A stretch of DNA of 64,000 nt from Burkholderia sp. USMB20 (GTDB taxonomy: Bacteria; Pseudomonadota; Gammaproteobacteria; Burkholderiales; Burkholderiaceae), in contig NZ_JTAN02000019.1 in assembly GCF_000949135.2 (NCBI RefSeq), positions 806,001-870,000 on the forward strand, written 5' to 3'. Within the stretch, counting starts at the first letter, position 1. The number at the start of each line of letters is the position of its first letter. Of this stretch, positions 1 to 64,000 are shown in pieces. The notes beneath the pieces were generated by a model, which saw only the letters and a list, made by a program, of their open reading frames with translations, was not told the origin of the DNA and ran no database searches. The position numbers and the translations under genes were made by a program.

Positions 1-622
1 GCTGGTGCGCAGCATCAAGCCGAGCCATGTCGACTGCTTTTACGTGCGCCAGGCCGAAGCGCTCGGGCTCGGCCATGCCGTGCTGTGCGCGGAGAAGCTC
101 GTCGGCGACAATCCGTTCGCGGTGATCCTCGCCGACGATTTGCTCGATGGCCCGAAGCCGGTGTTACGCCAGATGATCGACGTCTTCGATCACTATCATG
201 CGTCGGTCATCGGGGTCGAGGAAATCGCTCCCGAAGATTCGAAATCCTATGGCGTGATCGACGGCAAGCGCTGGGAAGACGATCTCTTCAAGCTGTCCGG
301 CATCGTCGAGAAGCCCGAACCGGCGAATGCGCCGTCGAACTTCGGCGTGGTCGGCCGTTACGTATTGAAACCGAAGATCTTCGAGCATCTCCGCGGGCTC
401 AAACCCGGCGCGGGCGGCGAATTGCAACTGACCGACGCGATCCAGTCGCTGCTCACCGATGAACAGGTGCTCGCGTATCGCTACGACGGCACGCGCTTCG
501 ATTGCGGCAGCAAGCTCGGGTACCTGAAGGCGACGATCGAGTTCGCGCTGCGGCATCCGGAGGTTGCGGCGGACTTCGAGCGGTATTTGCTTGCGCGGAT
601 GTCGGAACAGCTGGTCGTCTGA
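1..622 (+). CDS. galU: UTP-glucose-1-phosphate uridylyltransferase, 5' truncated by the window edge
   Basis: This is the C-terminal two thirds of GalU, which makes UDP-glucose from UTP and glucose-1-phosphate. The reading frame is open to the first base, so the true start lies upstream of the window. Visible family features are the stretch GLGHAVLCAEKLVGDNPFAV followed by ILADDLL (the nucleotide and metal-binding part), GIVEKPEP, the loop NFGVVGRYVL, and GGELQLTDAI, all standard in bacterial GalU. UDP-glucose is the substrate of the UDP-glucose dehydrogenase encoded at 2776-4185, so the gene fits as precursor supply for the exopolysaccharide locus. Codon use and GC are those of the GC-rich host rather than of the AT-richer cassette further right. 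Confidence 0.95.
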   Translation, partial: LVRSIKPSHVDCFYVRQAEALGLGHAVLCAEKLVGDNPFAVILADDLLDGPKPVLRQMIDVFDHYHASVIGVEEIAPEDSKSYGVIDGKRWEDDLFKLSGIVEKPEPANAPSNFGVVGRYVLKPKIFEHLRGLKPGAGGELQLTDAIQSLLTDEQVLAYRYDGTRFDCGSKLGYLKATIEFALRHPEVAADFERYLLARMSEQLVV

Positions 623-720
623 TGCCGATCGTGCGCCGTGGTGACACGCGGCGCATCGCGTTGCCGGCTTTTCATCCCACGAGCGATCGATAACTCCGTT
701 TCGTCCAGCGAGGACCGGAC

Positions 721-1302
721 ATGTGGCTCGCTATCGGCAACCTCGGTGACGCGGCGCTGACGCTGCCGCTTGCCGCCATCTGTTTCGCGTGGCTCACTCG
801 TTCGATGTATGGCTGGCGCATTGCGTTGTCGTGGGTCGTGCTGCTTGCCGTCGCGATGCTCGCCGTCGGACTGACGAAAGTTCTCTACGCCGGATGCGGG
901 TTGCAGATCCGGTCGATGAACTTCCGCATGATCAGCGGGCATACGATGCTTGCCGCGACTGTCTGGCCGATGGCGTGCCTGCTGATGCTGCACGACGGGT
1001 GGAACGTTCGCCCTGGCCCGGCGCTGTTGCCGGGGCTCGTCCTCGCCGCGACGATCGGCGTTGCACGCGTACGCGACGATGCACATAGCGCGTCCGAGGT
1101 GATCGCGGGGTGGATGCTCGGCGCGCTCGTTACCGTCGTGTTGCTGAAACGATGGACGGACGCACCGATCCTGCCGCCGGCCATGCGTCCGCTCGCCGTG
1201 GCTTCGACGCTTGCCGTGTCCGCCCTCGCCTACGGATATCACGCGCCGATTCAGGCGGCTATCGAGATGTATTCGCCGCTGGTCTGCACGCGTCTTTTCT
1301 GA
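721..1302 (+). CDS. PAP2-family membrane phosphatase
   Basis: A 193-residue protein with about five hydrophobic segments. It shows a degenerate lipid-phosphatase (PAP2) signature: a Lys in VGLTKVLYAG, the ISGHTM box (usually PSGH) near residue 77, and RVRDDAHSASEVIAG, which matches the SRxxxxxHxxxD box except that Glu replaces the usual Asp. PAP2 proteins dephosphorylate lipid phosphates such as undecaprenyl pyrophosphate. In this position it may recycle the lipid carrier used for exopolysaccharide assembly, which is inference from context. The ATG follows a GAGGACCGG ribosome-binding stretch. It is on the same strand as galU, about 100 bases downstream. Confidence 0.8.
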   Translation: MWLAIGNLGDAALTLPLAAICFAWLTRSMYGWRIALSWVVLLAVAMLAVGLTKVLYAGCGLQIRSMNFRMISGHTMLAATVWPMACLLMLHDGWNVRPGPALLPGLVLAATIGVARVRDDAHSASEVIAGWMLGALVTVVLLKRWTDAPILPPAMRPLAVASTLAVSALAYGYHAPIQAAIEMYSPLVCTRLF

Positions 1303-1478
1303 CGACTGTCTGCCGCATCGGGTAACGCTGCCCGCGGCGTGCAATCTCGCCCACGATTCACACGGCCGCCGCAGACGATTGGCGGCACCGATCAACATTC
1401 TGTCGGACTCGCACGATAAGCATTACCGACAATGCGCTTATAACGCACCGCACCATTTTTATCTTTCGCTGGGAGCCG

Positions 1479-2744
1479 ATGAAGATCCTCGTATACGGCA
1501 TCAACTACGCGCCCGAGCTGACCGGCATCGGCAAGTACACCGCGGAGATGGCGGAAACACTCGTCGAAAAAGGCCACACCGTGCGCGTCGTGTGTGCACC
1601 GCCGTACTACCCCGAATGGCGGGTCGCCAGCGGCCACTCGGCGCTGAGCTACTCGACCGAACGACGCAGCGGCGTCGCGCTTTGGCGCGCACCGTTGTGG
1701 GTTCCGTCGCGACCGAGCGGCGCGCGCCGCATCGCGCATCTCGCGAGCTTCGCGCTTTCGAGCTTCCCCGTCATGCTGCGGCATGCGTTCTGGCGGCCCG
1801 ACGTCGTCGTGTGCATCGCGCCGAGCCTGCTGAACGCGCCAGCCGGCTGGCTCGTCGCACGGTTGACCGGCGCCCACGCGTGGATCCATATCCAGGATTA
1901 CGAGGTCGATGCGGCGTTCAGCCTCGGAATGCTCAAGGGATCTCTGCTGAAGCGCGCCGTGCTTGCCATCGAGCGTACGCTGCTGAAGCGCTTCGATACC
2001 GTGTCGACGATCTCCGGGAAGATGGTCGAGCACGCGCTGCGCAAGGGGATTCATTCAAGCAAGCTCGTGCATTTCTCGAACTGGGCCGACACCCACTCGA
2101 TCTATCCGCTCAAACGGCCGAGCGAGCTGCGAACGGCGTTGTACATCTCTCCCGCCGCGACGGTAGTGCTCTATTCCGGCAACATGGGTGCCAAGCAAGG
2201 GCTGGATATTCTCGCCGACGCGGCTCAACGACTCGTATCGCGCGACAATCTGGTGTTCGTCTTCTGCGGCAACGGGCCCGCGCGCGCCGAGCTCCTCATG
2301 CGCTGCGGCGGCCTCAGGAACTGCCGCTTCATCGAGCTGCAGCCTATCGGCCGGCTCAACGAGCTGCTGAATCTGGCCGACATTCACGTCCTCCCGCAAC
2401 GCGCCGACGCTGCCGACCTCGTCATGCCGTCGAAGCTGACCGGGATGTTCGCGAGCGGGCGGCCCGTGATCGCGATGGCGAGCCCGGGGACGGAGCTGCA
2501 TGACGTGGTCGCGCCGCGCGGGATCGTCGTGCCGCCGGGCGATTCCGAAACGCTTGCATCGAGTATCGACGCGCTCGCCGCCAATGCGGCCGAGCGCACT
2601 CGCCTGGGACAGGCCGGGCGCAGATTCGCCGAGGCCGTCCTGTCGCGTGACGCGGTGTTGAGCGATTTCGACACCAGGTTGCGCGCATTGCGTCCCGAGC
2701 CGTCCAATGCCGACGTGTCAGGCGCACGGCATCCGGATTTTTGA
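1479..2744 (+). CDS. WcaI-like glycosyltransferase (GT4)
   Basis: A 421-residue GT-B fold glycosyltransferase resembling the colanic-acid enzyme WcaI. The N-terminus [20 protein letters not shown] is the acceptor-side motif of this subfamily. The donor-side domain shows [33 protein letters not shown] and [12 protein letters not shown]. The enzyme should add one sugar of the lipid-linked repeat unit on the cytoplasmic side of the membrane; donor and acceptor cannot be read from sequence. The start is an ATG preceded by GGGAG. It is followed after about 30 bases by ugd on the same strand. GC content is host-like. Confidence 0.85.
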
Positions 2745-2775
2745 ACCCGCAATCGATTCCTCTCCATACGGCAAC

Positions 2776-4185
2776 ATGAAAATCACCATCATCGGTACCG
2801 GTTACGTAGGCCTCGTGACGGGCGCATGCCTTGCCGAAATCGGCAACGACGTGTTTTGCGTCGACGTCGATCAACGCAAGATCGATATCCTGAACGGCGG
2901 CGGCGTACCGATTCACGAACCCGGCTTGAAAGAGCTGATCGATCGCAATCGTGCGAGCCGCCGGCTGCAATTCTCGACCGACATCGAAGCCAGCGTCGCG
3001 CACGGCGACATCCAGTTCATCGCGGTCGGCACGCCGCCCGACGAGGATGGCTCCGCCGATCTGCAGTATGTGCTCGCCGCCGCGCGCAATATCGGACGGT
3101 ATATGAGCGGGCCGAAGGTGGTGGTCGACAAGTCGACCGTTCCGGTCGGCACCGCGCTGCACGTGCGCGATGCGATCGCAACCGAGCTGACCCGCCGCGG
3201 CCTGCGCCACGAATTCTCGGTCGTGTCGAATCCGGAGTTCCTGAAGGAAGGCGCTGCCGTCGACGATTTCATGCGGCCCGATCGTATCGTGATCGGCACC
3301 GACGCCGACGAGGCCGGCGAGCACGCTCGCGAACAGATGAAGCGGCTGTATGCGCCGTTCAACCGCAATCACGAGCGTACGCGCTACATGGACGTGCGCT
3401 CGGCGGAGTTCACCAAGTATGCGGCGAATGCGATGCTGGCGACGCGGATCTCGTTCATGAACGAGCTCGCGAATCTTGCAGATCGCGTCGGCGCGGATAT
3501 CGAAGCCGTGCGCCGGGGGATTGGGTCGGATCCGCGGATCGGGTATGACTTCCTTTACGCCGGCGTGGGTTACGGCGGTTCGTGTTTTCCGAAGGATGTG
3601 CGAGCGTTGGTGCAAACCGCCGCCGAGTACGGGCAGGCGCTGCGCATTCTGGAAGCCGTCGAGGCAGTCAACGATGCGCAGAAGAAGGTGCTGCTCGAGA
3701 AGATCTCGGAACGCTTCGGGGATGATCTGTCGGGGCTCACGTTCGGGGTGTGGGGGCTTGCGTTCAAGCCCAATACCGATGATATGCGGGAAGCGCCGAG
3801 CCGTGAGCTCGTGGTTGGGCTTCTGAAGCGTGGTGCGAACGTGCGTGCTTACGATCCTGTTGCGACGGATGAGGCGCGGCGCGTGCTTGCGCTCGATCTC
3901 AGCGACGATCCGGCTGCACATTCGCGGCTCGAGTTCGTGACGACGTCGGAAGAGGCCGCTGCAGGGGCCGATGCGCTCGTGATCGTCACGGAGTGGAAGG
4001 TGTTCAAGAGCCCGAATTTTGCGGCGCTCGTCGAGTTGCTCAGCGAGCCGGTGATTTTCGATGGGCGGAATCTTTATGAGCCGGAGACGATGCGGGAGTT
4101 GGGGGTCGAGTATTACAGTATTGGGCGGGCGGGTGTGGGGGGGACGCGTGAAGCAGAGACGACGTTGAAGGTGGCGCGGGGGTAG
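2776..4185 (+). CDS. ugd: UDP-glucose 6-dehydrogenase
   Basis: A 469-residue enzyme that oxidises UDP-glucose to UDP-glucuronate with two NAD+. The N-terminal Rossmann motif is GTGYVGL at residues 7-13, the conserved NPEFLKEG is in the middle, and the catalytic cysteine sits in [10 protein letters not shown]. The later stretch [16 protein letters not shown] is also typical. I place the start at the ATG giving MKITIIGTG; an in-frame ATG 69 bases upstream would add residues not found in the family and would overlap the preceding gene. The product implies glucuronic acid in the exopolysaccharide. It is the last GC-rich gene before the AT-rich cassette. Confidence 0.95.
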
Positions 4186-4752
4186 GAACGACGTTTGTGT
4201 GGGCAGCGCAAGGGGAGCGACATGTCGACTCGAGACTATCAATCTTTCGCATGCCCTCCTCTCGCGCCCCGATAATTCCTAGCTAACAAATGTCAACCGA
4301 GACGGGTTTCCTGGCGGCGTGCCGGGACGCTAACGTGACGCCGCATGTAGCACAGCGATTGATGATCGCAAAACACATTGGGCGAACCACGTATCGGTCG
4401 GCGCAAACAAAAATACATCGAGCACGCCAGGCGATGTATATCAGCCGCGAGCGAGCCGAGTAGCTTCCCTGCTGACTCTAGCGGCTTCCGACCTTATTCG
4501 TGTGCGCGCGCTGGTCGAGCGGAAAGTGGTATAAAACCGCAAATTAGCGGGAAATGAAATTGTCACATCCACATTACGGATGCTCCGAATCAAACCGACG
4601 CGAACCAGCCTGCGCTATAGCGCTTTGGACGGGCATGCTGAGCATCGGTAACGTACATTACAACAGACCACTAGAGACGGACGCCATTACTTTGACAGAA
4701 CACCTGGATAACTCATTCGGCGTTAACAGAATTTTGCACGGAGCACCGAATT
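4186..4752. other. 567-base intergenic stretch at the left edge of the AT-rich cassette
   Basis: No convincing gene is present. A 69-codon open frame at 4554-4763 overlaps the start of the next gene and has no recognisable features. The stretch marks the change from host-like GC to the AT-richer cassette and presumably holds the promoter for the glycosyltransferase at 4753. I found no ops/JUMPstart element (GGCGGTAG) in it. Confidence 0.6.
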
Positions 4753-5901
4753 ATGAAGGTTAGCGTTGCAGTATGCGGGCGATTCCATTTTCACAACTAT
4801 GTTGAAAAATTAGACGAATTTGGGATCCTTGATACATTTTACTACTCCCATAAAATACGCAACTCCGCATTCTCCTTAACACATAGCCGCGCGGTAAATG
4901 TCTGGCTCAAGGAATACGCGCTCCGAGCACACGCGAAGCTGCTCAAGGGTCGATTCAGCGACACGCTGTATCCGACATACCACGACCTTTGGCAGATCGG
5001 CGTCCAACTGAACTGGCGCCCGACACCATTGCTGCACGTGATGGCACATGGCACATCACTGCAAATTGTGAAGCGAGCAAAGCAGGAAGGTTCAATCGTA
5101 ATCGGCGAGGTCGTCAATACACATCCAATCTATCACGACGAAATCCTGACTCAAGAGGAAAGCAAGCGCGGGATTCAGCATGAAAACAGAATAAACCGAC
5201 AACAGCAAAGGCTCATCGATGAGTTAGAAATGTATAATTACGTACTCGCGCCTTCTGAAATTGTCCGTGAATCTTTCGTCCAGCAGGGCGTTCCGCCAAA
5301 TATCATCAAGGTGATTCCCTACGCCGCCAATGTCAATAGGTTCCACCCTTTAGAAAAAAATACATCACTCAAAGATAGCTTCAACATTCTATGTGTCGGT
5401 CAGATAACACTACGAAAGGGTCAACTCTATCTTCTTGAGGCAATTAAGAAGCTTGATGACAAACGACTACACGTTACGCTGATCGGCCAAATAGATCCAC
5501 GAATAAAGCCCCTACTGGCTAGCTATCAGCATCTCTTCAAGCACATTCCTCGCGTAGACAATGCCGAACTCAACGAGCACTATAATTCGGCTGATCTCTT
5601 CGTGCTGCCTTCACTCGAGGAAGGCTTGGCAGTCGTTCTATGCGAGGCCCTTGCGACTGGACTTCCCATCATTGCCACGCGCGAATCGGGGGCTGCGGAG
5701 ATTATCGAGCACGACCGCACCGGAAAGATTATCCCCGCAGGTTCCTCCATTGAGCTTGCTGACGCGATCAACGAAATGGCTAATTCTCCGGAAAAAGTGA
5801 GAGAGTTCTCTCAACAGGCGATCCTTGCCGCGACGCAAACTCACAACTGGAATCAGTATGCCGATAAGCTGCGCAACCTATACTTGAACTGCTTAAGCTA
5901 G
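4753..5901 (+). CDS. GT4-family glycosyltransferase
   Basis: A 382-residue GT-B fold enzyme. The C-terminal half carries the GT4 signature: VGQITLRKGQLYLLEAIKKL, then FVLPSLEEGLAVVLCEALAT with the paired acidic residues (E-x7-E) that contact the donor nucleotide-sugar, then GLPIIATRESGAAEII. It should build part of the repeat unit. The sugar specificity is not readable. Codon use is AT-richer than in ugd upstream, consistent with belonging to the exchanged cassette. It is the only gene of the AT-rich cassette on the plus strand and converges with the long minus-strand operon. Confidence 0.85.
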   Translation: MKVSVAVCGRFHFHNYVEKLDEFGILDTFYYSHKIRNSAFSLTHSRAVNVWLKEYALRAHAKLLKGRFSDTLYPTYHDLWQIGVQLNWRPTPLLHVMAHGTSLQIVKRAKQEGSIVIGEVVNTHPIYHDEILTQEESKRGIQHENRINRQQQRLIDELEMYNYVLAPSEIVRESFVQQGVPPNIIKVIPYAANVNRFHPLEKNTSLKDSFNILCVGQITLRKGQLYLLEAIKKLDDKRLHVTLIGQIDPRIKPLLASYQHLFKHIPRVDNAELNEHYNSADLFVLPSLEEGLAVVLCEALATGLPIIATRESGAAEIIEHDRTGKIIPAGSSIELADAINEMANSPEKVREFSQQAILAATQTHNWNQYADKLRNLYLNCLS

Positions 5902-5919
5902 AAATTACGAATCGAAATT

Positions 5920-5993
5920 CGTGACACGCGTGTCACGACGCAACTGAGTCAACAAAACTTGTCGCTGATGCCATCAGCGACAGCATCAGCGAC
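5920..5993. repeat. Cluster of perfect inverted repeats between convergent genes
   Basis: 5920-5937 is a perfect 18-base palindrome (CGTGACACG and its complement). 5961-5981 is a 10-base perfect inverted repeat GTCGCTGATG/CATCAGCGAC around one centre base, and CATCAGCGAC recurs directly at 5984-5993. A looser complement (GTTGATGCT) follows near 6000. The cluster lies in the 220-base gap where the plus-strand glycosyltransferase converges with the minus-strand operon. A bidirectional transcription stop is the simplest role, although no run of T follows either stem. Confidence 0.6.
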
Positions 5994-6122
5994 GCTACGT
6001 TGATGCTGTCGCTTCACTGGCTACAACAAACCGAATGGCAAACGCGATGAGCACTTCTCCGAAGCAACAGTTCAATTCATTGAATAATTTTCACGCCAGC
6101 TTGGCGACAAGTAAATTTAAAG

Positions 6123-7238
6123 TCAAGACCCGAAAATCATATATTTCTGACGCCTCGATTTCTTTGAAAGCCAATCAATTGCCGGCTTCTCAACGAAAAG
6201 ATAAAAAACATACGAAAACCCGATAGCCAATAAGCCAGCCAAAGCCACCCATCCAATATTTTCCTGCCGAACGCCACGAAACAAAATCGCCGACAAAAAA
6301 ACCAATAACGGCAAATGCGTAATATACAACGAATAACTTAACTTACCAACCCCTTCCAATAACGTAACCGCTAATCCACTCCAATCTTTAACAACCAATA
6401 TCACACCAAGAAACAAGGCAAACGACAACGACCACACTTGAAATGCAACAAAAGGAAGCTTAAAAAATAAAATACACCCCACCACCAATAGAAAAACACC
6501 ACCCGATAACCGCACCCTCATCTCTCTCGCATATTTATCAACCTCCCCCTCCGCAACCAGCACACCCAGGTACCACGAAAACCAATAAGAGGCAAACACC
6601 TTGACTCCACTTTCATGTAAAACAATACACGAAATCGCATTTACCATCAGAACAAAAAACATAACATTCCGAACACCCCATGCCCTAATCAAAATAAGCA
6701 AAAATGGATATACGATGTAGAATTGAATTTCGATAGACAAGGTCCACAATGCGCCATTAGAACCAAATACCCCTCCAACCACTCCCTGCAATGCGAGCAA
6801 ATTAACAAAAAAATCCCGAATTGATAAATCACCAACTCTCACATAACCCGGCAATAGCTTCAAAGTCAAATAATCGAGAATTAACGTAACAATCAATGCC
6901 GCAAACAATACCGGATATATCCTAACAAAACGCCTAAACCAAAACCTCAACGCCATATCTCGAAACAAAAAATTAGCCTTCGAATCTCCAGCATATCCAC
7001 GATGAATACAATAACCGCTCAACACAAAAAAAACGGGCACTCCAATCGACCCCCATACGAGCGGGAAAGAAGCATATCCAAAAATCCTAGATGCAGAGAT
7101 TGCTCCCGGCCCCTCCAACCAAAAAGCACGCATTCCAATCCAAAATATTTCTCGAGCATGCAAAAATAGAACGAAAAGTGCTGCCACACCGCGCAGCAAA
7201 TCTATGTTTCTTCCAACGAGAGGCCTTGAGAGCATCAT
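6123..7238 (-). CDS. Acyltransferase family 3 (OafA/YrhL-like), integral membrane
   Basis: A 371-residue polytopic protein with about ten hydrophobic segments. The N-terminus NIDLLRGVAALFVLFLHARE carries the conserved acyltransferase-3 Arg and the catalytic-type His, followed by FFVLSGYCIHRGY. Such proteins move acyl groups, usually acetyl, onto sugars at the membrane. It probably O-acylates the exopolysaccharide repeat unit. Unlike the larger family member at 11713-13599 it has no C-terminal SGNH domain. It is the most distal gene of the long minus-strand operon, low in GC. Confidence 0.85.
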   Translation of the reverse strand: MMLSRPLVGRNIDLLRGVAALFVLFLHAREIFWIGMRAFWLEGPGAISASRIFGYASFPLVWGSIGVPVFFVLSGYCIHRGYAGDSKANFLFRDMALRFWFRRFVRIYPVLFAALIVTLILDYLTLKLLPGYVRVGDLSIRDFFVNLLALQGVVGGVFGSNGALWTLSIEIQFYIVYPFLLILIRAWGVRNVMFFVLMVNAISCIVLHESGVKVFASYWFSWYLGVLVAEGEVDKYAREMRVRLSGGVFLLVVGCILFFKLPFVAFQVWSLSFALFLGVILVVKDWSGLAVTLLEGVGKLSYSLYITHLPLLVFLSAILFRGVRQENIGWVALAGLLAIGFSYVFYLFVEKPAIDWLSKKSRRQKYMIFGS

Positions 7239-7305
7239 ATAGATTCCCGATCAACAAAACATACGAGCCCAACATCTCATACAAATAACGCCGGCTTCAG
7301 CAAGC

Positions 7306-8403
7306 CTACCCTCCGAGCAGTGCCGACACCAACTCTCCAATGTTATGGCTAACTGAAGTCTGGTACATGGCACGCTCGAATGCTTCCCTTGACAGTTTCT
7401 CGTAGTGCACAGGATTCTCAGATAAATATTTTATAAAATCAGCGACTCTTCCCTCAAAATCAGAATCATCAGGATAAGTCACTCCCCCACCGGCTACCAA
7501 TAGTGATCGAATACATCCTCTTGATGTTGCGATCACTGGAATCATCCTGCTCATCGCTTCTATTATAGTTAATGGCTCTGCCTCATTCTCGTAGGCGGAT
7601 GGAAACACCAACAGATCAATTGATCCAAAAAACAACTCCTTCTTTTCGCCGTAGGCCGGGCCAATATAGTCGACCCTATCCTCGGAACGCACGCACAACT
7701 CAAATTGCTCCCGAATACTTTCATCAAGGGGACCAGCAATTATTACCTTCAGATCGACACCCTCGTCCCTCAACTTATCAACAATATCAAATAATCTAAA
7801 TATTCCCTTTTCCCGCGTAATATTTGACAAAAAACCAATCGTCAACCCCGAACGGTTAACATTTTTTTCAACCTTAATGCCAGGACTCAATTTCATCCCG
7901 ATAATTTCCGCATTCGAAATTGCCCGTACGTCCGTTACCAGACCACCGTACCGATCTCGGAGCCGCGCCGCCATGTCCTCACAGAGCACAATATGCGTCA
8001 CCTTTCCCGAAATTGAAAATATTATAGAAGTCACCCAGTCTCGTTTGTTAATGTATCTAAAGCTATGGTGATGAACAAAGGCCCGCACACCCAAAAATCT
8101 ACCAATAACCAGAAATATTGAATCTCTAATTTGCCCCTTCCCACCCGAAAGAGCAACGTAAAGTGAAACAGGCCGATGCGAAATCATCAAAAAACAATAA
8201 TTCACTATTAGCTTCACACCATCAAGAAAGCGACGAAACGTCGACGCAATCTTATTTTTTGAACTACCCCTCCAAGTCGTATCAAACGGAATCACATTTG
8301 CGCATTGCCGAAGTCTTTCCATCATGGTCTGGTTCATATTTGACAAGCCATGAACCGGCGGTGGAAATGCGCCGATCATGAACACAGTAGGTTTGCCCTT
8401 CAT
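7306..8403 (-). CDS. GT4-family glycosyltransferase
   Basis: A 365-residue GT-B enzyme. The N-terminus GAFPPPVHGLSNMNQTM is a common acceptor-domain loop. The donor domain shows TIGFLSNITREKGIFRLFDI, a VFPSAYENEAEPLTIIEAM stretch with the acidic pair of the GT4 signature, and PVIATSRGCIRSLL. It should transfer one sugar during repeat-unit assembly on the cytoplasmic face; the donor is unknown. It lies about 65 bases upstream of the acyltransferase on the same strand and about 150 bases downstream of the next glycosyltransferase. Confidence 0.85.
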   Translation of the reverse strand: MKGKPTVFMIGAFPPPVHGLSNMNQTMMERLRQCANVIPFDTTWRGSSKNKIASTFRRFLDGVKLIVNYCFLMISHRPVSLYVALSGGKGQIRDSIFLVIGRFLGVRAFVHHHSFRYINKRDWVTSIIFSISGKVTHIVLCEDMAARLRDRYGGLVTDVRAISNAEIIGMKLSPGIKVEKNVNRSGLTIGFLSNITREKGIFRLFDIVDKLRDEGVDLKVIIAGPLDESIREQFELCVRSEDRVDYIGPAYGEKKELFFGSIDLLVFPSAYENEAEPLTIIEAMSRMIPVIATSRGCIRSLLVAGGGVTYPDDSDFEGRVADFIKYLSENPVHYEKLSREAFERAMYQTSVSHNIGELVSALLGG

Positions 8404-8549
8404 TTAAGAACCTCAACCAAGACAATCTAAAATTCAACAGTCGTAAAAAGATAATCCCGACTGGCCACAATAAAATTCCTTCAACTCTATGCCTGTCAAC
8501 TTCTGGGCAATGTGATAAATAGCTCGATAAATTTATAATTTTTATAATC

Positions 8550-9701
8550 TCAAGAAATCACTTTCACCAGATCAAGCAAATTTGTTGCATAGAGTCCCGG
8601 AGACCAATCTCGAATAAGCATTTTTGCTCGCCGTGCAAGCTTATGTCTCGTAGACGCCTCTTCCAACAATTCGATCATTTTTTTAGACAGCGCATCAACG
8701 TCATCCGGCGCCACAACAAAGCCCGTCTCATTGTCGATCACGATTTCGTCTGCGCATCCGCAAGTCGAAGTTACGATCGTAGGAATACCAGACGCCATCG
8801 CTTCACTAACACATATACCCCATTGATCATACTTACTTCCAAGAACCAAATACTCCGCCAACGCGTAATATTTTGGCATCTCTATGTTCAAAACACTGCC
8901 CCGCATTATTACCTTATCCTCAAGTCCCAGTGCGCCAACCCTCTCCCTGATGGTTGATTCCAGAGGTCCATCACCGATCAAGATTAAACAAACGGACTCA
9001 CTCCTTTCATTTGCTTTTCCGAATGCCTCCAAGACACCAATAATATTTTTTCTATCGATAAATCGACTAACGCACAGAACATATCGATCGGGCAAACAAA
9101 GGGTCTCTCTAACAGAAAATTCATCCAGCTTTGCTTTTGCCGCTATTTCTCCAAACATTTCCACATCGATCACGTCAAATCCAACTCGAGAGCGATCCAT
9201 TGGAATCCCCAGACCTTTTACATATCTCCGATGTTTATTTCCGGCGACCAAAGCACCATCAAAGCGCGAAACAATTAATCCCTTTAATTTCTCTTTCCAA
9301 ATCGACCTTCTCCCGTCGTCAGCCTTCGAATCTGAAGTAAAAATTATCTTGTAGCCATGAAATATTTTACCAAAGGCCAAATATATAGAATAATTTGTGT
9401 TGTATCCCAGCGTTACTATCACATCAGGGGAAAAATCACTTACTTCGACTCTTATCGCCCTCAACAAACGCCAACCCCGCACCAAACCCTCCTTAAGATT
9501 TGGGAATAAAGTCCTCTTATCGTATTTTATATCGCGCTGAAAAGAATCTCTGCTGCTCTGAGGATATTCGTATAGCCCAGATTCCCCGTACACCTCAATT
9601 AATCTGACCTCGAATCCTCGCTCGACACACAAATCGGCAAAAGATTTATATCGAGGGATGTGATAATCACTAAGATTCCCAATCACAAAAAGGATTCGCA
9701 T
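8550..9701 (-). CDS. GT4-family glycosyltransferase
   Basis: A 383-residue GT-B enzyme starting MRILFVIGNLSDYHIPRYKS. I chose this ATG because the frame upstream offers only a TTG seven codons earlier. Donor-domain features are VLCVSRFIDRKNIIGVLEAF, LGSKYDQWGICVSEAMASGI with the acidic residue of the EX7E motif, and PTIVTSTCGCADEIV. It belongs to the same operon and is AT-rich like its neighbours. Donor sugar unknown. Confidence 0.85.
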   Translation of the reverse strand: MRILFVIGNLSDYHIPRYKSFADLCVERGFEVRLIEVYGESGLYEYPQSSRDSFQRDIKYDKRTLFPNLKEGLVRGWRLLRAIRVEVSDFSPDVIVTLGYNTNYSIYLAFGKIFHGYKIIFTSDSKADDGRRSIWKEKLKGLIVSRFDGALVAGNKHRRYVKGLGIPMDRSRVGFDVIDVEMFGEIAAKAKLDEFSVRETLCLPDRYVLCVSRFIDRKNIIGVLEAFGKANERSESVCLILIGDGPLESTIRERVGALGLEDKVIMRGSVLNIEMPKYYALAEYLVLGSKYDQWGICVSEAMASGIPTIVTSTCGCADEIVIDNETGFVVAPDDVDALSKKMIELLEEASTRHKLARRAKMLIRDWSPGLYATNLLDLVKVIS

Positions 9702-9802
9702 ATTACGCCCACTCAAATTCAAAAAAATATCAATTCGAGAACTTGCTCAATACATCATCAAGCACATGAAATAGCCCATCAATTTCTCAATAACCTATAA
9801 AA

Positions 9803-10831
9803 CTAGCTCCAATTCGGAGCAACTTTATTTGATACGACTTCCAAATATCTTTCTGCAACAGCGGATTCAACATGCCGAGACAAATGCACCTGGTATTTAC
9901 TAAATAAATTATCTCGAAGGTCTCTATTTTCGTGAGCACGAATCATCTGACTAACCAGATCCTCAACATCGTCGCGGCGAAACACAAGACCACATTCTCC
10001 GACAGCATCCGGCAACCCACCGCCATCTGATACTATTACTATGCAACCGCATGCCAGACCTTCCAATGCAACATTTCCGAAAGGCTCAGCCCAACGAGAC
10101 GGAATCACTAATATCTTGTGCTGGTTATAAATTGATGCGATTTCGGAAGCATCTTTCTTTCCAACGAAATCGATTTCGATGTCTGGGCACCGAGAATGCG
10201 CAAGAACTTCCAATTCAGATCTATCTTCACCTTCACCAACTATGGTTACTCCCGAAATCTTTATTGTCGAACTTGCTTGTGCTAGAGCCCGGATAAAAAT
10301 ATCGGCCCCTTTATCCTTGACGAGACGCCCCGCAAACAAGAACTCTCGCGGTCTACTGTCGTAGGCAATTTCATTACGAAATACCGAATTTCTATATGGA
10401 TTCCCAATTACGTTTCCGGCGTATTCACAGTCTGTCGCAACGGCCTTACTTACATAAATTCGACCTTTCACTTCACGAAGAAAAAGCCTTTTCAATCTAC
10501 TTCTAAAACTTGGCTTACCATCAACTCCAGCGATCCAAGTTCTTACCGCGACATACGTTTTCCTATATCGCAAAATTCCGATTAATGCATACCGAAGAGA
10601 CGGATTATTGTGAAAAATAACATCCGCCCACATTATCAATCCAATTCTCTGCCATACACCCGGCCGGCGGATGACCGCGAACGGAAACGATGTTTCGCAT
10701 TTCGATGGAGTCTGGGTAACGAGAACTACATCGTGCCCAAGATTTACGAAATTTCGAGCCAGAATTTCCGAATTTACTTCAATTCCGCCAACCGACGGAT
10801 AAAATGCATGAGAAATAAATAATATCTTCAT
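9803..10831 (-). CDS. GT4-family glycosyltransferase
   Basis: A 342-residue GT-B enzyme starting MKILFISHAFYPSVGGIEVN, the glycine-rich acceptor-side loop typical of GT4. The donor domain shows EFLFAGRLVKDKGADIFIRA and VIPSRWAEPFGNVALEGLACGC with the acidic pair. An alternative ATG six codons upstream (10849) is possible but lacks a better ribosome-binding site. It is the third of three adjacent GT4 genes. With the WcaI-like enzyme, the plus-strand GT4 and the initiating WcaJ-like enzyme, the locus encodes at least six sugar transferases, so a repeat unit of about six residues is plausible. Confidence 0.85.
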   Translation of the reverse strand: MKILFISHAFYPSVGGIEVNSEILARNFVNLGHDVVLVTQTPSKCETSFPFAVIRRPGVWQRIGLIMWADVIFHNNPSLRYALIGILRYRKTYVAVRTWIAGVDGKPSFRSRLKRLFLREVKGRIYVSKAVATDCEYAGNVIGNPYRNSVFRNEIAYDSRPREFLFAGRLVKDKGADIFIRALAQASSTIKISGVTIVGEGEDRSELEVLAHSRCPDIEIDFVGKKDASEIASIYNQHKILVIPSRWAEPFGNVALEGLACGCIVIVSDGGGLPDAVGECGLVFRRDDVEDLVSQMIRAHENRDLRDNLFSKYQVHLSRHVESAVAERYLEVVSNKVAPNWS

Positions 10832-11712
10832 CTTCGTCAACTTATTCATTAAGAGCGGGTTATCGAAGCAATCTGATTCGATGGGATTTTCCCTCGGTAT
10901 CCAGATCCATCAGTTGGCGAATACACTGCGAACTCGGCCGCGCGACTATCTTTTAATATCAAACAATCCCATCGCCCAGCGGCCAATACCTTGACTCGAA
11001 CAGCCAGATCATGCAGTCGTAGATGGCTAAACCACCTTGTCCCAAAAGACCTTCATCAACCAGACGAGGTCGAGGCCTTGATGCAGTACTCAATCCGGTC
11101 AGTAACAAGGTCCAAGGTGCGTCGTGATGTTTGGGAGCCGGGACGCGACTCGTATTGCTTCTTGCGCGATTTCCGAGGTCAATTTGTTGTCGACAATATG
11201 TTCTAAGAACTCGTGGCTCGATTACAGCGGTTCACTGCCGCGATGTCTGACGCACGCGAAGTCGCAGTCGCTACACTTCGAAACGGGAATATACTAAGTA
11301 TTGGCGGAACAGCTTTACCAATATGACCGCCACATGTTTCCGAGCGCTCGCGGCCCCCCGTCATACTGCCATGGCTAATCGTACAGTTCTATCGCACCAC
11401 AGCCGACATCGATCCCGGCCAAGTCCGCCATCAATGCCGCACAAGTGCACAGTTGAAAACTGACGCCAGTCGGCGCATCAATAACATTCCGAATGACACG
11501 GATCTTCGATCACCCATCCCCTCAGTACCTTTTTATTTTGCAACATCACTTTCTACGTAAGCCTTGACATTTATTTATGTGCTATGCCACCTCACGGTAG
11601 TCCGCCGCAAATCAAAACGTCAATTGACAAAATAAAAAATCGCCAAATTAGAGCCCCCTCAACTGAAATGAGAGAAAACATCTTATTCGGCGACAACCAT
11701 CCACTCTCCTAT
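10832..11712. other. 880-base degenerate intergenic region inside the cassette
   Basis: No intact gene. Short open frames occur, for example 10991-11206 on the plus strand. About 11214-11327 reads as VARLQRFTAAMSDAREVAVA then TLRNGNILSIGG before a stop, in the same direction but a different frame. The stretch is less AT-rich than the flanking genes and looks like decayed coding DNA, possibly a former insertion element, but I cannot name a family and see no clear terminal repeats. Confidence 0.4.
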
Positions 11713-13599
11713 TTATTTCAATTCAACAATAGCCTCAGCCAGTATTTTTGCTCCACTAATACTTAAATGATCTTCGTTGAAGTAAAGAACGCCAAAATCA
11801 GGTGCGTATACATGGCACACCGAATCGCACAAGTATCTTTGCGTATAAATTCCCCTAACACTACTATCCCTTTCAAGTGATTCGAGCATTTCAAATACGG
11901 CTGAATTTTTTGCGCGGTATATCTTCTCGCTCAAACCATATGAATTCAAATTCCTGCCATCTTGAGCAGCGACGCCCAAAATGGCTGGTGGATCGAATGA
12001 TTGAACCGGTATCGGATACAGTACAATCACCTTCTTACCTGCCCGGTCCAAAGCAAGCGCTGCCCTTCTGAATCCGTCCAGCATATCTGCGTACGCGAAA
12101 CTTCTGTATCTGTAGAAGTTCGCTACCATGACGACCTGTTTTATATTCCTATCTTCAAGAAGATGTACAAGCGTATCATTATTATGCTTTACACAAAATG
12201 GCCTACTCTCAATTGAATATCCTATTGAGGGCGGACAGGCAGAAGCAGTGATTTCCATTACCGATTGATCGTTCGCCACGAGCTTCTGCCCTAACGCAAC
12301 AGACAATTCTGCGCCATGACTGTCTCCCCATATTGCGATACTAGGCGGCACATTCTTCGCCCCAAATGTACAATTATTTGAATAGGGAATAATTCTCGAT
12401 CCATCACTATGACACTCTACGCGTCGCACATTATAATCATTTGACGCATTAAATAGTCTTTGAGCATCGGTAGAAAATCGGTTTGGCATTCCTTGCGACG
12501 CACCAACAACTATTGGAGCAATACATCCAAGCACCATAATAGTTACCCCCACTTTCAAAACAGGAGTCCTGGCCGCTTTGACGCCCAAAAAAGGACGTTC
12601 GACATAATATCTAGAAAGCACCGCCGCAATTAACCCGATAATTATGGCCATACCAATTTCGGTTGGCGACAATTCATCGCCATAAATATGCTTTAAAAAA
12701 ACTAGAACCGGCCAATGCCAAAGGTACCACGAATATGAAATGTCACCAAAAAATAGAAACACCTTATTCGAAATCACTCTTCCAACAAACGTCTGCCATT
12801 TTGCGTTCGCACAAATAATCGCCGCAGCCCCAACGCATGGCACTAGCGCAGCAAATCCAGGAAAGGCAACTCGTTCATTATATAAAATCAGGCCACTGGC
12901 AATAAGAATAATTCCAGAAATGGCCAAAATCTCATTACTCTTACGACCTTTCAAAAGACTCAATCCTGGTGCAGCACAAAATGCCCCAATCAGTAACTCG
13001 AAGGATCTAGGCGGCGTCAAGTAAAAAGCCGCACCCGGATGTTGATGTAACATCCATACCGAAATAGAAAGCGACACGAGCATAAGAACTAGCACAACAG
13101 GAATGTACAATTCCTTTCTAATTCTAAAAATTAAAATCAGAATCAGGGGATGTAGAATATAAAACTGCTCCTCGACAGCCAGCGACCACGTATGCAAAAG
13201 CGGCTTCAGCTCAGCAGAGCCGTCGAAATATCCGGAGAGGTGAAGAAAAACAATATTTGAGACGAAAAAGATAGAACCGACTACGGTTTTACTTAACTCC
13301 ATAAAATCTTTTGGAGAAAGCAGAAAATACCCACAAATCATCGAGAAAAACAATACCGAATATAGCGCGGGAAATATCCTTCGTACCCTACGTCGATAGA
13401 ATTCGGCAATCGAGAATTCTCCCCGCTCAATTTCACCCAAAATTGTTCTGCTAATCAGATATCCAGATATCACAAAAAATATATCAACGCCTACGTATCC
13501 ACCTGGAATAAGCGATTTGTTAGCGTGAAACAACACGACAGAAAGCACGGCTATCGCCCGAAGCCCCTGAATATCTGATCTAAAATTGACATGCCTCAT
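11713..13599 (-). CDS. Acyltransferase family 3 with C-terminal SGNH domain (OafA/YrhL-like)
   Basis: A 628-residue protein. Residues 1 to about 350 are a ten-segment acyltransferase-3 membrane domain: FRSDIQGLRAIAVLSVVLFH with the conserved Arg and His, then GGYVGVDIFFVISGYL, and HTWSLAVEEQFYILHP. The C-terminal periplasmic part is an SGNH hydrolase-like domain with IAIWGDSHGAELS (Asp and Ser) and DHLSISGA near the end (His). This two-domain layout is that of O-antigen and peptidoglycan O-acetyltransferases. It probably O-acetylates the polymer or its repeat unit. It sits between a decayed region and wzx. Confidence 0.9.
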   Translation of the reverse strand: MRHVNFRSDIQGLRAIAVLSVVLFHANKSLIPGGYVGVDIFFVISGYLISRTILGEIERGEFSIAEFYRRRVRRIFPALYSVLFFSMICGYFLLSPKDFMELSKTVVGSIFFVSNIVFLHLSGYFDGSAELKPLLHTWSLAVEEQFYILHPLILILIFRIRKELYIPVVLVLMLVSLSISVWMLHQHPGAAFYLTPPRSFELLIGAFCAAPGLSLLKGRKSNEILAISGIILIASGLILYNERVAFPGFAALVPCVGAAAIICANAKWQTFVGRVISNKVFLFFGDISYSWYLWHWPVLVFLKHIYGDELSPTEIGMAIIIGLIAAVLSRYYVERPFLGVKAARTPVLKVGVTIMVLGCIAPIVVGASQGMPNRFSTDAQRLFNASNDYNVRRVECHSDGSRIIPYSNNCTFGAKNVPPSIAIWGDSHGAELSVALGQKLVANDQSVMEITASACPPSIGYSIESRPFCVKHNNDTLVHLLEDRNIKQVVMVANFYRYRSFAYADMLDGFRRAALALDRAGKKVIVLYPIPVQSFDPPAILGVAAQDGRNLNSYGLSEKIYRAKNSAVFEMLESLERDSSVRGIYTQRYLCDSVCHVYAPDFGVLYFNEDHLSISGAKILAEAIVELK

Positions 13600-13891
13600 A
13601 TATAATTCCCGCTTTATAAAAAATACCAGCGGACACCAACATCACGACCATTATCGCGAAAAAGTCGCAGCCCACAACATAATGCTTGTTGATGACTCGA
13701 ACACAAAAAACAAATCTCTGCAGCGCTCAACAACATTCCGGCACATCCACATGGATGTTAATATGACAAACCAGCCCCACCTCAAACACAATTTACTTCT
13801 ACACAAAATACTTCTCAATTTAAATTATCCTTTCACTCTGCAATCGACACCAATGCATCGATGTCATGCGTCGCAAATTTTTCAATTTTCC

Positions 13892-15235
13892 TCACGAAAT
13901 ATTAACCATCTTCACTAAAAATATCGAAGATAAAAACTCAATTCTATTTTGGCTTATTAGTTTTAATGAACTTCTCAAAACTATGATTAGCATAATCAAC
14001 TCTTGCCAAGCGAGCCCATACGCCGCCATTGAAAGTGATCCAGATATTTTCGCGATCACATAACAAGCCGCGAGACCGAAGATGGAGAAAATCAATGCCC
14101 ATAGGGTGAATCTGGTATGCAAGTTAACTGCCAGCAAAACAATAGCGCTGGTACCCCACAACATATTCAGGATAACCGCAATCAATAATGGTATAAATAG
14201 ATTTATATCAAAAACGACCTTCCCTTTTGTCCAGTGGTCGAAAATGAATGGAGCCAGCCAAATCATGCTCGCACCCACCAGCATTCCGATAAACAATGCC
14301 GCTCGCATTGCCGCGGCGTGTAACTTTCTGACCAAAGGCATATTTTCGGAAGCATAGGCTGACGAAATCTCAGGAACTATGGGTGAGTTGATCGCCGTAG
14401 ACAACTGAACCAATAAACGCGCGAGAGTACGCATGGCGGTAAATACAATTACCTGTAACGGTCCAAACATGTATCCGATTAGCATGACACTTCCACTTTG
14501 CGACACGGCGACGCTGGCAGGCAACGCCATATAACCTAGGCAGGGGCGTATCAATCGCCGAGCCACTAGTAAGCCGTCTTTCGATAAAACAAACCTCGCC
14601 CACTCAAACCGAACGGCTAACTGGCGAAACATCCCAATTACAAAGATTATCCGAACGATCAAAACAGATAGCGCTACTACTATTGGACTTCCGCCGAGCA
14701 GAGCCGAAGATACAGTCGCCATAATTTCCGTAAGGCGTTGGACATTATTTAGAAATGCACCGTAGGGATATTGTCCACCCCCACGAAAACTGGCAACACT
14801 ACAATTTTGAAAAAAAGTCAAACAAACCTGAATCCCGAAAATAAGCAAAATTATGACTGAAGAGTCTTCCCGAAATCCGTGAATAGGTAATATCTGAAAC
14901 TGACTTTGCAGTATTATTAACAGGCAAGTCAGGAAAATCACCGCAATGCACGCGACAATGTTCGCCACAAGTGCCCCACGAAAAGCATTTTTTGCTTTCA
15001 TCAGATCCTTGCGGCCGAGTGCCATGGCAATCTCATTTCCCGCCACGGAGCTAAATCCCATATCACTTAACGCAAGATATTGTGGGATAACGCTTAAAAT
15101 GATCCATGCCCCGTACTGCTCGGCGCCCCAATGGATCAATAGTGTCGGCAATATTATGAGCTGCCCCAATATCGTGACAGCCTGTCCAAATCCATTGACC
15201 AGGATCCCTTTTCCGATTCTTGCTCCTAGGCTCAT
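13892..15235 (-). CDS. wzx: Wzx-type oligosaccharide flippase
   Basis: A 447-residue protein with about twelve hydrophobic segments and the N-terminus SLGARIGKGILVNGFGQAVT typical of the polysaccharide-transport (MATE-like) family. It should flip the undecaprenyl-linked repeat unit to the periplasm for the polymerase at 17451-18830. Gene symbol is by role and context, since Wzx sequences are poorly conserved. A gap of about 290 bases separates it from the downstream acyltransferase. Confidence 0.85.
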   Translation of the reverse strand: MSLGARIGKGILVNGFGQAVTILGQLIILPTLLIHWGAEQYGAWIILSVIPQYLALSDMGFSSVAGNEIAMALGRKDLMKAKNAFRGALVANIVACIAVIFLTCLLIILQSQFQILPIHGFREDSSVIILLIFGIQVCLTFFQNCSVASFRGGGQYPYGAFLNNVQRLTEIMATVSSALLGGSPIVVALSVLIVRIIFVIGMFRQLAVRFEWARFVLSKDGLLVARRLIRPCLGYMALPASVAVSQSGSVMLIGYMFGPLQVIVFTAMRTLARLLVQLSTAINSPIVPEISSAYASENMPLVRKLHAAAMRAALFIGMLVGASMIWLAPFIFDHWTKGKVVFDINLFIPLLIAVILNMLWGTSAIVLLAVNLHTRFTLWALIFSIFGLAACYVIAKISGSLSMAAYGLAWQELIMLIIVLRSSLKLISQNRIEFLSSIFLVKMVNIS

Positions 15236-15325
15236 ATGTCTCTATTCCGGCGCCGATATTTCATTCATCAATCAATTATTGAATGCTTTTGATTAAAAAT
15301 AATCTAAAACAATATCTCACAAAAA

Positions 15326-15901
15326 TCAGCCTGCCCCATCCCGCTCATTAAACAAAACTCTATTCTTGATGGGCTTCGCAGGTGAGCCGGCACAAATCAT
15401 GTGAGCTGGCATATTTCCTATAACCACGCTACGAGCACCCACCACTGCACCGTCCCCGATAATTACTCCAGGTGCGACAAATGTCTCAGTCGCAATCCAG
15501 ACACCCGATCCCACTTTTAACCCGGCCCCACGAATCGGAAAATCAACCGATCGATAATCGTGATCTCCACCGCACAAATATGTCCCTTGCGAAACTACTG
15601 AATGCGCCCCGATTGAAATATCACCTAGGCTATAGATGTGTACGTTATCGCCAACCCACGCGAAATCTCCAATCTGTACCTTCCAAGGATACGTAATAAT
15701 TGCGGACGGTCTTATGAGAACTCGCTTCCCGATTTTTGCGCCAAATGCCCTTAATAACATACGCCGGAATCCATACGCAATTTGTGGCGAGCATCTAAAT
15801 AATGTTGCCTGGACAATCCACCATAATTGCACAATTACTGCGTGACGTCCTCGGAATCCCCGCGGCATGACAAAACGACTTAGATCTTGAGGTAAATTCA
15901 T
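15326..15901 (-). CDS. WcaF-like hexapeptide-repeat acetyltransferase
   Basis: A 191-residue left-handed beta-helix acetyltransferase close to the colanic-acid enzyme WcaF. After an N-terminal helical part (WWIVQATLFRCSPQIAYGFR) come hexapeptide repeats from about residue 75 (IGKRVLIRPSAIITYPWKVQ, IGDFAWVGDNVHIYSLGDIS). GGDHDYR carries the likely catalytic His, and the end is ICAGSPAKPIKNR. It would use acetyl-CoA in the cytoplasm to acetylate a sugar of the repeat unit, separately from the two membrane acyltransferases. It lies between wzx and the GH71-like gene. Confidence 0.85.
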   Translation of the reverse strand: MNLPQDLSRFVMPRGFRGRHAVIVQLWWIVQATLFRCSPQIAYGFRRMLLRAFGAKIGKRVLIRPSAIITYPWKVQIGDFAWVGDNVHIYSLGDISIGAHSVVSQGTYLCGGDHDYRSVDFPIRGAGLKVGSGVWIATETFVAPGVIIGDGAVVGARSVVIGNMPAHMICAGSPAKPIKNRVLFNERDGAG

Positions 15902-16000
15902 GAGGTCACTCCGCTTCGGCGCATAAAATGATAGTCATTCATATCACCGACACCCATCTAGTTCAGAAATCAAAAAATCGTATCGACCAGCGAACGTTAC

Positions 16001-17377
16001 CTATCGGAACGTCTCCTCCACCAATGCGTGACCAGAAAAATAATTGAATCTCGAACTACTGTCTGAATCCGAGATCTCCTGCTCTCCTGTTTTTTTTAAA
16101 ATCACACTTCCATTGCGGATCAAAGTAAATGTCGGTCGGCCGAATTCGAACGGTACGTCGACGTTTTGCAGTCCGGCCTGCAAATTGAAAGTCGAATGAT
16201 CGCCACCAATTTCCACAATCAAAGTTGCTGGATACTTTAGAAAAGCCGTCACGTAAACACGATCTTCCAATGTGGATACATTTTTAGGACGACCCATATC
16301 GGAAAATTCCTTCGGCGTTACCGTCGCACTCAACTTCATCGGTGCCAGTCGATAAAAATAGTAGAGTTGGTCGGTGGAGATATGCGGTGGCACACCGGCT
16401 TTAAACCAATCAATATAGTACTTGCTTGCTTCTAGATAGGCGCTATGAGAGAGCAATTTCCCGGCTGTACCCCAAGTGAGCGCCGTCGTATCCGGACTTC
16501 CGAATGGAGCCATATACGTCGATTCGTTCCAATCATTCCACGTTACCAGCTCTACCCAATCGGCACCTACATCAATGGCAGATCGCCACTGATCCTCCAT
16601 ACCTTGAAATCCCTTTGTGTCAAACAATCTATAGTTTGTAGAATTTCCGCGGTAATACGGATAAATTCCCGCCATAAATATTTTTTTTCTTTCGTGGAGA
16701 CTTCGAGATAAATTTATATTGGAATTTACGACTTGATCAGACCTCGTTCCTGCAGCAAAATAGAAATATCCATCAATGTCGGGGAATGTATTGATCAGAT
16801 TTTCAGCTAGAAGATCGGAGATCAGCGGGAAAACTATTGGTCTCGTATAGAAAAATGGAATAAAAAACAACCTTTTGTTTTTTGCAAATTCCATCAACTC
16901 TTTGCCTTGTCTATTATCCTTTCCCTCTCTCGAAAAAGTTGACAAAACAAATTTTCCACGGAAATAAAATTGATTTGGTTGATTACTCAACGTGTCAACG
17001 ATATCTTCGAGCTCCTGACGACTCAATCCATCGTCAGATATAAATAACTTGAAACCAGTTCCTAACTCTTTTGCAGCCTCATAGATTCGGAGTACGCGCT
17101 TTTTATATTCCGGCTCTACCTCATTCCAGTGTCCGCAATTCAGTGCAAATCCATCGATATGATATTTCTGCGCCGAACGTATCTCGTCCTTATAATCATC
17201 AACGCTTGCCCCTGGCCCCTTCACTGGACAACAAACCATATAGTGAGCAAAAACGTACTTTCCCTGCGTCCTTTGCCCTACTTGATCAAATTTGGAGCCG
17301 AGCGAAGAATCAGAAAGAAACACTGCCCACACAATAAATAAAGGGACTTGCCGAAGAATTACGCTAAATTTTCTCAC
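16001..17377 (-). CDS. Secreted glycoside hydrolase, GH71 (alpha-1,3-glucanase)-like
   Basis: A 458-residue protein with an N-terminal hydrophobic signal (LFIVWAVFLSDSSLG). The mature part matches the GH71 pattern: GKYVFAHYMVCCPVKG at the start, IDGFALNCGHW, ISDDG, YFYFAAGTRSDQ, then WVELVTWNDWNESTYMAPF, the hallmark WNDWNES-type segment of mutanases. A C-terminal part of about 110 residues looks like a beta-rich accessory domain. GH71 enzymes cut alpha-1,3-glucans. Inside this operon it may trim or release the polymer in the periplasm or outside the cell. The family call is from motif recognition, and the substrate is unproven. Confidence 0.7.
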   Translation of the reverse strand: MRKFSVILRQVPLFIVWAVFLSDSSLGSKFDQVGQRTQGKYVFAHYMVCCPVKGPGASVDDYKDEIRSAQKYHIDGFALNCGHWNEVEPEYKKRVLRIYEAAKELGTGFKLFISDDGLSRQELEDIVDTLSNQPNQFYFRGKFVLSTFSREGKDNRQGKELMEFAKNKRLFFIPFFYTRPIVFPLISDLLAENLINTFPDIDGYFYFAAGTRSDQVVNSNINLSRSLHERKKIFMAGIYPYYRGNSTNYRLFDTKGFQGMEDQWRSAIDVGADWVELVTWNDWNESTYMAPFGSPDTTALTWGTAGKLLSHSAYLEASKYYIDWFKAGVPPHISTDQLYYFYRLAPMKLSATVTPKEFSDMGRPKNVSTLEDRVYVTAFLKYPATLIVEIGGDHSTFNLQAGLQNVDVPFEFGRPTFTLIRNGSVILKKTGEQEISDSDSSSRFNYFSGHALVEETFR

Positions 17378-17450
17378 GATGTCCCTCAGTAAACATCAAC
17401 GTCACCCTAAATTGGGAGCTACGAAGTTCAAAAATCCAATATTTACGGTG

Positions 17451-18830
17451 TTAGCTACGGTTAGCTGGTGCAGAGAAGCGGTCAGTATCGTTTATCAGAG
17501 ACTGCCGTCCCCTTTTGATACCTAAAAATTTATTCACTGCGGCCGCCAATACAACCGGTGCGATCGTAAGCGCCGGAAATTTGAAAAATGAGATAATCCA
17601 GCCGTCTCGGAAAAACTGAATAAACAACGCACAAAAGCAAATATACATCATTGCGTTTATCGGTTTATGCGAATTCCGCATAAACCAATTATATGTCGTC
17701 GCAAAGAACATCCCGTATGCGACGTGCAGTAGTACAACGCCAACGATTCCTGCACTAGTCCAAGCATCGCCAACCGAAGTCCGTGTCAAGCCAAAGAAGT
17801 TGGCGTAGTCGTTCAAGTTAAAAAGCTGAATTGGCGCCCCGACTGGTTTCCCCGGCCACCAAACACGTGGAATAGGTTCGGTGAAGATCTGCAAATATTG
17901 AACACCGTACGTATATGTCTTTGTTACCGCTGGAACAAATTTTAGTATTATCGTAAGCGTATCAAAATTTGCGAAGTCCGGTCCTTGAAACGGAATTAGC
18001 AAACTATCGCCTATCGAGTGCTCGACTGTGGTGCTAGCGAGGGATGGGTCAATCAACCCTCGAATAAATGATCTATCTTGTCCCAGAACACCGAAGAGAG
18101 CGAAGATTGGAAGCCCATAGAAGATCCAACGACGCGGAGGCCAATACTTCTTCTTGGAATACAGATACAATAATGCAACCGCTAAGGTTGTAAGAACGAT
18201 CGACCATCGTCCCCCACCAACATAAGATCGAATAAAGAAGAAACCGAGCAATGGCATAAAGCTCCTGGCCTTAAAACCCTGCTGATACAAAAGAATCACG
18301 CACAGACCTACTAGAAGAAATTGAGCATCCAAAATATATCCATTTTCATTCGTATTAATAGATATATTATTAACGGTCGTCATATTTGCGTAGTTCGCTC
18401 CCCCCGCAGAAATCCCCAGACCCGCCGACAACATAGAATAAATCGCTATGGGGCCAAGAATGAGCCAAACTATTACGACCGTCTTTGTGCTGATTGCATA
18501 ATTCTGAGTTGTCTTTTCAGAATAAACAGCACTCTTTTTATTGATGGAAAAAAAATATCCGCCTGTGAACGAGATCAAACCCGCCGCTACGACGATATGA
18601 GTGAGTGCGAGATCACTTTCATCCGGGGTTACCCCGATATAATCCCAGACAGCATTGAAATCAAACAATTCCCCCAGTGCCGGTCTAAATATAAATACCA
18701 CAAAATGGAATATCAAATACCAAAACAGAGGGCTAAACATACTACAACTTCTCTTTTGCCCCAAGAATAGGAACAAACAAAATAGAAACGCGGCAATGTC
18801 AACAAAGAGGCCGATGGTCTCCATAATCAA
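17451..18830 (-). CDS. wzy: Wzy-type repeat-unit polymerase
   Basis: A 459-residue protein with about eleven hydrophobic segments and a larger periplasmic loop (around residues 225-300) containing IFTEPIPRVWWPGKPVGAP, which is typical of O-antigen/exopolysaccharide polymerases. It should polymerise the repeat units on the periplasmic side. Symbol given by role; sequence conservation in this family is low. It is followed by the GH71-like gene and preceded by wzc. Confidence 0.8.
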   Translation of the reverse strand: MIMETIGLFVDIAAFLFCLFLFLGQKRSCSMFSPLFWYLIFHFVVFIFRPALGELFDFNAVWDYIGVTPDESDLALTHIVVAAGLISFTGGYFFSINKKSAVYSEKTTQNYAISTKTVVIVWLILGPIAIYSMLSAGLGISAGGANYANMTTVNNISINTNENGYILDAQFLLVGLCVILLYQQGFKARSFMPLLGFFFIRSYVGGGRWSIVLTTLAVALLYLYSKKKYWPPRRWIFYGLPIFALFGVLGQDRSFIRGLIDPSLASTTVEHSIGDSLLIPFQGPDFANFDTLTIILKFVPAVTKTYTYGVQYLQIFTEPIPRVWWPGKPVGAPIQLFNLNDYANFFGLTRTSVGDAWTSAGIVGVVLLHVAYGMFFATTYNWFMRNSHKPINAMMYICFCALFIQFFRDGWIISFFKFPALTIAPVVLAAAVNKFLGIKRGRQSLINDTDRFSAPANRS

Positions 18831-18868
18831 CCTCCATAGATGGACAATATCTCGTCGAGATTCATCGC

Positions 18869-21109
18869 TTACGCTTTCTCGTTCAAGTACCCGGCGTAAG
18901 TGTAATATGAGTAGCGATATCTACCGTCGCTATATCCATAACGCCCCGGGCGTGGTACTACGCAATTGAAGATAATGCCTTTCGGATTTACGCCAACTTG
19001 CGTTAATCTCTTCTTCGCCTCATCCAGCTCGCCGATTGTCGAAACACCTCGTCGAGCGACCAAGAAAGTCAGACCCGCAAGCATCGCTATTGTGGACGTT
19101 TCCGCAACTGGCAAAATAGGTGGCGAATCAACTAAAACGATATCGTACCTCCCGGTCATGCTTTCTAGGAAGTGCGCGAACTTCTTTGAAGAAATTACTT
19201 CGGCTGGATTCGGAACAATTTCACCAGTCGCGACAAAGTCGAGATTACTGCGAACATCTCGCCGAACTACGTCCTCAAGGGTGCGTCCTTGTACAATAAT
19301 TTCGGAAAGCCCATTTTCTCTCTGTTGTCCCAACGCGGTATGTAATGCCCCCTTCCTCAAATCGGCATCGATGAGCAAGACCCGACACCCAGAATCAGCA
19401 AGTACCGCCGCCAGATTTAAAGATATGAATGACTTGCCCATATTGGGCGTCGCCCCGGTTATCTGAAGAATATTCGACTTCGCTTCCGCTAACGTAAATT
19501 GAAGCGCAGTTCGAAAACTTCTTAAGCTTTCGATTGCCGGATCGGTCGATTTAATATCAGCCAATATTCCCGACTGACCATCTCGCTGCCGACTCCTTAC
19601 AAGTGTCCGCTGATTTTCACTTACAGGCACAGTTGCATAAACCGGAAGATTAATTCGATTTTCAATATCGTTAGCTGACTCCAATCCTCCAAAGATTGCA
19701 CGGCGCAAAAATGCTGTCGCCACAGCCACGATGAGTCCGAGGATCACGGATACCCCAATAATGACCGCACGGCGAGGTTTGACTGGAACGTCAGACGTGG
19801 TAGCTGAATCAACCAATCGGACATTTCCGATTTTTCCCGCTTTAATTAACTGTAGCTGCTGATAATTGTTAAGCAAATTTGTATACAAACTTGTGTTAAC
19901 CAACACATCTCGCTGAAGGCGAACTACTTGCTGCTCCAGTGGCGGCAACGCACGCGTCCTCGCTTCGTTTTCCGCTATCGCATTTTTGTATCTTGCTATT
20001 TGCGCATCGATTGCTTTAACCGAAGGATAGTTTGGCGTGAATTTTGTTACCAGTTCGTCACGTTGTTGCACCAATTGCAGCAGTGCTGATTGAAGCGTTA
20101 CAGAGTTTTGCAACGTCGAAGCAGCCTCTCCGCTAAGATCCACGGTGTTATTTTTGACACGGAAGCTATTGAATCGTTGTTCGGCCGCCTCGAGCCTCGA
20201 TTTAAGTTCCGGAAGTTGTTTATCTAGAAATTTGAGCGACTTTTGCGCTTCTTCCGATTTTCTCTCAATATTTTGATTAATATATTCCTTGGCAATCTCG
20301 GTCAAAATGTCAGCAATATGTGCTGGCCGCTCCCCCTCCAGAGCAACACCGATGACATCCGACTCCTTACCTTTTTCGGCGATCTGCAGCTTGCCTTGAA
20401 GAGCAGCAACCGTCCCAACAGGTGACCGTTGAATCAGCGTAAAACGTGCACCAGGTGCTCCATGGACATAATCCACTAACAAATTTATCTCGCCGAAAGG
20501 GGAAGTGGCCACCAAACGATGACCAATTTCACCACGATATGCGAGATTGTGCTCTTTATCAATTAATGAATAATGACCGCCATTAGCCAATTCTAGTTGA
20601 AATTCCCTTCCATACAATGACGGTGGCACATCAAATTTCGAAACTTTAATCGACTCCCTTCCCCATACAAATCCGCCAAATCCAAATAACCCGGGCTTAC
20701 TTATCGTAGAGTTGAATCGAGAAATCCATTCCCCCAAAAAGGGAAACCGCAAAGGTTCTGCATCGATATCGAGCCGCAGGTTATTCACCGCTTTCCCAAC
20801 CACCAGGCGCGATTTGATAATTTCTATTTCGGTACTGGCTTGCGACTTGATATCAAATAACGTACTCACGTCAGATAGCAAGCTACGCGTTGAGTTCGGA
20901 TTCTCTTCAACTTGCACAAGTATATCGGCCCGATAAACTGGCGTTGCGGTGAATGCATAGATCGCGCCGATCAAGAAGATAACGAGAATTACCCCTCCCA
21001 TCATCCATCGATAATCGTACATCACGTCCAACATATGGCCGAGGTCGAGTTGACCATCTTCTTCCGTAAATCTCTGTTGAACTGGCGTGCTAATGTTATC
21101 CATTTTCAT
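18869..21109 (-). CDS. wzc: Wzc-type tyrosine autokinase and chain-length regulator
   Basis: A 746-residue bacterial tyrosine kinase. Two membrane segments (about 37-56 and 447-467) flank a periplasmic Wzz domain with coiled-coil character around residues 280-410. The cytoplasmic kinase domain has Walker A GATPNMGKSF near 552 and Walker A' VLLIDADLRKG. The C-terminal tail after PRPGRYGY is a cluster of about eight tyrosines, the autophosphorylation sites. It controls polymer length and works with Wza. Its start lies only three bases after the stop of the phosphatase gene, so the two are co-transcribed. Confidence 0.95.
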   Translation of the reverse strand: MKMDNISTPVQQRFTEEDGQLDLGHMLDVMYDYRWMMGGVILVIFLIGAIYAFTATPVYRADILVQVEENPNSTRSLLSDVSTLFDIKSQASTEIEIIKSRLVVGKAVNNLRLDIDAEPLRFPFLGEWISRFNSTISKPGLFGFGGFVWGRESIKVSKFDVPPSLYGREFQLELANGGHYSLIDKEHNLAYRGEIGHRLVATSPFGEINLLVDYVHGAPGARFTLIQRSPVGTVAALQGKLQIAEKGKESDVIGVALEGERPAHIADILTEIAKEYINQNIERKSEEAQKSLKFLDKQLPELKSRLEAAEQRFNSFRVKNNTVDLSGEAASTLQNSVTLQSALLQLVQQRDELVTKFTPNYPSVKAIDAQIARYKNAIAENEARTRALPPLEQQVVRLQRDVLVNTSLYTNLLNNYQQLQLIKAGKIGNVRLVDSATTSDVPVKPRRAVIIGVSVILGLIVAVATAFLRRAIFGGLESANDIENRINLPVYATVPVSENQRTLVRSRQRDGQSGILADIKSTDPAIESLRSFRTALQFTLAEAKSNILQITGATPNMGKSFISLNLAAVLADSGCRVLLIDADLRKGALHTALGQQRENGLSEIIVQGRTLEDVVRRDVRSNLDFVATGEIVPNPAEVISSKKFAHFLESMTGRYDIVLVDSPPILPVAETSTIAMLAGLTFLVARRGVSTIGELDEAKKRLTQVGVNPKGIIFNCVVPRPGRYGYSDGRYRYSYYTYAGYLNEKA

Positions 21110-21112
21110 TTC

Positions 21113-21559
21113 TCATTGCGCCCGTTTGAAAAGATGAGTCAGTGGCCCAAGCCATTTGTCTACCCCAGCATCGATTAAAGAAAGACTTTTCACAAAAGCA
21201 TCAAGTCCCAATTTGTAGGGATCCGGAATATCCGATGACTGATCGCGTCCCAAACAAAATACTTTCCCGCGGGCAAGCGGAAAGGAATTAAGCACGACCT
21301 GTTCTTGCCAACGCTCCATCACAAATATGACGGCCGCAGCAACTACTTTTTCACGATTCAAAAGCTTTGCCCGGTGCAAGCTAATATCCAGATTTCGCTC
21401 TGCCATCAAGCCGACCGCAACCGGATCGGCTGGTTGCCCAATCATCGGTCGGATACCGGCCGTGTGCACAACTATTTGAGGAAGTTTATCTTGCAGGATA
21501 GCCCCGGCCATCGGACTCCTACAGACATTTCCCTCGCAGAGGACAAGAATCGAATTCAT
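21113..21559 (-). CDS. Low-molecular-weight protein tyrosine phosphatase (Wzb-like)
   Basis: A 148-residue phosphatase with the P-loop CEGNVCRSPMAG (C-x5-R) at residues 8-19 and the general-acid DIPDPY segment near residue 112. It should dephosphorylate the tyrosine tail of the adjacent Wzc kinase and so permit cycling of polymerisation. I start it at the ATG giving MNSILVLCEGN; a start five codons upstream is possible. The gene is directly upstream of wzc. Confidence 0.92.
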   Translation of the reverse strand: MNSILVLCEGNVCRSPMAGAILQDKLPQIVVHTAGIRPMIGQPADPVAVGLMAERNLDISLHRAKLLNREKVVAAAVIFVMERWQEQVVLNSFPLARGKVFCLGRDQSSDIPDPYKLGLDAFVKSLSLIDAGVDKWLGPLTHLFKRAQ

Positions 21560-21649
21560 CTCAGCAAAATACACGGAAGCGTCCCGGATAATATTTAATT
21601 CAGAATTTCAACACCAAATTAAGTAATATTGGCCCAGCTCCACATTTAT

Positions 21650-22183
21650 CTACGGGAATTGGCATACCGGTTGATTAGAACTTGAATTTACACAACGGCG
21701 CTTCAACTTTGTCGGCGACGATTTTCCATGCAACGGAGCATAAAGTTGCCCCTGACCAGGAAAAGTCGAATAAGCAGTCTGATTGTTTAGCGACCGATCC
21801 AAGGTGGACAAATAACTAGCCCCTACCCTGTCATTCCTCACATTACCGAAAAGCGAACTAGCGCTTCCTCCATCGGAACCACCTATGCTGTTCTCCGGAG
21901 TCACTGCGCCTCCCTGGATGGGGTAGCCACCTGTCGAGGTAAACCCTCCCATACCGGGAGCAGCTCCACCAAGGAACATATTGTTCGCTAGTCTTTCACT
22001 CGTCATAAGAGCACTGGAACCGATCTGCCATTGATATGAGTTTCCGATATCTTTATTCATCAACTCGTGAGCAACGCAGAGATTACTAATGCTGAATGCG
22101 CCAAAAAAAAATATGCTAAGGAGGCCACCTAGTGCAGTTGAACGCACTACTGAGTTTGATAGTCCTTTCATATCTTCCTTCAC
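21650..22183 (-). CDS. Secreted or envelope protein of unknown function
   Basis: A 177-residue protein I do not recognise. It begins with a clear signal-type sequence (STALGGLLSIFFFGAFSIS, then NLCVAHEL). The mature part is rich in Gly, Ser and Asn (FLGGAAPGMGGFTSTGGYP, IGGSDGGSASSLFGN) and ends with two cysteines (RRCVNSSSNQPVCQFP) that could form a disulfide. It lies between the fcl gene and the phosphatase/kinase pair on the operon strand, so it is probably made together with the export machinery. It might be a periplasmic or surface accessory of the polymer. Confidence 0.6.
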   Translation of the reverse strand: MKEDMKGLSNSVVRSTALGGLLSIFFFGAFSISNLCVAHELMNKDIGNSYQWQIGSSALMTSERLANNMFLGGAAPGMGGFTSTGGYPIQGGAVTPENSIGGSDGGSASSLFGNVRNDRVGASYLSTLDRSLNNQTAYSTFPGQGQLYAPLHGKSSPTKLKRRCVNSSSNQPVCQFP

Positions 22184-22295
22184 TTCTTCACGCCCTTTAA
22201 TATTGAAGCCGCTCGAAAATTTTCAGCGCATCGCAATCTATATAAAGTGCGTCGTCAGAACGATTCCTTTAAATCTCAAAAAACCGGATATGCAC

Positions 22296-23219
22296 CTAGC
22301 TTTTCATAAAAGCTGAATAAGTCATTTTCAATCCATCTTCGAGGCTAACCTTTGCCCGCCAACCCATATTAGCGAGTCTGCTCACATCCAGCAATTTTCG
22401 AGGAGTTCCATCTGGTTTGGTTTTGTCAAACACAATATTCCCATTCCATTCGATCGCGCGCATTATCGAACTCGCAAGCTGCCCGATAGTAATATCTTCA
22501 CCGCATCCGACGTTATAAATACCATTTTCGACGCCATTTTCCATTAAGAAAATCGCCGCCGCGGCAAGATCGTCAACGTACAAAAATTCTCGTCTAGCGC
22601 TGCCGCTCCCCCAAACTTCGAGCACATCTGTTCCAGCCATCTTCGCTTCATGCGCTTTCCTAAGCAAAGCTGGCAACACATGACTTGTGTTTAGATCATA
22701 GTTATCGTTCGGGCCATAGAGATTCGTTGGCATGAGCGAGACATACTTCGTCCCATACTGACGATTATAAGATTCGCAGAGCTTAACTCCCGCGATCTTT
22801 GCAATTGCATACGGTTCGTTTGTTTTCTCGAGATGTCCGCCCAGCAAGTATTCTTCCTTAATCGGCTGATCGCAATCACGAGGATAAATACAGGAGGACC
22901 CGAGAAATATGAGACGCTTCACCCCGGCACGAAATGCCGAATGTATTACATTGGCCTCTATCATCAAGTTTTCGTATAGAAAATCGGCTGGGTACGAGTC
23001 ATTCGCCTTTATTCCGCCAACCTTCGCAGCAGCCAATAGCACAACATCAATCGACTGCGAATTAAAAAAACTCTCTACTTGCGACTGGCAAATTAGATCA
23101 AGATCTTTCCGACAACGAGTGATAATGTTCTCGTATCCGGATTCCTTCAATGCTCTAACAATCGCAGAGCCAACCATCCCGTGATGTCCGGCAACAAAAA
23201 CACCAAGTTTCTTATTCAC
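22296..23219 (-). CDS. fcl: GDP-L-fucose synthase
   Basis: A 307-residue short-chain epimerase/reductase that turns GDP-4-keto-6-deoxymannose into GDP-L-fucose. The Rossmann motif is [10 protein letters not shown] near residue 12. The catalytic Tyr and Lys sit in [20 protein letters not shown], and [11 protein letters not shown] is the conserved Ser/Cys loop. It is five bases downstream of gmd, which makes its substrate. The length is normal for the family. Confidence 0.95.
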
Positions 23220-23224
23220 GATAA

Positions 23225-24343
23225 TTACTCATTGTGGGCAAAGGTTTTGAAACCAGCCAATTTTATGAGTGCATCCCTCTTGGCAGCCTGATGATCAGCA
23301 TTAACCATTTCGTGAACCAATGATTGAAACGAGGTTCGCGGCTTCCAACCCAACTTCTGATGCGCTTTCGTCGGATCACCAAGCAATGTTTCCACTTCCG
23401 TTGGACGGAAATAGCGAGGATCAACTCGAACAATAATTTCGCCGGGCGAGACATTTACCTCGTTTCCAGCAACCGTCTCTACGACCCCCACCTCATCCAC
23501 ACCGCTTCCTTCGAATTTAATAGTGATTCCGAGCTCAGCAGCAGCAGATTGGACAAAATCCCGCACACTATATTGAATACCAGTCGCGATAACGAAATCT
23601 TCTGGTTCATCTTGCTGAAGCATTAGCCATTGCATTTCGACATAATCACGAGCATGTCCCCAGTCTCGCAGAGCCGACAAATTCCCCAGATACAGGCAAT
23701 CTTGCAGTCCTACTGCGATTCGGGCAATTGCACGGCTAATTTTTCGTGTTACAAAAGTTTCACCTCGGACTGGGGACTCGTGATTGAAAAGAATCCCGTT
23801 GCACGCGTAAATACCGTATGCTTCCCTATAGTTGACGGTGATCCAGTATGCATATAGCTTGGCTACCGCATACGGACTTCTAGGGTAGAATGGCGTCGTT
23901 TCCTTTTGAGGAATTTCTTGCACGAAACCATATAATTCCGAAGTCGATGCTTGATAAAAGCGTGTTTTTTTATCAAGACCAAGGATACGAATCGCTTCTA
24001 GAATTCGGAGCGCGCCAATTCCATCTGCGTTCGCCGTATATTCCGGCTCCTCGAAAGACACAGCCACATGACTTTGTGCTGCCAGATTGTATATTTCATC
24101 TGGTTGCACACGCTTAATAATACGAACAAGGCTGGTCGCATCGGTTAGATCCCCATGATGCAGCACGAAACTGCGACCTGAAACATGTGGATCTTGATAG
24201 AGATGATCGATTCGGTCCGTATTAAATAGTGAAGTGCGGCGCTTGATTCCATGCACCTCGTAGCCTTTTTCCAGTAGCAGTTCAGCAAGGTAGGATCCAT
24301 CTTGCCCCGTGACACCGGTTATCAAAGCAACTTTGCGCGTCAT
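23225..24343 (-). CDS. gmd: GDP-mannose 4,6-dehydratase
   Basis: A 372-residue SDR enzyme with [20 protein letters not shown] at the N-terminus (NADP binding), [15 protein letters not shown], the active-site TSELYG segment, and [15 protein letters not shown] with the catalytic Tyr and Lys. It makes GDP-4-keto-6-deoxy-D-mannose from GDP-mannose supplied by ManC. With fcl it provides GDP-L-fucose, so the exopolysaccharide probably contains a 6-deoxy sugar; the same intermediate could also feed GDP-rhamnose. Confidence 0.95.
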
Positions 24344-24577
24344 ACGTTACCCCTCAATCTGTTATTTAAGCGTTGATTCGCCATATCGATGGTTAATCGC
24401 CGATTCTGCTTACATCATATTAATGATAATACTCATGCGAATCAGCTCCCTGCTCAACCGCAAGCGGATCAATTCTTATCTAAACTATTCGTCGGCATTT
24501 CACCGCAAGTTGCTTTTGATTAGTCTCGGCTCGCGTTGCAGCACTACAATCGATAATACGTCCTCAAACCGCCATAA

Positions 24578-25753
24578 TCATTTCGACAACACGGCACCCG
24601 TTAGGCCGGCGTTTACCGCTGGCAACAGCAAATTCAAAACCCGACTAAATCGGACTAAGCCATTGCCATCCACATATACGACATCTCGTGGCTTAAGCTC
24701 AAACTGGTTCGCAAGGAGCATTGAGACAGGGGACCGGGCGTCGAGATGAAAGACCTCCGGAGCCGTCGCATTTGATCCACGTACGACGAATACTTGTGCG
24801 GCATCCGCGCTGTTGCTATTCACACTTCCGGCTTGCGAGATCGCCTCACTTAATGTCAGCTTTCCACTCCTGAGTGGATATGCACTGGTTGGCTTATTTA
24901 CTTCGCCCATTACATATACGCCGTGCTCTTCACGGGAAACAACGCGTAACAAATCGCCATCCTTCAGAACAATATCCGACGGACTTATATTGCGATCAAG
25001 GATTCGCGTCAAATTGATTGGATAGGACTTTCCGCTTCGCACCACGACCATCCGACTTTGGTCAGCCGTCGGACTAAATCCACCAGCGCGGCTGATAGCC
25101 TCGTTCAAGGTCAACGGGACATCGTTGACGGGAACGACTCCCGGCGAATGCACTTCACCGTCCACATAGATTTGCTGAGAGCGATAGGAAGCGACGCGAA
25201 CTGTAACCTGGGGCTTCACAAATACCCTCATGAATGAATACTCTACAGCTCGCTGGGCTTCATCAATACGCATTCCCTCGACATGAACAACACCGCCATA
25301 CGGCACTTGCACATTGCCTTTGTTATCGACCACAAATCCTTGAGTTGGATCTGCCGGACGCGTAGTACTGACGTTTTGCCCCCCTCCTTGCGCCGCCATC
25401 AATTCCGGATGGTCCCACACGGTAATCTGGAGTACATCTCCCTTGCCTAACTTATAGGCTTGGGCCTTGCCTACCAGATCTCTAATCTGATCCTCATCCG
25501 CCTTGAGGTCCGCCTCGTGCATGCCTCGAATCAAATTCGTCGTGATATCCGTAATCGGTACTTGAAGGTCGGGTTGCTGTACCTGCGCATCGTGCCCGCT
25601 AACCGGTAACGTCGCCGGGGTTGTCATCTTCATCCCTGGCGCAAATGCACATGCCGACAGCATTACGCTTACAGCCGCACCGAAAACTAGCTTGCGGTTG
25701 AGTTTGCGAATTTGCACCACGGCCTCGCCTGCATTTTTCCAATAACCATGCAT
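24578..25753 (-). CDS. wza: Wza-type outer-membrane polysaccharide export lipoprotein
   Basis: A 391-residue export protein with a lipoprotein signal: the hydrophobic stretch KLVFGAAVSVMLSACAFAPG has the lipobox LSAC, and the Cys would be acylated. It contains a poly-export domain (YKLGKGDVLQITVWDHPEL) and two SLBB-type repeats (QQIYVDGEVHSPGVVPVN and HGVYVMGEVNKPTSAYPLRS). It forms the outer-membrane channel for the polymer together with Wzc. I start it at 25753, where an AGGAAG site precedes the ATG; the frame extends 13 codons further to a GTG with no such site. It is the first AT-richer gene after the GC-rich right flank. Confidence 0.93.
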   Translation of the reverse strand: MHGYWKNAGEAVVQIRKLNRKLVFGAAVSVMLSACAFAPGMKMTTPATLPVSGHDAQVQQPDLQVPITDITTNLIRGMHEADLKADEDQIRDLVGKAQAYKLGKGDVLQITVWDHPELMAAQGGGQNVSTTRPADPTQGFVVDNKGNVQVPYGGVVHVEGMRIDEAQRAVEYSFMRVFVKPQVTVRVASYRSQQIYVDGEVHSPGVVPVNDVPLTLNEAISRAGGFSPTADQSRMVVVRSGKSYPINLTRILDRNISPSDIVLKDGDLLRVVSREEHGVYVMGEVNKPTSAYPLRSGKLTLSEAISQAGSVNSNSADAAQVFVVRGSNATAPEVFHLDARSPVSMLLANQFELKPRDVVYVDGNGLVRFSRVLNLLLPAVNAGLTGAVLSK

Positions 25754-25809
25754 TCCTATCTTCCTCGACTCTTGCCTCGCTCGGACGCCCACCGACCGTG
25801 AAGGCCGAT

Positions 25810-27189
25810 TTAGTACGCGTTTGTATTCATCAAGCCTTTCGTCACCGTCGCAAGGACAATGCGCATATCCAGCGCGAATGACCAGTTCCTTAGGTAATAC
25901 AGGTCATATTCGACCCGCTTCTGCATCTTCTCGAGGCGATCGGTCTCCCCGCGATAGCCGTTCACCTGAGCCCATCCGGTAATTCCGGGCTTGATGCGAT
26001 AGCGGTGGATGTACCCGTCGACGACCTTTTGATAGAGCCGATCGTGCTCGATCGCATGCGGCCTCGGCCCAACCACCGACATCTCGCCGCGCAGCACGTT
26101 AAGAAACTGCGGCAGCTCGTCGAGACTGGTTCGTCTGAGAAAGCGTCCGACACGGGTGATGCGTGAGTCGCTCTTCGTCGCCTGCGTGACCACGCCTGGC
26201 TGTTCGACGTGCGCACGCATCGTGCGGAACTTCAGAATCTGGAACTTTCGCCCGTCCGCCCCCTTGCGGTATTGCTTGAAGAACACGGGCCCGCGTGACG
26301 ACAACTTCACCGCGATGGCGATCACCACCATCAGCGGCATCAGCGCCACCAGCGCGATTGCGGCGAACAGGCGATCGAACACATCCTTCTGCCACATCGC
26401 ATGACGCGGAAGCGGCGATGCCACGAGATTGATCGCCGGCGCGCCGATGAGGTCGATCATCGCGCCGTCGAACAGCGCGACGCTGCGCACATCGGGAATA
26501 AAGCGGATGTTCACTAGATCGTCGCCGAACGTATTGACGAACCGCAGAACGGTCGCCTCCTCCGACAAAGGCAGCGCGAGCCAGATTTCCTGGACACCGT
26601 TCTCCCGGACGAACTGCGCGAACGCATCGAGCTCCGTGAATACCGGTAAGCGATGCGAAGCATTCGCGGTAACCGGGCGCAGGTCGAATACAGCCACCGG
26701 CCGGAATCCACTCGCCGGCGACTCCTCGATGTTTCGAACCACCTGTTGGCAGTGCTGAGCGTGTCCTACAACCGCGACACTGCGCAGGTTGATGCCCGCA
26801 TGACGAACACTGCGCAGAAACAGATGCGTGCCGATTCGCGACGCGATCAGTGCGCCCCCCGTCATCGCGGTCCAGTACACGAACCACAGCCTGGAAATCA
26901 CGTCCGAGCGATGGAGCGAGAACATCAACACGATCCCGCACGCCTGAACGACGAGCCACGCGAGCGAGATCTTCCCGCTCAACCTCAGCATCGACCGTCC
27001 CCGCCACGATTCGTACACGCCGAATACCGGAAACAGCACCAGCGTGAACGCGATCGCGAACGTGACGAGTGCGCTGTCGAAGTGCCCCTCGGAAACCGTC
27101 TGATAGCGAAATTGCGACGCAAGCAACGAGCCGGCGACGATCAACGCGATATCCACGAGTCGAGCCATCAAGCCTTGTAGACCGAACAT
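25810..27189 (-). CDS. wcaJ: Undecaprenyl-phosphate glucose phosphotransferase (WcaJ/BceB-like)
   Basis: A 459-residue polyprenol-phosphate hexose-1-phosphate transferase that starts the repeat unit by moving glucose-1-phosphate from UDP-glucose to the lipid carrier. Four N-terminal membrane segments and a CoA-binding-like middle part (SVAVVGHAQHCQQVVRN) precede the catalytic domain: KDVFDRLFAAIALVALMPLM, then GPVFFKQYRKGADGRKFQI, LDELPQFLNVLRGEMSVVGP, and RYRIKPGITGWAQVNGYRGE. The start is placed at the ATG preceded by GGGAGA; a GTG ten codons earlier is less likely. GC content is host-like. Confidence 0.93.
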   Translation of the reverse strand: MFGLQGLMARLVDIALIVAGSLLASQFRYQTVSEGHFDSALVTFAIAFTLVLFPVFGVYESWRGRSMLRLSGKISLAWLVVQACGIVLMFSLHRSDVISRLWFVYWTAMTGGALIASRIGTHLFLRSVRHAGINLRSVAVVGHAQHCQQVVRNIEESPASGFRPVAVFDLRPVTANASHRLPVFTELDAFAQFVRENGVQEIWLALPLSEEATVLRFVNTFGDDLVNIRFIPDVRSVALFDGAMIDLIGAPAINLVASPLPRHAMWQKDVFDRLFAAIALVALMPLMVVIAIAVKLSSRGPVFFKQYRKGADGRKFQILKFRTMRAHVEQPGVVTQATKSDSRITRVGRFLRRTSLDELPQFLNVLRGEMSVVGPRPHAIEHDRLYQKVVDGYIHRYRIKPGITGWAQVNGYRGETDRLEKMQKRVEYDLYYLRNWSFALDMRIVLATVTKGLMNTNAY

Positions 27190-27234
27190 TTCAATCTCCC
27201 GTCTGACGCCAACGATCACAGTCGAATCGGGGCA

Positions 27235-28752
27235 TTACGCACGCCCGTACGTATCGTCGAACCGCACGATGTCGTCCTCGCCGAGATACGATCCCGATTG
27301 CACTTCGATGAGCTCGAGCGGCAACTTTCCCGGGTTCTCGAGCCGATGCGTCACACCAAGCGGAATGAAGGTGGACTCGTTTTCGCCGAGCATGAATTGC
27401 TCGTCGCCGCGGGTAACGAGCGCAGTTCCGCTCACGACGATCCAGTGCTCGGCACGGTGGTGGTGCAGCTGGAGCGACAACCGTCCGCCCGGATGCACGA
27501 CGATGCGCTTCACCTGGAATCGGGCGCCGTGATCGATCGAGTCGTAGTAGCCCCACGGGCGGCGCACCTTCCGGTGCGCATCGGCTTCCGGCGCCTGTTG
27601 CGCGCGGATCCGGTTCACGAGGCCCTTCACGTCCTGGACGCGCGAGCGGTCCGCCACCAGCACCGCATCGGCGGTTTCGACCACCACCGCATTGGTCATG
27701 CCGACACATGCGACGAGCCGCCCTTCCGAATGCACGAAGCTCGAAGTCGCACCTTCGAACACGACCTTGCCGCGCCCGACGTTGCCGTCCGCATCCTTGT
27801 CGAGCGCCTCCCAAACCGCATCCCACGAGCCGAGATCCGACCAGCCCGCATCGAGCGGCACGACCACGCCCTCCACCAGGCTCGTGTCGGACACGAGGCG
27901 CTCCATCACCGCGTAGTCGATCGAATCAGACGGCGACTTGAGAAAGGCATCCTCATGCGGCCGGAAGAAAGGACCATCGTGCTTGCCGTCCACATGTGCC
28001 GCGAGGCATGCGGCGTGCATATCGGGCTGGAGCATGCGCAACGTGTCGAGCCAGACGCTCGCGCGCACGACGAAAATGCCGCTGTTCCACCAGTACGAGC
28101 CCGATTCGACGTACTGCGCCGCGAGTTCGGCGGCCGGCTTCTCGACGAATCGCTCGATGCGGTGCGCACCGGCGCCAAGGGCCTCGCCGATCTTGATGTA
28201 GCCGAACCCCGAATCGGGCCGGGTCGGCGGCACGCCAAGCGTCGCGATCGCACCGCGCCGCGCATGCTCCACCGCGAGTGCAATCGCACGATGAAACGCG
28301 GCGGTATCGGCAATGGCGTGATCGGCCGGCATCGCGACGACGATCGCGTCCTTCCCGTCCGCACTGGCGGCAGCGACTGCCAGCGTCAGTGCGGGCGCCG
28401 TATCGCGCCGGGCCGGCTCGACGATGACGCGGGCATCGAGGCCGCTGGCCCGGAGCTGCTCCGCCGTGACGAAACGATGCTCGTCGCCGCAAACGACGAT
28501 GGGCGCCGACACATCCCCTGCTTCGATCGAAAAACCCGTCATGCGCTGGACGGTTGCCTGCAGCAGAGAATCCGCACCCAGTACGCCGATCAACTGCTTC
28601 GGATACTGTTCGCGCGACATGGGCCACAAGCGCGACCCCGATCCGCCCGCGAGAACGACGGGCGCGACGCTGACCTTCACGTCGACTGCGTCGCCGCGAC
28701 CGGAGCCGACCGGTCCTGTTTCGCCGCGCTCTGTTTCGATGGATGCCGACAT
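27235..28752 (-). CDS. manC: Bifunctional mannose-1-phosphate guanylyltransferase / mannose-6-phosphate isomerase
   Basis: A 505-residue type II enzyme. The N-terminal nucleotidyltransferase has VVLAGGSGSRLWPMSREQYP and the catalytic-domain motif RFVEKPAAE. The C-terminal cupin isomerase domain has LSLQLHHHRAEHWIVVSGTA (metal ligands). It feeds GDP-mannose to gmd. The cepacian locus of the B. cepacia complex has an equivalent, BceA. The start at MSASIETERG is preferred over a GTG nine codons upstream. It is the first gene of the long minus-strand operon, about 45 bases ahead of wcaJ. Confidence 0.93.
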   Translation of the reverse strand: MSASIETERGETGPVGSGRGDAVDVKVSVAPVVLAGGSGSRLWPMSREQYPKQLIGVLGADSLLQATVQRMTGFSIEAGDVSAPIVVCGDEHRFVTAEQLRASGLDARVIVEPARRDTAPALTLAVAAASADGKDAIVVAMPADHAIADTAAFHRAIALAVEHARRGAIATLGVPPTRPDSGFGYIKIGEALGAGAHRIERFVEKPAAELAAQYVESGSYWWNSGIFVVRASVWLDTLRMLQPDMHAACLAAHVDGKHDGPFFRPHEDAFLKSPSDSIDYAVMERLVSDTSLVEGVVVPLDAGWSDLGSWDAVWEALDKDADGNVGRGKVVFEGATSSFVHSEGRLVACVGMTNAVVVETADAVLVADRSRVQDVKGLVNRIRAQQAPEADAHRKVRRPWGYYDSIDHGARFQVKRIVVHPGGRLSLQLHHHRAEHWIVVSGTALVTRGDEQFMLGENESTFIPLGVTHRLENPGKLPLELIEVQSGSYLGEDDIVRFDDTYGRA

Positions 28753-28841
28753 AATCTGCACTCCTATTCTCTCAGGCAATAATTCGATCTGAAAATCCGG
28801 GAATGAGCTCCGTCCCTTCGCCGAAGCTTATCCAGCCTTCT

Positions 28842-29816
28842 CTACAACTCCAGTTCCGTCTGGCTCGAGCGTGCCTGGAACCGGTATTCCGAGGGTGTCA
28901 CGTCGAGGTGTCGCCGAAAAATTTTGGCCAGGCGATCACCGTTCCCCCACCCGCATTGCCGTGCGATCGTGCCGATCGGCAAGTCGGTTTCCATCAACAT
29001 CTGCACCGTGCGCTCCAGGCGAACCCGCAGCAGAAATTCGGACGGCGTCATGCCGATTTCCTGCTTGAAATGCCGCAGGAAGTTCCGTTCGCTCATTGCA
29101 GCAACCCGCACTGCATCGCTGACGGATATGGCTCTTCCACAGTTCTTGCGCAACCAGCTCGCCGTCGCGCGGACCCGATCGGCTGGCGTGCCATTGCGCA
29201 CTTCACCCTCCTGCTCCGCCGGCTCGAATGCGTCGCCCAGCGCGAGCCGCGCCACAATGCCTCGCACCGCATCGCCACCCAGGTCGCGTTCGATGAGCGC
29301 CAATGCGGCTCTTGCCGGCTCGTAGCCGCCGCGACCCACGCGCACCGCATCCACTGCATCGATCACGTGCGAGCCATTCAGCGCCGCATCGATCAACATC
29401 CTGCCTTCGCCGATCGTCTCGACCATGCCCGCCTTCGGCAGCACGATCCGCAACCAGTCGATCACCCGGGCGTCGCGCGACGCGCGACGCGCACCTTCGC
29501 CACCCGCGACGAACAGCGCATCGAATGCGTGCGCCGTGCCCGCATCGCATGCGAATGTCCGCACGCTGATGGCCGACGACCAGACGATGTTTCCACCTTT
29601 CGACGAATAGAAGCGAATGTCGTACAGCGGAAGCCCTGTCGCGCGCGGCGCATAGATTTCATTGGCTACTTCGAACACCTCGAATACCGCGCCCGCCGCA
29701 AACAACGAGAAACCGTCGAAGACGACAACGCCGATATCCCGATTCCTGCGTGACCGCTTTCCCCCAACATCTGCTGCCGCTTCATCTCCCGAATGATCGA
29801 CACTCGTGTGCGTCAT
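28842..29816 (-). CDS. GlxA-type AraC family transcriptional regulator
   Basis: A 324-residue regulator. Residues from about 25 to 200 form a DJ-1/PfpI-like domain (DIGVVVFDGFSLFAAGAVFE, FDALFVAGGEGARRA). The C-terminus has two AraC helix-turn-helix units (ISDAVRVAAMSERNFLRHF-type first helix, then GWGNGDRLAKIFRRHLDVTP). I use the ATG at 29816; the open frame runs further upstream without family-like sequence. It lies just upstream of manC on the same strand (about 90 bases), so it may regulate the exopolysaccharide operon. A paralogue sits at 31969-33012. Confidence 0.9.
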   Translation of the reverse strand: MTHTSVDHSGDEAAADVGGKRSRRNRDIGVVVFDGFSLFAAGAVFEVFEVANEIYAPRATGLPLYDIRFYSSKGGNIVWSSAISVRTFACDAGTAHAFDALFVAGGEGARRASRDARVIDWLRIVLPKAGMVETIGEGRMLIDAALNGSHVIDAVDAVRVGRGGYEPARAALALIERDLGGDAVRGIVARLALGDAFEPAEQEGEVRNGTPADRVRATASWLRKNCGRAISVSDAVRVAAMSERNFLRHFKQEIGMTPSEFLLRVRLERTVQMLMETDLPIGTIARQCGWGNGDRLAKIFRRHLDVTPSEYRFQARSSQTELEL

Positions 29817-30478
29817 GGCGTGCTCTCGGACAATCAGTCCAATCAACTTCGGTCGTCGTTTTTTACTCCGTTGCGACGCATCATACCGAGGGCGCCGAAT
29901 GGCGTTTAAACACTGGCCGATTCGAACAAACAGTCGTCGGATTAGTCTGCGGGAATTCCCTGATCGGCCAAATGTTGGCGGTTTTCGACTACCTCGCCGC
30001 AGCGAAACGGATGACGAAGAGCTTGCAGAAACAGCGGCGCTCGCATGACGAGCGAGTGATATCCGACGGCAGTCGTTCGGTGATCGAAGCGTCGTGGCGC
30101 GCCCCACGGGCGGTCAGGCGTTCGGCAAGATGCGCGGCACCTTCGTGCATGAATTGCGACAGCAAGCAATGTGGTGCGACATGATCATGTGCTGGCGAGT
30201 ATCGCTGTGGATGCAGCAGTCGATTCGGCCCTGGAACTCGACAGTACGGTGGCGCAACGCGATCGGCGTCGTTGACGATCAGCCTGCATCGATGCGTCGT
30301 ATTCGGCCACGGGTGCCGCGCAAGGCCGATTAGCCCGGATCCGCCAGCCCGGCGCCTGGCGAAACGCGCTGACGACGCGACGCAGCAATCCGCCGCCCCT
30401 TCAGTTCCTTGTATTTTTTTGTTCGAGCCGGCCGGTACTCGCTCCAGCCGCATGACGACGCTCATGCGAGCCGGGCGT
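29817..30478. other. 660-base region upstream of the first GlxA-type regulator
   Basis: I see no gene that I can support. Open frames here overlap each other in all directions and lack family features or good ribosome-binding sites. The first 150 bases presumably include the promoter of the regulator that starts at 29816. Confidence 0.4.
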
Positions 30479-30736
30479 CTACGACATCACCGCGCTCGCA
30501 ACGAGCGACGCAATCGCCACGGGTAGCGCGAACAGCGCCGACAGCGCCATCCTTTTCAAGATTCGAGCTCGCGCCACCTCACGCGAGCCGCGGGCCCGGC
30601 GCGACTGAAATTCGAGCAGCAGCAGCCCCTGACCATGTCGTGCGCCGGCCCAAAGGCCGGACGCGGTGCTGAAGACGAGGTAGACGAGAATCCAGACGAA
30701 GCAAATCCTCGAGAAGATAAGAAGCGCGACGTTCAT
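30479..30736 (-). CDS. Small two-segment membrane protein, function unknown
   Basis: An 85-residue open frame that looks real by composition: an N-terminal hydrophobic segment (ALLIFSRICFVWILVYLVFS), a short basic cytoplasmic-type loop rich in Arg (FQSRRARGSREVARARILKR), and a second hydrophobic segment (MALSALFALPVAIASLVASA) at the end. I do not recognise a family. It stands alone between non-coding stretches. Confidence 0.5.
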   Translation of the reverse strand: MNVALLIFSRICFVWILVYLVFSTASGLWAGARHGQGLLLLEFQSRRARGSREVARARILKRMALSALFALPVAIASLVASAVMS

Positions 30737-31031
30737 GGCGGCGATGCTCCGTTTTCGGCGAGATACCGCGCATCAGATGGCGCGCGGTTCGATGCCGATA
30801 GCGTACATTGCAATGCAGCATGCCGGACATGACAATTGATCCGACGATTCCGCCAACCGGTTACCGTACGTTTCCTCCGGGCGGCGCCGACGCGAAGCAC
30901 CACGCGCGTGCAACAATGTTCGCACTGCTTCGTAATGTTCGAAGCCAGGCCACACGGATCGTCTTGCGGATCCACGACTCGAACGACGGCGACTGACATT
31001 CACCGTACGCGCAGCTCGACCCGTGATGAAT

Positions 31032-31063
31032 AAAAAGGCCTGCGTGCCACACGGCACGCAGGC
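31032..31063 (-). terminator. Strong Rho-independent terminator
   Basis: Read on the minus strand, GCCTGCGTGCC and its exact complement form an 11-base stem with a 4-base loop (31038-31063), followed directly by CCTTTTTATT (about 31039-31029). On the plus strand the stem is followed by AAAATT, so the signal is directional and ends minus-strand transcription. Confidence 0.85.
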
Positions 31064-31110
31064 AAAATTCCGAGGAGAGTTCCGGGGTGAACGCGTCTCC
31101 TCGAAAGGCC
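31032..31110 (-). ncRNA. Candidate small RNA with hairpin and intrinsic terminator
   Basis: On the minus strand, an 8-base perfect stem (CGAGGAGA/TCTCCTCG at 31071-31078 and 31096-31103) is followed by the perfect 11-base terminator stem described separately. No open frame on this strand explains a terminator here. TTGAAA at 31144-31139 could be a -35 element, giving an RNA of about 75 bases ending at the T-run. The 5' end is a guess. The alternative is a terminator for an unrecognised small gene. Confidence 0.4.
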
Positions 31111-31438
31111 AGACAAAAGCGTAACGTCGAATCGACCGTTTCAAAACGGAATGGCGGCTTCGACCACGATCATGGCCGAATGAAAATGTATTGATGCACG
31201 CGCACACGTTTCTCGACGGGCATTGCGCCGTCACGCCCGATTTGCTTCCTGCAATTGGCGGATTGCTTCGGTGTTTTGGCCGACGAGCGAAATCTCGACT
31301 GGCCATGATGAGATGCGTGCAGACGGACATTCAACGTTCGCTCATCGACGAAGCCGGCATGTCATCGTCGTGACCGAGTCGCCTCGAACGCGCAACGATG
31401 CCGATGCACTTCGACAGACTTCCAGGAGCCCATCCGCC

Positions 31439-31900
31439 ATGCTTCCGCTGGACACTTTCTTGCGCGTCGTCGACGCAACCCCGCTCGTTGCGATCGACCT
31501 GATCATCTCGAACGGCGATGGCGCGTATCTACTCGGTCACCGTGTCAATCGTCCCGCGCAGGGTTTCTGGTTCGTGCCGGGCGGCCGGATTCGCAAGAAC
31601 GAGCGTCTCGACGATGCGTTCAATCGCATCGCGCGCGACGAACTCGGATGTAGCGGTCTGGAGCGTGCCGATGCCGAACTGATCGGCATCTACGATCACC
31701 TCTACGATGACAACTTTGGCGGCGAACCGGGTATCTCGACGCACTATGTGGTGATGGGATACAAGCTCCGCGGCACGTTCGACCTCGTGTCGCTGCCGAA
31801 TGCCCAGCACACTGCCTACCGATGGGCGACCGCCGACGAGATCGTCGCCGATCAAACGGTCCATTCGAATACGCGAACCTACTTCGGCACGTCCGCCTGA
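31439..31900 (+). CDS. gmm: GDP-mannose mannosyl hydrolase (Nudix)
   Basis: A 153-residue Nudix-family enzyme that hydrolyses GDP-mannose (or GDP-glucose) to GDP and free sugar by attack at the sugar carbon. The family-specific box GGRIRKNERLDDAFNRIARD followed by ELG replaces the classical Nudix box, as known for Gmm/WcaH. QGFWFVPGG precedes it, and HYVVMGYKL is typical. I use the ATG at 31439 because it gives the family N-terminus MLPLDTFLRVVDATPLVAID. In colanic-acid loci this gene sits with gmd and fcl and balances GDP-sugar pools; here it is just outside the operon, between the two GlxA-type regulators. Confidence 0.9.
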   Translation: MLPLDTFLRVVDATPLVAIDLIISNGDGAYLLGHRVNRPAQGFWFVPGGRIRKNERLDDAFNRIARDELGCSGLERADAELIGIYDHLYDDNFGGEPGISTHYVVMGYKLRGTFDLVSLPNAQHTAYRWATADEIVADQTVHSNTRTYFGTSA

Positions 31901-31968
31901 AATCGGGCGAGCGCTGCTCCCGCGGACAAATCGACTACCCGACGCCGGTCGTTAGCCCGGCGCGGGCA

Positions 31969-33012
31969 TCAAAGCGACGATGTACCGTTGCGAATGTCCG
32001 AGCCGCCAACCGACGCGAACATTCTGTCCCGAGCGGCCGCGCGATACTCCGTCGGCGACATCGACAGATGCTGGCGGAACAGCTTGGCCAGCCGGTCTCC
32101 ACTGCCGAGGCCGACCCGCCGCGCGACCTTGTCGGCGGGCAAATCCGTCTCGACCAGCATGGAGCATGCCTTTTCGAGCCGCACCCGCAGCACGAATTCG
32201 GTTGGCGTCACGCCGATTTCGTTCTTGAAGCGCCGCAGGAAATTCCGCTCGCTCATCGCAGCGGCCTGCGCTGCATTGGCGATCGAGATGCGATTCGCAC
32301 TGTTGGCTCGAAGATGCTGAGCGGCCGCGCGAATCAATTCACTGGCTCGCGCCTCCTGCGCCCCGAACAGGACGCTCGCAAATTTCCGGTTCGCCCCCGG
32401 CATCATGTACGAAACGATCTCTTGCGCGACTTCGTAGCCGGCGTCACGCACGACGATCGACAACGCGGCCGCGAACATGCCTTCGCCATCGTCGTCGGAT
32501 GGCCCCGATTCGCCCGTACCGCCAACGGCAAGCACCGCCTGCGGCACGACTTCCGGAACTTTCTGGTTCAGGCGAATCGCCGTCAGCATTTCGGCGCCGG
32601 CATTGTCGCCCTTGACCACGCGGGCGCGCTGATGGGCATGCTGCAACCAGCTGATGAACGCATCGTCGAGGCCGCTTGCCCGCCCCTGTCCACCGAGCAC
32701 GAACATGGCCTGCACATTGCTCGCATCGAGCGGACGAGCCGCTTCCGTCCAGATCTGTACACCCGACGACGAACGAACGGCACCGCCGTGACTGGAATAA
32801 AGCCGCAATTCATAGCGATCGGCAAACGCGACGTTCACGCCTTCGAGCTGATTTGCAAGTTCGAATACCGCGGCCAGCCGGCCCATTTGCATGATCGAAA
32901 ATCCGTCGAGCAGCAGGATGATGACGCTGTCCCGCCGACGACCGACGCTTCTTCCCCGGTCACCACTCACTCTGAACCCCGTAGTCGTTTCGTTCGGCGC
33001 TATTTGCATCAT
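31969..33012 (-). CDS. GlxA-type AraC family transcriptional regulator (paralogue)
   Basis: A 347-residue regulator with a DJ-1/PfpI-like sensor part (DSVIILLLDGFSIMQMGRLA, AMFVLGGQGRASGLDDAF) and a C-terminal double helix-turn-helix (AAMSERNFLRRFKNEIGVTP, GLGSGDRLAKLFRQHLSMSP). The C-terminal half is clearly homologous to the regulator at 28842-29816. It converges with gmm, with about 70 bases between stops. The double Met at the start leaves the exact first codon open. No target site can be assigned. Confidence 0.88.
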   Translation of the reverse strand: MMQIAPNETTTGFRVSGDRGRSVGRRRDSVIILLLDGFSIMQMGRLAAVFELANQLEGVNVAFADRYELRLYSSHGGAVRSSSGVQIWTEAARPLDASNVQAMFVLGGQGRASGLDDAFISWLQHAHQRARVVKGDNAGAEMLTAIRLNQKVPEVVPQAVLAVGGTGESGPSDDDGEGMFAAALSIVVRDAGYEVAQEIVSYMMPGANRKFASVLFGAQEARASELIRAAAQHLRANSANRISIANAAQAAAMSERNFLRRFKNEIGVTPTEFVLRVRLEKACSMLVETDLPADKVARRVGLGSGDRLAKLFRQHLSMSPTEYRAAARDRMFASVGGSDIRNGTSSL

Positions 33013-34660
33013 CTCGGCCTCTTAACAATTTTTTGCATTTTCTGCAGCGCATCATATGCGGCTAAATCGTCGGCCGATCCGTCGGTGTCCGATCCCGCCT
33101 CATTGTTGACGGAATCAGTCAAGGCGATGATATGGTACCAATTATTTGTTGATAATCAGGAATAGGAGTTGGCGTGACGGCACAAAGTCATGGAGATTTG
33201 ATCCAGATCATTGACGAAACATTTTTACAACACAACGAGCAGCGCATGTTTCACTCCGGAAATAGAACATGCGTTCAGTTCCTTACAGATCCTTACAGCA
33301 TTGGTCATAAGGAATCGACGCGTTCGCGTTGTCCGCCGCCTCGACGGCGGGCGGGGATGAGACAAAAAAATATGCGCAATGCCTCCCTCTGCGGGAGGGG
33401 ATATTACCTTGCAAGCTTTACCATGCAAGCGCGATACGAAAAAATCATAGATGGCAAGCGCTTTAACGTTTGCCTATATTAAGTAAATTCTTCCAGATGC
33501 ATTCGAAATATTATTTGCCGATGATAGCCGAATTTCGGTAGATAAATCCGCGCGACTGGGAATGCCCGAATATTTCGTAACATCAAACCCGACGTGCGCC
33601 ACGGCCCGCGCGTCACATCACCAGGGCCATCGGTTTCCGGAACATGCGACTCTGCCGCCGGCCGATCGTGATGCTTGCCGGGTCGTCGACCGCTCGAAGG
33701 CGCATGCGGAAACTCGCGAATCGGAGATATCGCCCTGCCAATCGCTAAGGAAAACGAATTGTCACGAGTGTAATCGTACGACGTGCGCGTTGACATCCGA
33801 CGCTTGGCGGCGCTCGCCTCAACCAATCACGCTCGGGAATCGAATTCCTGCCGGCATGACTTCGGTCGCGATGATTGCTCTCGCTGTGAAGCGTCGTCGA
33901 ACAGGCTTTACATACACCATTCGATTGAACGGTCGACCCGCACATCGATCTCGCTCATCGTGCAGCGATTATCGGTTCGCCATCGTCTTCGAATTTTCCG
34001 GCAATTGATTCCTGCGTCTGCAACGCCCATAACCGGAATTTTCCGATGTGGCACCCAGTTTGAAAACGCCTTCCTTCCCGGATGCTGTCGCTTGCGGAAC
34101 AACCATGAGTTAATACCGCAGCGCCTGTAGACAAAGCATGCAGAATGCACTGCACCCCAGCCTCGAAAATGAGCGTGTCTGCACCACCATCACTCGATGC
34201 GGTTTCCTTGCCGGTCCGACTGCGCGCACGTCTCGCTCCGGATCTTTCGATACGCCTCGGCACGGTTTCCCGAAGAGTCGGCACATACCCCGGACGATGA
34301 GGCCGCACGACGAACGAGAGTGCCGACTCCGCGCCGGCTCGCCCCGGACTCGCCAATAATAAAATCGAAAATCGCTCCAAAAAATCCATGAAGTCCGATT
34401 AAATCAAATCATTGGCGCATCACGACTATGTTATCCCGCTGCACCCTCATTTATTCATCGAAAAAATCACCCTCCCTTCTCTCCGCACACTCCACTTCGA
34501 TCAAAGACATCGTCAATTCGACCAGCCTGCACGAACCGAAATGCATCACTCTCCGTTATTTTTTGGAGACACCTCGCCATTTTAATTTCGCACTAAAAAT
34601 CTCTCGATGTAGTCTGCTTCCGTTCATTTGAACGCAGGCATGCTTGCAAAAGGAGAGACC
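33013..34660. other. 1.65-kb region without recognisable genes
   Basis: The left end must contain the promoter of the regulator at 31969-33012. A GTG-started frame at 33174-33482 has a decent upstream AGGAG (GGAATAGGAGTTGGC), but its 102 residues match nothing I know. A short hairpin CCGCCG-CCTCGA-CGGCGG lies within 33325-33365. The right part (about 34380-34640) is AT-rich and precedes the porin. Other frames look random. It may be decayed or regulatory DNA. Confidence 0.4.
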
Positions 34661-35820
34661 ATGAAACACGCATTTTTCCTGTCCTTGCGATCGCGTCGGT
34701 CGCGATGGGCGGCGTATCCCACGCGCAGTCGAGCGTGACGCTTTACGGGACGATCGACACGTCGCTCACGTACGTGCGCAACGCCGATGGCGGCAAGAAC
34801 CTTTGGGCGCTCGGCAACAGCAGCGCCGGCAATCTGTCGGGCAGTCGTTGGGGGCTCAAGGGTTCGGAAGATCTCGGCGGCGGCCTGGCGGCGATCTTCC
34901 AGCTGGAAAACGGTTTCAATCCGAGTACGGGCGGCCTCGGTCAGGGCAGCCGCATTTTCGGCCGCCAGGCCTATGTCGGGTTGACCAGCAACCAGTATGG
35001 CTCGCTCACGCTCGGTCGCCAATACGATCCGCTGATCGACCTCGTGCAGCCGATTACCGCCGACAACTACTTCGGCAGCGTGTTCGCCACCGCCGGTGAT
35101 GTCGACAACTACGACAACAGCTTCCGCGTCGACAACGCGGTCAAATACACGTCGCCCGTCATCGCCGGACTCCAGTTCGAGGCGATGTACTCGCTGGGCG
35201 GTGTCGCGGGCAGCACCGGCTCGAAGCAGTCGTATTCGGCCGGCGTGTCGTACGCCAACGGTCCGCTGAGTCTCGCCGGCGGCTACTTCTATGCTGCCAA
35301 CGCGAATCCCGTCACGGGCAGTCGCACGACATGGTCGAGCACGTCGGACGGCACGTTCGACGGCGCAATCAATACCGGCTACCAGACGGCCCACTCCATC
35401 GGCATCGCTCGCGTGGCCGGCCAGTATGTGATCGGTGCGTTCACCGTGGGCGCCGGCTACAGCAACGCCCAATATCGACGCGACGGCGCATCGGTGTTCG
35501 CGAAGAACGAACACTACAACACCGCCCAGGGCTTCCTGAACTATCAGGCGTCCGCCGCGCTGCTCGTCGGGGTCGGCTACAGCTTCACGAAGTCGGGCGG
35601 CGACACCGCGGCGCACTACCACCAGGCATCCGTCGGTGCCGACTACAACCTGTCGAAGCGTACGGATGTCTACATGACGGCCGCTTATCAGCATGCAAGC
35701 GGGAATACCGGGGACGGTGCCGGCGGTGCGGTGCCGGCGCAGGCGTCGATCGGTTCATACGGCTACAACGGCACGAAAAAGCAGGCCCTGGTCAATCTGG
35801 GGCTGCGTCACCGGTTCTGA
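34661..35820 (+). CDS. Gram-negative porin (Gram_porin family) with signal peptide out of frame
   Basis: From 34705 the frame encodes a complete mature trimeric porin of about 365 residues: AQSSVTLYGTIDTSLTYVRN at the start, GSRWGLKGSEDLGGGLAAIF, RQAYVGLTSNQYGSLTLGRQ, and the C-terminal aromatic LGLRHRF ending in Phe, the outer-membrane insertion signal. A good ribosome-binding site (AGGAGA) precedes the ATG at 34661. That ATG gives MKHAFF, after which the signal peptide PVLAIASVAMGGVSHAQ continues only one frame over. Adding one T to the T-run 34673-34677 would restore a normal signal peptide. As written, the porin cannot be exported from this start. A sequencing error is possible. Confidence 0.85.
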
Positions 35821-36121
35821 TCGTCACTTCGGGGCGCCGACATGTCCGGCGGTCGTCCCCAAACACTCGTGACGGCCGGCGCGGCGCCCGACGAACCGGC
35901 CGTGCTCGCCGGCAACGGCCGCCTTGCCGATATCGTGGCATGACTCGACGAGCATGCATGCGGCGTTCGTGCAGGCGGTACGGGAGCCGCTCGATGCGCC
36001 GGACCTGCACGCGGTCGAGCGGCGGACCGCGTTGCTGAAACACATCGGCATCGCCAATGCGTCGAAACATACGCCGTTCAACGCCGAACCAGATATGGAT
36101 ATGCCCGGACCTGCATAACCG
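35821..36121. other. Porin to ABC-transporter gap with a possible gene remnant
   Basis: A plus-strand frame at 35924-36118 (64 residues, MHAAFVQAVREPLDAPD, then LLKHIGIANASKHTPF) has protein-like composition but no recognised family and no ribosome-binding site. It could be the end of a decayed gene. No terminator stem with a T-run is visible after the porin. Confidence 0.3.
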
Positions 36122-37249
36122 TCACCGGCGCGCCGCCGACGGCGTGAAGCGCCACACCCGCAAAACCCGCCGCATCGTCGACACCAGCGCCGCATCGTCA
36201 CCCGGCGCAGCTGACGCGTCCTGCGCGACTTCCCGCTTGCGCCGTTTCGGATCGAGCCCGGTGCCGCCGCTCCGCCGCCGCGCCGCATGCCGCTCGATGA
36301 TCCGCTGCAGCAGGCAGAACACGCACAGCAGCGCGCCGATCACGATCCGCGTCCACCACGAGCTCAGCGTGCCGTCGAACGTGATCAGCACCTGGATCGT
36401 GCCGAGGATGCCGACGCCGAACACCGAGCCGATCACGTACCCCACTCCGCCCGTGAGCAGCGTGCCGCCGATCACGGTCGCGGCGATCGCGTCGAGTTCC
36501 ATTCCCTGCGCCTGCAGCCCGTAGCCGGACAGCACGTACAGCGTGAATACCACGCCGCCGAGCGCCGAACAGAAGCCGCTCAGCGCATACACGCCGACCT
36601 TCGTGCGCGCGACCGGCAGCCCCATCAGCAGCGCCGAGCGCTCGTTGCCGCCGATCGCATACACGTTGCGGCCGAAGCGCGTGAAATGCGCGACGTAGAT
36701 CGCGGCGGCCAGCGTCGCGAGCGCGATCAGCGCGCCCGCGCTCAGCGTCCCGCCGCCGACCGGCACGCTGATGCCCGCGAGCGCATGAAAGGTCGGCTCG
36801 TTGATCGTGATCGACTGCGTCGTGATCAGGAAGCACGCGCCGCGCGCGAGAAACATCCCGGCCAGCGTGACGATGAACGGCTGCAGCCGGAAGTAGTGAA
36901 TCAGCGCGCCCATCGCCGCACCGTACAGCGCGCCGAACACGAGCACGAGCGGCACGATCGCCCAGACGGGCCAGTGCCATCGTTCGGCGCCGACCGCACA
37001 GAAGATCGTTGTCAGCGCAACGACCGAGCCGACCGACAGGTCGATGCCGCCCGACACGATCACGAACGTCATCCCGATCGCGACGATCAGCAGGAATGCG
37101 TTGTCGACGAGCAGCCCGGTCAGCACCTGCATCGAGAAGAAACCCGTATACATCACGGATCCGAAGCCGAACAGCGCGGCGAACAGCACGATCGTCACGA
37201 CGATCGGCAGCGTGCGCGGGTCGGCGAGCCGTGCGAGGAATCGGTTCAT
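36122..37249 (-). CDS. yjfF: Sugar ABC transporter permease (YjfF-like)
   Basis: A 375-residue inner-membrane permease of the ribose/galactofuranose type with about eight to ten hydrophobic segments. Family features are FVIVSGGIDLSVGSVVALTT, the GLPVARTKVGVYALSGFCSA loop, and ATVIGGTLLTGGVGYVIGS. It has a long charged tail. Its ATG overlaps the stop of the upstream permease gene (ATGA), so the two are translationally coupled and probably form a heterodimer. Substrate by homology to ytfQRT-yjfF is galactofuranose or a related hexose. Confidence 0.88.
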   Translation of the reverse strand: MNRFLARLADPRTLPIVVTIVLFAALFGFGSVMYTGFFSMQVLTGLLVDNAFLLIVAIGMTFVIVSGGIDLSVGSVVALTTIFCAVGAERWHWPVWAIVPLVLVFGALYGAAMGALIHYFRLQPFIVTLAGMFLARGACFLITTQSITINEPTFHALAGISVPVGGGTLSAGALIALATLAAAIYVAHFTRFGRNVYAIGGNERSALLMGLPVARTKVGVYALSGFCSALGGVVFTLYVLSGYGLQAQGMELDAIAATVIGGTLLTGGVGYVIGSVFGVGILGTIQVLITFDGTLSSWWTRIVIGALLCVFCLLQRIIERHAARRRSGGTGLDPKRRKREVAQDASAAPGDDAALVSTMRRVLRVWRFTPSAARR

Positions 37250-38286
37250 CGCGGCGTCGCTCCGGTGGTGGCGCGCGAACGCGCGGAAGGCAGCAGCCGC
37301 GACGCGTGCCGGACGACCAGCGCGCGCGCCGCGTCCGACTGGATCAGCGTCACGACGATCACGACCATCGCCTTTACGACGAGCGTCGCCTCCGGCGGCA
37401 CGCCGATCGAATAGGTCGTGTAGGTGAGCGTCTGGATGATCAGCGCGCCGAGCACGGAGCCGGCGAGGCTGAAGCGGCCGCCGAGCAGCGACGTGCCGCC
37501 GAGCGTCACCGCGAGGATCGCGTCGAGCTCGAGCAGCAGCCCCGCGTTGTTGCCGTCGGCGCTGCGCACGTTCGAGCTGGCGAGGATGCCGGCGAGCGCC
37601 GACATCACGCCGGAGCACAGATACACGCCGAACACGACCGCCCCCGCGCGCAAGCCCACGAGCCGCGTCGCGACCGGGTTCACGCCGATCGCGCGGATGA
37701 ACAGGCCGAGCGCCGTACGGTTCACCAGCAGCGCGCTCGCCGCGATCGTCGCGAGCGCGATCCAGACCGCGCACGGCACGGCCGCGAGATAGCCGCCGCC
37801 GAGTGCGAGGTAGCCGGGCGCGCCGATCGGGATGATCTGCCCGCCGGTCAGCAGCTGCGCGATGCCGCGTCCGGCGACCATCAGGATCAGCGTCGCGATG
37901 ATCGGCTGCATTCCGACGAACGCGACGAGCACGCCGTTCCATGCGCCGGCGAGCAAGCCGACGCCGAGCGCGGCGGCGAGCGCCGTGCCGACTCGCGCCG
38001 GATCGCCGTCGAGCACGATCGCCGCGGCGGCGCCCGCGATCGCGACGATCGCACCGACCGAGATGTCGATCCCGCGCGTCGCGATCACGAGCGTCATGCC
38101 GAGCGACACGATCACCAGCGGCGCCGCGCGAGTCAGGATGTCGACCGGCGCGCCGAACAGGTGACCGTCGAGCAGCGCGATCGACAGGAAGCCCGGCCGA
38201 TGCGCGACGTCGAGCGCGAACAGCAGCGCGAGCGTCAGCACCGGCCACACGAGCGGATGACGAAGCAAGGCACGGAGCCGCATCAT
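37246..38286 (-). CDS. ytfT: Sugar ABC transporter permease (YtfT-like)
   Basis: A 346-residue permease with the same architecture as YjfF. Signature stretches are LVIATRGIDISVGAIVAIAG, AIGVNPVATRLVGLRAGAVV and LAVTLGGTSLLGGRFSLAGS. The start is the ATG at 38286, which overlaps the TGA of ytfR as ATGA. The open frame goes further upstream only as a shadow of ytfR. Part of the four-gene importer. Confidence 0.88.
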   Translation of the reverse strand: MMRLRALLRHPLVWPVLTLALLFALDVAHRPGFLSIALLDGHLFGAPVDILTRAAPLVIVSLGMTLVIATRGIDISVGAIVAIAGAAAAIVLDGDPARVGTALAAALGVGLLAGAWNGVLVAFVGMQPIIATLILMVAGRGIAQLLTGGQIIPIGAPGYLALGGGYLAAVPCAVWIALATIAASALLVNRTALGLFIRAIGVNPVATRLVGLRAGAVVFGVYLCSGVMSALAGILASSNVRSADGNNAGLLLELDAILAVTLGGTSLLGGRFSLAGSVLGALIIQTLTYTTYSIGVPPEATLVVKAMVVIVVTLIQSDAARALVVRHASRLLPSARSRATTGATPR

Positions 38287-39797
38287 GACCGGCCTCCCGC
38301 AATCAGTTGATACACGTGTTCCTCCGACGCGTCGGCACCGGTCAGTTCGGCGACCTTGCGGCGGTCGCGTAGCACCGCGATCCGGTGGCTCACGCGCACC
38401 ACTTCGCTGATCTCCGACGAGATGAACAGGATCGCGAGCCCTTGCGCGCAAAGCGCGAGCACGCGCTCCATGATGTCGAATTTCGCGGCGACGTCGATGC
38501 CGCGCGTCGGCTCGTCGAGGATCAGCAGCTTCGGCTCAGTCGCGAGCCAGCGCGCGAGCAGCACCTTCTGCTGGTTGCCGCCCGACAGCAGCCCGATCGG
38601 CTGCTCCGCGTCGCGCGCCTTGATGCCGAGCCGCGCGATGTACGTCTCGGCGAGCTCGCGCTGGCGCGCACGGCTGATCAGCCGCCACCAGCCGCGCCGC
38701 GCCTGCAGCGCAAGGATGATGTTCTCGCGGATCGACAGCGCCGCGACGATGCCCTCCTTCTTGCGATCCTCCGGGCAATACGCGATCCCGTTGCGGACCG
38801 CGTCGTGCGGCGACGCGAGCCGCTTGCGCGCGCCGTCGATCTCGATCGCGCCGGTGTCGGTGCGCTCGGCCGCGAACGCGAGCCGCGCGGTCTCCGTGCG
38901 CCCCGAGCCGAGCAGCCCGGCCAGCCCGACGATTTCGCCGGGCCGCACGTCGAGATCGAGCGGGCTCATCATCCCGCGCCGGCCGACCTGCCGCATCGAC
39001 AGGAACGGCGCGGCCGCATCGGCATCGCGCTGCACGGCCGCCGCGCCCGCCTGCAGCGTGCCGGACATCGGTTCGCGGCCGGTCATCTTCGCGACCAGCA
39101 GGTCGACCGGCAGGTCGCGCGCGAGGTACTCGCCCTCGCGCTCGCCGTTGCGCATCACGGTGATCCGGTCGGACACCGCGTAGGTCTGTTCGAGAAAGTG
39201 CGTGACGAACAGGATCGCGATGCCCGACGCCTTCAGCCGGCGCAGCACGTCGAACAGCCGCGCGACCTCGCCGTCGTCGAGGCTCGACGTCGGTTCGTCG
39301 AGAATCAGCACGCGCGCGTCGACCGACACGGCCCGCGCGATCGCGACCATCTGCTGCACCGCGATCGGATACGCGTCGAGCGAACGCGTGACGTCGAGCG
39401 ACAGGTCGAGCTCGGCGAGCGCATCGCGTGCCCGCGCGTGGATCATCTTCCAGTCGATCGCGCCGCGCCGCATCGGCTGCCGGCCCGCGAAGATGTTCTC
39501 CGCGACCGACAGGTTCGCGCACAGGTTCACTTCCTGGTACAGCGTCTGGATCCCGGCCGCCTCGGCCTCGCGCGGCGCGGCGAAACTCACCGGCGCGCCG
39601 CCGACGCGAATCTCGCCCACGTCGTGCGCGTGCACGCCGGTCAGCACGTTGATCAGCGTCGACTTGCCGGCGCCGTTCTGGCCCATCAGCGCGTGGATCT
39701 CGCCCGGAAACAGCCGGAAGCTCACGCGCTGCAGCGCGTGGACACCCGGAAACGCCTTGTCGATGCCGATCATCTCGACCACCGGCGGACTCGTCAT
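38283..39797 (-). CDS. ytfR: Sugar ABC transporter ATPase, two nucleotide-binding domains (YtfR-like)
   Basis: A 504-residue fused ATPase. Domain 1 has Walker A GQNGAGKSTLINVL near residue 38 and Walker B VLILDEPTSSLD. Domain 2 keeps LLSGGNQQKVLLARWLATEP (signature), LLILDEPTRGID (Walker B) and a degenerate Walker A (GLLGSGRTETARLAF), as is normal in the RbsA/MglA/YtfR class. Start at MTSPPVVEMIGIDKAF. About 70 bases separate it from the binding-protein gene. Confidence 0.92.
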   Translation of the reverse strand: MTSPPVVEMIGIDKAFPGVHALQRVSFRLFPGEIHALMGQNGAGKSTLINVLTGVHAHDVGEIRVGGAPVSFAAPREAEAAGIQTLYQEVNLCANLSVAENIFAGRQPMRRGAIDWKMIHARARDALAELDLSLDVTRSLDAYPIAVQQMVAIARAVSVDARVLILDEPTSSLDDGEVARLFDVLRRLKASGIAILFVTHFLEQTYAVSDRITVMRNGEREGEYLARDLPVDLLVAKMTGREPMSGTLQAGAAAVQRDADAAAPFLSMRQVGRRGMMSPLDLDVRPGEIVGLAGLLGSGRTETARLAFAAERTDTGAIEIDGARKRLASPHDAVRNGIAYCPEDRKKEGIVAALSIRENIILALQARRGWWRLISRARQRELAETYIARLGIKARDAEQPIGLLSGGNQQKVLLARWLATEPKLLILDEPTRGIDVAAKFDIMERVLALCAQGLAILFISSEISEVVRVSHRIAVLRDRRKVAELTGADASEEHVYQLIAGGRS

Positions 39798-39865
39798 GGA
39801 TCGCCCTCGATTCGAAGCGGCGGCCGGACGGCGTCGAACGCGCCGCCGCCCGCGTGCGCCGGGAT

Positions 39866-40828
39866 TCAGTACTTGCGGGTCGGCAGCACCTGCGCCGCGA
39901 CGCTCATCGGGAACACCGTCTCGTTCGTGACGATGCGCTTCGGCAGCTGCTTGCCGGCGACCACGTCTTTCACCGCGGTCATCAGCTGCGGGCCGAGCAG
40001 CGGGCTGCATTCGACGTCGACGTTGATCTTGCCGGCGACCATCGCCTGGAAGCCGCCCTTGGTCGCATCGAACGACACGACGCTCACGTCCTTGCCGGGC
40101 TTGATGCCGGCCTCTTCCATCGCCTGGATCGCGCCGAGCGCCATGTCGTCGTTGTGCGCGTAGACGACGTTGATCTGCTTGCCGTAAGTCTTCGCGAACG
40201 CTTCCATCACCTGCTTGCCGCCGGCGAGCGTGAAGTCGCCGCTTTGCGACGCGATCACCTTGAACTTCGGATTGTTCTTGATCACTTCGAGCAGGCCCGC
40301 GCGGCGGTCGTTGGCGGGCGCCGAGCCGACCGTGCCCTGCAGCTCGACGATGTTGACCGGGCCCGCGTCGTTCCTGTAGCGCTCTTCCAGCCAGTGGCCC
40401 GCGCGCCGCCCTTCCTCGAGGAAGTCCGAACCGATCATCGTCACGTACAGCGATGGATCCTTCACGTCGACGCCGCGATCGGTCAGGATCACCGGAATAC
40501 GGGCCGCCTTCGCTTCGGTCAGCACCGGCTCCCAGCCCGACTCGACGACCGGCGAGAACGCGATCACGTCGACCTTCTGCGCGATGAACGAGCGGATCGC
40601 GCGGATCTGGTTCTCCTGCTTCTGCTGCGCGTCCGAGAATTTCAGGTTGATGCCGGCCTCCTTCGCCGCGCCCTTCACCGACACGGTGTTCGCGGTGCGC
40701 CACGCGCTTTCCGCGCCGACCTGCGAGAACCCGAGCGTGATCGCCTTTTGCTGCGCGTGCGCGCCGGTGGCCAGCACCGTCGCCGCGGCGACGATCGCGC
40801 CGGCCGCCAGCTTCCTGATGAATGTCAT
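39866..40828 (-). CDS. ytfQ: Periplasmic sugar-binding protein (YtfQ-like)
   Basis: A 320-residue class I periplasmic binding protein with a cleavable signal (FIRKLAAGAIVAAATVLATG, cleavage after AHAQ). The mature part begins KAITLGFSQVGAESAWRTAN, very similar to the galactofuranose-binding YtfQ. VDVIAFSPVVESGWEPVL and VVYAHNDDMALGAIQAMEEA are standard PBP motifs. It captures the sugar for YtfR/YtfT/YjfF. I start it at the ATG giving MTFIRK; upstream residues are not family-like. Confidence 0.9.
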   Translation of the reverse strand: MTFIRKLAAGAIVAAATVLATGAHAQQKAITLGFSQVGAESAWRTANTVSVKGAAKEAGINLKFSDAQQKQENQIRAIRSFIAQKVDVIAFSPVVESGWEPVLTEAKAARIPVILTDRGVDVKDPSLYVTMIGSDFLEEGRRAGHWLEERYRNDAGPVNIVELQGTVGSAPANDRRAGLLEVIKNNPKFKVIASQSGDFTLAGGKQVMEAFAKTYGKQINVVYAHNDDMALGAIQAMEEAGIKPGKDVSVVSFDATKGGFQAMVAGKINVDVECSPLLGPQLMTAVKDVVAGKQLPKRIVTNETVFPMSVAAQVLPTRKY

Positions 40829-41225
40829 GGTCCGTCTCCGATGGTGTCGTTGTATGCCGCGGCGCCGGCCTGGCGCGGTGCCGTGTCGTGCTGTTGTGGT
40901 TCTGCGTGGCACGGGCGCGGTTCGGGGCGATGCGGCCCGGCCGTTGCGGCCGGCCCGAGATGTACGCCCCGGATCAGTCTAGGAACAAGTCCGATAACCT
41001 TCCAATGAAATATTGGATTGAAGCGATATCGGTCTCGGCATACGTATAAACACCTAAGCGGGCGGGGCCGCGTCGTGAAATGAACTCGGGGCAATCAACG
41101 AGAACGCCACACGGACGGTTTTTCTCCATGATCGGCCGGCGCAACGGTAACGGCATCGCTCCGAAAGCACGGCGCACGCTTCTTGCTGTCACGCTCCGAA
41201 TCGCGCGAACGACAAGGAGAAGACG
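40829..41225. promoter_or_regulatory. Divergent intergenic region of ytfQ and the topoisomerase, with an inverted repeat
   Basis: No gene. TCCAAT-GAAAT-ATTGGA at 41001-41017 is a perfect 6-base inverted repeat about 175 bases upstream of the ytfQ start. It is a plausible operator for a sugar-responsive regulator that is not encoded nearby. An AAGGAG site directly precedes the topoisomerase ATG. Confidence 0.4.
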
Positions 41226-42368
41226 ATGCCCGCAGCAGCGACGAGCGGAACCCGCACCGCCGATGCGCGGATCGACCGCGCGCGTCGATCGACGCATCGC
41301 AGCATGAAGACGCGCACGCCCCGCGCGGCACCTTCGGACGCAGACGTGTCCGCCGTGCCGCTGCGCCACGTCGACGACCGGCGCCCCGGCTACACGCGCC
41401 GGCGGCTGCGCAACGGCTTCGCGTACTACGCGCCGGACGGCACGCGGATCCGCGACGCCGACGAGATCGCCCGCATCAACGCGCTCGCGATTCCGCCCGC
41501 CTACACCGACGTGTGGATCTGCACGGACCCGCGCGGCCATTTGCAGGCGACGGGGCGCGACGCGCGCGGACGCAAGCAGTATCGTTATCACCCGCAGTGG
41601 CGCGCGACACGCGACGCGAACAAGTACGCACGGATGGCTGAATTCGCCCGCGCGCTGCCGCGCATCCGCGCACGCGTCGCGCGCGATCTCGCGCTGCCCG
41701 GCATGCCGCGCGCGAAGATCGTCGCGACGGTCGTCCGGCTGCTCGACACGACGCTCGCGCGGATCGGCAACGCCGAATATGCACGCGAGAACGCGTCGTA
41801 CGGGCTGACGACGCTGCGCAAGCGCCACGTGACGATCGGTCCGGGACAGGTGCGGCTGCGCTTCACGGGCAAGAGCGGGATCGAGCACGACGTGACGGTC
41901 GACGACCCGCGCGTCGGCCGCATCGTGCGCCGTTGCGCGGAGCTGCCGGGACACGAGCTGTTCCAGTATCTGGACGAAGACGGCACGCGCCATTCGGTCG
42001 GCTCGTGCGACGTGAACGACTATCTGCGCGACGCAGCGGGCGCGGCATTCACGGCCAAGGATTACCGGACGTGGGCAGGCAGCGTGCAGGCGCTGGCGTT
42101 GCTGCGGCGCATCCCGCAGCAGGACGTCGCGCACGCCAGCAAGCAGATCGTCGAAACGGTGCGCACCGTCGCCGAGGTCTTGCGCAACACGCCGGCCGTG
42201 TGCCGGCGCTGCTACATTCATCCGGTGGTGCTCGATACGTTCGAGGCCGGGATGCTCGCGGCGCTGCAGGTGCGCCGCACGCCGAGGGGGCTGCGCGTCG
42301 ACGAAGCGGCGTTCGCGGCGCTGCTCGAGCAGGCGGCGCGGCAAGCGGTCAAGCGATCGAACAAGTGA
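41226..42368 (+). CDS. DNA topoisomerase IB (poxvirus type)
   Basis: A 380-residue type IB topoisomerase that relaxes supercoils by a 3'-phosphotyrosine intermediate. Motifs in order: RKQYRYHPQWRATRDANKY, SYGLTTLRKRHV (catalytic Arg and following Lys region), RFTGKSGIEH, AKDYRTWAGSVQAL (second Arg/His region), and CRRCYIHPVVLDTF with the nucleophile Tyr330. Length suits the bacterial poxvirus-like subfamily. It has an AAGGAG ribosome-binding site. It converges on pqqE with 28 bases between the stops and has no evident functional tie to its neighbours. Confidence 0.93.
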   Translation: MPAAATSGTRTADARIDRARRSTHRSMKTRTPRAAPSDADVSAVPLRHVDDRRPGYTRRRLRNGFAYYAPDGTRIRDADEIARINALAIPPAYTDVWICTDPRGHLQATGRDARGRKQYRYHPQWRATRDANKYARMAEFARALPRIRARVARDLALPGMPRAKIVATVVRLLDTTLARIGNAEYARENASYGLTTLRKRHVTIGPGQVRLRFTGKSGIEHDVTVDDPRVGRIVRRCAELPGHELFQYLDEDGTRHSVGSCDVNDYLRDAAGAAFTAKDYRTWAGSVQALALLRRIPQQDVAHASKQIVETVRTVAEVLRNTPAVCRRCYIHPVVLDTFEAGMLAALQVRRTPRGLRVDEAAFAALLEQAARQAVKRSNK

Positions 42369-42396
42369 GGCTCACCGACGCGCCGCCCGCTGCCGC

Positions 42397-43521
42397 TCAA
42401 CTCGCGATCGAATTCGCAATACTGCGAAAGATCAGCGGCCGCTCGTCCTCCCGCCCTGCCCGCCGCGCGAACTGCACGACCTGTTCGACCCGGCCGTGAT
42501 GTTCGGACTTCGCGCAGACCGGATCGGCCTGCGCCGGGTCGCCGGCCAGCATGTATGCCTGGCAGCGGCACCCGCCGTGATCCGTGTGACGCTCGTCGCA
42601 GGTGCGGCACGGATCGCGCATCCACCCGTCGCCGCGAAACGCGTTGAATGCGTCGCTGTCGTACCAGATCTCCTTCAGCGACCGGTCGCGCACGTTCGGC
42701 AGCGCGAGGCCCGGCAACCCGCGCGCGGCATGGCACGGCAGCGCGGTGCCGTCCGGCGCGACGCCGAGGAACACCGAGCCCCAGCCGTTCATGCAGGCCT
42801 TCGGCCGCTGCTCGAAGTAGTCGGGCACGACGAACAGGATCTTGCACCGTTCGCCGACGAGCTTCCGGTAGCGATTGACCGTTTCCTCCGCTTCGCGCAG
42901 CTGTTCGGCGGTCGGCATCAGCTGGTCACGATTCAGCATCGCCCAGCCGTAGTACTGCGTGTTGGCAAGCTCGAGAAAATCCGCGCCGAGGTCGAGCGCC
43001 ATCTCGATGATCTGGCCGACGTGCGGCAGGTTGTACCGGTGCAGCACGCAGTTCAGCACCATCGGATAGCCATGCGACTTGATCAGCCGCCCGACGCCGC
43101 GCTTGAGGTCGAAGGTGCGCGTGCTGGTCAGGAAGTCATTCAGCTCGCGCGTCGAATCCTGCAGCGACAGCTGGACATGATCGAGGCCGGCCGCCTTGAG
43201 CCGGCCGATGCGCGTGGCATTCAGGCCCACGCCCGACGTGATCAGGTTGGTATAGAAACCCAGCGACCGCGCGTGCTCGACCAGCACCTCCAGATCGTCG
43301 CGCTGCAGCGGTTCGCCGCCGGAAAAGCCGATCTGCGCGGCGCCGAGCGCGCGCGCGTCGCTGATCACCGTGCGCCACGCGTCGGTGTCGAGCTCCGCGC
43401 CGTGCGTCGCGAAGTCGACGGGGTTGTAGCAGAACGCGCAGTGCAGCGGACAGCGGTACGTGAGCTCGGCGAGCAGCCACAGCGGCGCGCTCGGGCGGTT
43501 CGGAGGCGGTGTCAAGTCCAT
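42397..43521 (-). CDS. pqqE: PqqA peptide cyclase, radical SAM
   Basis: A 374-residue radical SAM enzyme that links the Glu and Tyr side chains of PqqA. The SAM cluster motif is CPLHCAFC (C-x3-C-x2-C) near residue 25. GFSGGEPL is the SAM-binding GGE motif. The C-terminal SPASM region has CMNGWGSVFLGVAPDGTALP, CHAARG and CRTCDERHTDHGGCRCQAY, holding auxiliary Fe-S clusters. Start is the ATG one base after the pqqD stop. Last gene of the pqqABCDE operon. Confidence 0.97.
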   Translation of the reverse strand: MDLTPPPNRPSAPLWLLAELTYRCPLHCAFCYNPVDFATHGAELDTDAWRTVISDARALGAAQIGFSGGEPLQRDDLEVLVEHARSLGFYTNLITSGVGLNATRIGRLKAAGLDHVQLSLQDSTRELNDFLTSTRTFDLKRGVGRLIKSHGYPMVLNCVLHRYNLPHVGQIIEMALDLGADFLELANTQYYGWAMLNRDQLMPTAEQLREAEETVNRYRKLVGERCKILFVVPDYFEQRPKACMNGWGSVFLGVAPDGTALPCHAARGLPGLALPNVRDRSLKEIWYDSDAFNAFRGDGWMRDPCRTCDERHTDHGGCRCQAYMLAGDPAQADPVCAKSEHHGRVEQVVQFARRAGREDERPLIFRSIANSIAS

Positions 43522-43522
43522 G

Positions 43523-43804
43523 TCAGTCGAGCCAGCCGCGCAGTCGCGCATGATCGAGGAAGCGATAGACGTCCGACGCGAGATCCGACGTGCTGAACAG
43601 CCGCTCGAGCTCGTCGATGATGTCGTCGAGCTCGCGCTTGCCGTCGCAGCGCGCGAGGATCTCGCCCGCGCTCGGGTTGAGCCGGACCATGCCTTCCGGA
43701 TACAGGAGCACGTACGCATCCTGGGCCGCCTCCCACTGCAGGCGGTACATGCCCCTCAGCGCGGGGCGCAGCGGCACGCCGCTGACGGCTTCGTTGGAGT
43801 TCAT
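43523..43804 (-). CDS. pqqD: PQQ biosynthesis peptide chaperone
   Basis: A 93-residue RiPP-recognition protein that binds PqqA and presents it to PqqE. The stretch [20 protein letters not shown] followed by DDIIDEL is characteristic. Its ATG overlaps the pqqC stop by four bases (ATGA), and its stop is one base before pqqE. Confidence 0.95.
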
Positions 43805-44520
43805 GCGGGGTACGCCTTTTCAATCGCGTCGAGAATCGACCACAGCACATCCAGCTTGAACGACAGGATGTCGAGCGCGCGCCGTTGCGCGTCCGGTGTC
43901 GTGAAATGGCTCAGCGTCACCGCGAGCCCGTGTTCGACGTCGCGCTGCGCGAGCGGCACGCGGCTGCGGAAATACTGCAGCCCGTCCGCCTCGATCCACG
44001 GATAGTGGGACGGCCAGCCCGCGAGCCGGTCGAGGTGGATCTGCGGCGCGAACATCTCGGTCAGCGACGAGCACACGGCCTCCTGCCACGGCGCGTGCCG
44101 CGCGAAATTGACGTAGGCGTCGACCGCGAACCGCACGCCGGGCAGCACGTGCGCGAGCGACCACAGCTCCGAGCGCTCGATGCCGACCGCCTCGCCGAGC
44201 CGCGCCCAGGCCTCGATCCCGCCTTCCTGGCCGCCGTGACCGTCGTGGTCGAGAATCCGCTCGACCCACATCCGGCGCGTGTCGCGGTCCGGGCAGTTGG
44301 ACAGGATCGCCGCGTCCTTCAGCGGAATGCTGACCTGATAGTAGAAGCGGTTCGCGACCCAGCCGCGGATCTGCGCCGGCGAGCACGCGCCGGTGTTCAA
44401 GCGCCGGTTGAACGGATGATGGATGTGGTAGCGCGATTCGAGCGCGCGCAGGCGCGCCTCGAACTCCTGCGCACTCCAGGGCGTCGCGTGCAGCGCCGCG
44501 GCGGGAATCGGTGCGTTCAT
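43801..44520 (-). CDS. pqqC: Pyrroloquinoline-quinone synthase
   Basis: A 239-residue cofactorless oxidase that carries out the last ring closure and oxidation to PQQ. Family features include [40 protein letters not shown] and [20 protein letters not shown] with the active-site histidines. Start [10 protein letters not shown]. Coupled to pqqD by an ATGA overlap and two bases after pqqB. Confidence 0.97.
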
Positions 44521-44522
44521 GG

Positions 44523-45446
44523 TCAGACCTCGAATTGCATGCCGTCGTGGGCGACCTCGATGCCGTGCTCGCGCAACTGCGCGCACTGCGCGGAACCGGG
44601 GTCGAGAATCGGATTCGTGTTGTTGATGTGCGTGAGGACCTTGCGCGTGTGCGCCGGCAACTGCCCCAACTGCTCGATCATCCCCGGCCGCGCCGCGTCG
44701 CCGCACTGCGCGAGATGCCCCATGTCGGCCGCGTGCTTCGACGACAGGCCGAGGTCGATCATCTCGGTGCCAGTCCAGAAGGTGCCGTCCACCAGCACGA
44801 GATCGGCGTCGCGCATCGCGGCGCGCGCGCCGTCGTCGACGTCGGCGAGCCCCGGCGCGTAGAACGCGTGTCGGCCGGTCGCCGTATCTTCGATCAGGAG
44901 TGCGATGTTGTCGCCCGGCACGCTCGCCTCGCGGCGCGGCGAATACGGCGGCGGCTTGCTGTCGACCGGCACGGCGGTGAAGCGAAGGCCGCCGGCGCCC
45001 GCGATCGCGAACGGCTGGCCCGGCGCGATCGGGTGGACGTCGACCCCGCAGTAGTGGCCGAGCAGCGGCACGAGCGGCAGCCCGGTCGACAGGTCGTCGA
45101 GCACCGGTGCGCTCGCGTACAGCGGCAGCGGCGACGTGCGCTCTCGCAGCATCAGCAGGCCCGTCACGTGATCGATCTGCGCGTCGCACAGCACGACGGC
45201 GACGATCGCGCTGTCGCGGATCGCGCGGGCGGGCTGCAGGTCGGGGGCGGCGCGCAGTTGCGCGAGGATGTCCGGCGACGCGTTCACCAGCACCCAGTCG
45301 ATGCCGTCGCCGCTGACGGCGATCGACGATTGCGTGCGCGGCACGATGCCGTCGGTGCCGGCCCGCGCGCGACGGCAGTTGCCGCAGTTGCAGTTCCATT
45401 GCGGCAGCCCGCCGCCGGCGCCCGAGCCGAGTATCTTGATCTTCAT
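44523..45446 (-). CDS. pqqB: PQQ biosynthesis protein B, metallo-beta-lactamase fold
   Basis: A 307-residue protein with the start [20 protein letters not shown] and a four-Cys element around [10 protein letters not shown], as in PqqB, plus [17 protein letters not shown] in place of the usual HxHxDH motif. It hydroxylates the Tyr moiety of the cross-linked peptide in current models. About 65 bases downstream of pqqA. Confidence 0.95.
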
Positions 45447-45510
45447 CTGCGTGTGCTCCGGGTGCCGCCCGCATCGTGTCCGTCGATGCGGGCGGCACTG
45501 CGCGCGTCGA

Positions 45511-45585
45511 TCAGCGGTTGGCGATGTACATCGTGATTTCGAAACCGAAACGCAGGTCGGTATAAGCCGGGGTGGTCCACTGCAT
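45511..45585 (-). CDS. pqqA: PQQ precursor peptide
   Basis: A 24-residue peptide gene. The sequence starts [17 protein letters not shown] and continues with TMYIANR. Glu16 and Tyr20 (E-x3-Y) are the residues that become PQQ. A strong site AGGAGA lies eight bases before the ATG. It is first in the pqqABCDE operon, with a sigma-54-type promoter about 65 bases upstream. Confidence 0.97.
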
Positions 45586-45651
45586 GATGTGTCTCCTGGT
45601 TGAGTTGGTGAGTCGAACAAACCGCATCGATCGAGCGGCCGATACCCATTC

Positions 45652-45667
45652 AGCAAGGAGCGTGCCG
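45652..45667 (-). promoter_or_regulatory. Sigma-54 (-24/-12) promoter of pqqA
   Basis: On the minus strand the sequence reads CGGCACG-CTCC-TTGCT, matching the consensus TGGCACG-N4-TTGCW at all but the first base with exact spacing. Transcription would start about 55 bases ahead of pqqA. A sigma-54 activator gene lies directly upstream (45878-47893), supporting the call. Confidence 0.75.
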
Positions 45668-45827
45668 GGGCCGGATTTGCGTCGCGCAGCGGTGTGCGAA
45701 GGCGTGCGGCCACCGCCGGGTGGTCACGGCACCGGAATCCTTACGATTGACCGACATAAACATTTCAGAATCCGTCGAGCGACGGTTCACGATGCGCGCG
45801 GCCTGGTGAGCAAGTGTTGAATCCTTG

Positions 45828-45861
45828 AACACCGGGTGTTGCAACCTGACACACCGGTGTG
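45828..45861 (-). promoter_or_regulatory. Paired palindromes, probable activator binding sites (UAS)
   Basis: AACACC-G-GGTGTT (45828-45840) and CACACCGGTGTG (45850-45861) are two perfect palindromes whose centres lie about 21 bases apart, two helical turns. They are 160-190 bases upstream of the -24/-12 element. The minus strand of the first reads GCAACACCCGGTG; the GCAACACCCG part recurs upstream of the alcohol dehydrogenase and acs. Confidence 0.6.
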
Positions 45862-45877
45862 ACAGTCGCGGCTTCCG

Positions 45878-47893
45878 TCAGGGTTCGTCCGGCTCCAGCG
45901 CATCCGGCCCGGCGGCCGGCATCTTGCGGTAGATCGTGTTGCGCGACACGCCGAGCGCGCGTGCGGCGGCGGACACGTTGCCGCCATGACGCGCGAGCGC
46001 GGCCGCGATCGCGGATGCGGCCACGTCCTGCAACCGCGCATCACCGGCCGTGGTCGCGTTCGCGAACGCTGGCGCCTCCGCTGCGAGCGCTGGCGGCGCA
46101 GCGGCGCCCTGCGCCGCCGCGCCACAGTCGCGCCGCACGTCGTCGAAGAAGTCGTCCGGCAAATGCTCGCAGCGGATCTCGCAGTCGTCGTCGACCATCG
46201 CGGCCGCGGTGCGCAGCAGGTTCGCGAGCTGCCGGAAGTTGCCCGGCCACGCGCAACGCTCGAACAGCGCCATCACGTCGGGCGCGACGCTCAATGGCCG
46301 GCGGCCGGGCCCCGACAGCGTCTCCCGCTGCAGCATCTTCTGGACGACCACCGCGAGGTCCGTGCGGTCGCGCAGCGGCGGCAGCCGCACGACGAGGCCG
46401 TTGAGCCGGTAGTACAGGTCCTCGCGGAAGCGGTTCTGCGCGATCATCTCGCGCAGGTCGCGGTGGGTCGCGCAGATGATCGCGATGTCGACGCCGATCG
46501 CCTTCGTCGAGCCGAGCGGATTGACGATGCGCTCCTGCAGCACGCGCAGCAGCCGCACCTGCAGCGGATACGGCATGTCGCCGATTTCGTCGAGAAACAG
46601 CGTGCCGCCGTTGGCCTGCAGCAGCTTGCCGGTCGCGCCCTTGCGGCGGGCGCCGGTAAACGCGCCCTCCTCATAGCCGAACAGTTCGGATTCGATCAGC
46701 GTCTCCGGAATCGACGCGCAGTTGACGGCGACGAACGGCCCGTCGCGGCGCGGCGAGTCGTTGTGGATCGCCTGCGCGAGCAGTTCCTTGCCGGTGCCGG
46801 TTTCGCCGGTGATCAGCACCGGAATGTCCTTGCCGATCACCTTGCGGATCTTCGCGATCACCGCCGCGACCTGTGGATCGCCGGTGTCGAGATAGCTGAG
46901 GCGCGACAGGCTCGCCGCGCCCTGCGCGGCAGGCGGCCGCGCGGCGGGCGCGGCGCCGTCGTGCACCTCGGCGGGCCGGCTGCCCTCGGCCCGCAACGCG
47001 CGCCGGAACTGCACGCGCGCGCAGACCACCGCGCCGTTGCCGAGGTTCAGCGACACGTGCGGCTCGGTGCTCGCGCGCATCCGGTCGATCAGTTGCGCGC
47101 TCGTCACGTCGAACAGCGACGCGAGCGTATGCGCGCGCAGCGCGGCAAGCGGCATCCCGAGCTGGAACTGCGCGCTGCGGTTCGCCGACAGGAAGCGGCC
47201 GTCGGCGGTGAACGCGACGATCCCTTCCATCAGCGTGCCGAGGAATTCCGGGCGGCCGTGGAACGACACCTGCAGCGTCTCCTGGAAGGTCGTCGTGAAC
47301 AGGTGGTTCTCGATCATCTGCACCGACATCTTCGCGAGCGCCATCGTGTGCTGGTGATAGCTGCGGTGGTCGCCCGTCACGTCGAGCACGCCGATCGCGT
47401 CGCCGTACGGATCGAGAATCGGCACGCTCGAGCAGGTCAGGAAATGGTTCGCGGCCAGGAAGTGCTGGTCGCCGTGCACGACCATCGGACACAGCTCCGC
47501 GAGCGCGGTGCCGATCGCGTTGGTGCCCTGCCGGTTCTCGGCCCAGTTCGCGCCGGGGCGCAGCGCGACCCGTTCCGCGCGCCGCAGGAAATCGTCGTCG
47601 CCGATCGAATGCAGGATCAGCCCTTCCGCATCGGTCAGCACGATCATGCTCTGCGTATTGACGATCTGCTCGTGCAGCGTCTCCATCACGGGCATCGCAT
47701 GCACGCACAGCACGCGGTTCTGCTCGCGCTTGAGCGCCAGCGCGGCGCCGGACAGCAGGTCGTAGTCGGGACGTGCCGACGCCTGCAGGCCGAACGTCTC
47801 GGACCGCTCATGGGACTTCTGGATCGTCGGCGTCGGCCAGCCGGGCGCATGCGTGGCCCGTGCGTTGGCCGTCGGATGAACGTCATCGCGCAT
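45878..47893 (-). CDS. Sigma-54-dependent activator, AcoR type (GAF-AAA+-Fis)
   Basis: A 671-residue enhancer-binding protein. The N-terminal sensor (about 60-200) is a GAF domain with the AcoR-like stretch [24 protein letters not shown]-like part follows ([20 protein letters not shown]). The AAA+ domain has Walker A GETGTGKE, the sigma-54 contact loop [12 protein letters not shown], Walker [12 protein letters not shown], and ends with a Fis-type helix-turn-helix ([20 protein letters not shown]). Relatives sense alcohols, aldehydes or acetoin. It is transcribed toward pqqA and is the obvious activator of the -24/-12 promoters in this island. Start at 47893 is by family N-terminus. Confidence 0.92.
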
Positions 47894-48216
47894 TGTCTCC
47901 TCCGGGGATCCTTCCGGTCGTGCCGGACTCTTTGCCCTTGATGCAAGCAAACATCGGGCCACGACGGGATGCGCGCACGATCTGGTTTCGTTGCATCGCC
48001 GCGCCGACCGAAATTGAAAGGGAAATGAAATGACGGCACTGGCTTGCCGTCGATGCGGCGTGCCGCGCGCGTGGTCGACGTGATAACGTGAAACGCACGC
48101 GTGCCGCCACCCGGACGAATCCCTATCTTCATCGCCGGCGCGAATCTGGCTTCATACGGGTCGAGCGCGGCCGCATCGCGCGATTGCCTTTCCCTCTCCG
48201 TCTATACCCTGCCGAC
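47894..48216. other. Divergent gap between the activator and the aminopeptidase
   Basis: No gene supported. The 323 bases should hold divergent promoters. I see no clear -24/-12 element and no strong operator-like palindrome. Confidence 0.4.
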
Positions 48217-49212
48217 ATGTCGCCATCACGCAGCCAACGCTCCGCCCTCCCCGTGCGCCGCCTGTCCCGCGATGCATGCACGATCGCGTGGACCGAAGCC
48301 GGCAACCCGCGCGGCGCGCCGGTCGTCGTGCTGCACGGCGGGCCCGGCAGCGGCAGCCGGCCGGCCGTGCTGCGCCTGTTCGACCTGACGCGCACACGCG
48401 TCGTGCTGGTCGACCAGCGCGGCGCGGGTGCATCGACGCCGCGCGGCGGCCTGCGTCACAACGACACGATGCGACTGATCGGCGATCTCGACGCGCTGCG
48501 CGCGCGGCTCGGCATCGCACGCTGGAGTGTCGTCGGCGGGTCGTGGGGCGCGGCGCTCGCGCTCGCCTACGCGGGACGGCATCCGTCGCGCGTCACCGGC
48601 GTCGTGCTGCGCGGGTTGTTCCTCACGTCGTCGCGCGAAGTGCGCGGCCTGTTCGTCGGTGCACGCGCACACGCGCCGCGGGCCTGGCAGCGCCTGACGG
48701 CCGCCGCCGGCACCGCGCGCGCCGATCGCCTGATCGCCTGCTGCGCGCGGCGTCTCCAGCCGGGCGCCGGCGCGGCACGGCAGCGCGCGGTCGCGCTCGC
48801 ATGGAACGCGTATGAAGACGCGATCCTGACCGGGCGGCCGGCGCGCGGCGCGCGGCCGACGCAGGCCGCGATCGACCGGCTGGTCGACAAGTACCGGATC
48901 CAGGCGCACTACCTGCAACGCCATTGCTGGCTCGGCGAACGCCGCTTGCTGGCGCTCGCCCGGCAGGCCGCGCAAGCCGGCGTGCCGATACATGCGGTGC
49001 ACGGCACGCGCGACCGCGTGTGCCCGGTCGACAACATCGATCGACTCGCGCGCGCGGTGCCGGCCGCCATCGTCGAGCGCGTGCCGGCCGGGCATCTCGC
49101 GAGCGATGCTGCGCTCGCGCGTGGCGTCGCCCGCGCGGTACGCAAGATGCTCGACGTCACGGCGGCAGCCACACCGCAACACGCCGAGCCGCCCGTTCAG
49201 TCCCACGCATAG
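48217..49212 (+). CDS. pip: Alpha/beta hydrolase, proline iminopeptidase-like (S33)
   Basis: A 331-residue alpha/beta hydrolase. The oxyanion stretch LHGGPGSGSR, then DQRGAGASTPRGGLRHNDTM, nucleophile elbow GGSWGAALALAYAGRHPSRV with Ser, the acid in HGTRDRVCPV and His in PAGHLA form the full catalytic set of prolyl aminopeptidases. These enzymes release N-terminal proline from peptides. I start it at the ATG giving MSPSRSQRSA. Its 3' end overlaps the 3' end of the TonB receptor by 16 bases on the opposite strand. A role in trimming the PqqA leader is conceivable but unsupported. Confidence 0.82.
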   Translation: MSPSRSQRSALPVRRLSRDACTIAWTEAGNPRGAPVVVLHGGPGSGSRPAVLRLFDLTRTRVVLVDQRGAGASTPRGGLRHNDTMRLIGDLDALRARLGIARWSVVGGSWGAALALAYAGRHPSRVTGVVLRGLFLTSSREVRGLFVGARAHAPRAWQRLTAAAGTARADRLIACCARRLQPGAGAARQRAVALAWNAYEDAILTGRPARGARPTQAAIDRLVDKYRIQAHYLQRHCWLGERRLLALARQAAQAGVPIHAVHGTRDRVCPVDNIDRLARAVPAAIVERVPAGHLASDAALARGVARAVRKMLDVTAAATPQHAEPPVQSHA

Positions 49213-51497
49213 CGCGCGCCGACCCATGCGCCGCGCGGCGCGCCCGGCCCGACGAACTGTTCGTTGACGGCATTGAGCCCGTCGAACGAATGGTTCGGAC
49301 CGTTGAAGAAGTTCCGGCCGAGCATCCCGAAGCTCGCATAGCGCTTGTCGAGCAGGTTGGTGACCGACGCGAACAGCTGCAGCTGCTTCGTGACCTGCCA
49401 GGTCGTATCGAGGTCGATGAGGACATAGCCGGGCACCTTGCCGTTCACGTCCTGGTTGTTCTCGTCGCCGCGCGCGAACACGCCGCTGCGATAGGTGATG
49501 CGGGTGCCGACGGTCCACGTCGGCGTCGCCGCATAGTCGAGCCGCAGCTTCACGGTGCTCGACGGAATCCCGGGAATGCGGTCGCCGGAGCGGACGACGA
49601 TGTTGCCGCGCGCGTCGGCGCTCGAATTGCTCGCGCTGCTTTCGGTCCACGTCGAGCGGTAGCTGGCGTCGACATAGCTGTAGCTGACGCCGATGCCGAG
49701 CGGCCCGAGCCGCGTATGGCCCGCGAGTTCGAAGCCTTGCCGGCGCGTCTTGCCGACGTTCTGGAAATAACCGAGCGTGCTCGCGCCGCCGTTGCTGCTG
49801 ATGAACTGGATGTCGTCGTCGAGCGTCGTGCGGTAGACGGCCGCGCTCCACGTCGTCTCCTGGCCTGCCCGGCCGCGCGCGCCCAGCTCGATCGTCTTCG
49901 CGATCACGGGCTTCAGTGCCGGATCGGCGAGAAAGTCGTTCGGCAACGAGCACGGTGCGGCCGGATCGGCGCACGCGAGCTCGATCGCGGTCGGCGAGCG
50001 CATTCCTTCGTTGTACGTCGCATACGCGGTGAAGCCCGGCACCGGATTCCACGTGACGCCGACGGCCGGATTGAACCGCGCGAACGTATGGCGCGCGGTG
50101 AGCAGCGGCTGCAGGCCGCTCACGTCCTCGATCGCCGCGCGCGACACGTTGTAGCGCCCGGCCAGCGTCAGCGACCATTGCCGCGTCAGCGCGAGCGTGT
50201 CGTCGAAGTAGACGCCGTAGTTCGCGTTGCGCGTCTTCGCGCGCGTCGTCTGCGTGAAGTCGCCGATGCCGACCGTCGCGCGCGTCGCCGTGAACATCGC
50301 ATCCTGCGACGATTGCTCGAACCCCGAGTTCGCGAGATCGGCGGATGCGCCCGCCACGAACTGGTTGTCCATGCCGGCGAGCTTGCCGAGCAGCGTCAGC
50401 TGCAGGTTCGCGCCGTAGCTGTCGGTCGCGATCACCGAGCGGGCGTTGGTCGCCTGCACGGTGTCGGCGGCGCCGCTGCCGTCGACGCTGCCGAAATCGT
50501 CGTTCACGTTGCTGCTGATGTTGGTGTTGCGATAGTGCCGGTAATAGACGTTGCCGCTCAACTGCACGTGGTCGCTGAACGAATGGTCGCCCGCCACGGT
50601 GACGTACGCGGCGCTGTTGCGGTTCAGGTCGGGATAGGTGTACGCCTGCGCGCGATTGTCGAGAAACGTGCGCGGAATCGTCTGCGAGCCTTGCAGCGCG
50701 TTGTCCGCGCCGCCGGCCGAGATCGACAGCGTCGTATCGGCGTCCGTGTAGCGCAGCTTGCCGAAGCCCTGCCGCACGCGGCTCGCGTTGTGATCGGCCC
50801 AGCCGTTGTCGTTCACGACGTTGCCCGTCACGTAATAGTCGAGGTGGCTGCCGACGCGTCCGCCCTGCTCGATCTGCGCGGTCTTGCGTCCCCACGATCC
50901 GATCGATACCTGTGCGGCGCCGCCCGGGCTCGTCCTACCGTTCTTCGTCGTGATCGCGAGCGCGCCGCCGAGCGTGTTGAGGCCGTAGGTCGGATTCGAA
51001 CCGGGGATCAGCTGCATCGTGTCGATCGCCGCCTGCGGGATCAGGTCCCAGTTCACGACGTCGCCGAACGGCTCGTTGACACGCACGCCGTCGACGAACA
51101 CCGACAGCCCCTGCGGCGTGCCGACGACCGGCGACGCGGTGAAGCCGCGGTAGTTCACGTCCGTCTGGTACGGATTGCCTTGTGCCTCGTTGATGTCGAC
51201 GCTCGAGACGTTCTTCTCGAAGTAGTCGGTCAGCACGCTGTCGTGCTGGCGCGCGAGGTCCTCGCCGCGAATCGTCTGCACGTTGGCCGGCACGCGCGAG
51301 AGCGGCGTGCCGATCCCGAGCAGCGGCGTCGTGCCGACGACGACGATCGGCGCGAGCGTCGGCGCATCGGCGTTGCCGGCCGGTTCGACCTGCGCCGACG
51401 CGGGCGCGAGCCAGCCGCCGAGCATGCCGCCGAAGCACAGCGTCACGCCCGCGCGCCGTGCGGCGAAGCGGCGCTTCGCCCCATCGGTTTCCTTCAT
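49197..51497 (-). CDS. TonB-dependent outer-membrane receptor
   Basis: A 766-residue receptor with a signal peptide (GVTLCFGGMLGGWLAPASAQ). The plug domain carries APIVVVGTTPLLGIG (TonB-box region), VPANVQTIRGEDLARQH and QLIPGSNPTYGLNTLGGALA. The beta-barrel ends in YAWD. This plug type with GLNTLGGALAI occurs in receptors linked to metal chelates. It is the last gene of a tonB-exbB-exbD-receptor operon placed inside the PQQ island. Likely ligands are a lanthanide-chelator complex or PQQ itself; iron siderophores remain possible. Start at the ATG preceded by GAGGAGACGTGGAG. Confidence 0.9.
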   Translation of the reverse strand: MKETDGAKRRFAARRAGVTLCFGGMLGGWLAPASAQVEPAGNADAPTLAPIVVVGTTPLLGIGTPLSRVPANVQTIRGEDLARQHDSVLTDYFEKNVSSVDINEAQGNPYQTDVNYRGFTASPVVGTPQGLSVFVDGVRVNEPFGDVVNWDLIPQAAIDTMQLIPGSNPTYGLNTLGGALAITTKNGRTSPGGAAQVSIGSWGRKTAQIEQGGRVGSHLDYYVTGNVVNDNGWADHNASRVRQGFGKLRYTDADTTLSISAGGADNALQGSQTIPRTFLDNRAQAYTYPDLNRNSAAYVTVAGDHSFSDHVQLSGNVYYRHYRNTNISSNVNDDFGSVDGSGAADTVQATNARSVIATDSYGANLQLTLLGKLAGMDNQFVAGASADLANSGFEQSSQDAMFTATRATVGIGDFTQTTRAKTRNANYGVYFDDTLALTRQWSLTLAGRYNVSRAAIEDVSGLQPLLTARHTFARFNPAVGVTWNPVPGFTAYATYNEGMRSPTAIELACADPAAPCSLPNDFLADPALKPVIAKTIELGARGRAGQETTWSAAVYRTTLDDDIQFISSNGGASTLGYFQNVGKTRRQGFELAGHTRLGPLGIGVSYSYVDASYRSTWTESSASNSSADARGNIVVRSGDRIPGIPSSTVKLRLDYAATPTWTVGTRITYRSGVFARGDENNQDVNGKVPGYVLIDLDTTWQVTKQLQLFASVTNLLDKRYASFGMLGRNFFNGPNHSFDGLNAVNEQFVGPGAPRGAWVGARYAWD

Positions 51498-51586
51498 CTC
51501 CACGTCTCCTCTTTTCTTGTCGTCGCGTCGTTATATCGTTGTCCGTATCGATGGGTCGGCGGCCATCTCCGCCGCCCTCGTTCGCT

Positions 51587-52015
51587 TCATGGCGCCGGCC
51601 CGGCAGCGCCCTCCGCCGTCGCGATCGCGACATGCGCGACACGCGCGCGTCCGATCGACGCGATGACGCCGGCCACGGTGCCGAACGGCTCGTTGCGGTC
51701 CGCGTGCAGGCTCACGCTCGTCTGCGGGTCGTGCGCGACGCGGCGTGCCAGCACGGCTTCGACCTCGGCCGGCGCGGCCGGCGTGCCGTCGATCCGGACC
51801 GCGCCGTGCGCGTCGACGGTCACGGTGACGGTCGACGCACGCGGGTCGCGCGCGGGCGCGGCTGCCTTCGGCAGGTCGACGCGGATCGCATGCGTCATCA
51901 GCGGCGCCGCGATCATGAAGATCACCAGCAACACGAGGACGACGTCCACGAGCGGCGCCACGTTGATCTCGCCGAGCGGTTCGCCCGCGTCGGCTTCGCG
52001 CTCGTCCGTCCTCAT
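51587..52015 (-). CDS. exbD: ExbD/TolR energy-transducing protein
   Basis: A 142-residue inner-membrane protein with one N-terminal transmembrane segment (INVAPLVDVVLVLLVIFMIA) containing the conserved Asp that carries protons, followed by a periplasmic domain (VTVTVDAHGAVRIDGTP). It forms the motor with ExbB and TonB. The ATG overlaps the exbB stop (ATGA). Confidence 0.92.
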   Translation of the reverse strand: MRTDEREADAGEPLGEINVAPLVDVVLVLLVIFMIAAPLMTHAIRVDLPKAAAPARDPRASTVTVTVDAHGAVRIDGTPAAPAEVEAVLARRVAHDPQTSVSLHADRNEPFGTVAGVIASIGRARVAHVAIATAEGAAGPAP

Positions 52016-52725
52016 ACGGCCGCCCGGCGCACGCCCGCATTGCTTGCCGCCGGCAGCGCGGCATGCAGCGGCGCGTCGATCCGGAAGCGGCGCTGTTCGG
52101 CCAGCGCGATCAGGTCCTGCCCGAACTCGTCGAGCCCGGCCGTCACGGTCTTGAGCTGCCGCAGGAACAGGTTGTACGCCAGCACCGCCGGAATCGCGAC
52201 GCCGATCCCGATCCCGGTCGCGACCAGCGCCTGGCCGATCGGCCCCGCGATCGCATCGATGCCGTTCGTGGCCGACGCCGTCATCGACTGCAACGTGTGG
52301 ACGATGCCGAACACGGTGCCGAACAGCCCGACGAACGGCGCGACGTTCGCAATCGACGCGAGCACCGTGAGCCCGCGCTCGAGCGGCCGCCGTTCGCGCC
52401 GGATCGCGCGCGCGAGCGTGCGTTCGAGCAGGTCGCGGCGGTCCCACGCAACCAATGTGGCCGGGGCGTGCGGCTCGGGTGCGTCGAGATCGCGCAATGC
52501 GGCGCACACGGCGCGCTGCAGGCGCGCGTTGGAGCTGGCGGCCGCCTCGTCGTCCGTCGGCATCGACAGTGCCGCTTTGCCGCAGCCCGCGGCAAAGCGG
52601 CGGTTGCCGAGCGCGACGCGCGCATGCAGCAGCGCCTTGACGACGATCAGCGTCCAGGTGAGCGCCGACAGTACCGCAAGAAGCGCAAACGCACTGACAA
52701 CCGCGTAGTGGATGTAGTCAGGCAT
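52012..52725 (-). CDS. exbB: ExbB/TolQ proton-channel protein
   Basis: A 237-residue protein with three membrane segments: one near the N-terminus (AVVSAFALLAVLSALTWTLI) and two in the conserved MotA/TolQ/ExbB domain (LTVLASIANVAPFVGLFGTV, IGQALVATGIGIGVAIPAVL). It starts ten bases after the tonB stop and is coupled to exbD. Confidence 0.92.
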   Translation of the reverse strand: MPDYIHYAVVSAFALLAVLSALTWTLIVVKALLHARVALGNRRFAAGCGKAALSMPTDDEAAASSNARLQRAVCAALRDLDAPEPHAPATLVAWDRRDLLERTLARAIRRERRPLERGLTVLASIANVAPFVGLFGTVFGIVHTLQSMTASATNGIDAIAGPIGQALVATGIGIGVAIPAVLAYNLFLRQLKTVTAGLDEFGQDLIALAEQRRFRIDAPLHAALPAASNAGVRRAAV

Positions 52726-52735
52726 GAAGGACTCC

Positions 52736-53617
52736 CTAGTTTCCGAGTTTGAACACGACCGGCACCCTGACCCAGCCGTCGATTGATTCCGTGCCGCGTT
52801 TCGCCGGCACGAAGCGCCAGTCCGTGACCGCCGCGACGGCCGCCTCGTCGAGCGCGTCGTGTCCGCTGCTCGCCGACAGCAGGACCTGGTCGGGCCGGCC
52901 GCTTGCGAGCACATGCACGTTCAGGAACGCGGTGCCTTCCCAGCCGCGCCGCTGCGCGACGTCCGGATAGTCGGGCGCGGGATTGCGCAGGTACGCAGCC
53001 GCGAACCGCGGTGCGGTGACGGGTTCGGGCGCGGTTGCCGATGGTGCGGCGGGCGCCGCGTGCGCAGGCACCGTCGCGGTATCGGCCGATGCGTGTGCGG
53101 CGGCCGGCGACGCCGGTTCCGGTACCGCCCCGGCTCGCTGCAATTCGCCGTCCGGCCGCGCCACGGCGGTTGCGGCCGGGGGCTGGCGCGAAGGACTTGT
53201 GCGATCGAGCCGACGCGGCACCGTCGGGTTCGGCCGAATCTCCCGAGGCATGACCGTTTCGCGGCGCGCATGCGAAGGCCCGTGCTCGGGAGGAACCGGT
53301 GTTGCGCGATCCGTACGGCGCTGCTCGCCCGGTTCGGCTAGCCGCGCGGATTCGCTCGCGTCCACTTCGACGGCGAGCGCACGGGCTAGCGTCGGGCGGG
53401 CAGCTGGCACCCATGCATGCCACAGCGCGACCGCGATGGCCGCATGGACGGCGAATACCGCCAGCGCGACCGTGTGCAGCGGTTCGCGTGCGCGCACGGC
53501 CTGCGACATCGCGATCGTCGCCGCATCCGCGCCGACGGGCGCGATGCCGTATGCGAGCGCAACCACGCGGCGGCGGTCGGACCTGCGATTGGCATCGAAC
53601 GGCATCGGGACGGGCAT
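52736..53617 (-). CDS. tonB: TonB energy transducer
   Basis: A 293-residue protein with a transmembrane helix (TVALAVFAVHAAIAVALWHA, about residue 50), a Pro/Ala-rich periplasmic linker and a C-terminal TonB domain (PDYPDVAQRRGWEGTAFLNV, then DWRFVPAKRG). A dedicated TonB/ExbBD for a single receptor is usual for specialised uptake. First gene of the operon. I choose the ATG at 53617; the frame extends upstream without typical sequence. Confidence 0.88.
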   Translation of the reverse strand: MPVPMPFDANRRSDRRRVVALAYGIAPVGADAATIAMSQAVRAREPLHTVALAVFAVHAAIAVALWHAWVPAARPTLARALAVEVDASESARLAEPGEQRRTDRATPVPPEHGPSHARRETVMPREIRPNPTVPRRLDRTSPSRQPPAATAVARPDGELQRAGAVPEPASPAAAHASADTATVPAHAAPAAPSATAPEPVTAPRFAAAYLRNPAPDYPDVAQRRGWEGTAFLNVHVLASGRPDQVLLSASSGHDALDEAAVAAVTDWRFVPAKRGTESIDGWVRVPVVFKLGN

Positions 53618-53656
53618 GGTGGTTTCTCGCTGCGCGGAATCGTTGCCGGTTCGAAC

Positions 53657-53672
53657 GGCAAGAAGCATGCCG
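53657..53672 (-). promoter_or_regulatory. Possible sigma-54 promoter of the tonB operon
   Basis: The minus strand reads CGGCATG-CTTC-TTGCC, which matches the -24/-12 consensus at the GG and GC pairs with exact spacing. It is about 40 bases before the tonB start. Further upstream on the same strand TGACACA (53772-53766) and GCAACAG resemble parts of the pqqA upstream sites. Weaker than the other three promoters. Confidence 0.5.
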
Positions 53673-54034
53673 ATGCCCGCATCGCCCGACCGGCGCCGGT
53701 CGAAGCCGCCACGCGTCGATATGCAACCGCCGTCCTGTTGCAGTTCGTGCCACCGCTGTTGCACCTGTGTCAATTTGGATCAACGGTACGGCGCTCGCGC
53801 AGTCGTATGCGCGATCGTCGTTCGGATCGAGCGCGCCGCCGCGGGCGCGCGGTCCGTTGCATGCGTGCGTCGCACCGGGTAACGGCGCGCCATCGACTCA
53901 CACAGTCGACGACGATCGCCGTCCCTGCGCCGCACCGTCATCCATTCAGGCATGCACTCGCGCACGACGGCCGCGATTGGCCGTGCGCCACGTATCGCAT
54001 GCACGCGGCTCCCGTCCGCTCACGGCGTTGTCAT

Positions 54035-54082
54035 GTTTCGCAACACTCGGCCCGCGGCTGTCCCCGAACGCAACACCCGCGG
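54035..54082 (+). promoter_or_regulatory. Repeated upstream motif of the alcohol dehydrogenase gene (UAS)
   Basis: GCAACACTCG at 54040 and GCAACACCCG at 54070 are direct repeats exactly 30 bases apart, about three helical turns, and 95-125 bases upstream of the -24 element. The first overlaps the small inverted repeat TGTT-TCGC-AACA (54035-54046). The same decamer GCAACACCCG is in the pqqA and acs upstream regions. The rest of 53673-54034 holds no supported gene. Confidence 0.6.
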
Positions 54083-54163
54083 ATCACCCGCGCCGCGCCG
54101 CCCGCGTCGCCGCAACGCGCGCAATCGGCCGCTGCGCCTTGCGCGGCAAGGCGCGCGCCGCAG

Positions 54164-54179
54164 TGGCATGCGATTTGCG
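54164..54179 (+). promoter_or_regulatory. Sigma-54 (-24/-12) promoter of the alcohol dehydrogenase gene
   Basis: TGGCATG-CGAT-TTGCG matches TGGCAYG-N4-TTGC perfectly, with exact spacing. Transcription would begin near 54190, leaving a leader of about 80 bases. Confidence 0.8.
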
Positions 54180-54269
54180 TGACTGGCTGCGCACTGGACC
54201 CGGATCCCCACCCTGCCGGCCCGGCCATGTGTTGGCCGCGGTGCGACCACAATGACTCAGGAGACAACC

Positions 54270-55997
54270 ATGAAAAAACTCTCGGCTTCGACGAGCCGAC
54301 TGGCAACGATCGGCATCGCGGCGGCTGCCGCGATCGCCTTGAATCCCGGCCTGGTGGACGCTGCCGCGGATTATCCGGCCGTCACGTACCAGCGGCTCAC
54401 GGATGCACAACGCGATCCGGGCTGGCTCACCTACTACCGCACGTACAGCGGCCAGGCGCATTCGCCGCTCAAGCAGATCGACGCGTCGAACGTGAAGCAG
54501 CTCACGCAGGCGTGGAGCTACAAGTTTCCGGCCGAGCTGAAACAGGGTTTCGAGGCCACGCCGATCGTCAACGGCCGCTACCTGTTCGTGACCACGCCGA
54601 AGGACAACGTGTACGCGTTCGACGCGGCCACCGGCGCGCAGCTGTGGAAATACGAACCGAAGCTCGGCGCGGAATCGTTCAAGACGGCCTGCTGCGACGT
54701 CGTGAACCGCGGCGTCGCGCTGTACGGCAAGAACGTCTACGTCGCGATGCTGAGCGGCGAGGTGGCCGCGCTCGACGCGCAGACCGGCGCGCTCGTGTGG
54801 AAGAAGCAGATGTTCGAACCGGGGCTCGGCTACGCGTTCTCGCTCGCCCCGCTCGCGCTCGACGGCGCGATCGTGGTCGGCAGCTCGGGCGGCGAATACG
54901 GCGCGCGCGGCTTCATCGCGGCACTCAGCCCGAACGACGGCACGCTGCTGTGGAAGCGCTTCACGATCCCCGGCCAGGGCGAGAAGCACGCCGATACCTG
55001 GCCCGACGGCATGCAGGCGCACGGCGGCGCGCCGGCCTGGCTGACCGGCACCTACGACGCGGCGACGCGCACGCTGTACTGGGGCGTCGGCAACCCGGGG
55101 CCGTGGCTCGCGGACCTGCGGCCGGGCGACAACCTGTACTCCGATTCGCTGCTCGCGCTGGATCCGAAGAACGGCGACCTCAAGTGGCACTACCAGTACA
55201 CGAAGCACGACACCTGGGACTACGACGGCGTCAACACGCCGGTGCTCGCGACGATCAAGTACAAGGGCAAGGAACACGACGCGATCGTCCATGCCGACCG
55301 CAACGGCTACTTCCATGCGATCGACCGCGACACCGGCAAGCTGATCTATGCGGAGCCGTTCGTGAAGGCCACGTCGGTCACCGGCTACACGGAAGACGGC
55401 GCGCCGATCCAGGATCCCGCGAAGTATCCGAAGGTCGGCACGACGATCGACACGTGCCCGAGCTTCCTCGGCGGCAAGAACTGGTGGTCGATGTCGTACG
55501 ACCCCGTGCGCCATCTCGCGATCGTCCCGGCGCTGCATGCATGCATGAGCCTGTCGGGCAAGTCGGTCAACTACATGGAAGGGCTGCCGTATCTCGGCGA
55601 AGGCTTCGAGATCAAGCCGGAGCCGGGCAGCGAAGGCTACGGCGAACTCCAGGCGATCGACGTGAACACCGGCAAGAAGGTGTGGAGCCACTGGAGCAAG
55701 CTGCCGTGGAACGGCGGCGTCGCGACGACCGCGAGCGGCCTCGCGTTCAGCGGCTCGCTCGACGGCCACTTGTACGCGTTCGACGTGTCGACCGGCAAGG
55801 TGCTGTGGGAGAGCCCGAAGCTCGCGAGCGGGATCATCGCGCAGCCGTCCGTCTTCGAAGTCGACGGCAAGGAGTACGTAGCAGTGCTCGCCGGCTACGG
55901 CGGCGCCAACCCGATCTGGGGCGGCCCGATGGCCAAGGCGGCGGACGACGTGCCGCGCGGCGGCACGCTGTACGTGTTCGCCCTCGACCGCGGCTGA
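54270..55997 (+). CDS. PQQ-dependent alcohol dehydrogenase, lanthanide-type (XoxF/ExaF-like)
   Basis: A 575-residue periplasmic eight-bladed propeller quinoprotein that oxidises methanol, ethanol or similar alcohols. It has a signal peptide (ATIGIAAAAAIALNPGLVDA). The vicinal disulfide Cys141-Cys142 is in KTACCDVV. Metal ligands are likely Glu209 (GGEYGARG) and Asn275 (GVGNPGP). The catalytic Asp317 lies in WDYDGVN, and Asp319 two residues on is the extra carboxylate characteristic of lanthanide-dependent enzymes; calcium MxaF types have Ala there. It has no fused heme domain, so it needs an external cytochrome, provided by the next gene. Start is the ATG after CAGGAG; an in-frame ATG 18 bases upstream is less likely. 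Confidence 0.92.
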   Translation: MKKLSASTSRLATIGIAAAAAIALNPGLVDAAADYPAVTYQRLTDAQRDPGWLTYYRTYSGQAHSPLKQIDASNVKQLTQAWSYKFPAELKQGFEATPIVNGRYLFVTTPKDNVYAFDAATGAQLWKYEPKLGAESFKTACCDVVNRGVALYGKNVYVAMLSGEVAALDAQTGALVWKKQMFEPGLGYAFSLAPLALDGAIVVGSSGGEYGARGFIAALSPNDGTLLWKRFTIPGQGEKHADTWPDGMQAHGGAPAWLTGTYDAATRTLYWGVGNPGPWLADLRPGDNLYSDSLLALDPKNGDLKWHYQYTKHDTWDYDGVNTPVLATIKYKGKEHDAIVHADRNGYFHAIDRDTGKLIYAEPFVKATSVTGYTEDGAPIQDPAKYPKVGTTIDTCPSFLGGKNWWSMSYDPVRHLAIVPALHACMSLSGKSVNYMEGLPYLGEGFEIKPEPGSEGYGELQAIDVNTGKKVWSHWSKLPWNGGVATTASGLAFSGSLDGHLYAFDVSTGKVLWESPKLASGIIAQPSVFEVDGKEYVAVLAGYGGANPIWGGPMAKAADDVPRGGTLYVFALDRG

Positions 55998-56079
55998 TCG
56001 ACGTCCGTTCAACCGCATCGCACCCGCGCCGCCGGCGCGGGTGCCGCCTCCCTTCTCCTTTTCAACCGAGCGTACGATC

Positions 56080-57336
56080 ATGAACCTCCGACTTTCCCGC
56101 CTCGCCGTGGCCTGTGCGCTCGCGGCAGGCACGGCGCTGACCCCGGTGCCGTCCACGGCCGCGACGGCGGTACGCGTCTGCTCGCTGCCCGGCACGCCGA
56201 CGGCCGCGCTCGACAAGGCCGTCGCCCGCGAGGTGTTCCGCACGGCCGGCATCGTCGCCAGCTTTTCCGCACACGACGCGGGCGGCAGCGACGACGACGG
56301 CGTATCCGCGCACGAACTCGCCGGCATCCTCGAACGCGATTGCGACGTGCTCGCCGGCTTCCCGCGCTCGGCCATCGCCGACGCATCCGACACGAAGCTG
56401 CTGTTCTCGCAGGGCTACCTGCGCTCGGGCTACGTGAGCGTCACGCGCCGCGACGCCGGCACGCCGGCGACCGGCCGGGAAATCGTCGCGGCCACCTACG
56501 CGAGCCCCGCGCAACTGATCGCGGTTCAGCAGAAGAACGCGCGCTTCGATCTCGAGAACACGTCCGAGCAAACGATCGACGCGCTCGCCCGCGGCCGCGC
56601 GCATCGCGCGATCGTCTGGTATCCGGCGGTCGTCGCGTACCAGGCCGCGCATCCGAAACAGGCGTTCCGCATCGGCGCAACCTCGTCGCCGTATGCGGAG
56701 TGGCAGCTCACGTTCGCGTTCGCGCCGCGCTCGGCCGCGTTGCAGCAGCGGATCGACGCGGCACTCACGCAGATGAAGGACAACGGTCGGCTCGCCGCGC
56801 TGACCCGCAAGTGGGCACTGCCCGGCAGCGCGCTCGAAGCGCACGAGTCGCGCACGCCGTCGCGTTTCCTCGACGGCGCGACGGCGAGCGCAGGCCGCGC
56901 GCCCGGTAGCCTGCTGCCCGCGCGCAACGTGCCCGCAGGCGGCTTCATCCGCGTCGCCGCAAGCACCGGCGACGCCGCGCCGACGTTCGACGCCGTCCAG
57001 GTCGCACACGGCAAGGAAATCTACGGCAACGCCTGCGCGAAGTGCCACGGCGCCGACCTCGAAGGCAACACCGCGCCCGCGCTGAGCGGCCCGTCGTTCG
57101 CGCCGCTGTCGCATTCGCACCTGACGATCGGCGGCGTGTTCGGCTACATGGCGACCAACATGCCGGCGGACCAGCCCGGCAAGCTGAAGGACGAAGACTA
57201 CGCGGACCTGATGGCCTTCCTGCTCGCGTCGAACGGCTACGTCGCCGGCAAGAGCAAGCTGACGGCCGATACCGCCCACGCATCGACCGCGCCGCTCGTC
57301 GCCGGTCCCGCCGCGCACAAGGACGCGAGCCAGTAA
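56080..57336 (+). CDS. XoxJ-like periplasmic protein fused to cytochrome c (XoxG-like)
   Basis: A 418-residue protein with a signal peptide (ending PSTAATA). Residues about 30-255 are a substrate-binding-protein-like domain (VRVCSLPGTPTAALDKAVAR, then FAFAPRSAALQQRIDAALTQ) of the MxaJ/XoxJ type thought to help mature or activate the dehydrogenase. Residues about 300-390 are a class I cytochrome c with heme motif CAKCH at 319-323 and likely axial Met361 in ATNMPADQPG. In methylotrophs XoxJ and XoxG are separate proteins; here they are one chain. It sits about 80 bases after the dehydrogenase and should take its electrons. A plain gene-fusion by assembly error is unlikely because the frame is continuous. 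Confidence 0.85.
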   Translation: MNLRLSRLAVACALAAGTALTPVPSTAATAVRVCSLPGTPTAALDKAVAREVFRTAGIVASFSAHDAGGSDDDGVSAHELAGILERDCDVLAGFPRSAIADASDTKLLFSQGYLRSGYVSVTRRDAGTPATGREIVAATYASPAQLIAVQQKNARFDLENTSEQTIDALARGRAHRAIVWYPAVVAYQAAHPKQAFRIGATSSPYAEWQLTFAFAPRSAALQQRIDAALTQMKDNGRLAALTRKWALPGSALEAHESRTPSRFLDGATASAGRAPGSLLPARNVPAGGFIRVAASTGDAAPTFDAVQVAHGKEIYGNACAKCHGADLEGNTAPALSGPSFAPLSHSHLTIGGVFGYMATNMPADQPGKLKDEDYADLMAFLLASNGYVAGKSKLTADTAHASTAPLVAGPAAHKDASQ

Positions 57337-57411
57337 CACCGGGCAAGCGGCTCCGCCACGCGATGCGGGCCGCGCCCTTCCCCACGATTTCATCTTCACC
57401 AGGAAACGACC

Positions 57412-57729
57412 GTGACGTACCCGACCTCCCGCAGAACCTTCATCATCCATACCATCGGCCTGTGCGCGACGCTCGCCACCTCACGCACGGCACTCGCGGC
57501 ACCGCCGCTCGTCGACGAGAACGATGCCGCCGCGAAGACGCTCGGCTATCGCGCGCGTGCGTCCAGCGTCGACGCCGCGCAGTTCCCGAAATACCAGGCC
57601 GGCCAGCGCTGCGTCAACTGCCGCTTCTACAAGGGCGAAGCGGCGGACGCCGCCGGCACGTGTCCGATGTTCGGCGGCAAGCTGGTCGCCGCGGACGGCT
57701 GGTGCAACGTGTATGCGAAGCGCGCGTGA
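57412..57729 (+). CDS. High-potential iron-sulfur protein (HiPIP)
   Basis: A 105-residue periplasmic electron carrier. A twin-arginine type signal ([19 protein letters not shown]) fits export of a folded Fe-S protein. The four cluster cysteines are Cys67, Cys70, Cys84 and Cys98 (CVNC, TCPMFGG, GWCNVY), the HiPIP pattern. It lies about 75 bases after the cytochrome fusion and may carry electrons from it, or from other donors, to the respiratory chain. Confidence 0.92.
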
Positions 57730-57745
57730 CGCGTCGCGCGACGGG

Positions 57746-59599
57746 ATGCCGGCGCGGCACGCACCGGCCCCCGTGGCCGGCATCGACGACGGCGCGCCGC
57801 CGCACGCCGTCGCGCATCTGCACGCGCTGATCGCGACCGGCCTGTCGCGCGGCTTCGTCACGCGCGGCGACATCATCGACACGCTGCCCGACGACGATGC
57901 GGGCGACAGCGGCATCGATGCGGCCGCCGCGGTGCTCGCCGAACTCGGCATCGCGGTGTGCGACAGCGCCGATACCGCGAGCGGCTGGACGCTCGACCGC
58001 TACTTCCGACCCGCGCCGCCCGCGCGTGCATGGGCCGACGGCGCCGGCACGCTCGCCGCGGCCGACCTGCTCGCGCCGCGCACGACCGACCCGGTCCGGC
58101 TGTACCTGCGCGAGATGGGCACGACGCCGCTCCTCACGCGCGACGAGGAATTCGCGTACGCGCAGCGCATCGAGCGCGGCCGCGCGGCGGCGGTCGCGGT
58201 GCTGTGCGGCGATCCCGATGCACTCGACGCGCTGGTGTCGATCCGCACCGAGATCGCCGAATGCCGGACCGCCGCATCGACCTACGTGGTCTTTCTCGCC
58301 GACGGCCCGCGCGACGATCGACCTGCGGACAGAGTCGATGCGGACGCTTCGCCCGCTTCCACCGGCGAACCCGCACGCGACGACGAGACGCCACCGGAGG
58401 ATTCGGCCTGGCGCGACGCCGTCGTGGCACGGCTCGCCCGCATCGACGCGCTCGCCGGCGGCATGCGCGCGGCGCTGCTGTCGGGCGGCACCGCTTCCGC
58501 CGCGTATCGCGCGCAAGTCCGCGACGTCGCGGCGCTGCTCGGCACGGTGAGCCTGTCCGCCCGCGCACTCGAACGGATGAGCGAACCGTTGCGCAAGCGC
58601 GCATGCCGGCAGCGCGCACTGCGGGGCCGGCTCGCGCGGATGCTGGCCGACGTGGGCGTCCCGCCGTCGTTTGCGCGGTCGAGCGACGACGACCACGCGG
58701 GCTGGCTCGCGTCGTGCATCGCCGCCCATCCGGCCTGCGGGCCGACGCTGACGCGGCGCGCGGCCGAGTTCGTCGACGCACGCGCCGCGATCGTGCGCGA
58801 TGCCCCGACGTCGGCGCTGCCGCCCGGCGCGACCGCGTCGCTCGATGCGCGGCTCGCTGCGATCGAGCGCGCGATGCAGCCGGCGAGGACGGGCCTGTTC
58901 GACGCGAACCTCCGGCTCGTCGTGTCGATCGCGAAGCGCTATCCCGATCGCGGGCTGCCGTTCGCCGACCTGATCCAGGAAGGCAACATCGGCCTGTTGA
59001 AGGCGATCGAGCGCTACGACTACCGGCGCGGTTTCCGCTTCTCGACCTACGCGACCTGGTGGATCCGGCAGGCGATCACGCATGCGCTCGCCGACCTCGG
59101 CCGCACGATCCGCGTGCCGACGCATACGGTCGACGCGCTGAACAAGCTGACGCGGCTCGCGCGCGAGCATCGGCAACGCGTCGGCACGGCCGCGACGCCG
59201 GCCGAACTGGCCGTCCACATGGGCGAGCCGGTCGACAAGGTGCGCGACCTGATGGCGATCGTGAAGGAGCCTGTGTCGGCGGATTTGCCGGTGTCGCCGG
59301 AAGGCGACATGACGTTCGCCGACGTCGCGCCGGACCTGTCGTCGCCGTCGCCCGAAGACGCGGCCGGCGCCGCCCAGTTGCGCCATACGATCGCTGCCGC
59401 GATCGACCGGCTGCCGCCGCGCGAGGCGACGGTCCTGCGGTTGCGCTACGGACTGCACGCGGACGAAGGCTGCTCGCTGCGCGACATCGGCCGCCAGTTG
59501 AACCTGTCCGCCGAACGCGTGCGGCAGATCGAGGCGTCGGCGCTCGCGCGGCTTCGCGCATCCGACGCGCTCGGCGTGCTCCGGTCGTTCATCGCGTAG
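57746..59599 (+). CDS. RpoD-like sigma-70 factor (paralogue)
   Basis: A 617-residue sigma factor. Residues about 15-75 resemble region 1.1 ([20 protein letters not shown]). Region 1.2 is [21 protein letters not shown] long divergent insert replaces the non-conserved region. Regions 2.1-2.4 are near canonical ([20 protein letters not shown], then [20 protein letters not shown]), region 3 follows, and region 4 ends with [20 protein letters not shown]. It looks like a second primary-type sigma rather than an ECF factor. It starts 16 bases after the HiPIP gene, so it is probably co-transcribed with the dehydrogenase set. The ATG at 57746 fits the region 1.1 alignment. Confidence 0.88.
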
Positions 59600-59643
59600 C
59601 ACGACGTTCCGGCCAGCGGCGTGCACGCCGCGCATCGTGTGCC

Positions 59644-59665
59644 GTGTTGACGCCTGCAACACCCG
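59644..59665 (+). promoter_or_regulatory. Upstream activator motif before acs
   Basis: GTGTTG-N7-CAACAC (59644-59662) is a perfect 6-base inverted repeat, and its right half is the decamer GCAACACCCG (59656-59665) shared with the dehydrogenase and pqqA upstream regions. It is about 140 bases upstream of the -24 element. Confidence 0.6.
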
Positions 59666-59803
59666 CTGCTGCATTTCGACGCAACGCGCAGGCCGGCAAG
59701 CGCACCGAGTGCCTGGTCTTTTCATGCTTTGCACTGCATATCGATCTACGCGAACCGCACTGCAACGCGCACGCACGCCGCTGCGGCCGAATACCCGCGC
59801 GAC

Positions 59804-59819
59804 TGGCATGCAAGTTGCG
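59804..59819 (+). promoter_or_regulatory. Sigma-54 (-24/-12) promoter of acs
   Basis: TGGCATG-CAAG-TTGCG matches the consensus exactly and is nearly the same as the dehydrogenase promoter. It lies about 45 bases before the acs start. Confidence 0.8.
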
Positions 59820-59864
59820 TTTCAACAGTCAGGCCGCACACCAACGATTTCCACGGAGAACACC

Positions 59865-60347
59865 TTGACTGCCCTCGTATCGATCCTGCAGGAACACCGA
59901 ATCTTCGAACCGTCGGCCGACGCACGCGAGAGCGCCAACATCTCCGGCATGCCGGCCTACCGCGCACTGGCCGCCGAGGCCGAGCAGGATTACGAAGGCT
60001 TCTGGGCGCGTCTCGCGCGCGAAGGCCTCAGCTGGCACAAGCCGTTCACGAAGGTGCTCGACGAGAGCGACGCGCCGTTCTACAAATGGTTCGACGACGG
60101 CGAACTCAACGCGTCGTACAACTGCCTCGACCGCCACGTCGAAGCCGGCAACGGCGAGCGCGTCGCCGTGATCTTCGAGGCCGACGACGGCACCGTCACG
60201 CGCGTCACCTATGCCGAGCTGCTGACACGCGTGTCGCGCTTCGCGAACGCGCTGAAGAAACGCGGGATCGGCAAGGGCGATCGCGTCATCATCTATATTC
60301 CGATGTCGATCGAAGGCATCGTCGCGGTGTCGCGGTCACGGACCTGA
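59865..60347 (+). pseudogene. acs: Acetyl-CoA synthetase, truncated after about 155 codons
   Basis: The N-terminus of acetyl-CoA synthetase is clear: [60 protein letters not shown], and [21 protein letters not shown] full enzyme has about 650 residues; here homology stops at EGIVA (about 60327), and the frame ends at TGA 60345-60347 after junk residues. The sequence joins directly to a copy of the 3' end of the downstream Tla3-like gene. The likely start is TTG at 59865, preceded by GGAGA. Acetate activation would complete the alcohol-oxidation pathway, so this looks like a functional gene disrupted by insertion or rearrangement. The ATP-binding and C-terminal parts are absent from the window. 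Confidence 0.9.
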
Positions 60348-60755
60348 ATTACATCGTCCACGACGCAGGTGTACCCAGCGACGCAGCGTCGTTACGCGTT
60401 GTCTCGCTCGCGCAGACCTTGACCGAAACCCTCCCTGAATACGACCACACGAATCAAACCTTCAACACGGCCGCCCTACTCGGTGACATGGGAACCGGCG
60501 GCGCATTGACCGACGTCGCGCTGGCAATCGGCCGGATCAACCACTTCGGCGGCAACGCCTTGGTCGCCGGCACGACCGACCCCGAGCACCCCGTCGCCGT
60601 CGTCGTCAGACCACCATCGAAGCTCACGCCGATCGATCCGGACCAAGACTGGTTCCGCGCACGCGGCGGCAACAACGCGTACCTCCCCTGGTGGGGACGT
60701 CGACACGACACCGACTACGGAATGCAAGGCTATTCGTGGTGATGCCAACCAGCGC
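60325..60755 (+). repeat. Direct repeat, copy 1: C-terminal fragment of the Tla3-like gene
   Basis: About 430 bases repeated at 61732-62162 with an offset of 1407 and roughly 15 mismatches by eye. It encodes the last 137 or so residues of the Tla3-like protein ([20 protein letters not shown] to GMQGYSW, stop at 60742) without a start codon, so it is a pseudogene fragment. The left edge is exactly the acs breakpoint. Confidence 0.9.
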
Positions 60756-60805
60756 GGCGGCACGTTGCGTGTCAACGTGATCGCCGCGTCGCAACAGGAG
60801 ATTGA

Positions 60806-62149
60806 ATGAAGCGATTCCGTGTATTACCCGGCTTGGCCACGCTTATGGTGTTTCTATTCACCACTGCCATGATGCGGCCGGCACGTGCCACTCCTGCCAA
60901 AGAGTCCACAAGGAATACGGCGGTGGCAGCCGAAGAACCGGCGAAGCCGTTAGTCGCACAGGTTGTCGGTCTGATTTGGTTGAATCCATTGCAGCGGAAG
61001 GATTACCCGACCGAATGGCAATTGTTGTGGACGCAGGGACTTGCAGTGCCAAACAAGAATGACGATATGGTCCGCACCGATCCGAAGTCTTTTACGACGC
61101 TGCAATCGGTAGCGGGTATCGCATACGGCAACAGAGGCACTGAAACGTTTAGAGGCTTCTATCGCAAGTACATGTTCGAGTTACCGCTTCTACTTCGGTC
61201 GCGCTACGCATCCAATCCAAAATATTTCTACACAGTGAGCCCGGCCAATCAGAAGGACTGGCATGAACTGGCGGGCATTCGTGTCGAGCTTTCCATTCCG
61301 AACCGACTTGATGCGACCGACTCGCAAACCTACTTGCAAGACTCGATCCGAAAGACGTTCTCGATTGGCAACCGGCATTTCCCGACGATGTGGAGCCGCG
61401 ACACGCCTCCCGACGTGCAAATCACTCAGGGCAGTGCAAACGCCGGCTTCACCTCGCTGAACAACGCGCTGGACTACTTGCAGAAGAACCCCGACAAGAC
61501 CGTATGGGCGATGAACTGGGACGCCCCGAACTTCCCGCCCACGGATGCGCAGATCAACGAGAACCTCGTCGTGCTTTTTCTCGCCGGCCCGAACTTCAAC
61601 ACCGAGCGCGAACCGCTCGCCTGGATCGGCAAGGCCGCGACCGGCAACACGCACGATTTTTCGCCGAAGGTCGGCACGACACGCGCCGTGCAGGCATGGA
61701 AAGCCACGATCGACGAAGCAGCACGCAACGCCGGTGTCGCGGTCACGGACCTGAATTACATCGTCCACGACGCAGGTGTACCCAGCGACGCAGCGTCGTC
61801 ACGCGTTGTCTCGCTCGCGCAGACCTTGACCGAAACCCTCCCTGAATACGACCACACGAATCAGACGTTCAACACGGCAGCACTCCTCGGCGACATGGGA
61901 ACCGGCAGCGCATTGACCGACGTCGCACTCGCAATCGGCCGAATCAACCACTTCGGCGGCAACGCCTTGGTCGCCGGCACGACCGACCCCGAGCACCCCG
62001 TCGCCGTCGTCGTCAGACCACCATCGAAGCTCACCCCGATCGATCCGGACAAGGACTGGTTCCGCGCACGCGGCGGCAACAACGCGTACCTCCCTTGGTG
62101 GGGACGTCGACACGACACCGACTACGGAATGCAAGGCTATTCGTGGTGA
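60806..62149 (+). CDS. Tla3/DUF2875-like protein, probable type VI secretion accessory
   Basis: A 447-residue protein with a hydrophobic N-terminus (LPGLATLMVFLFTTAMMRPA), either a signal or an anchor. The body has VVGLIWLNPLQRKDYPTEWQ, LLWTQGLAVPNKNDDMVR, DKTVWAMNWDAPNFPPTD and NLVVLFLAGPNFNTEREPLA. I believe this is the DUF2875 family, which includes Tla3, an adapter that loads a lipase effector on the type VI spike. The family call is from memory of such sequences and should be checked. AGGAG precedes the ATG. No lipase or VgrG gene is in the window; a PAAR gene follows within 75 bases. Its 3' part is duplicated upstream. Confidence 0.65.
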   Translation: MKRFRVLPGLATLMVFLFTTAMMRPARATPAKESTRNTAVAAEEPAKPLVAQVVGLIWLNPLQRKDYPTEWQLLWTQGLAVPNKNDDMVRTDPKSFTTLQSVAGIAYGNRGTETFRGFYRKYMFELPLLLRSRYASNPKYFYTVSPANQKDWHELAGIRVELSIPNRLDATDSQTYLQDSIRKTFSIGNRHFPTMWSRDTPPDVQITQGSANAGFTSLNNALDYLQKNPDKTVWAMNWDAPNFPPTDAQINENLVVLFLAGPNFNTEREPLAWIGKAATGNTHDFSPKVGTTRAVQAWKATIDEAARNAGVAVTDLNYIVHDAGVPSDAASSRVVSLAQTLTETLPEYDHTNQTFNTAALLGDMGTGSALTDVALAIGRINHFGGNALVAGTTDPEHPVAVVVRPPSKLTPIDPDKDWFRARGGNNAYLPWWGRRHDTDYGMQGYSW

Positions 62150-62162
62150 TGCCAACCAGCAC
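61732..62162 (+). repeat. Direct repeat, copy 2
   Basis: The counterpart of 60325-60755, forming the 3' end of the intact Tla3-like gene plus about 13 bases beyond its stop (ATGCCAACCAGC is common to both). Confidence 0.9.
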
Positions 62163-62220
62163 CGCGGCATGTGGCAAGCAAACCGCCAGTGCCGCGCGAA
62201 TCATCGAGAGGACGAGTCAT

Positions 62221-62478
62221 ATGCGAGGAATCATCCGCGTAGGCGACAGCCATACCCACGGCGGCCGGGTCGAGTCCGGCGCGGAAATCAGCAAGGTCAT
62301 GGGGCGCGCGGTCGCGCGCTTCGGCGACACGTGTTCGTGTCCGATCCACGGCACCTGCACGATTGCCGCCGGCGACGCTGCCTTCAACGTCGAAGGTCGG
62401 GCCGCCGCATTCGACGGTTACAAGACTTCGTGCGGCGCGACGCTCATTTCTTCCATTCCGAGCTCCGGGCACCCCTGA
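62221..62478 (+). CDS. PAAR-domain protein (type VI secretion spike tip)
   Basis: An 85-residue protein with PAAR-type repeats: IIRVGDSHTHGGRVESGAEI, VARFGDTCSCPIHGTCTIAA and GYKTSCGATLISS, carrying His and Cys residues able to bind the tip metal. PAAR proteins sharpen the VgrG spike and recruit effectors. It follows the Tla3-like gene and abuts the next gene. Confidence 0.88.
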   Translation: MRGIIRVGDSHTHGGRVESGAEISKVMGRAVARFGDTCSCPIHGTCTIAAGDAAFNVEGRAAAFDGYKTSCGATLISSIPSSGHP

Positions 62479-62811
62479 ATGCTGAAGATACGACGCATGA
62501 CCGCCGAACAGTTCCAGCTGCTGCGGCTTCAAGATACCCGGATCAAACCGTTGAACCAATGGGCCCTGCACGAGATTTTCGTGAAGGGCCGCCCACAGCG
62601 CGAGCTGGCCGCGAAACTGGGTATGAACCGCTCGGCAATGTCGCAGCTCGTTCGCAAGGCGTGGCAGCGGTATCTGGAACTACCGGGCAACGTCACGCAC
62701 CTCACCACGCTCACGATTACGATCCCGACGAAATATGAGCAAGCGCTGCATGCCTGGGTGCAGGACGCGCATCGCTTATCGAATCAGCCCGATCAAGACG
62801 AGTTGACGTGA
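62479..62811 (+). CDS. KorA/TrfB-like DNA-binding protein
   Basis: A 110-residue protein. Residues about 7-65 resemble the TrfB/KorA helix-turn-helix of broad-host-range plasmids: MTAEQFQLLRLQDTRIKPL, then FVKGRPQRELAAKLGMNRSA and MSQLVRKAWQRYLE. KorA represses plasmid genes through a palindromic operator. The ATG directly abuts the PAAR stop (TGAATG), so the two are translated together. An internal start at MTAEQ is possible. Its plasmid-type relatives support acquisition by transfer; its target is unknown. Confidence 0.7.
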   Translation: MLKIRRMTAEQFQLLRLQDTRIKPLNQWALHEIFVKGRPQRELAAKLGMNRSAMSQLVRKAWQRYLELPGNVTHLTTLTITIPTKYEQALHAWVQDAHRLSNQPDQDELT

Positions 62812-63079
62812 TCGACGCGCCCCTCAAGACGTTCACGGAGATCCGATTCGGCGCGGGCAGGCCGGGCAACGCCCATCGGCAGCGCCCGGCCGCGCCGGCA
62901 TCCGCATGAACAATTCCCGATCTTCCATCAGGTCCAGACGAAAACAAATTCCCCCATATCAAACAAAAATAAAACGTTATTCCACATCGCTCTGAATTCC
63001 CAGCCAACTTTGGATCCTTTTTCCCCGTCCACCCTCGTATCATTTCTCCCATTCCGAAGAGAAAGAACCAGAGAAGGAC

Positions 63080-64000
63080 ATGAGCGATACCACCCCGCTG
63101 CACTACCTCGACTACGCAGCCACCACCCCTGCGGACCCCCGCGTGATCGAAGCGATGACGGCCTGCCTCGGTGCCGACGGCATCTTCGGCAATCCCGCGT
63201 CGAGTTCGCACGCCGCCGGCCGGCTCGCGAAGGAAAAGGTCGAGCACGCACGCGCGCAGGTCGCCGCGCTGATCGGCGCGCAGGCCGACGAGATCGTCTG
63301 GACCTCCGGCGCCACCGAATCGAACAACCTCGCGCTGAAGGGCTACGCGGAGACCGCGACCAGCAAGCGCCACCTCGTCACGAGCCGCCTCGAACACAAG
63401 GCGATCCTCGACACGATGGCGAACCTGTCGAAGCGCGGCATGACCGCGACCTGCCTGACACCCACCGCCGACGGCGAAATCACCGTCGACGCCGTTGCCG
63501 CGGCGATCGGCCCCGATACGGGCCTCGTGTCGCTGATGCTCGTCAACAACGAACTCGGCACGCTGACCGACATCGGCGCGATCTCGCGCATCGTGCATGC
63601 GGCCGGCGCGCTGCTGCACGTCGACGCCGCGCAGGCGCTCGGCAAGACGCCGATCGACGTGCGCGCGCTCGGCATCGACCTGCTGTCGATGTCCGCGCAC
63701 AAGGTGTACGGCCCCAAGGGGATCGGCGCGCTGTTCGTCCGCAGCGAGATCGCCGAGCGCATCGCGCCGCAGATCCACGGCGGCGGGCACGAGCGCGGCC
63801 TGCGCTCGGGCACGCTCGCGACGCACCAGATCGTCGGGATGGGCGTGGCGTGCGAACTGGCCGCCGAAAAACTCGAGCGCGAAGCCGCGAGGATCGCGGC
63901 ACTCAGCGCACGCCTGACGGACGCGCTGCTCACGCTCGGCGACATCACGCACAACGCGGCAGCGGCACGCCGCATCCCGCACACGCTGAGCCTCACGGTG
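63080..64000 (+). CDS. Cysteine desulfurase (IscS/NifS-like), 3' truncated by the window edge
   Basis: The first 307 codons of a PLP enzyme that removes sulfur from cysteine for Fe-S and thio-cofactor synthesis. It starts MSDTTPLHYLDYAATTPADP, shows IFGNPASSSHAAGRLAKEKV, WTSGATESNN, the catalytic His in RLEHKAILDT, the PLP Lys in LLSMSAHKVYGPKGIGALFV, and HGGGHERGLRSGTLATHQIV. The frame is open to the end of the window, so the active-site Cys loop is beyond it. GAGAAGG precedes the ATG. No iscR or iscU is visible on the left side, suggesting a stand-alone paralogue. The 268 bases before it hold no supported gene. Confidence 0.93.
   Translation, partial: MSDTTPLHYLDYAATTPADPRVIEAMTACLGADGIFGNPASSSHAAGRLAKEKVEHARAQVAALIGAQADEIVWTSGATESNNLALKGYAETATSKRHLVTSRLEHKAILDTMANLSKRGMTATCLTPTADGEITVDAVAAAIGPDTGLVSLMLVNNELGTLTDIGAISRIVHAAGALLHVDAAQALGKTPIDVRALGIDLLSMSAHKVYGPKGIGALFVRSEIAERIAPQIHGGGHERGLRSGTLATHQIVGMGVACELAAEKLEREAARIAALSARLTDALLTLGDITHNAAAARRIPHTLSLTV

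Follow-up and report, generated by a model that had tools for sequence, protein, structure and literature searches.

What is known of lanthanide-dependent alcohol oxidation comes chiefly from methylotrophs and Pseudomonas, and several described systems bear comparison with the locus reported here. The ped cluster of Pseudomonas putida (PedH/PedE), as far as its description goes, resembles it in joining a lanthanide-type PQQ ethanol dehydrogenase with a cytochrome, a solute-binding protein (SBP) and a nearby lanthanide transporter (PMC12997753). The lut cluster of Methylorubrum extorquens AM1 (LutH, lanmodulin) is alike in that, by the account given of it, a TonB-dependent lanthanide receptor serves a PQQ dehydrogenase (PMC7391723). 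A regulatory parallel is found by description in BmoR and Pbmo of Thauera butanivorans, where an alcohol-responsive enhancer-binding protein, a distant UAS and a sigma-54 promoter act together (PMC8899819), while a region described from insect-associated Burkholderiaceae shares, by name, PQQ genes, a PQQ-ADH, a sigma-54 Fis regulator and an amino-acid SBP (PMC9088363).

The window, that is, the whole stretch of 64,000 nucleotides that was analysed, contains a cluster running in the order pqqE-D-C-B-A, sigma-54 activator, receptor, exbD, exbB, tonB, alcohol dehydrogenase (adh), SBP-cytochrome c fusion, HiPIP and sigma factor (Table 1). A sequence-only reading had named these genes together with acs, and domain and sequence matches recovered every one of them, acs as a fragment only; the gene order is kept in relatives, and the case that it might be conserved in none of them does not hold. 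The same reading took the locus for a complete module, which the sequence supports for cofactor synthesis, the lanthanide-type enzyme, electron carriers and uptake but does not support for acetate activation, acs being broken here. The activator-gene sigma-54 element, the prolyl-aminopeptidase-like gene and the enhancer-like dyads were absent from it.

Table 1. Features of the cluster in window coordinates.
Feature	Position	Strand	Basis or remark
pqqE	42397..43515	-	Radical_SAM + SPASM; 89% to B. multivorans PqqE
pqqD	43523..43804	-	PqqD Pfam
pqqC	43801..44520	-	TENA_THI-4/PQQC
pqqB	44523..45446	-	Lactamase_B_2; 85% to B. multivorans PqqB
pqqA	45511..45585	-	24 residues, intact, Glu16 + Tyr20; 100% to annotated PqqA
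Sigma-54 element of pqqA, CGGCACGCTCCTTGCT	45652..45667	-	score 21.1; conserved in relatives
Two enhancer-like dyads before pqqA	45814-45832, 45836-45854	.	22 bp apart; 1 and 2 mismatches; conserved
AcoR-type sigma-54 activator	45878..47893	-	GAF, AAA+ with GAFTGA, Fis HTH
Sigma-54 element of activator gene, TGGCCCGATGTTTGCT	47946..47961	-	conserved position
Prolyl-aminopeptidase-like alpha/beta hydrolase	48217..49212	+	TIGR01249 219 bits, under cut-off 260
TonB-dependent receptor, LutH-like	49197..51503	-	profile, bit-score and tree comparisons
exbD	51587..52015	-	domain matches
exbB	52012..52725	-	domain matches
tonB	52736..53617	-	domain matches
Sigma-54 element of tonB, CGGCATGCTTCTTGCC	53657..53672	-	score 18.4; conserved
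Two degenerate enhancer-like dyads between tonB and adh	54028-54046, 54058-54076	.	3 mismatches each; position conserved
Sigma-54 element of adh, TGGCATGCGATTTGCG	54164..54179	+	score 20.6; conserved
PQQ alcohol dehydrogenase (adh), lanthanide type	54270..55997	+	Asp319 two after Asp317; CC pair at 141
Solute-binding (MoxJ/XoxJ-like) domain fused to c-type cytochrome	56080..57336	+	domain matches
High-potential iron-sulfur protein (HiPIP)	57412..57729	+	domain match
RpoD-like sigma-70 factor, cluster-linked	57746..59599	+	Pfam regions 1.1, 1.2, 2, 3, 4
Exact enhancer-like dyad before acs	59644..59662	.	dyad scan
Sigma-54 element of acs, TGGCATGCAAGTTGCG	59804..59819	+	score 20.6; conserved
acs fragment	59865..60347	+	codons 1-154 of 660, then foreign reading to stop
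Duplicated 3' part of gene at 60806-62149, joined to acs at about 60325	60325..60742	+	sequence comparison

We consider it probable, from sequence comparison, that the cluster is a sigma-54-controlled periplasmic alcohol-oxidation module, built around a lanthanide-dependent PQQ dehydrogenase and provided with a sigma-70 factor dedicated to it. Through its GAF domain the activator would sense an alcohol or the corresponding aldehyde; bound to the dyads and acting with RpoN, it would then induce PQQ synthesis, the adh operon, and the receptor along with the TonB energiser. The receptor would carry a lanthanide, either free or as a chelate, into the periplasm, where the metal would join PQQ in the dehydrogenase. 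From there electrons may reach the cytochrome domain in the MoxJ-like fusion, the HiPIP, or both. The last gene of the adh operon would yield the RpoD-like sigma factor, probably redirecting part of transcription during growth on alcohol, and where acs is intact, acetate formed from ethanol would be converted to acetyl-CoA.

Sigma-54 elements had been claimed before pqqA, adh, acs and, with less assurance, tonB, and their conservation upholds all four. Elements were scored with weights set from the consensus (maximum 22.4), and simple consensus matches across the entire window numbered 32 against 26.8 expected, a value equalled or exceeded in 16 of 100 shuffles and thus not above chance; the evidence is therefore conserved position, judged beside controls. 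When the best site of at least 18 within 350 bp upstream was recorded for each orthologue, the window included, such sites preceded adh in 36/36, pqqA in 26/26, tonB in 5/5, activator in 30/32 and acs in 12/13 cases, the one acs miss being L012, where acs is inverted. Internal genes of the cluster, taken as controls, gave 0/32 (SBP-cytochrome), 1/27 (HiPIP) and 0/14 (sigma factor), and 3–7% of shuffled upstream stretches held a site of at least 18. Seven loci fetched later, one or more of them without some of the genes, gave 7/7 for adh, pqqA and the activator, 5/5 for acs and 2/2 for tonB. Hence -24/-12 elements are predicted at a fixed distance before each transcription unit, more weakly for the receptor (9/16), which is preceded by an element in several loci without tonB, and for the aminopeptidase-like gene (6/14).

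A count of all 5-mer dyads yielded GTGTTG-N7-CAACAC, which stands upstream of acs and pqqA and, in degenerate form, upstream of adh/tonB. The activator is of the AcoR type, to which BmoR is also kin, and the dyad is probably its enhancer site, as predicted from its distribution. With at most 2 mismatches it precedes acs in 12 of 13 orthologues and pqqA in 22 of 26; with at most 3 it precedes adh in 35 of 36, a level of stringency at which the 64-kb window holds 21 such places. In 8 of 11 genomes the exact dyad is found a single time, in six of these before acs and in one at the acs promoter of a genome that has lost its cluster acs, and in an alignment of nine sequences the acs element and dyad are invariant against a mean column identity of 60%. 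A genome-wide hunt in B. anthina at 2 mismatches was too noisy, returning 86 places versus 64 for the reversed pattern; at no more than 1 mismatch there were four places, two of them in the cluster, and neither of the other two had a sigma-54 site of at least 18.3 within 600 bp. Two of the observations that tell against the proposal as a whole concern the dyads: most activator genes have no dyad within 3 mismatches (only 8 of 32 do), and the adh dyads are degenerate, mostly differing at 3 of 12 positions.

In calcium-type enzymes such as ExaA and PedE, a serine stands two residues after the catalytic aspartate. At this column all 37 adh sequences have the aspartate (DTWDYDGVN in 35, DSWDYDGVN in 2), whereas 1flg (ExaA) has Ser, and 1kv9 and 1kb0 Thr; lanthanide use has been tied to that +2 Asp (PMC5487730). 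The nearest PDB chain is PedH (6zcw), at 422 bits versus 355 for ExaA (1flg). By the aspartate, the enzyme is a PQQ alcohol dehydrogenase of the lanthanide-dependent type, its metal and substrate being predicted. Of 21 SBP-cytochrome fusions compared at E<=0.01 with the NCBIfam models for XoxJ/MoxJ (TIGR03871/TIGR03870) and cytochrome cL (XoxG/MoxG; TIGR03872), 20 match TIGR03871 and all 21 TIGR03872, the window protein scoring 25 bits on the former (cut-off 212) and 23 on the latter (cut-off 148).

The claim of acetate activation is not borne out for the window, where only the N-terminal 154 of 660 acs codons precede unrelated DNA; the acetate step must there rest on another acs, or is lost. 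The gene is whole in five close relatives. Among the 35 loci, acs follows the cluster in nine (five or six of them cut by a contig end), and is a remnant in one and inverted in one; in the remaining loci of the 35 it was not seen as an orthologue. This patchiness leaves room for another role, which we regard as possible though doubtful: the dehydrogenase may be a general alcohol or methanol oxidase for detoxification or host-associated life, not for growth on ethanol, and acs a passenger. Besides the break in the window, acs is partly deleted in L008 and was not found in L003, L077 and L085; an aldehyde dehydrogenase lies near the cluster in L012, L023, L035 and L052; insect-symbiont records carry adh at 83–87%; and in the insect-associated region with like-named genes, from other Burkholderiaceae, the PQQ genes are described as upregulated in symbiosis (PMC9088363). 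Against this reading, acs shares the promoter type of the cluster and an exact or nearly exact dyad. It is also complete, or truncated no earlier than codon 655 where a contig ends, in ten loci (L001, L007, L009, L011, L036, L080-L084), with five more cut earlier by contig ends (L002, L004, L005, L006, L010).

The sigma factor contains the RpoD-type regions 1.2, 2, 3 and 4, as group 2 factors do, and shares 36% identity with two further proteins of this type in B. anthina. Of 65 Burkholderia genomes searched, 29 have a match to it (E<=1e-120), always on the adh contig and 1701–2365 bp away, and nothing was recognised in the open-licence literature on the regulation of this cluster or on its sigma factor. 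We tentatively envisage a relay, with rather less than even confidence, in which an alcohol-sensing activator and sigma-54 drive an operon whose closing gene encodes a sigma-70 factor derived from RpoD, dedicated to this system and changed in its -35 recognition, that would reprogramme the cell for growth on alcohol; if so, one lanthanide alcohol dehydrogenase comes with a promoter-selectivity factor of its own. It seems unlikely that the protein is instead a degenerating rpoD duplicate without a regulon of its own. After TonB, it is among the fastest-changing proteins of the set, together with the aminopeptidase-like protein (dN/dS 0.26–0.36 against six cepacia-complex loci, 0.51 to B. ubonensis); its gene is split in G036 and in a second cluster of B. 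pseudomultivorans, and 8 of 37 adh genomes, G036 among them, gave no match. Decay is nevertheless at odds with a near full-length match lacking inner stops in 28 of the 29 genomes (the remaining one being partial), with the conservation of regions 2 and 4, and with a changed region 4.2 helix common to the 12 cluster members that cover the region.

The receptor was matched (E<=1e-180) in 30 of the 65 genomes, all with adh and 29 with the two adjoining, while 7 of 37 adh genomes gave no match. Its supposed private energiser, read as the island's own uptake system, holds for a subset and not cluster-wide: tonB-exbB-exbD separates receptor from adh in 5 of 35 loci (for L007 the TonB match covers just the C-terminal third), and in L014 lies before adh without the receptor. 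The tonB-exbB-exbD set is thus an accessory that some species have, and repeated losses have affected the receptor. Relatives of the receptor adjoin PQQ dehydrogenases in Variovorax, Sphingobium and Novosphingobium; homologues without one nearby occur in Ideonella, Methylocalor and M. nodulans, and in Caballeronia M1242 receptor and adh are on different replicons, with no PQQ gene within 12 kb of the receptor. A receptor of M. nodulans, encoded two genes away from a lanmodulin-like four-EF-hand protein with DP/NP loop starts, aligns with ours at 339 bits (32% over 730 residues) versus 107 bits for E. coli PqqU; through this M. nodulans protein, ours appears to be kin of lanthanide-linked receptors. 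At the PqqU signature Y99 (where F or W is also allowed), R304 and R365 (PMC12124388) ours has Val127, Tyr324, in a weakly aligned column where Arg322 and Arg325 stand close, and Asp (D401 by hhalign, D389 by MAFFT). When three Burkholderia genomes were searched with E. coli PqqU, the hits were weak ones to other receptors (best E 1.3e-14), and the search did not retrieve the cluster receptor at E 1e-10. PqqU, an identity offered by profile search, was set behind LutH on signature and bit scores. Since the receptor is nearer to that of M. nodulans and is without the PqqU signature, lanthanide import is the likelier guess. That it is a PqqU-type importer recovering lost PQQ, the module importing cofactor and not metal, is improbable: by profile, PqqU/YncD (6v81, 9c4o; E about 1.5e-29) come closest to it among solved receptors, it adjoins pqq genes, and in four Burkholderiales genomes pqqU is described as a neighbour of the pqq operon that points the same way (PMC12124388), but the cluster itself synthesises PQQ and, on a fork drawn open where long branches meet, the tree places PqqU on the other side (92/99).

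Set against the described systems, the cluster differs from each. Lanthanide control of ped is by PedS2/PedR2, and its description names neither sigma-54 nor RpoN (PMC12997753); nor does it mention an RpoD-like sigma factor, an SBP-cytochrome fusion or a TonB-ExbBD-receptor unit, three features present here. BmoR, as described, drives an alkane monooxygenase (PMC8899819). Unlike lut, the cluster as annotated lacks both an ABC transporter and an EF-hand protein, and part of the relatives have their own TonB-ExbB-ExbD. The insect-associated region is described as having 38 genes, including formylmethanofuran genes (PMC9088363); such C1 genes, expected beside the cluster, had no relatives at E 1e-8 in the window or in 39 loci (L001-L036, L052, L077, L078). 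Here species of a common soil and opportunist genus would carry lanthanide alcohol oxidation under sigma-54 promoters, together with a receptor that is likely to import the metal, a TonB system of their own in some species, and a sigma factor found, among 65 genomes, only beside the adh enzyme. The cluster thereby opens two questions to testing: by what route rare earths enter bacteria that are not methylotrophs, and what a metabolic enzyme gains from having a primary-type sigma factor to itself.

The cluster is a real and conserved module of lanthanide-type alcohol oxidation whose genes are probably co-regulated. Judged by its relatives, the source of the window is a Burkholderia of the cepacia complex; the nearest relative in the comparison (locus L080 of genome G021) is 90-92% identical in DNA across the cluster and 99% identical in the dehydrogenase. 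The B. multivorans cluster is found on records listed as plasmids, 744 and 550 kb long, and has the left neighbours seen in the window, namely sugar ABC genes and a gene for topoisomerase IB; we saw no sign of a mobile island. The genes named in the sequence-only reading are all present, although its list missed a prolyl-aminopeptidase-like gene. The pqqA gene encodes a 24-residue PqqA with Glu16 and Tyr20, which we take to be normal for this peptide, behind a sigma-54 element of its own. The passage of PMC9088363 that describes pqqA as degraded, a fragment some 100 bp long, therefore looks mistaken. Elsewhere in the window, a block of low GC content (44-47% between 4 and 24 kb) carries polysaccharide genes, among them those for acyltransferases, glycosyltransferases, Wzc, a GDP-mannose dehydratase and a sugar transferase.

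Order, direction and coordinates of features in the window
Feature	Place	Direction	Position
Low-GC polysaccharide block			4001-27219
pqqE, pqqD, pqqC, pqqB, pqqA	left end of cluster, in that order	leftward	pqqA, 45511-45585
Sigma-54 activator gene	after pqqA	leftward	45878-47893
Prolyl-aminopeptidase-like gene	between activator and receptor	rightward
Receptor, exbD, exbB, tonB	after aminopeptidase-like gene	leftward
adh, SBP-cytochrome fusion, HiPIP, sigma factor, acs fragment	right end of cluster, in that order	rightward	adh, 54270-55997
447-codon gene			60806-62149
Stretch with 447-codon gene, then KorA/TrfB-like repressor			60325-62811

Co-regulation is suggested first by sigma-54 promoters. 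We scanned 350 bp upstream of each gene for a 16-base element, with weights built from the general sigma-54 consensus. At a score of at least 18, sites precede adh in 36/36 loci (leaving out L020, where the match began late), pqqA in 26/26, acs in 12/13, tonB in 5/5 and the activator gene in 30/32, falling to 9/16 for the receptor and 6/14 for the aminopeptidase-like gene; the loci are related, so these counts are not independent. Internal genes used as controls gave 0/32, 1/27 and 0/14, and 3-7% of shuffled upstream stretches held such a site. The best site is nearly constant in distance among orthologues: -97 to -109 for adh (-166 in L014), -77 to -94 for pqqA, -66 to -79 for the 30 activator genes with a site, -57 to -64 for acs where it keeps its cluster order, and -55/-56 for tonB (-52/-56 in an added set of loci). 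Around the element the sequence is variable (60% mean column identity in the alignment), yet the element itself is retained. The same element precedes the receptor in L001, L011, L083 and L084, all of which lack tonB there, and the upstream scan found none of their own before receptors that lie behind tonB.

When all 5-mer dyads in the upstream DNA of six genes were counted, GTGTT-N9-AACAC and TGTTG-N7-CAACA ranked first; together they give GTGTTG-N7-CAACAC, a predicted binding site of the activator. With up to two mismatches this enhancer-like dyad lies upstream of acs in 12/13 loci and of pqqA in 22/26; with up to three it precedes adh in 35/36, a threshold at which the whole window has 21 such places. 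Paired copies stand 22 bp apart at pqqA and, in the window, 30 bp apart at adh. Of 11 Burkholderia genomes, eight contain the exact dyad, each at a single place, and three lack it. Six of the eight have it before acs and another (G002) at the acs promoter, the cluster acs itself being gone; in G006 it lies elsewhere, adjoining an RpoD homologue. The activator gene is mostly without it (8/32 within three mismatches).

The claim of a complete route from ethanol to acetyl-CoA under one regulator proved too neat for this genome, in which acs is broken. Aligned with the 660-residue Acs of B. multivorans, the window gene matches residues 1-155 only; its frame is intact through codon 154 and then runs into a copied 3' part of the 447-codon gene, the shared repeat being 96% alike across 300 bases. 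The protein of that gene has no Pfam match, and a KorA/TrfB-like plasmid repressor follows it. For L080-L084, in which acs is full length, DNA similarity to the window breaks off at 60326-60329. Among relatives, acs is full length, or cut by a contig end only at codon 655, in L001, L007, L009, L011, L036 and L080-L084; it is cut earlier by contig ends in L002, L004, L005, L006 and L010, partly deleted in L008 and inverted in L012. It was sought and not found in L003, L077 and L085, and the remaining loci of the orthologue comparison showed no acs orthologue; in L003 a promoter of the acs type is still present together with its dyad. A comparison of acs copies (L037-L050) showed the one in the cluster and one elsewhere in the genome to be 99.3% alike in B. 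ubonensis, 99.9-100% in IMCC1007 and 99.4-99.8% (partial copies) in B. ambifaria, unlike B. pseudomultivorans with 93.6%. In the first three, copies from one genome resemble each other much more closely than copies from different species do, and gene conversion between them is likely.

The most unusual part of the cluster, listed only in passing by the sequence-only reading, is its linked sigma factor. It has RpoD-type regions 1.1 to 4 and 36% identity to two RpoD-type proteins of B. anthina. By the usual region limits, those cluster members that span the segments carry His instead of Arg in region 2.4 and Ala instead of Arg in the region 4.2 helix (TRER to SAER). At E<=1e-120 it occurs in 29 of 65 genomes, always on the dehydrogenase contig and 1701-2365 bp away, and in no genome that lacks the dehydrogenase. 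Eight dehydrogenase genomes have no match, including G036, where the gene is split. The sigma factor changes faster than the dehydrogenase, yet under purifying selection (dN/dS across six loci, 0.26-0.36 versus 0.03-0.10). Searches of open-licence literature yielded no paper that we recognised on it. In B. pseudomultivorans a second, diverged cluster copy (L077) lacks acs and has its sigma gene split; G036 carries the same form (L085).

The best PDB chains for the dehydrogenase are those of PedH (6zcw, 6zcv), followed by ExaA (1flg). Orthologues occur in 37 of the 65 genomes. Two positions past the catalytic Asp, all 37 sequences have a further Asp, as 6zcw does, where 1flg, 1kv9 and 1kb0 have Ser or Thr; a passage of PMC5487730 ties this Asp to lanthanides. 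'XoxJ-cytochrome fusion' is a fair, if unproven, name for the neighbouring protein: at E<=0.01 members match the MoxJ-type model (20/21) and cytochrome cL, MoxG (21/21), and the window protein scores far under the curated cut-offs of both.

The receptor is found at E<=1e-180 in 30 of the 65 genomes, all with the dehydrogenase, and lies 442-2811 bp from it in 29, the exception (G060) having the receptor on other contigs. The gap exceeds 2.5 kb, enough for tonB-exbB-exbD, in seven genomes, all of which proved to carry these genes. Relatives of 30-40% identity adjoin PQQ dehydrogenases in Variovorax (in the order dehydrogenase-HiPIP-receptor), Sphingobium and Novosphingobium; those of Ideonella, Methylocalor and M. 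nodulans have none annotated nearby, and in Caballeronia M1242 receptor and dehydrogenase are on different replicons. In Paraburkholderia largidicola (L053 15002-35510) receptor and pqqBCDE share their neighbourhood with a pqqA, a gene for RuBisCO and formylmethanofuran (C1) genes, which suggests methanol use in that lineage. Novosphingobium (L097 6923-8959) has, adjoining its LutH-like receptor, a second with Arg at the positions of PqqU R304 and R365 and Gly at Y99, an arrangement that may pair metal import with cofactor import. Two genes away from the M. nodulans relative is an EF-hand protein of 134 residues; its four loops start DP, DP, DP and NP, and a passage of PMC9260416 names proline as the second residue of the loop as a feature of lanmodulin in strain AM1. 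A tree of 18 receptors groups the window protein with its linked relatives and the M. nodulans receptor, and places PqqU, BtuB, FhuA and Novosphingobium receptor 1 opposite them. The fork between the two sides (92/99) was drawn open by the tool, the long branches of PqqU and BtuB meet, and the longest branch, the methanobactin-type receptor of Ideonella, groups on the window protein's side. Through kinship with the M. nodulans receptor, we read the window receptor as LutH-like because of this grouping, because alignment did not find the PqqU signature residues in it, and because it scores 339 bits against the M. nodulans receptor versus 107 against E. coli PqqU.
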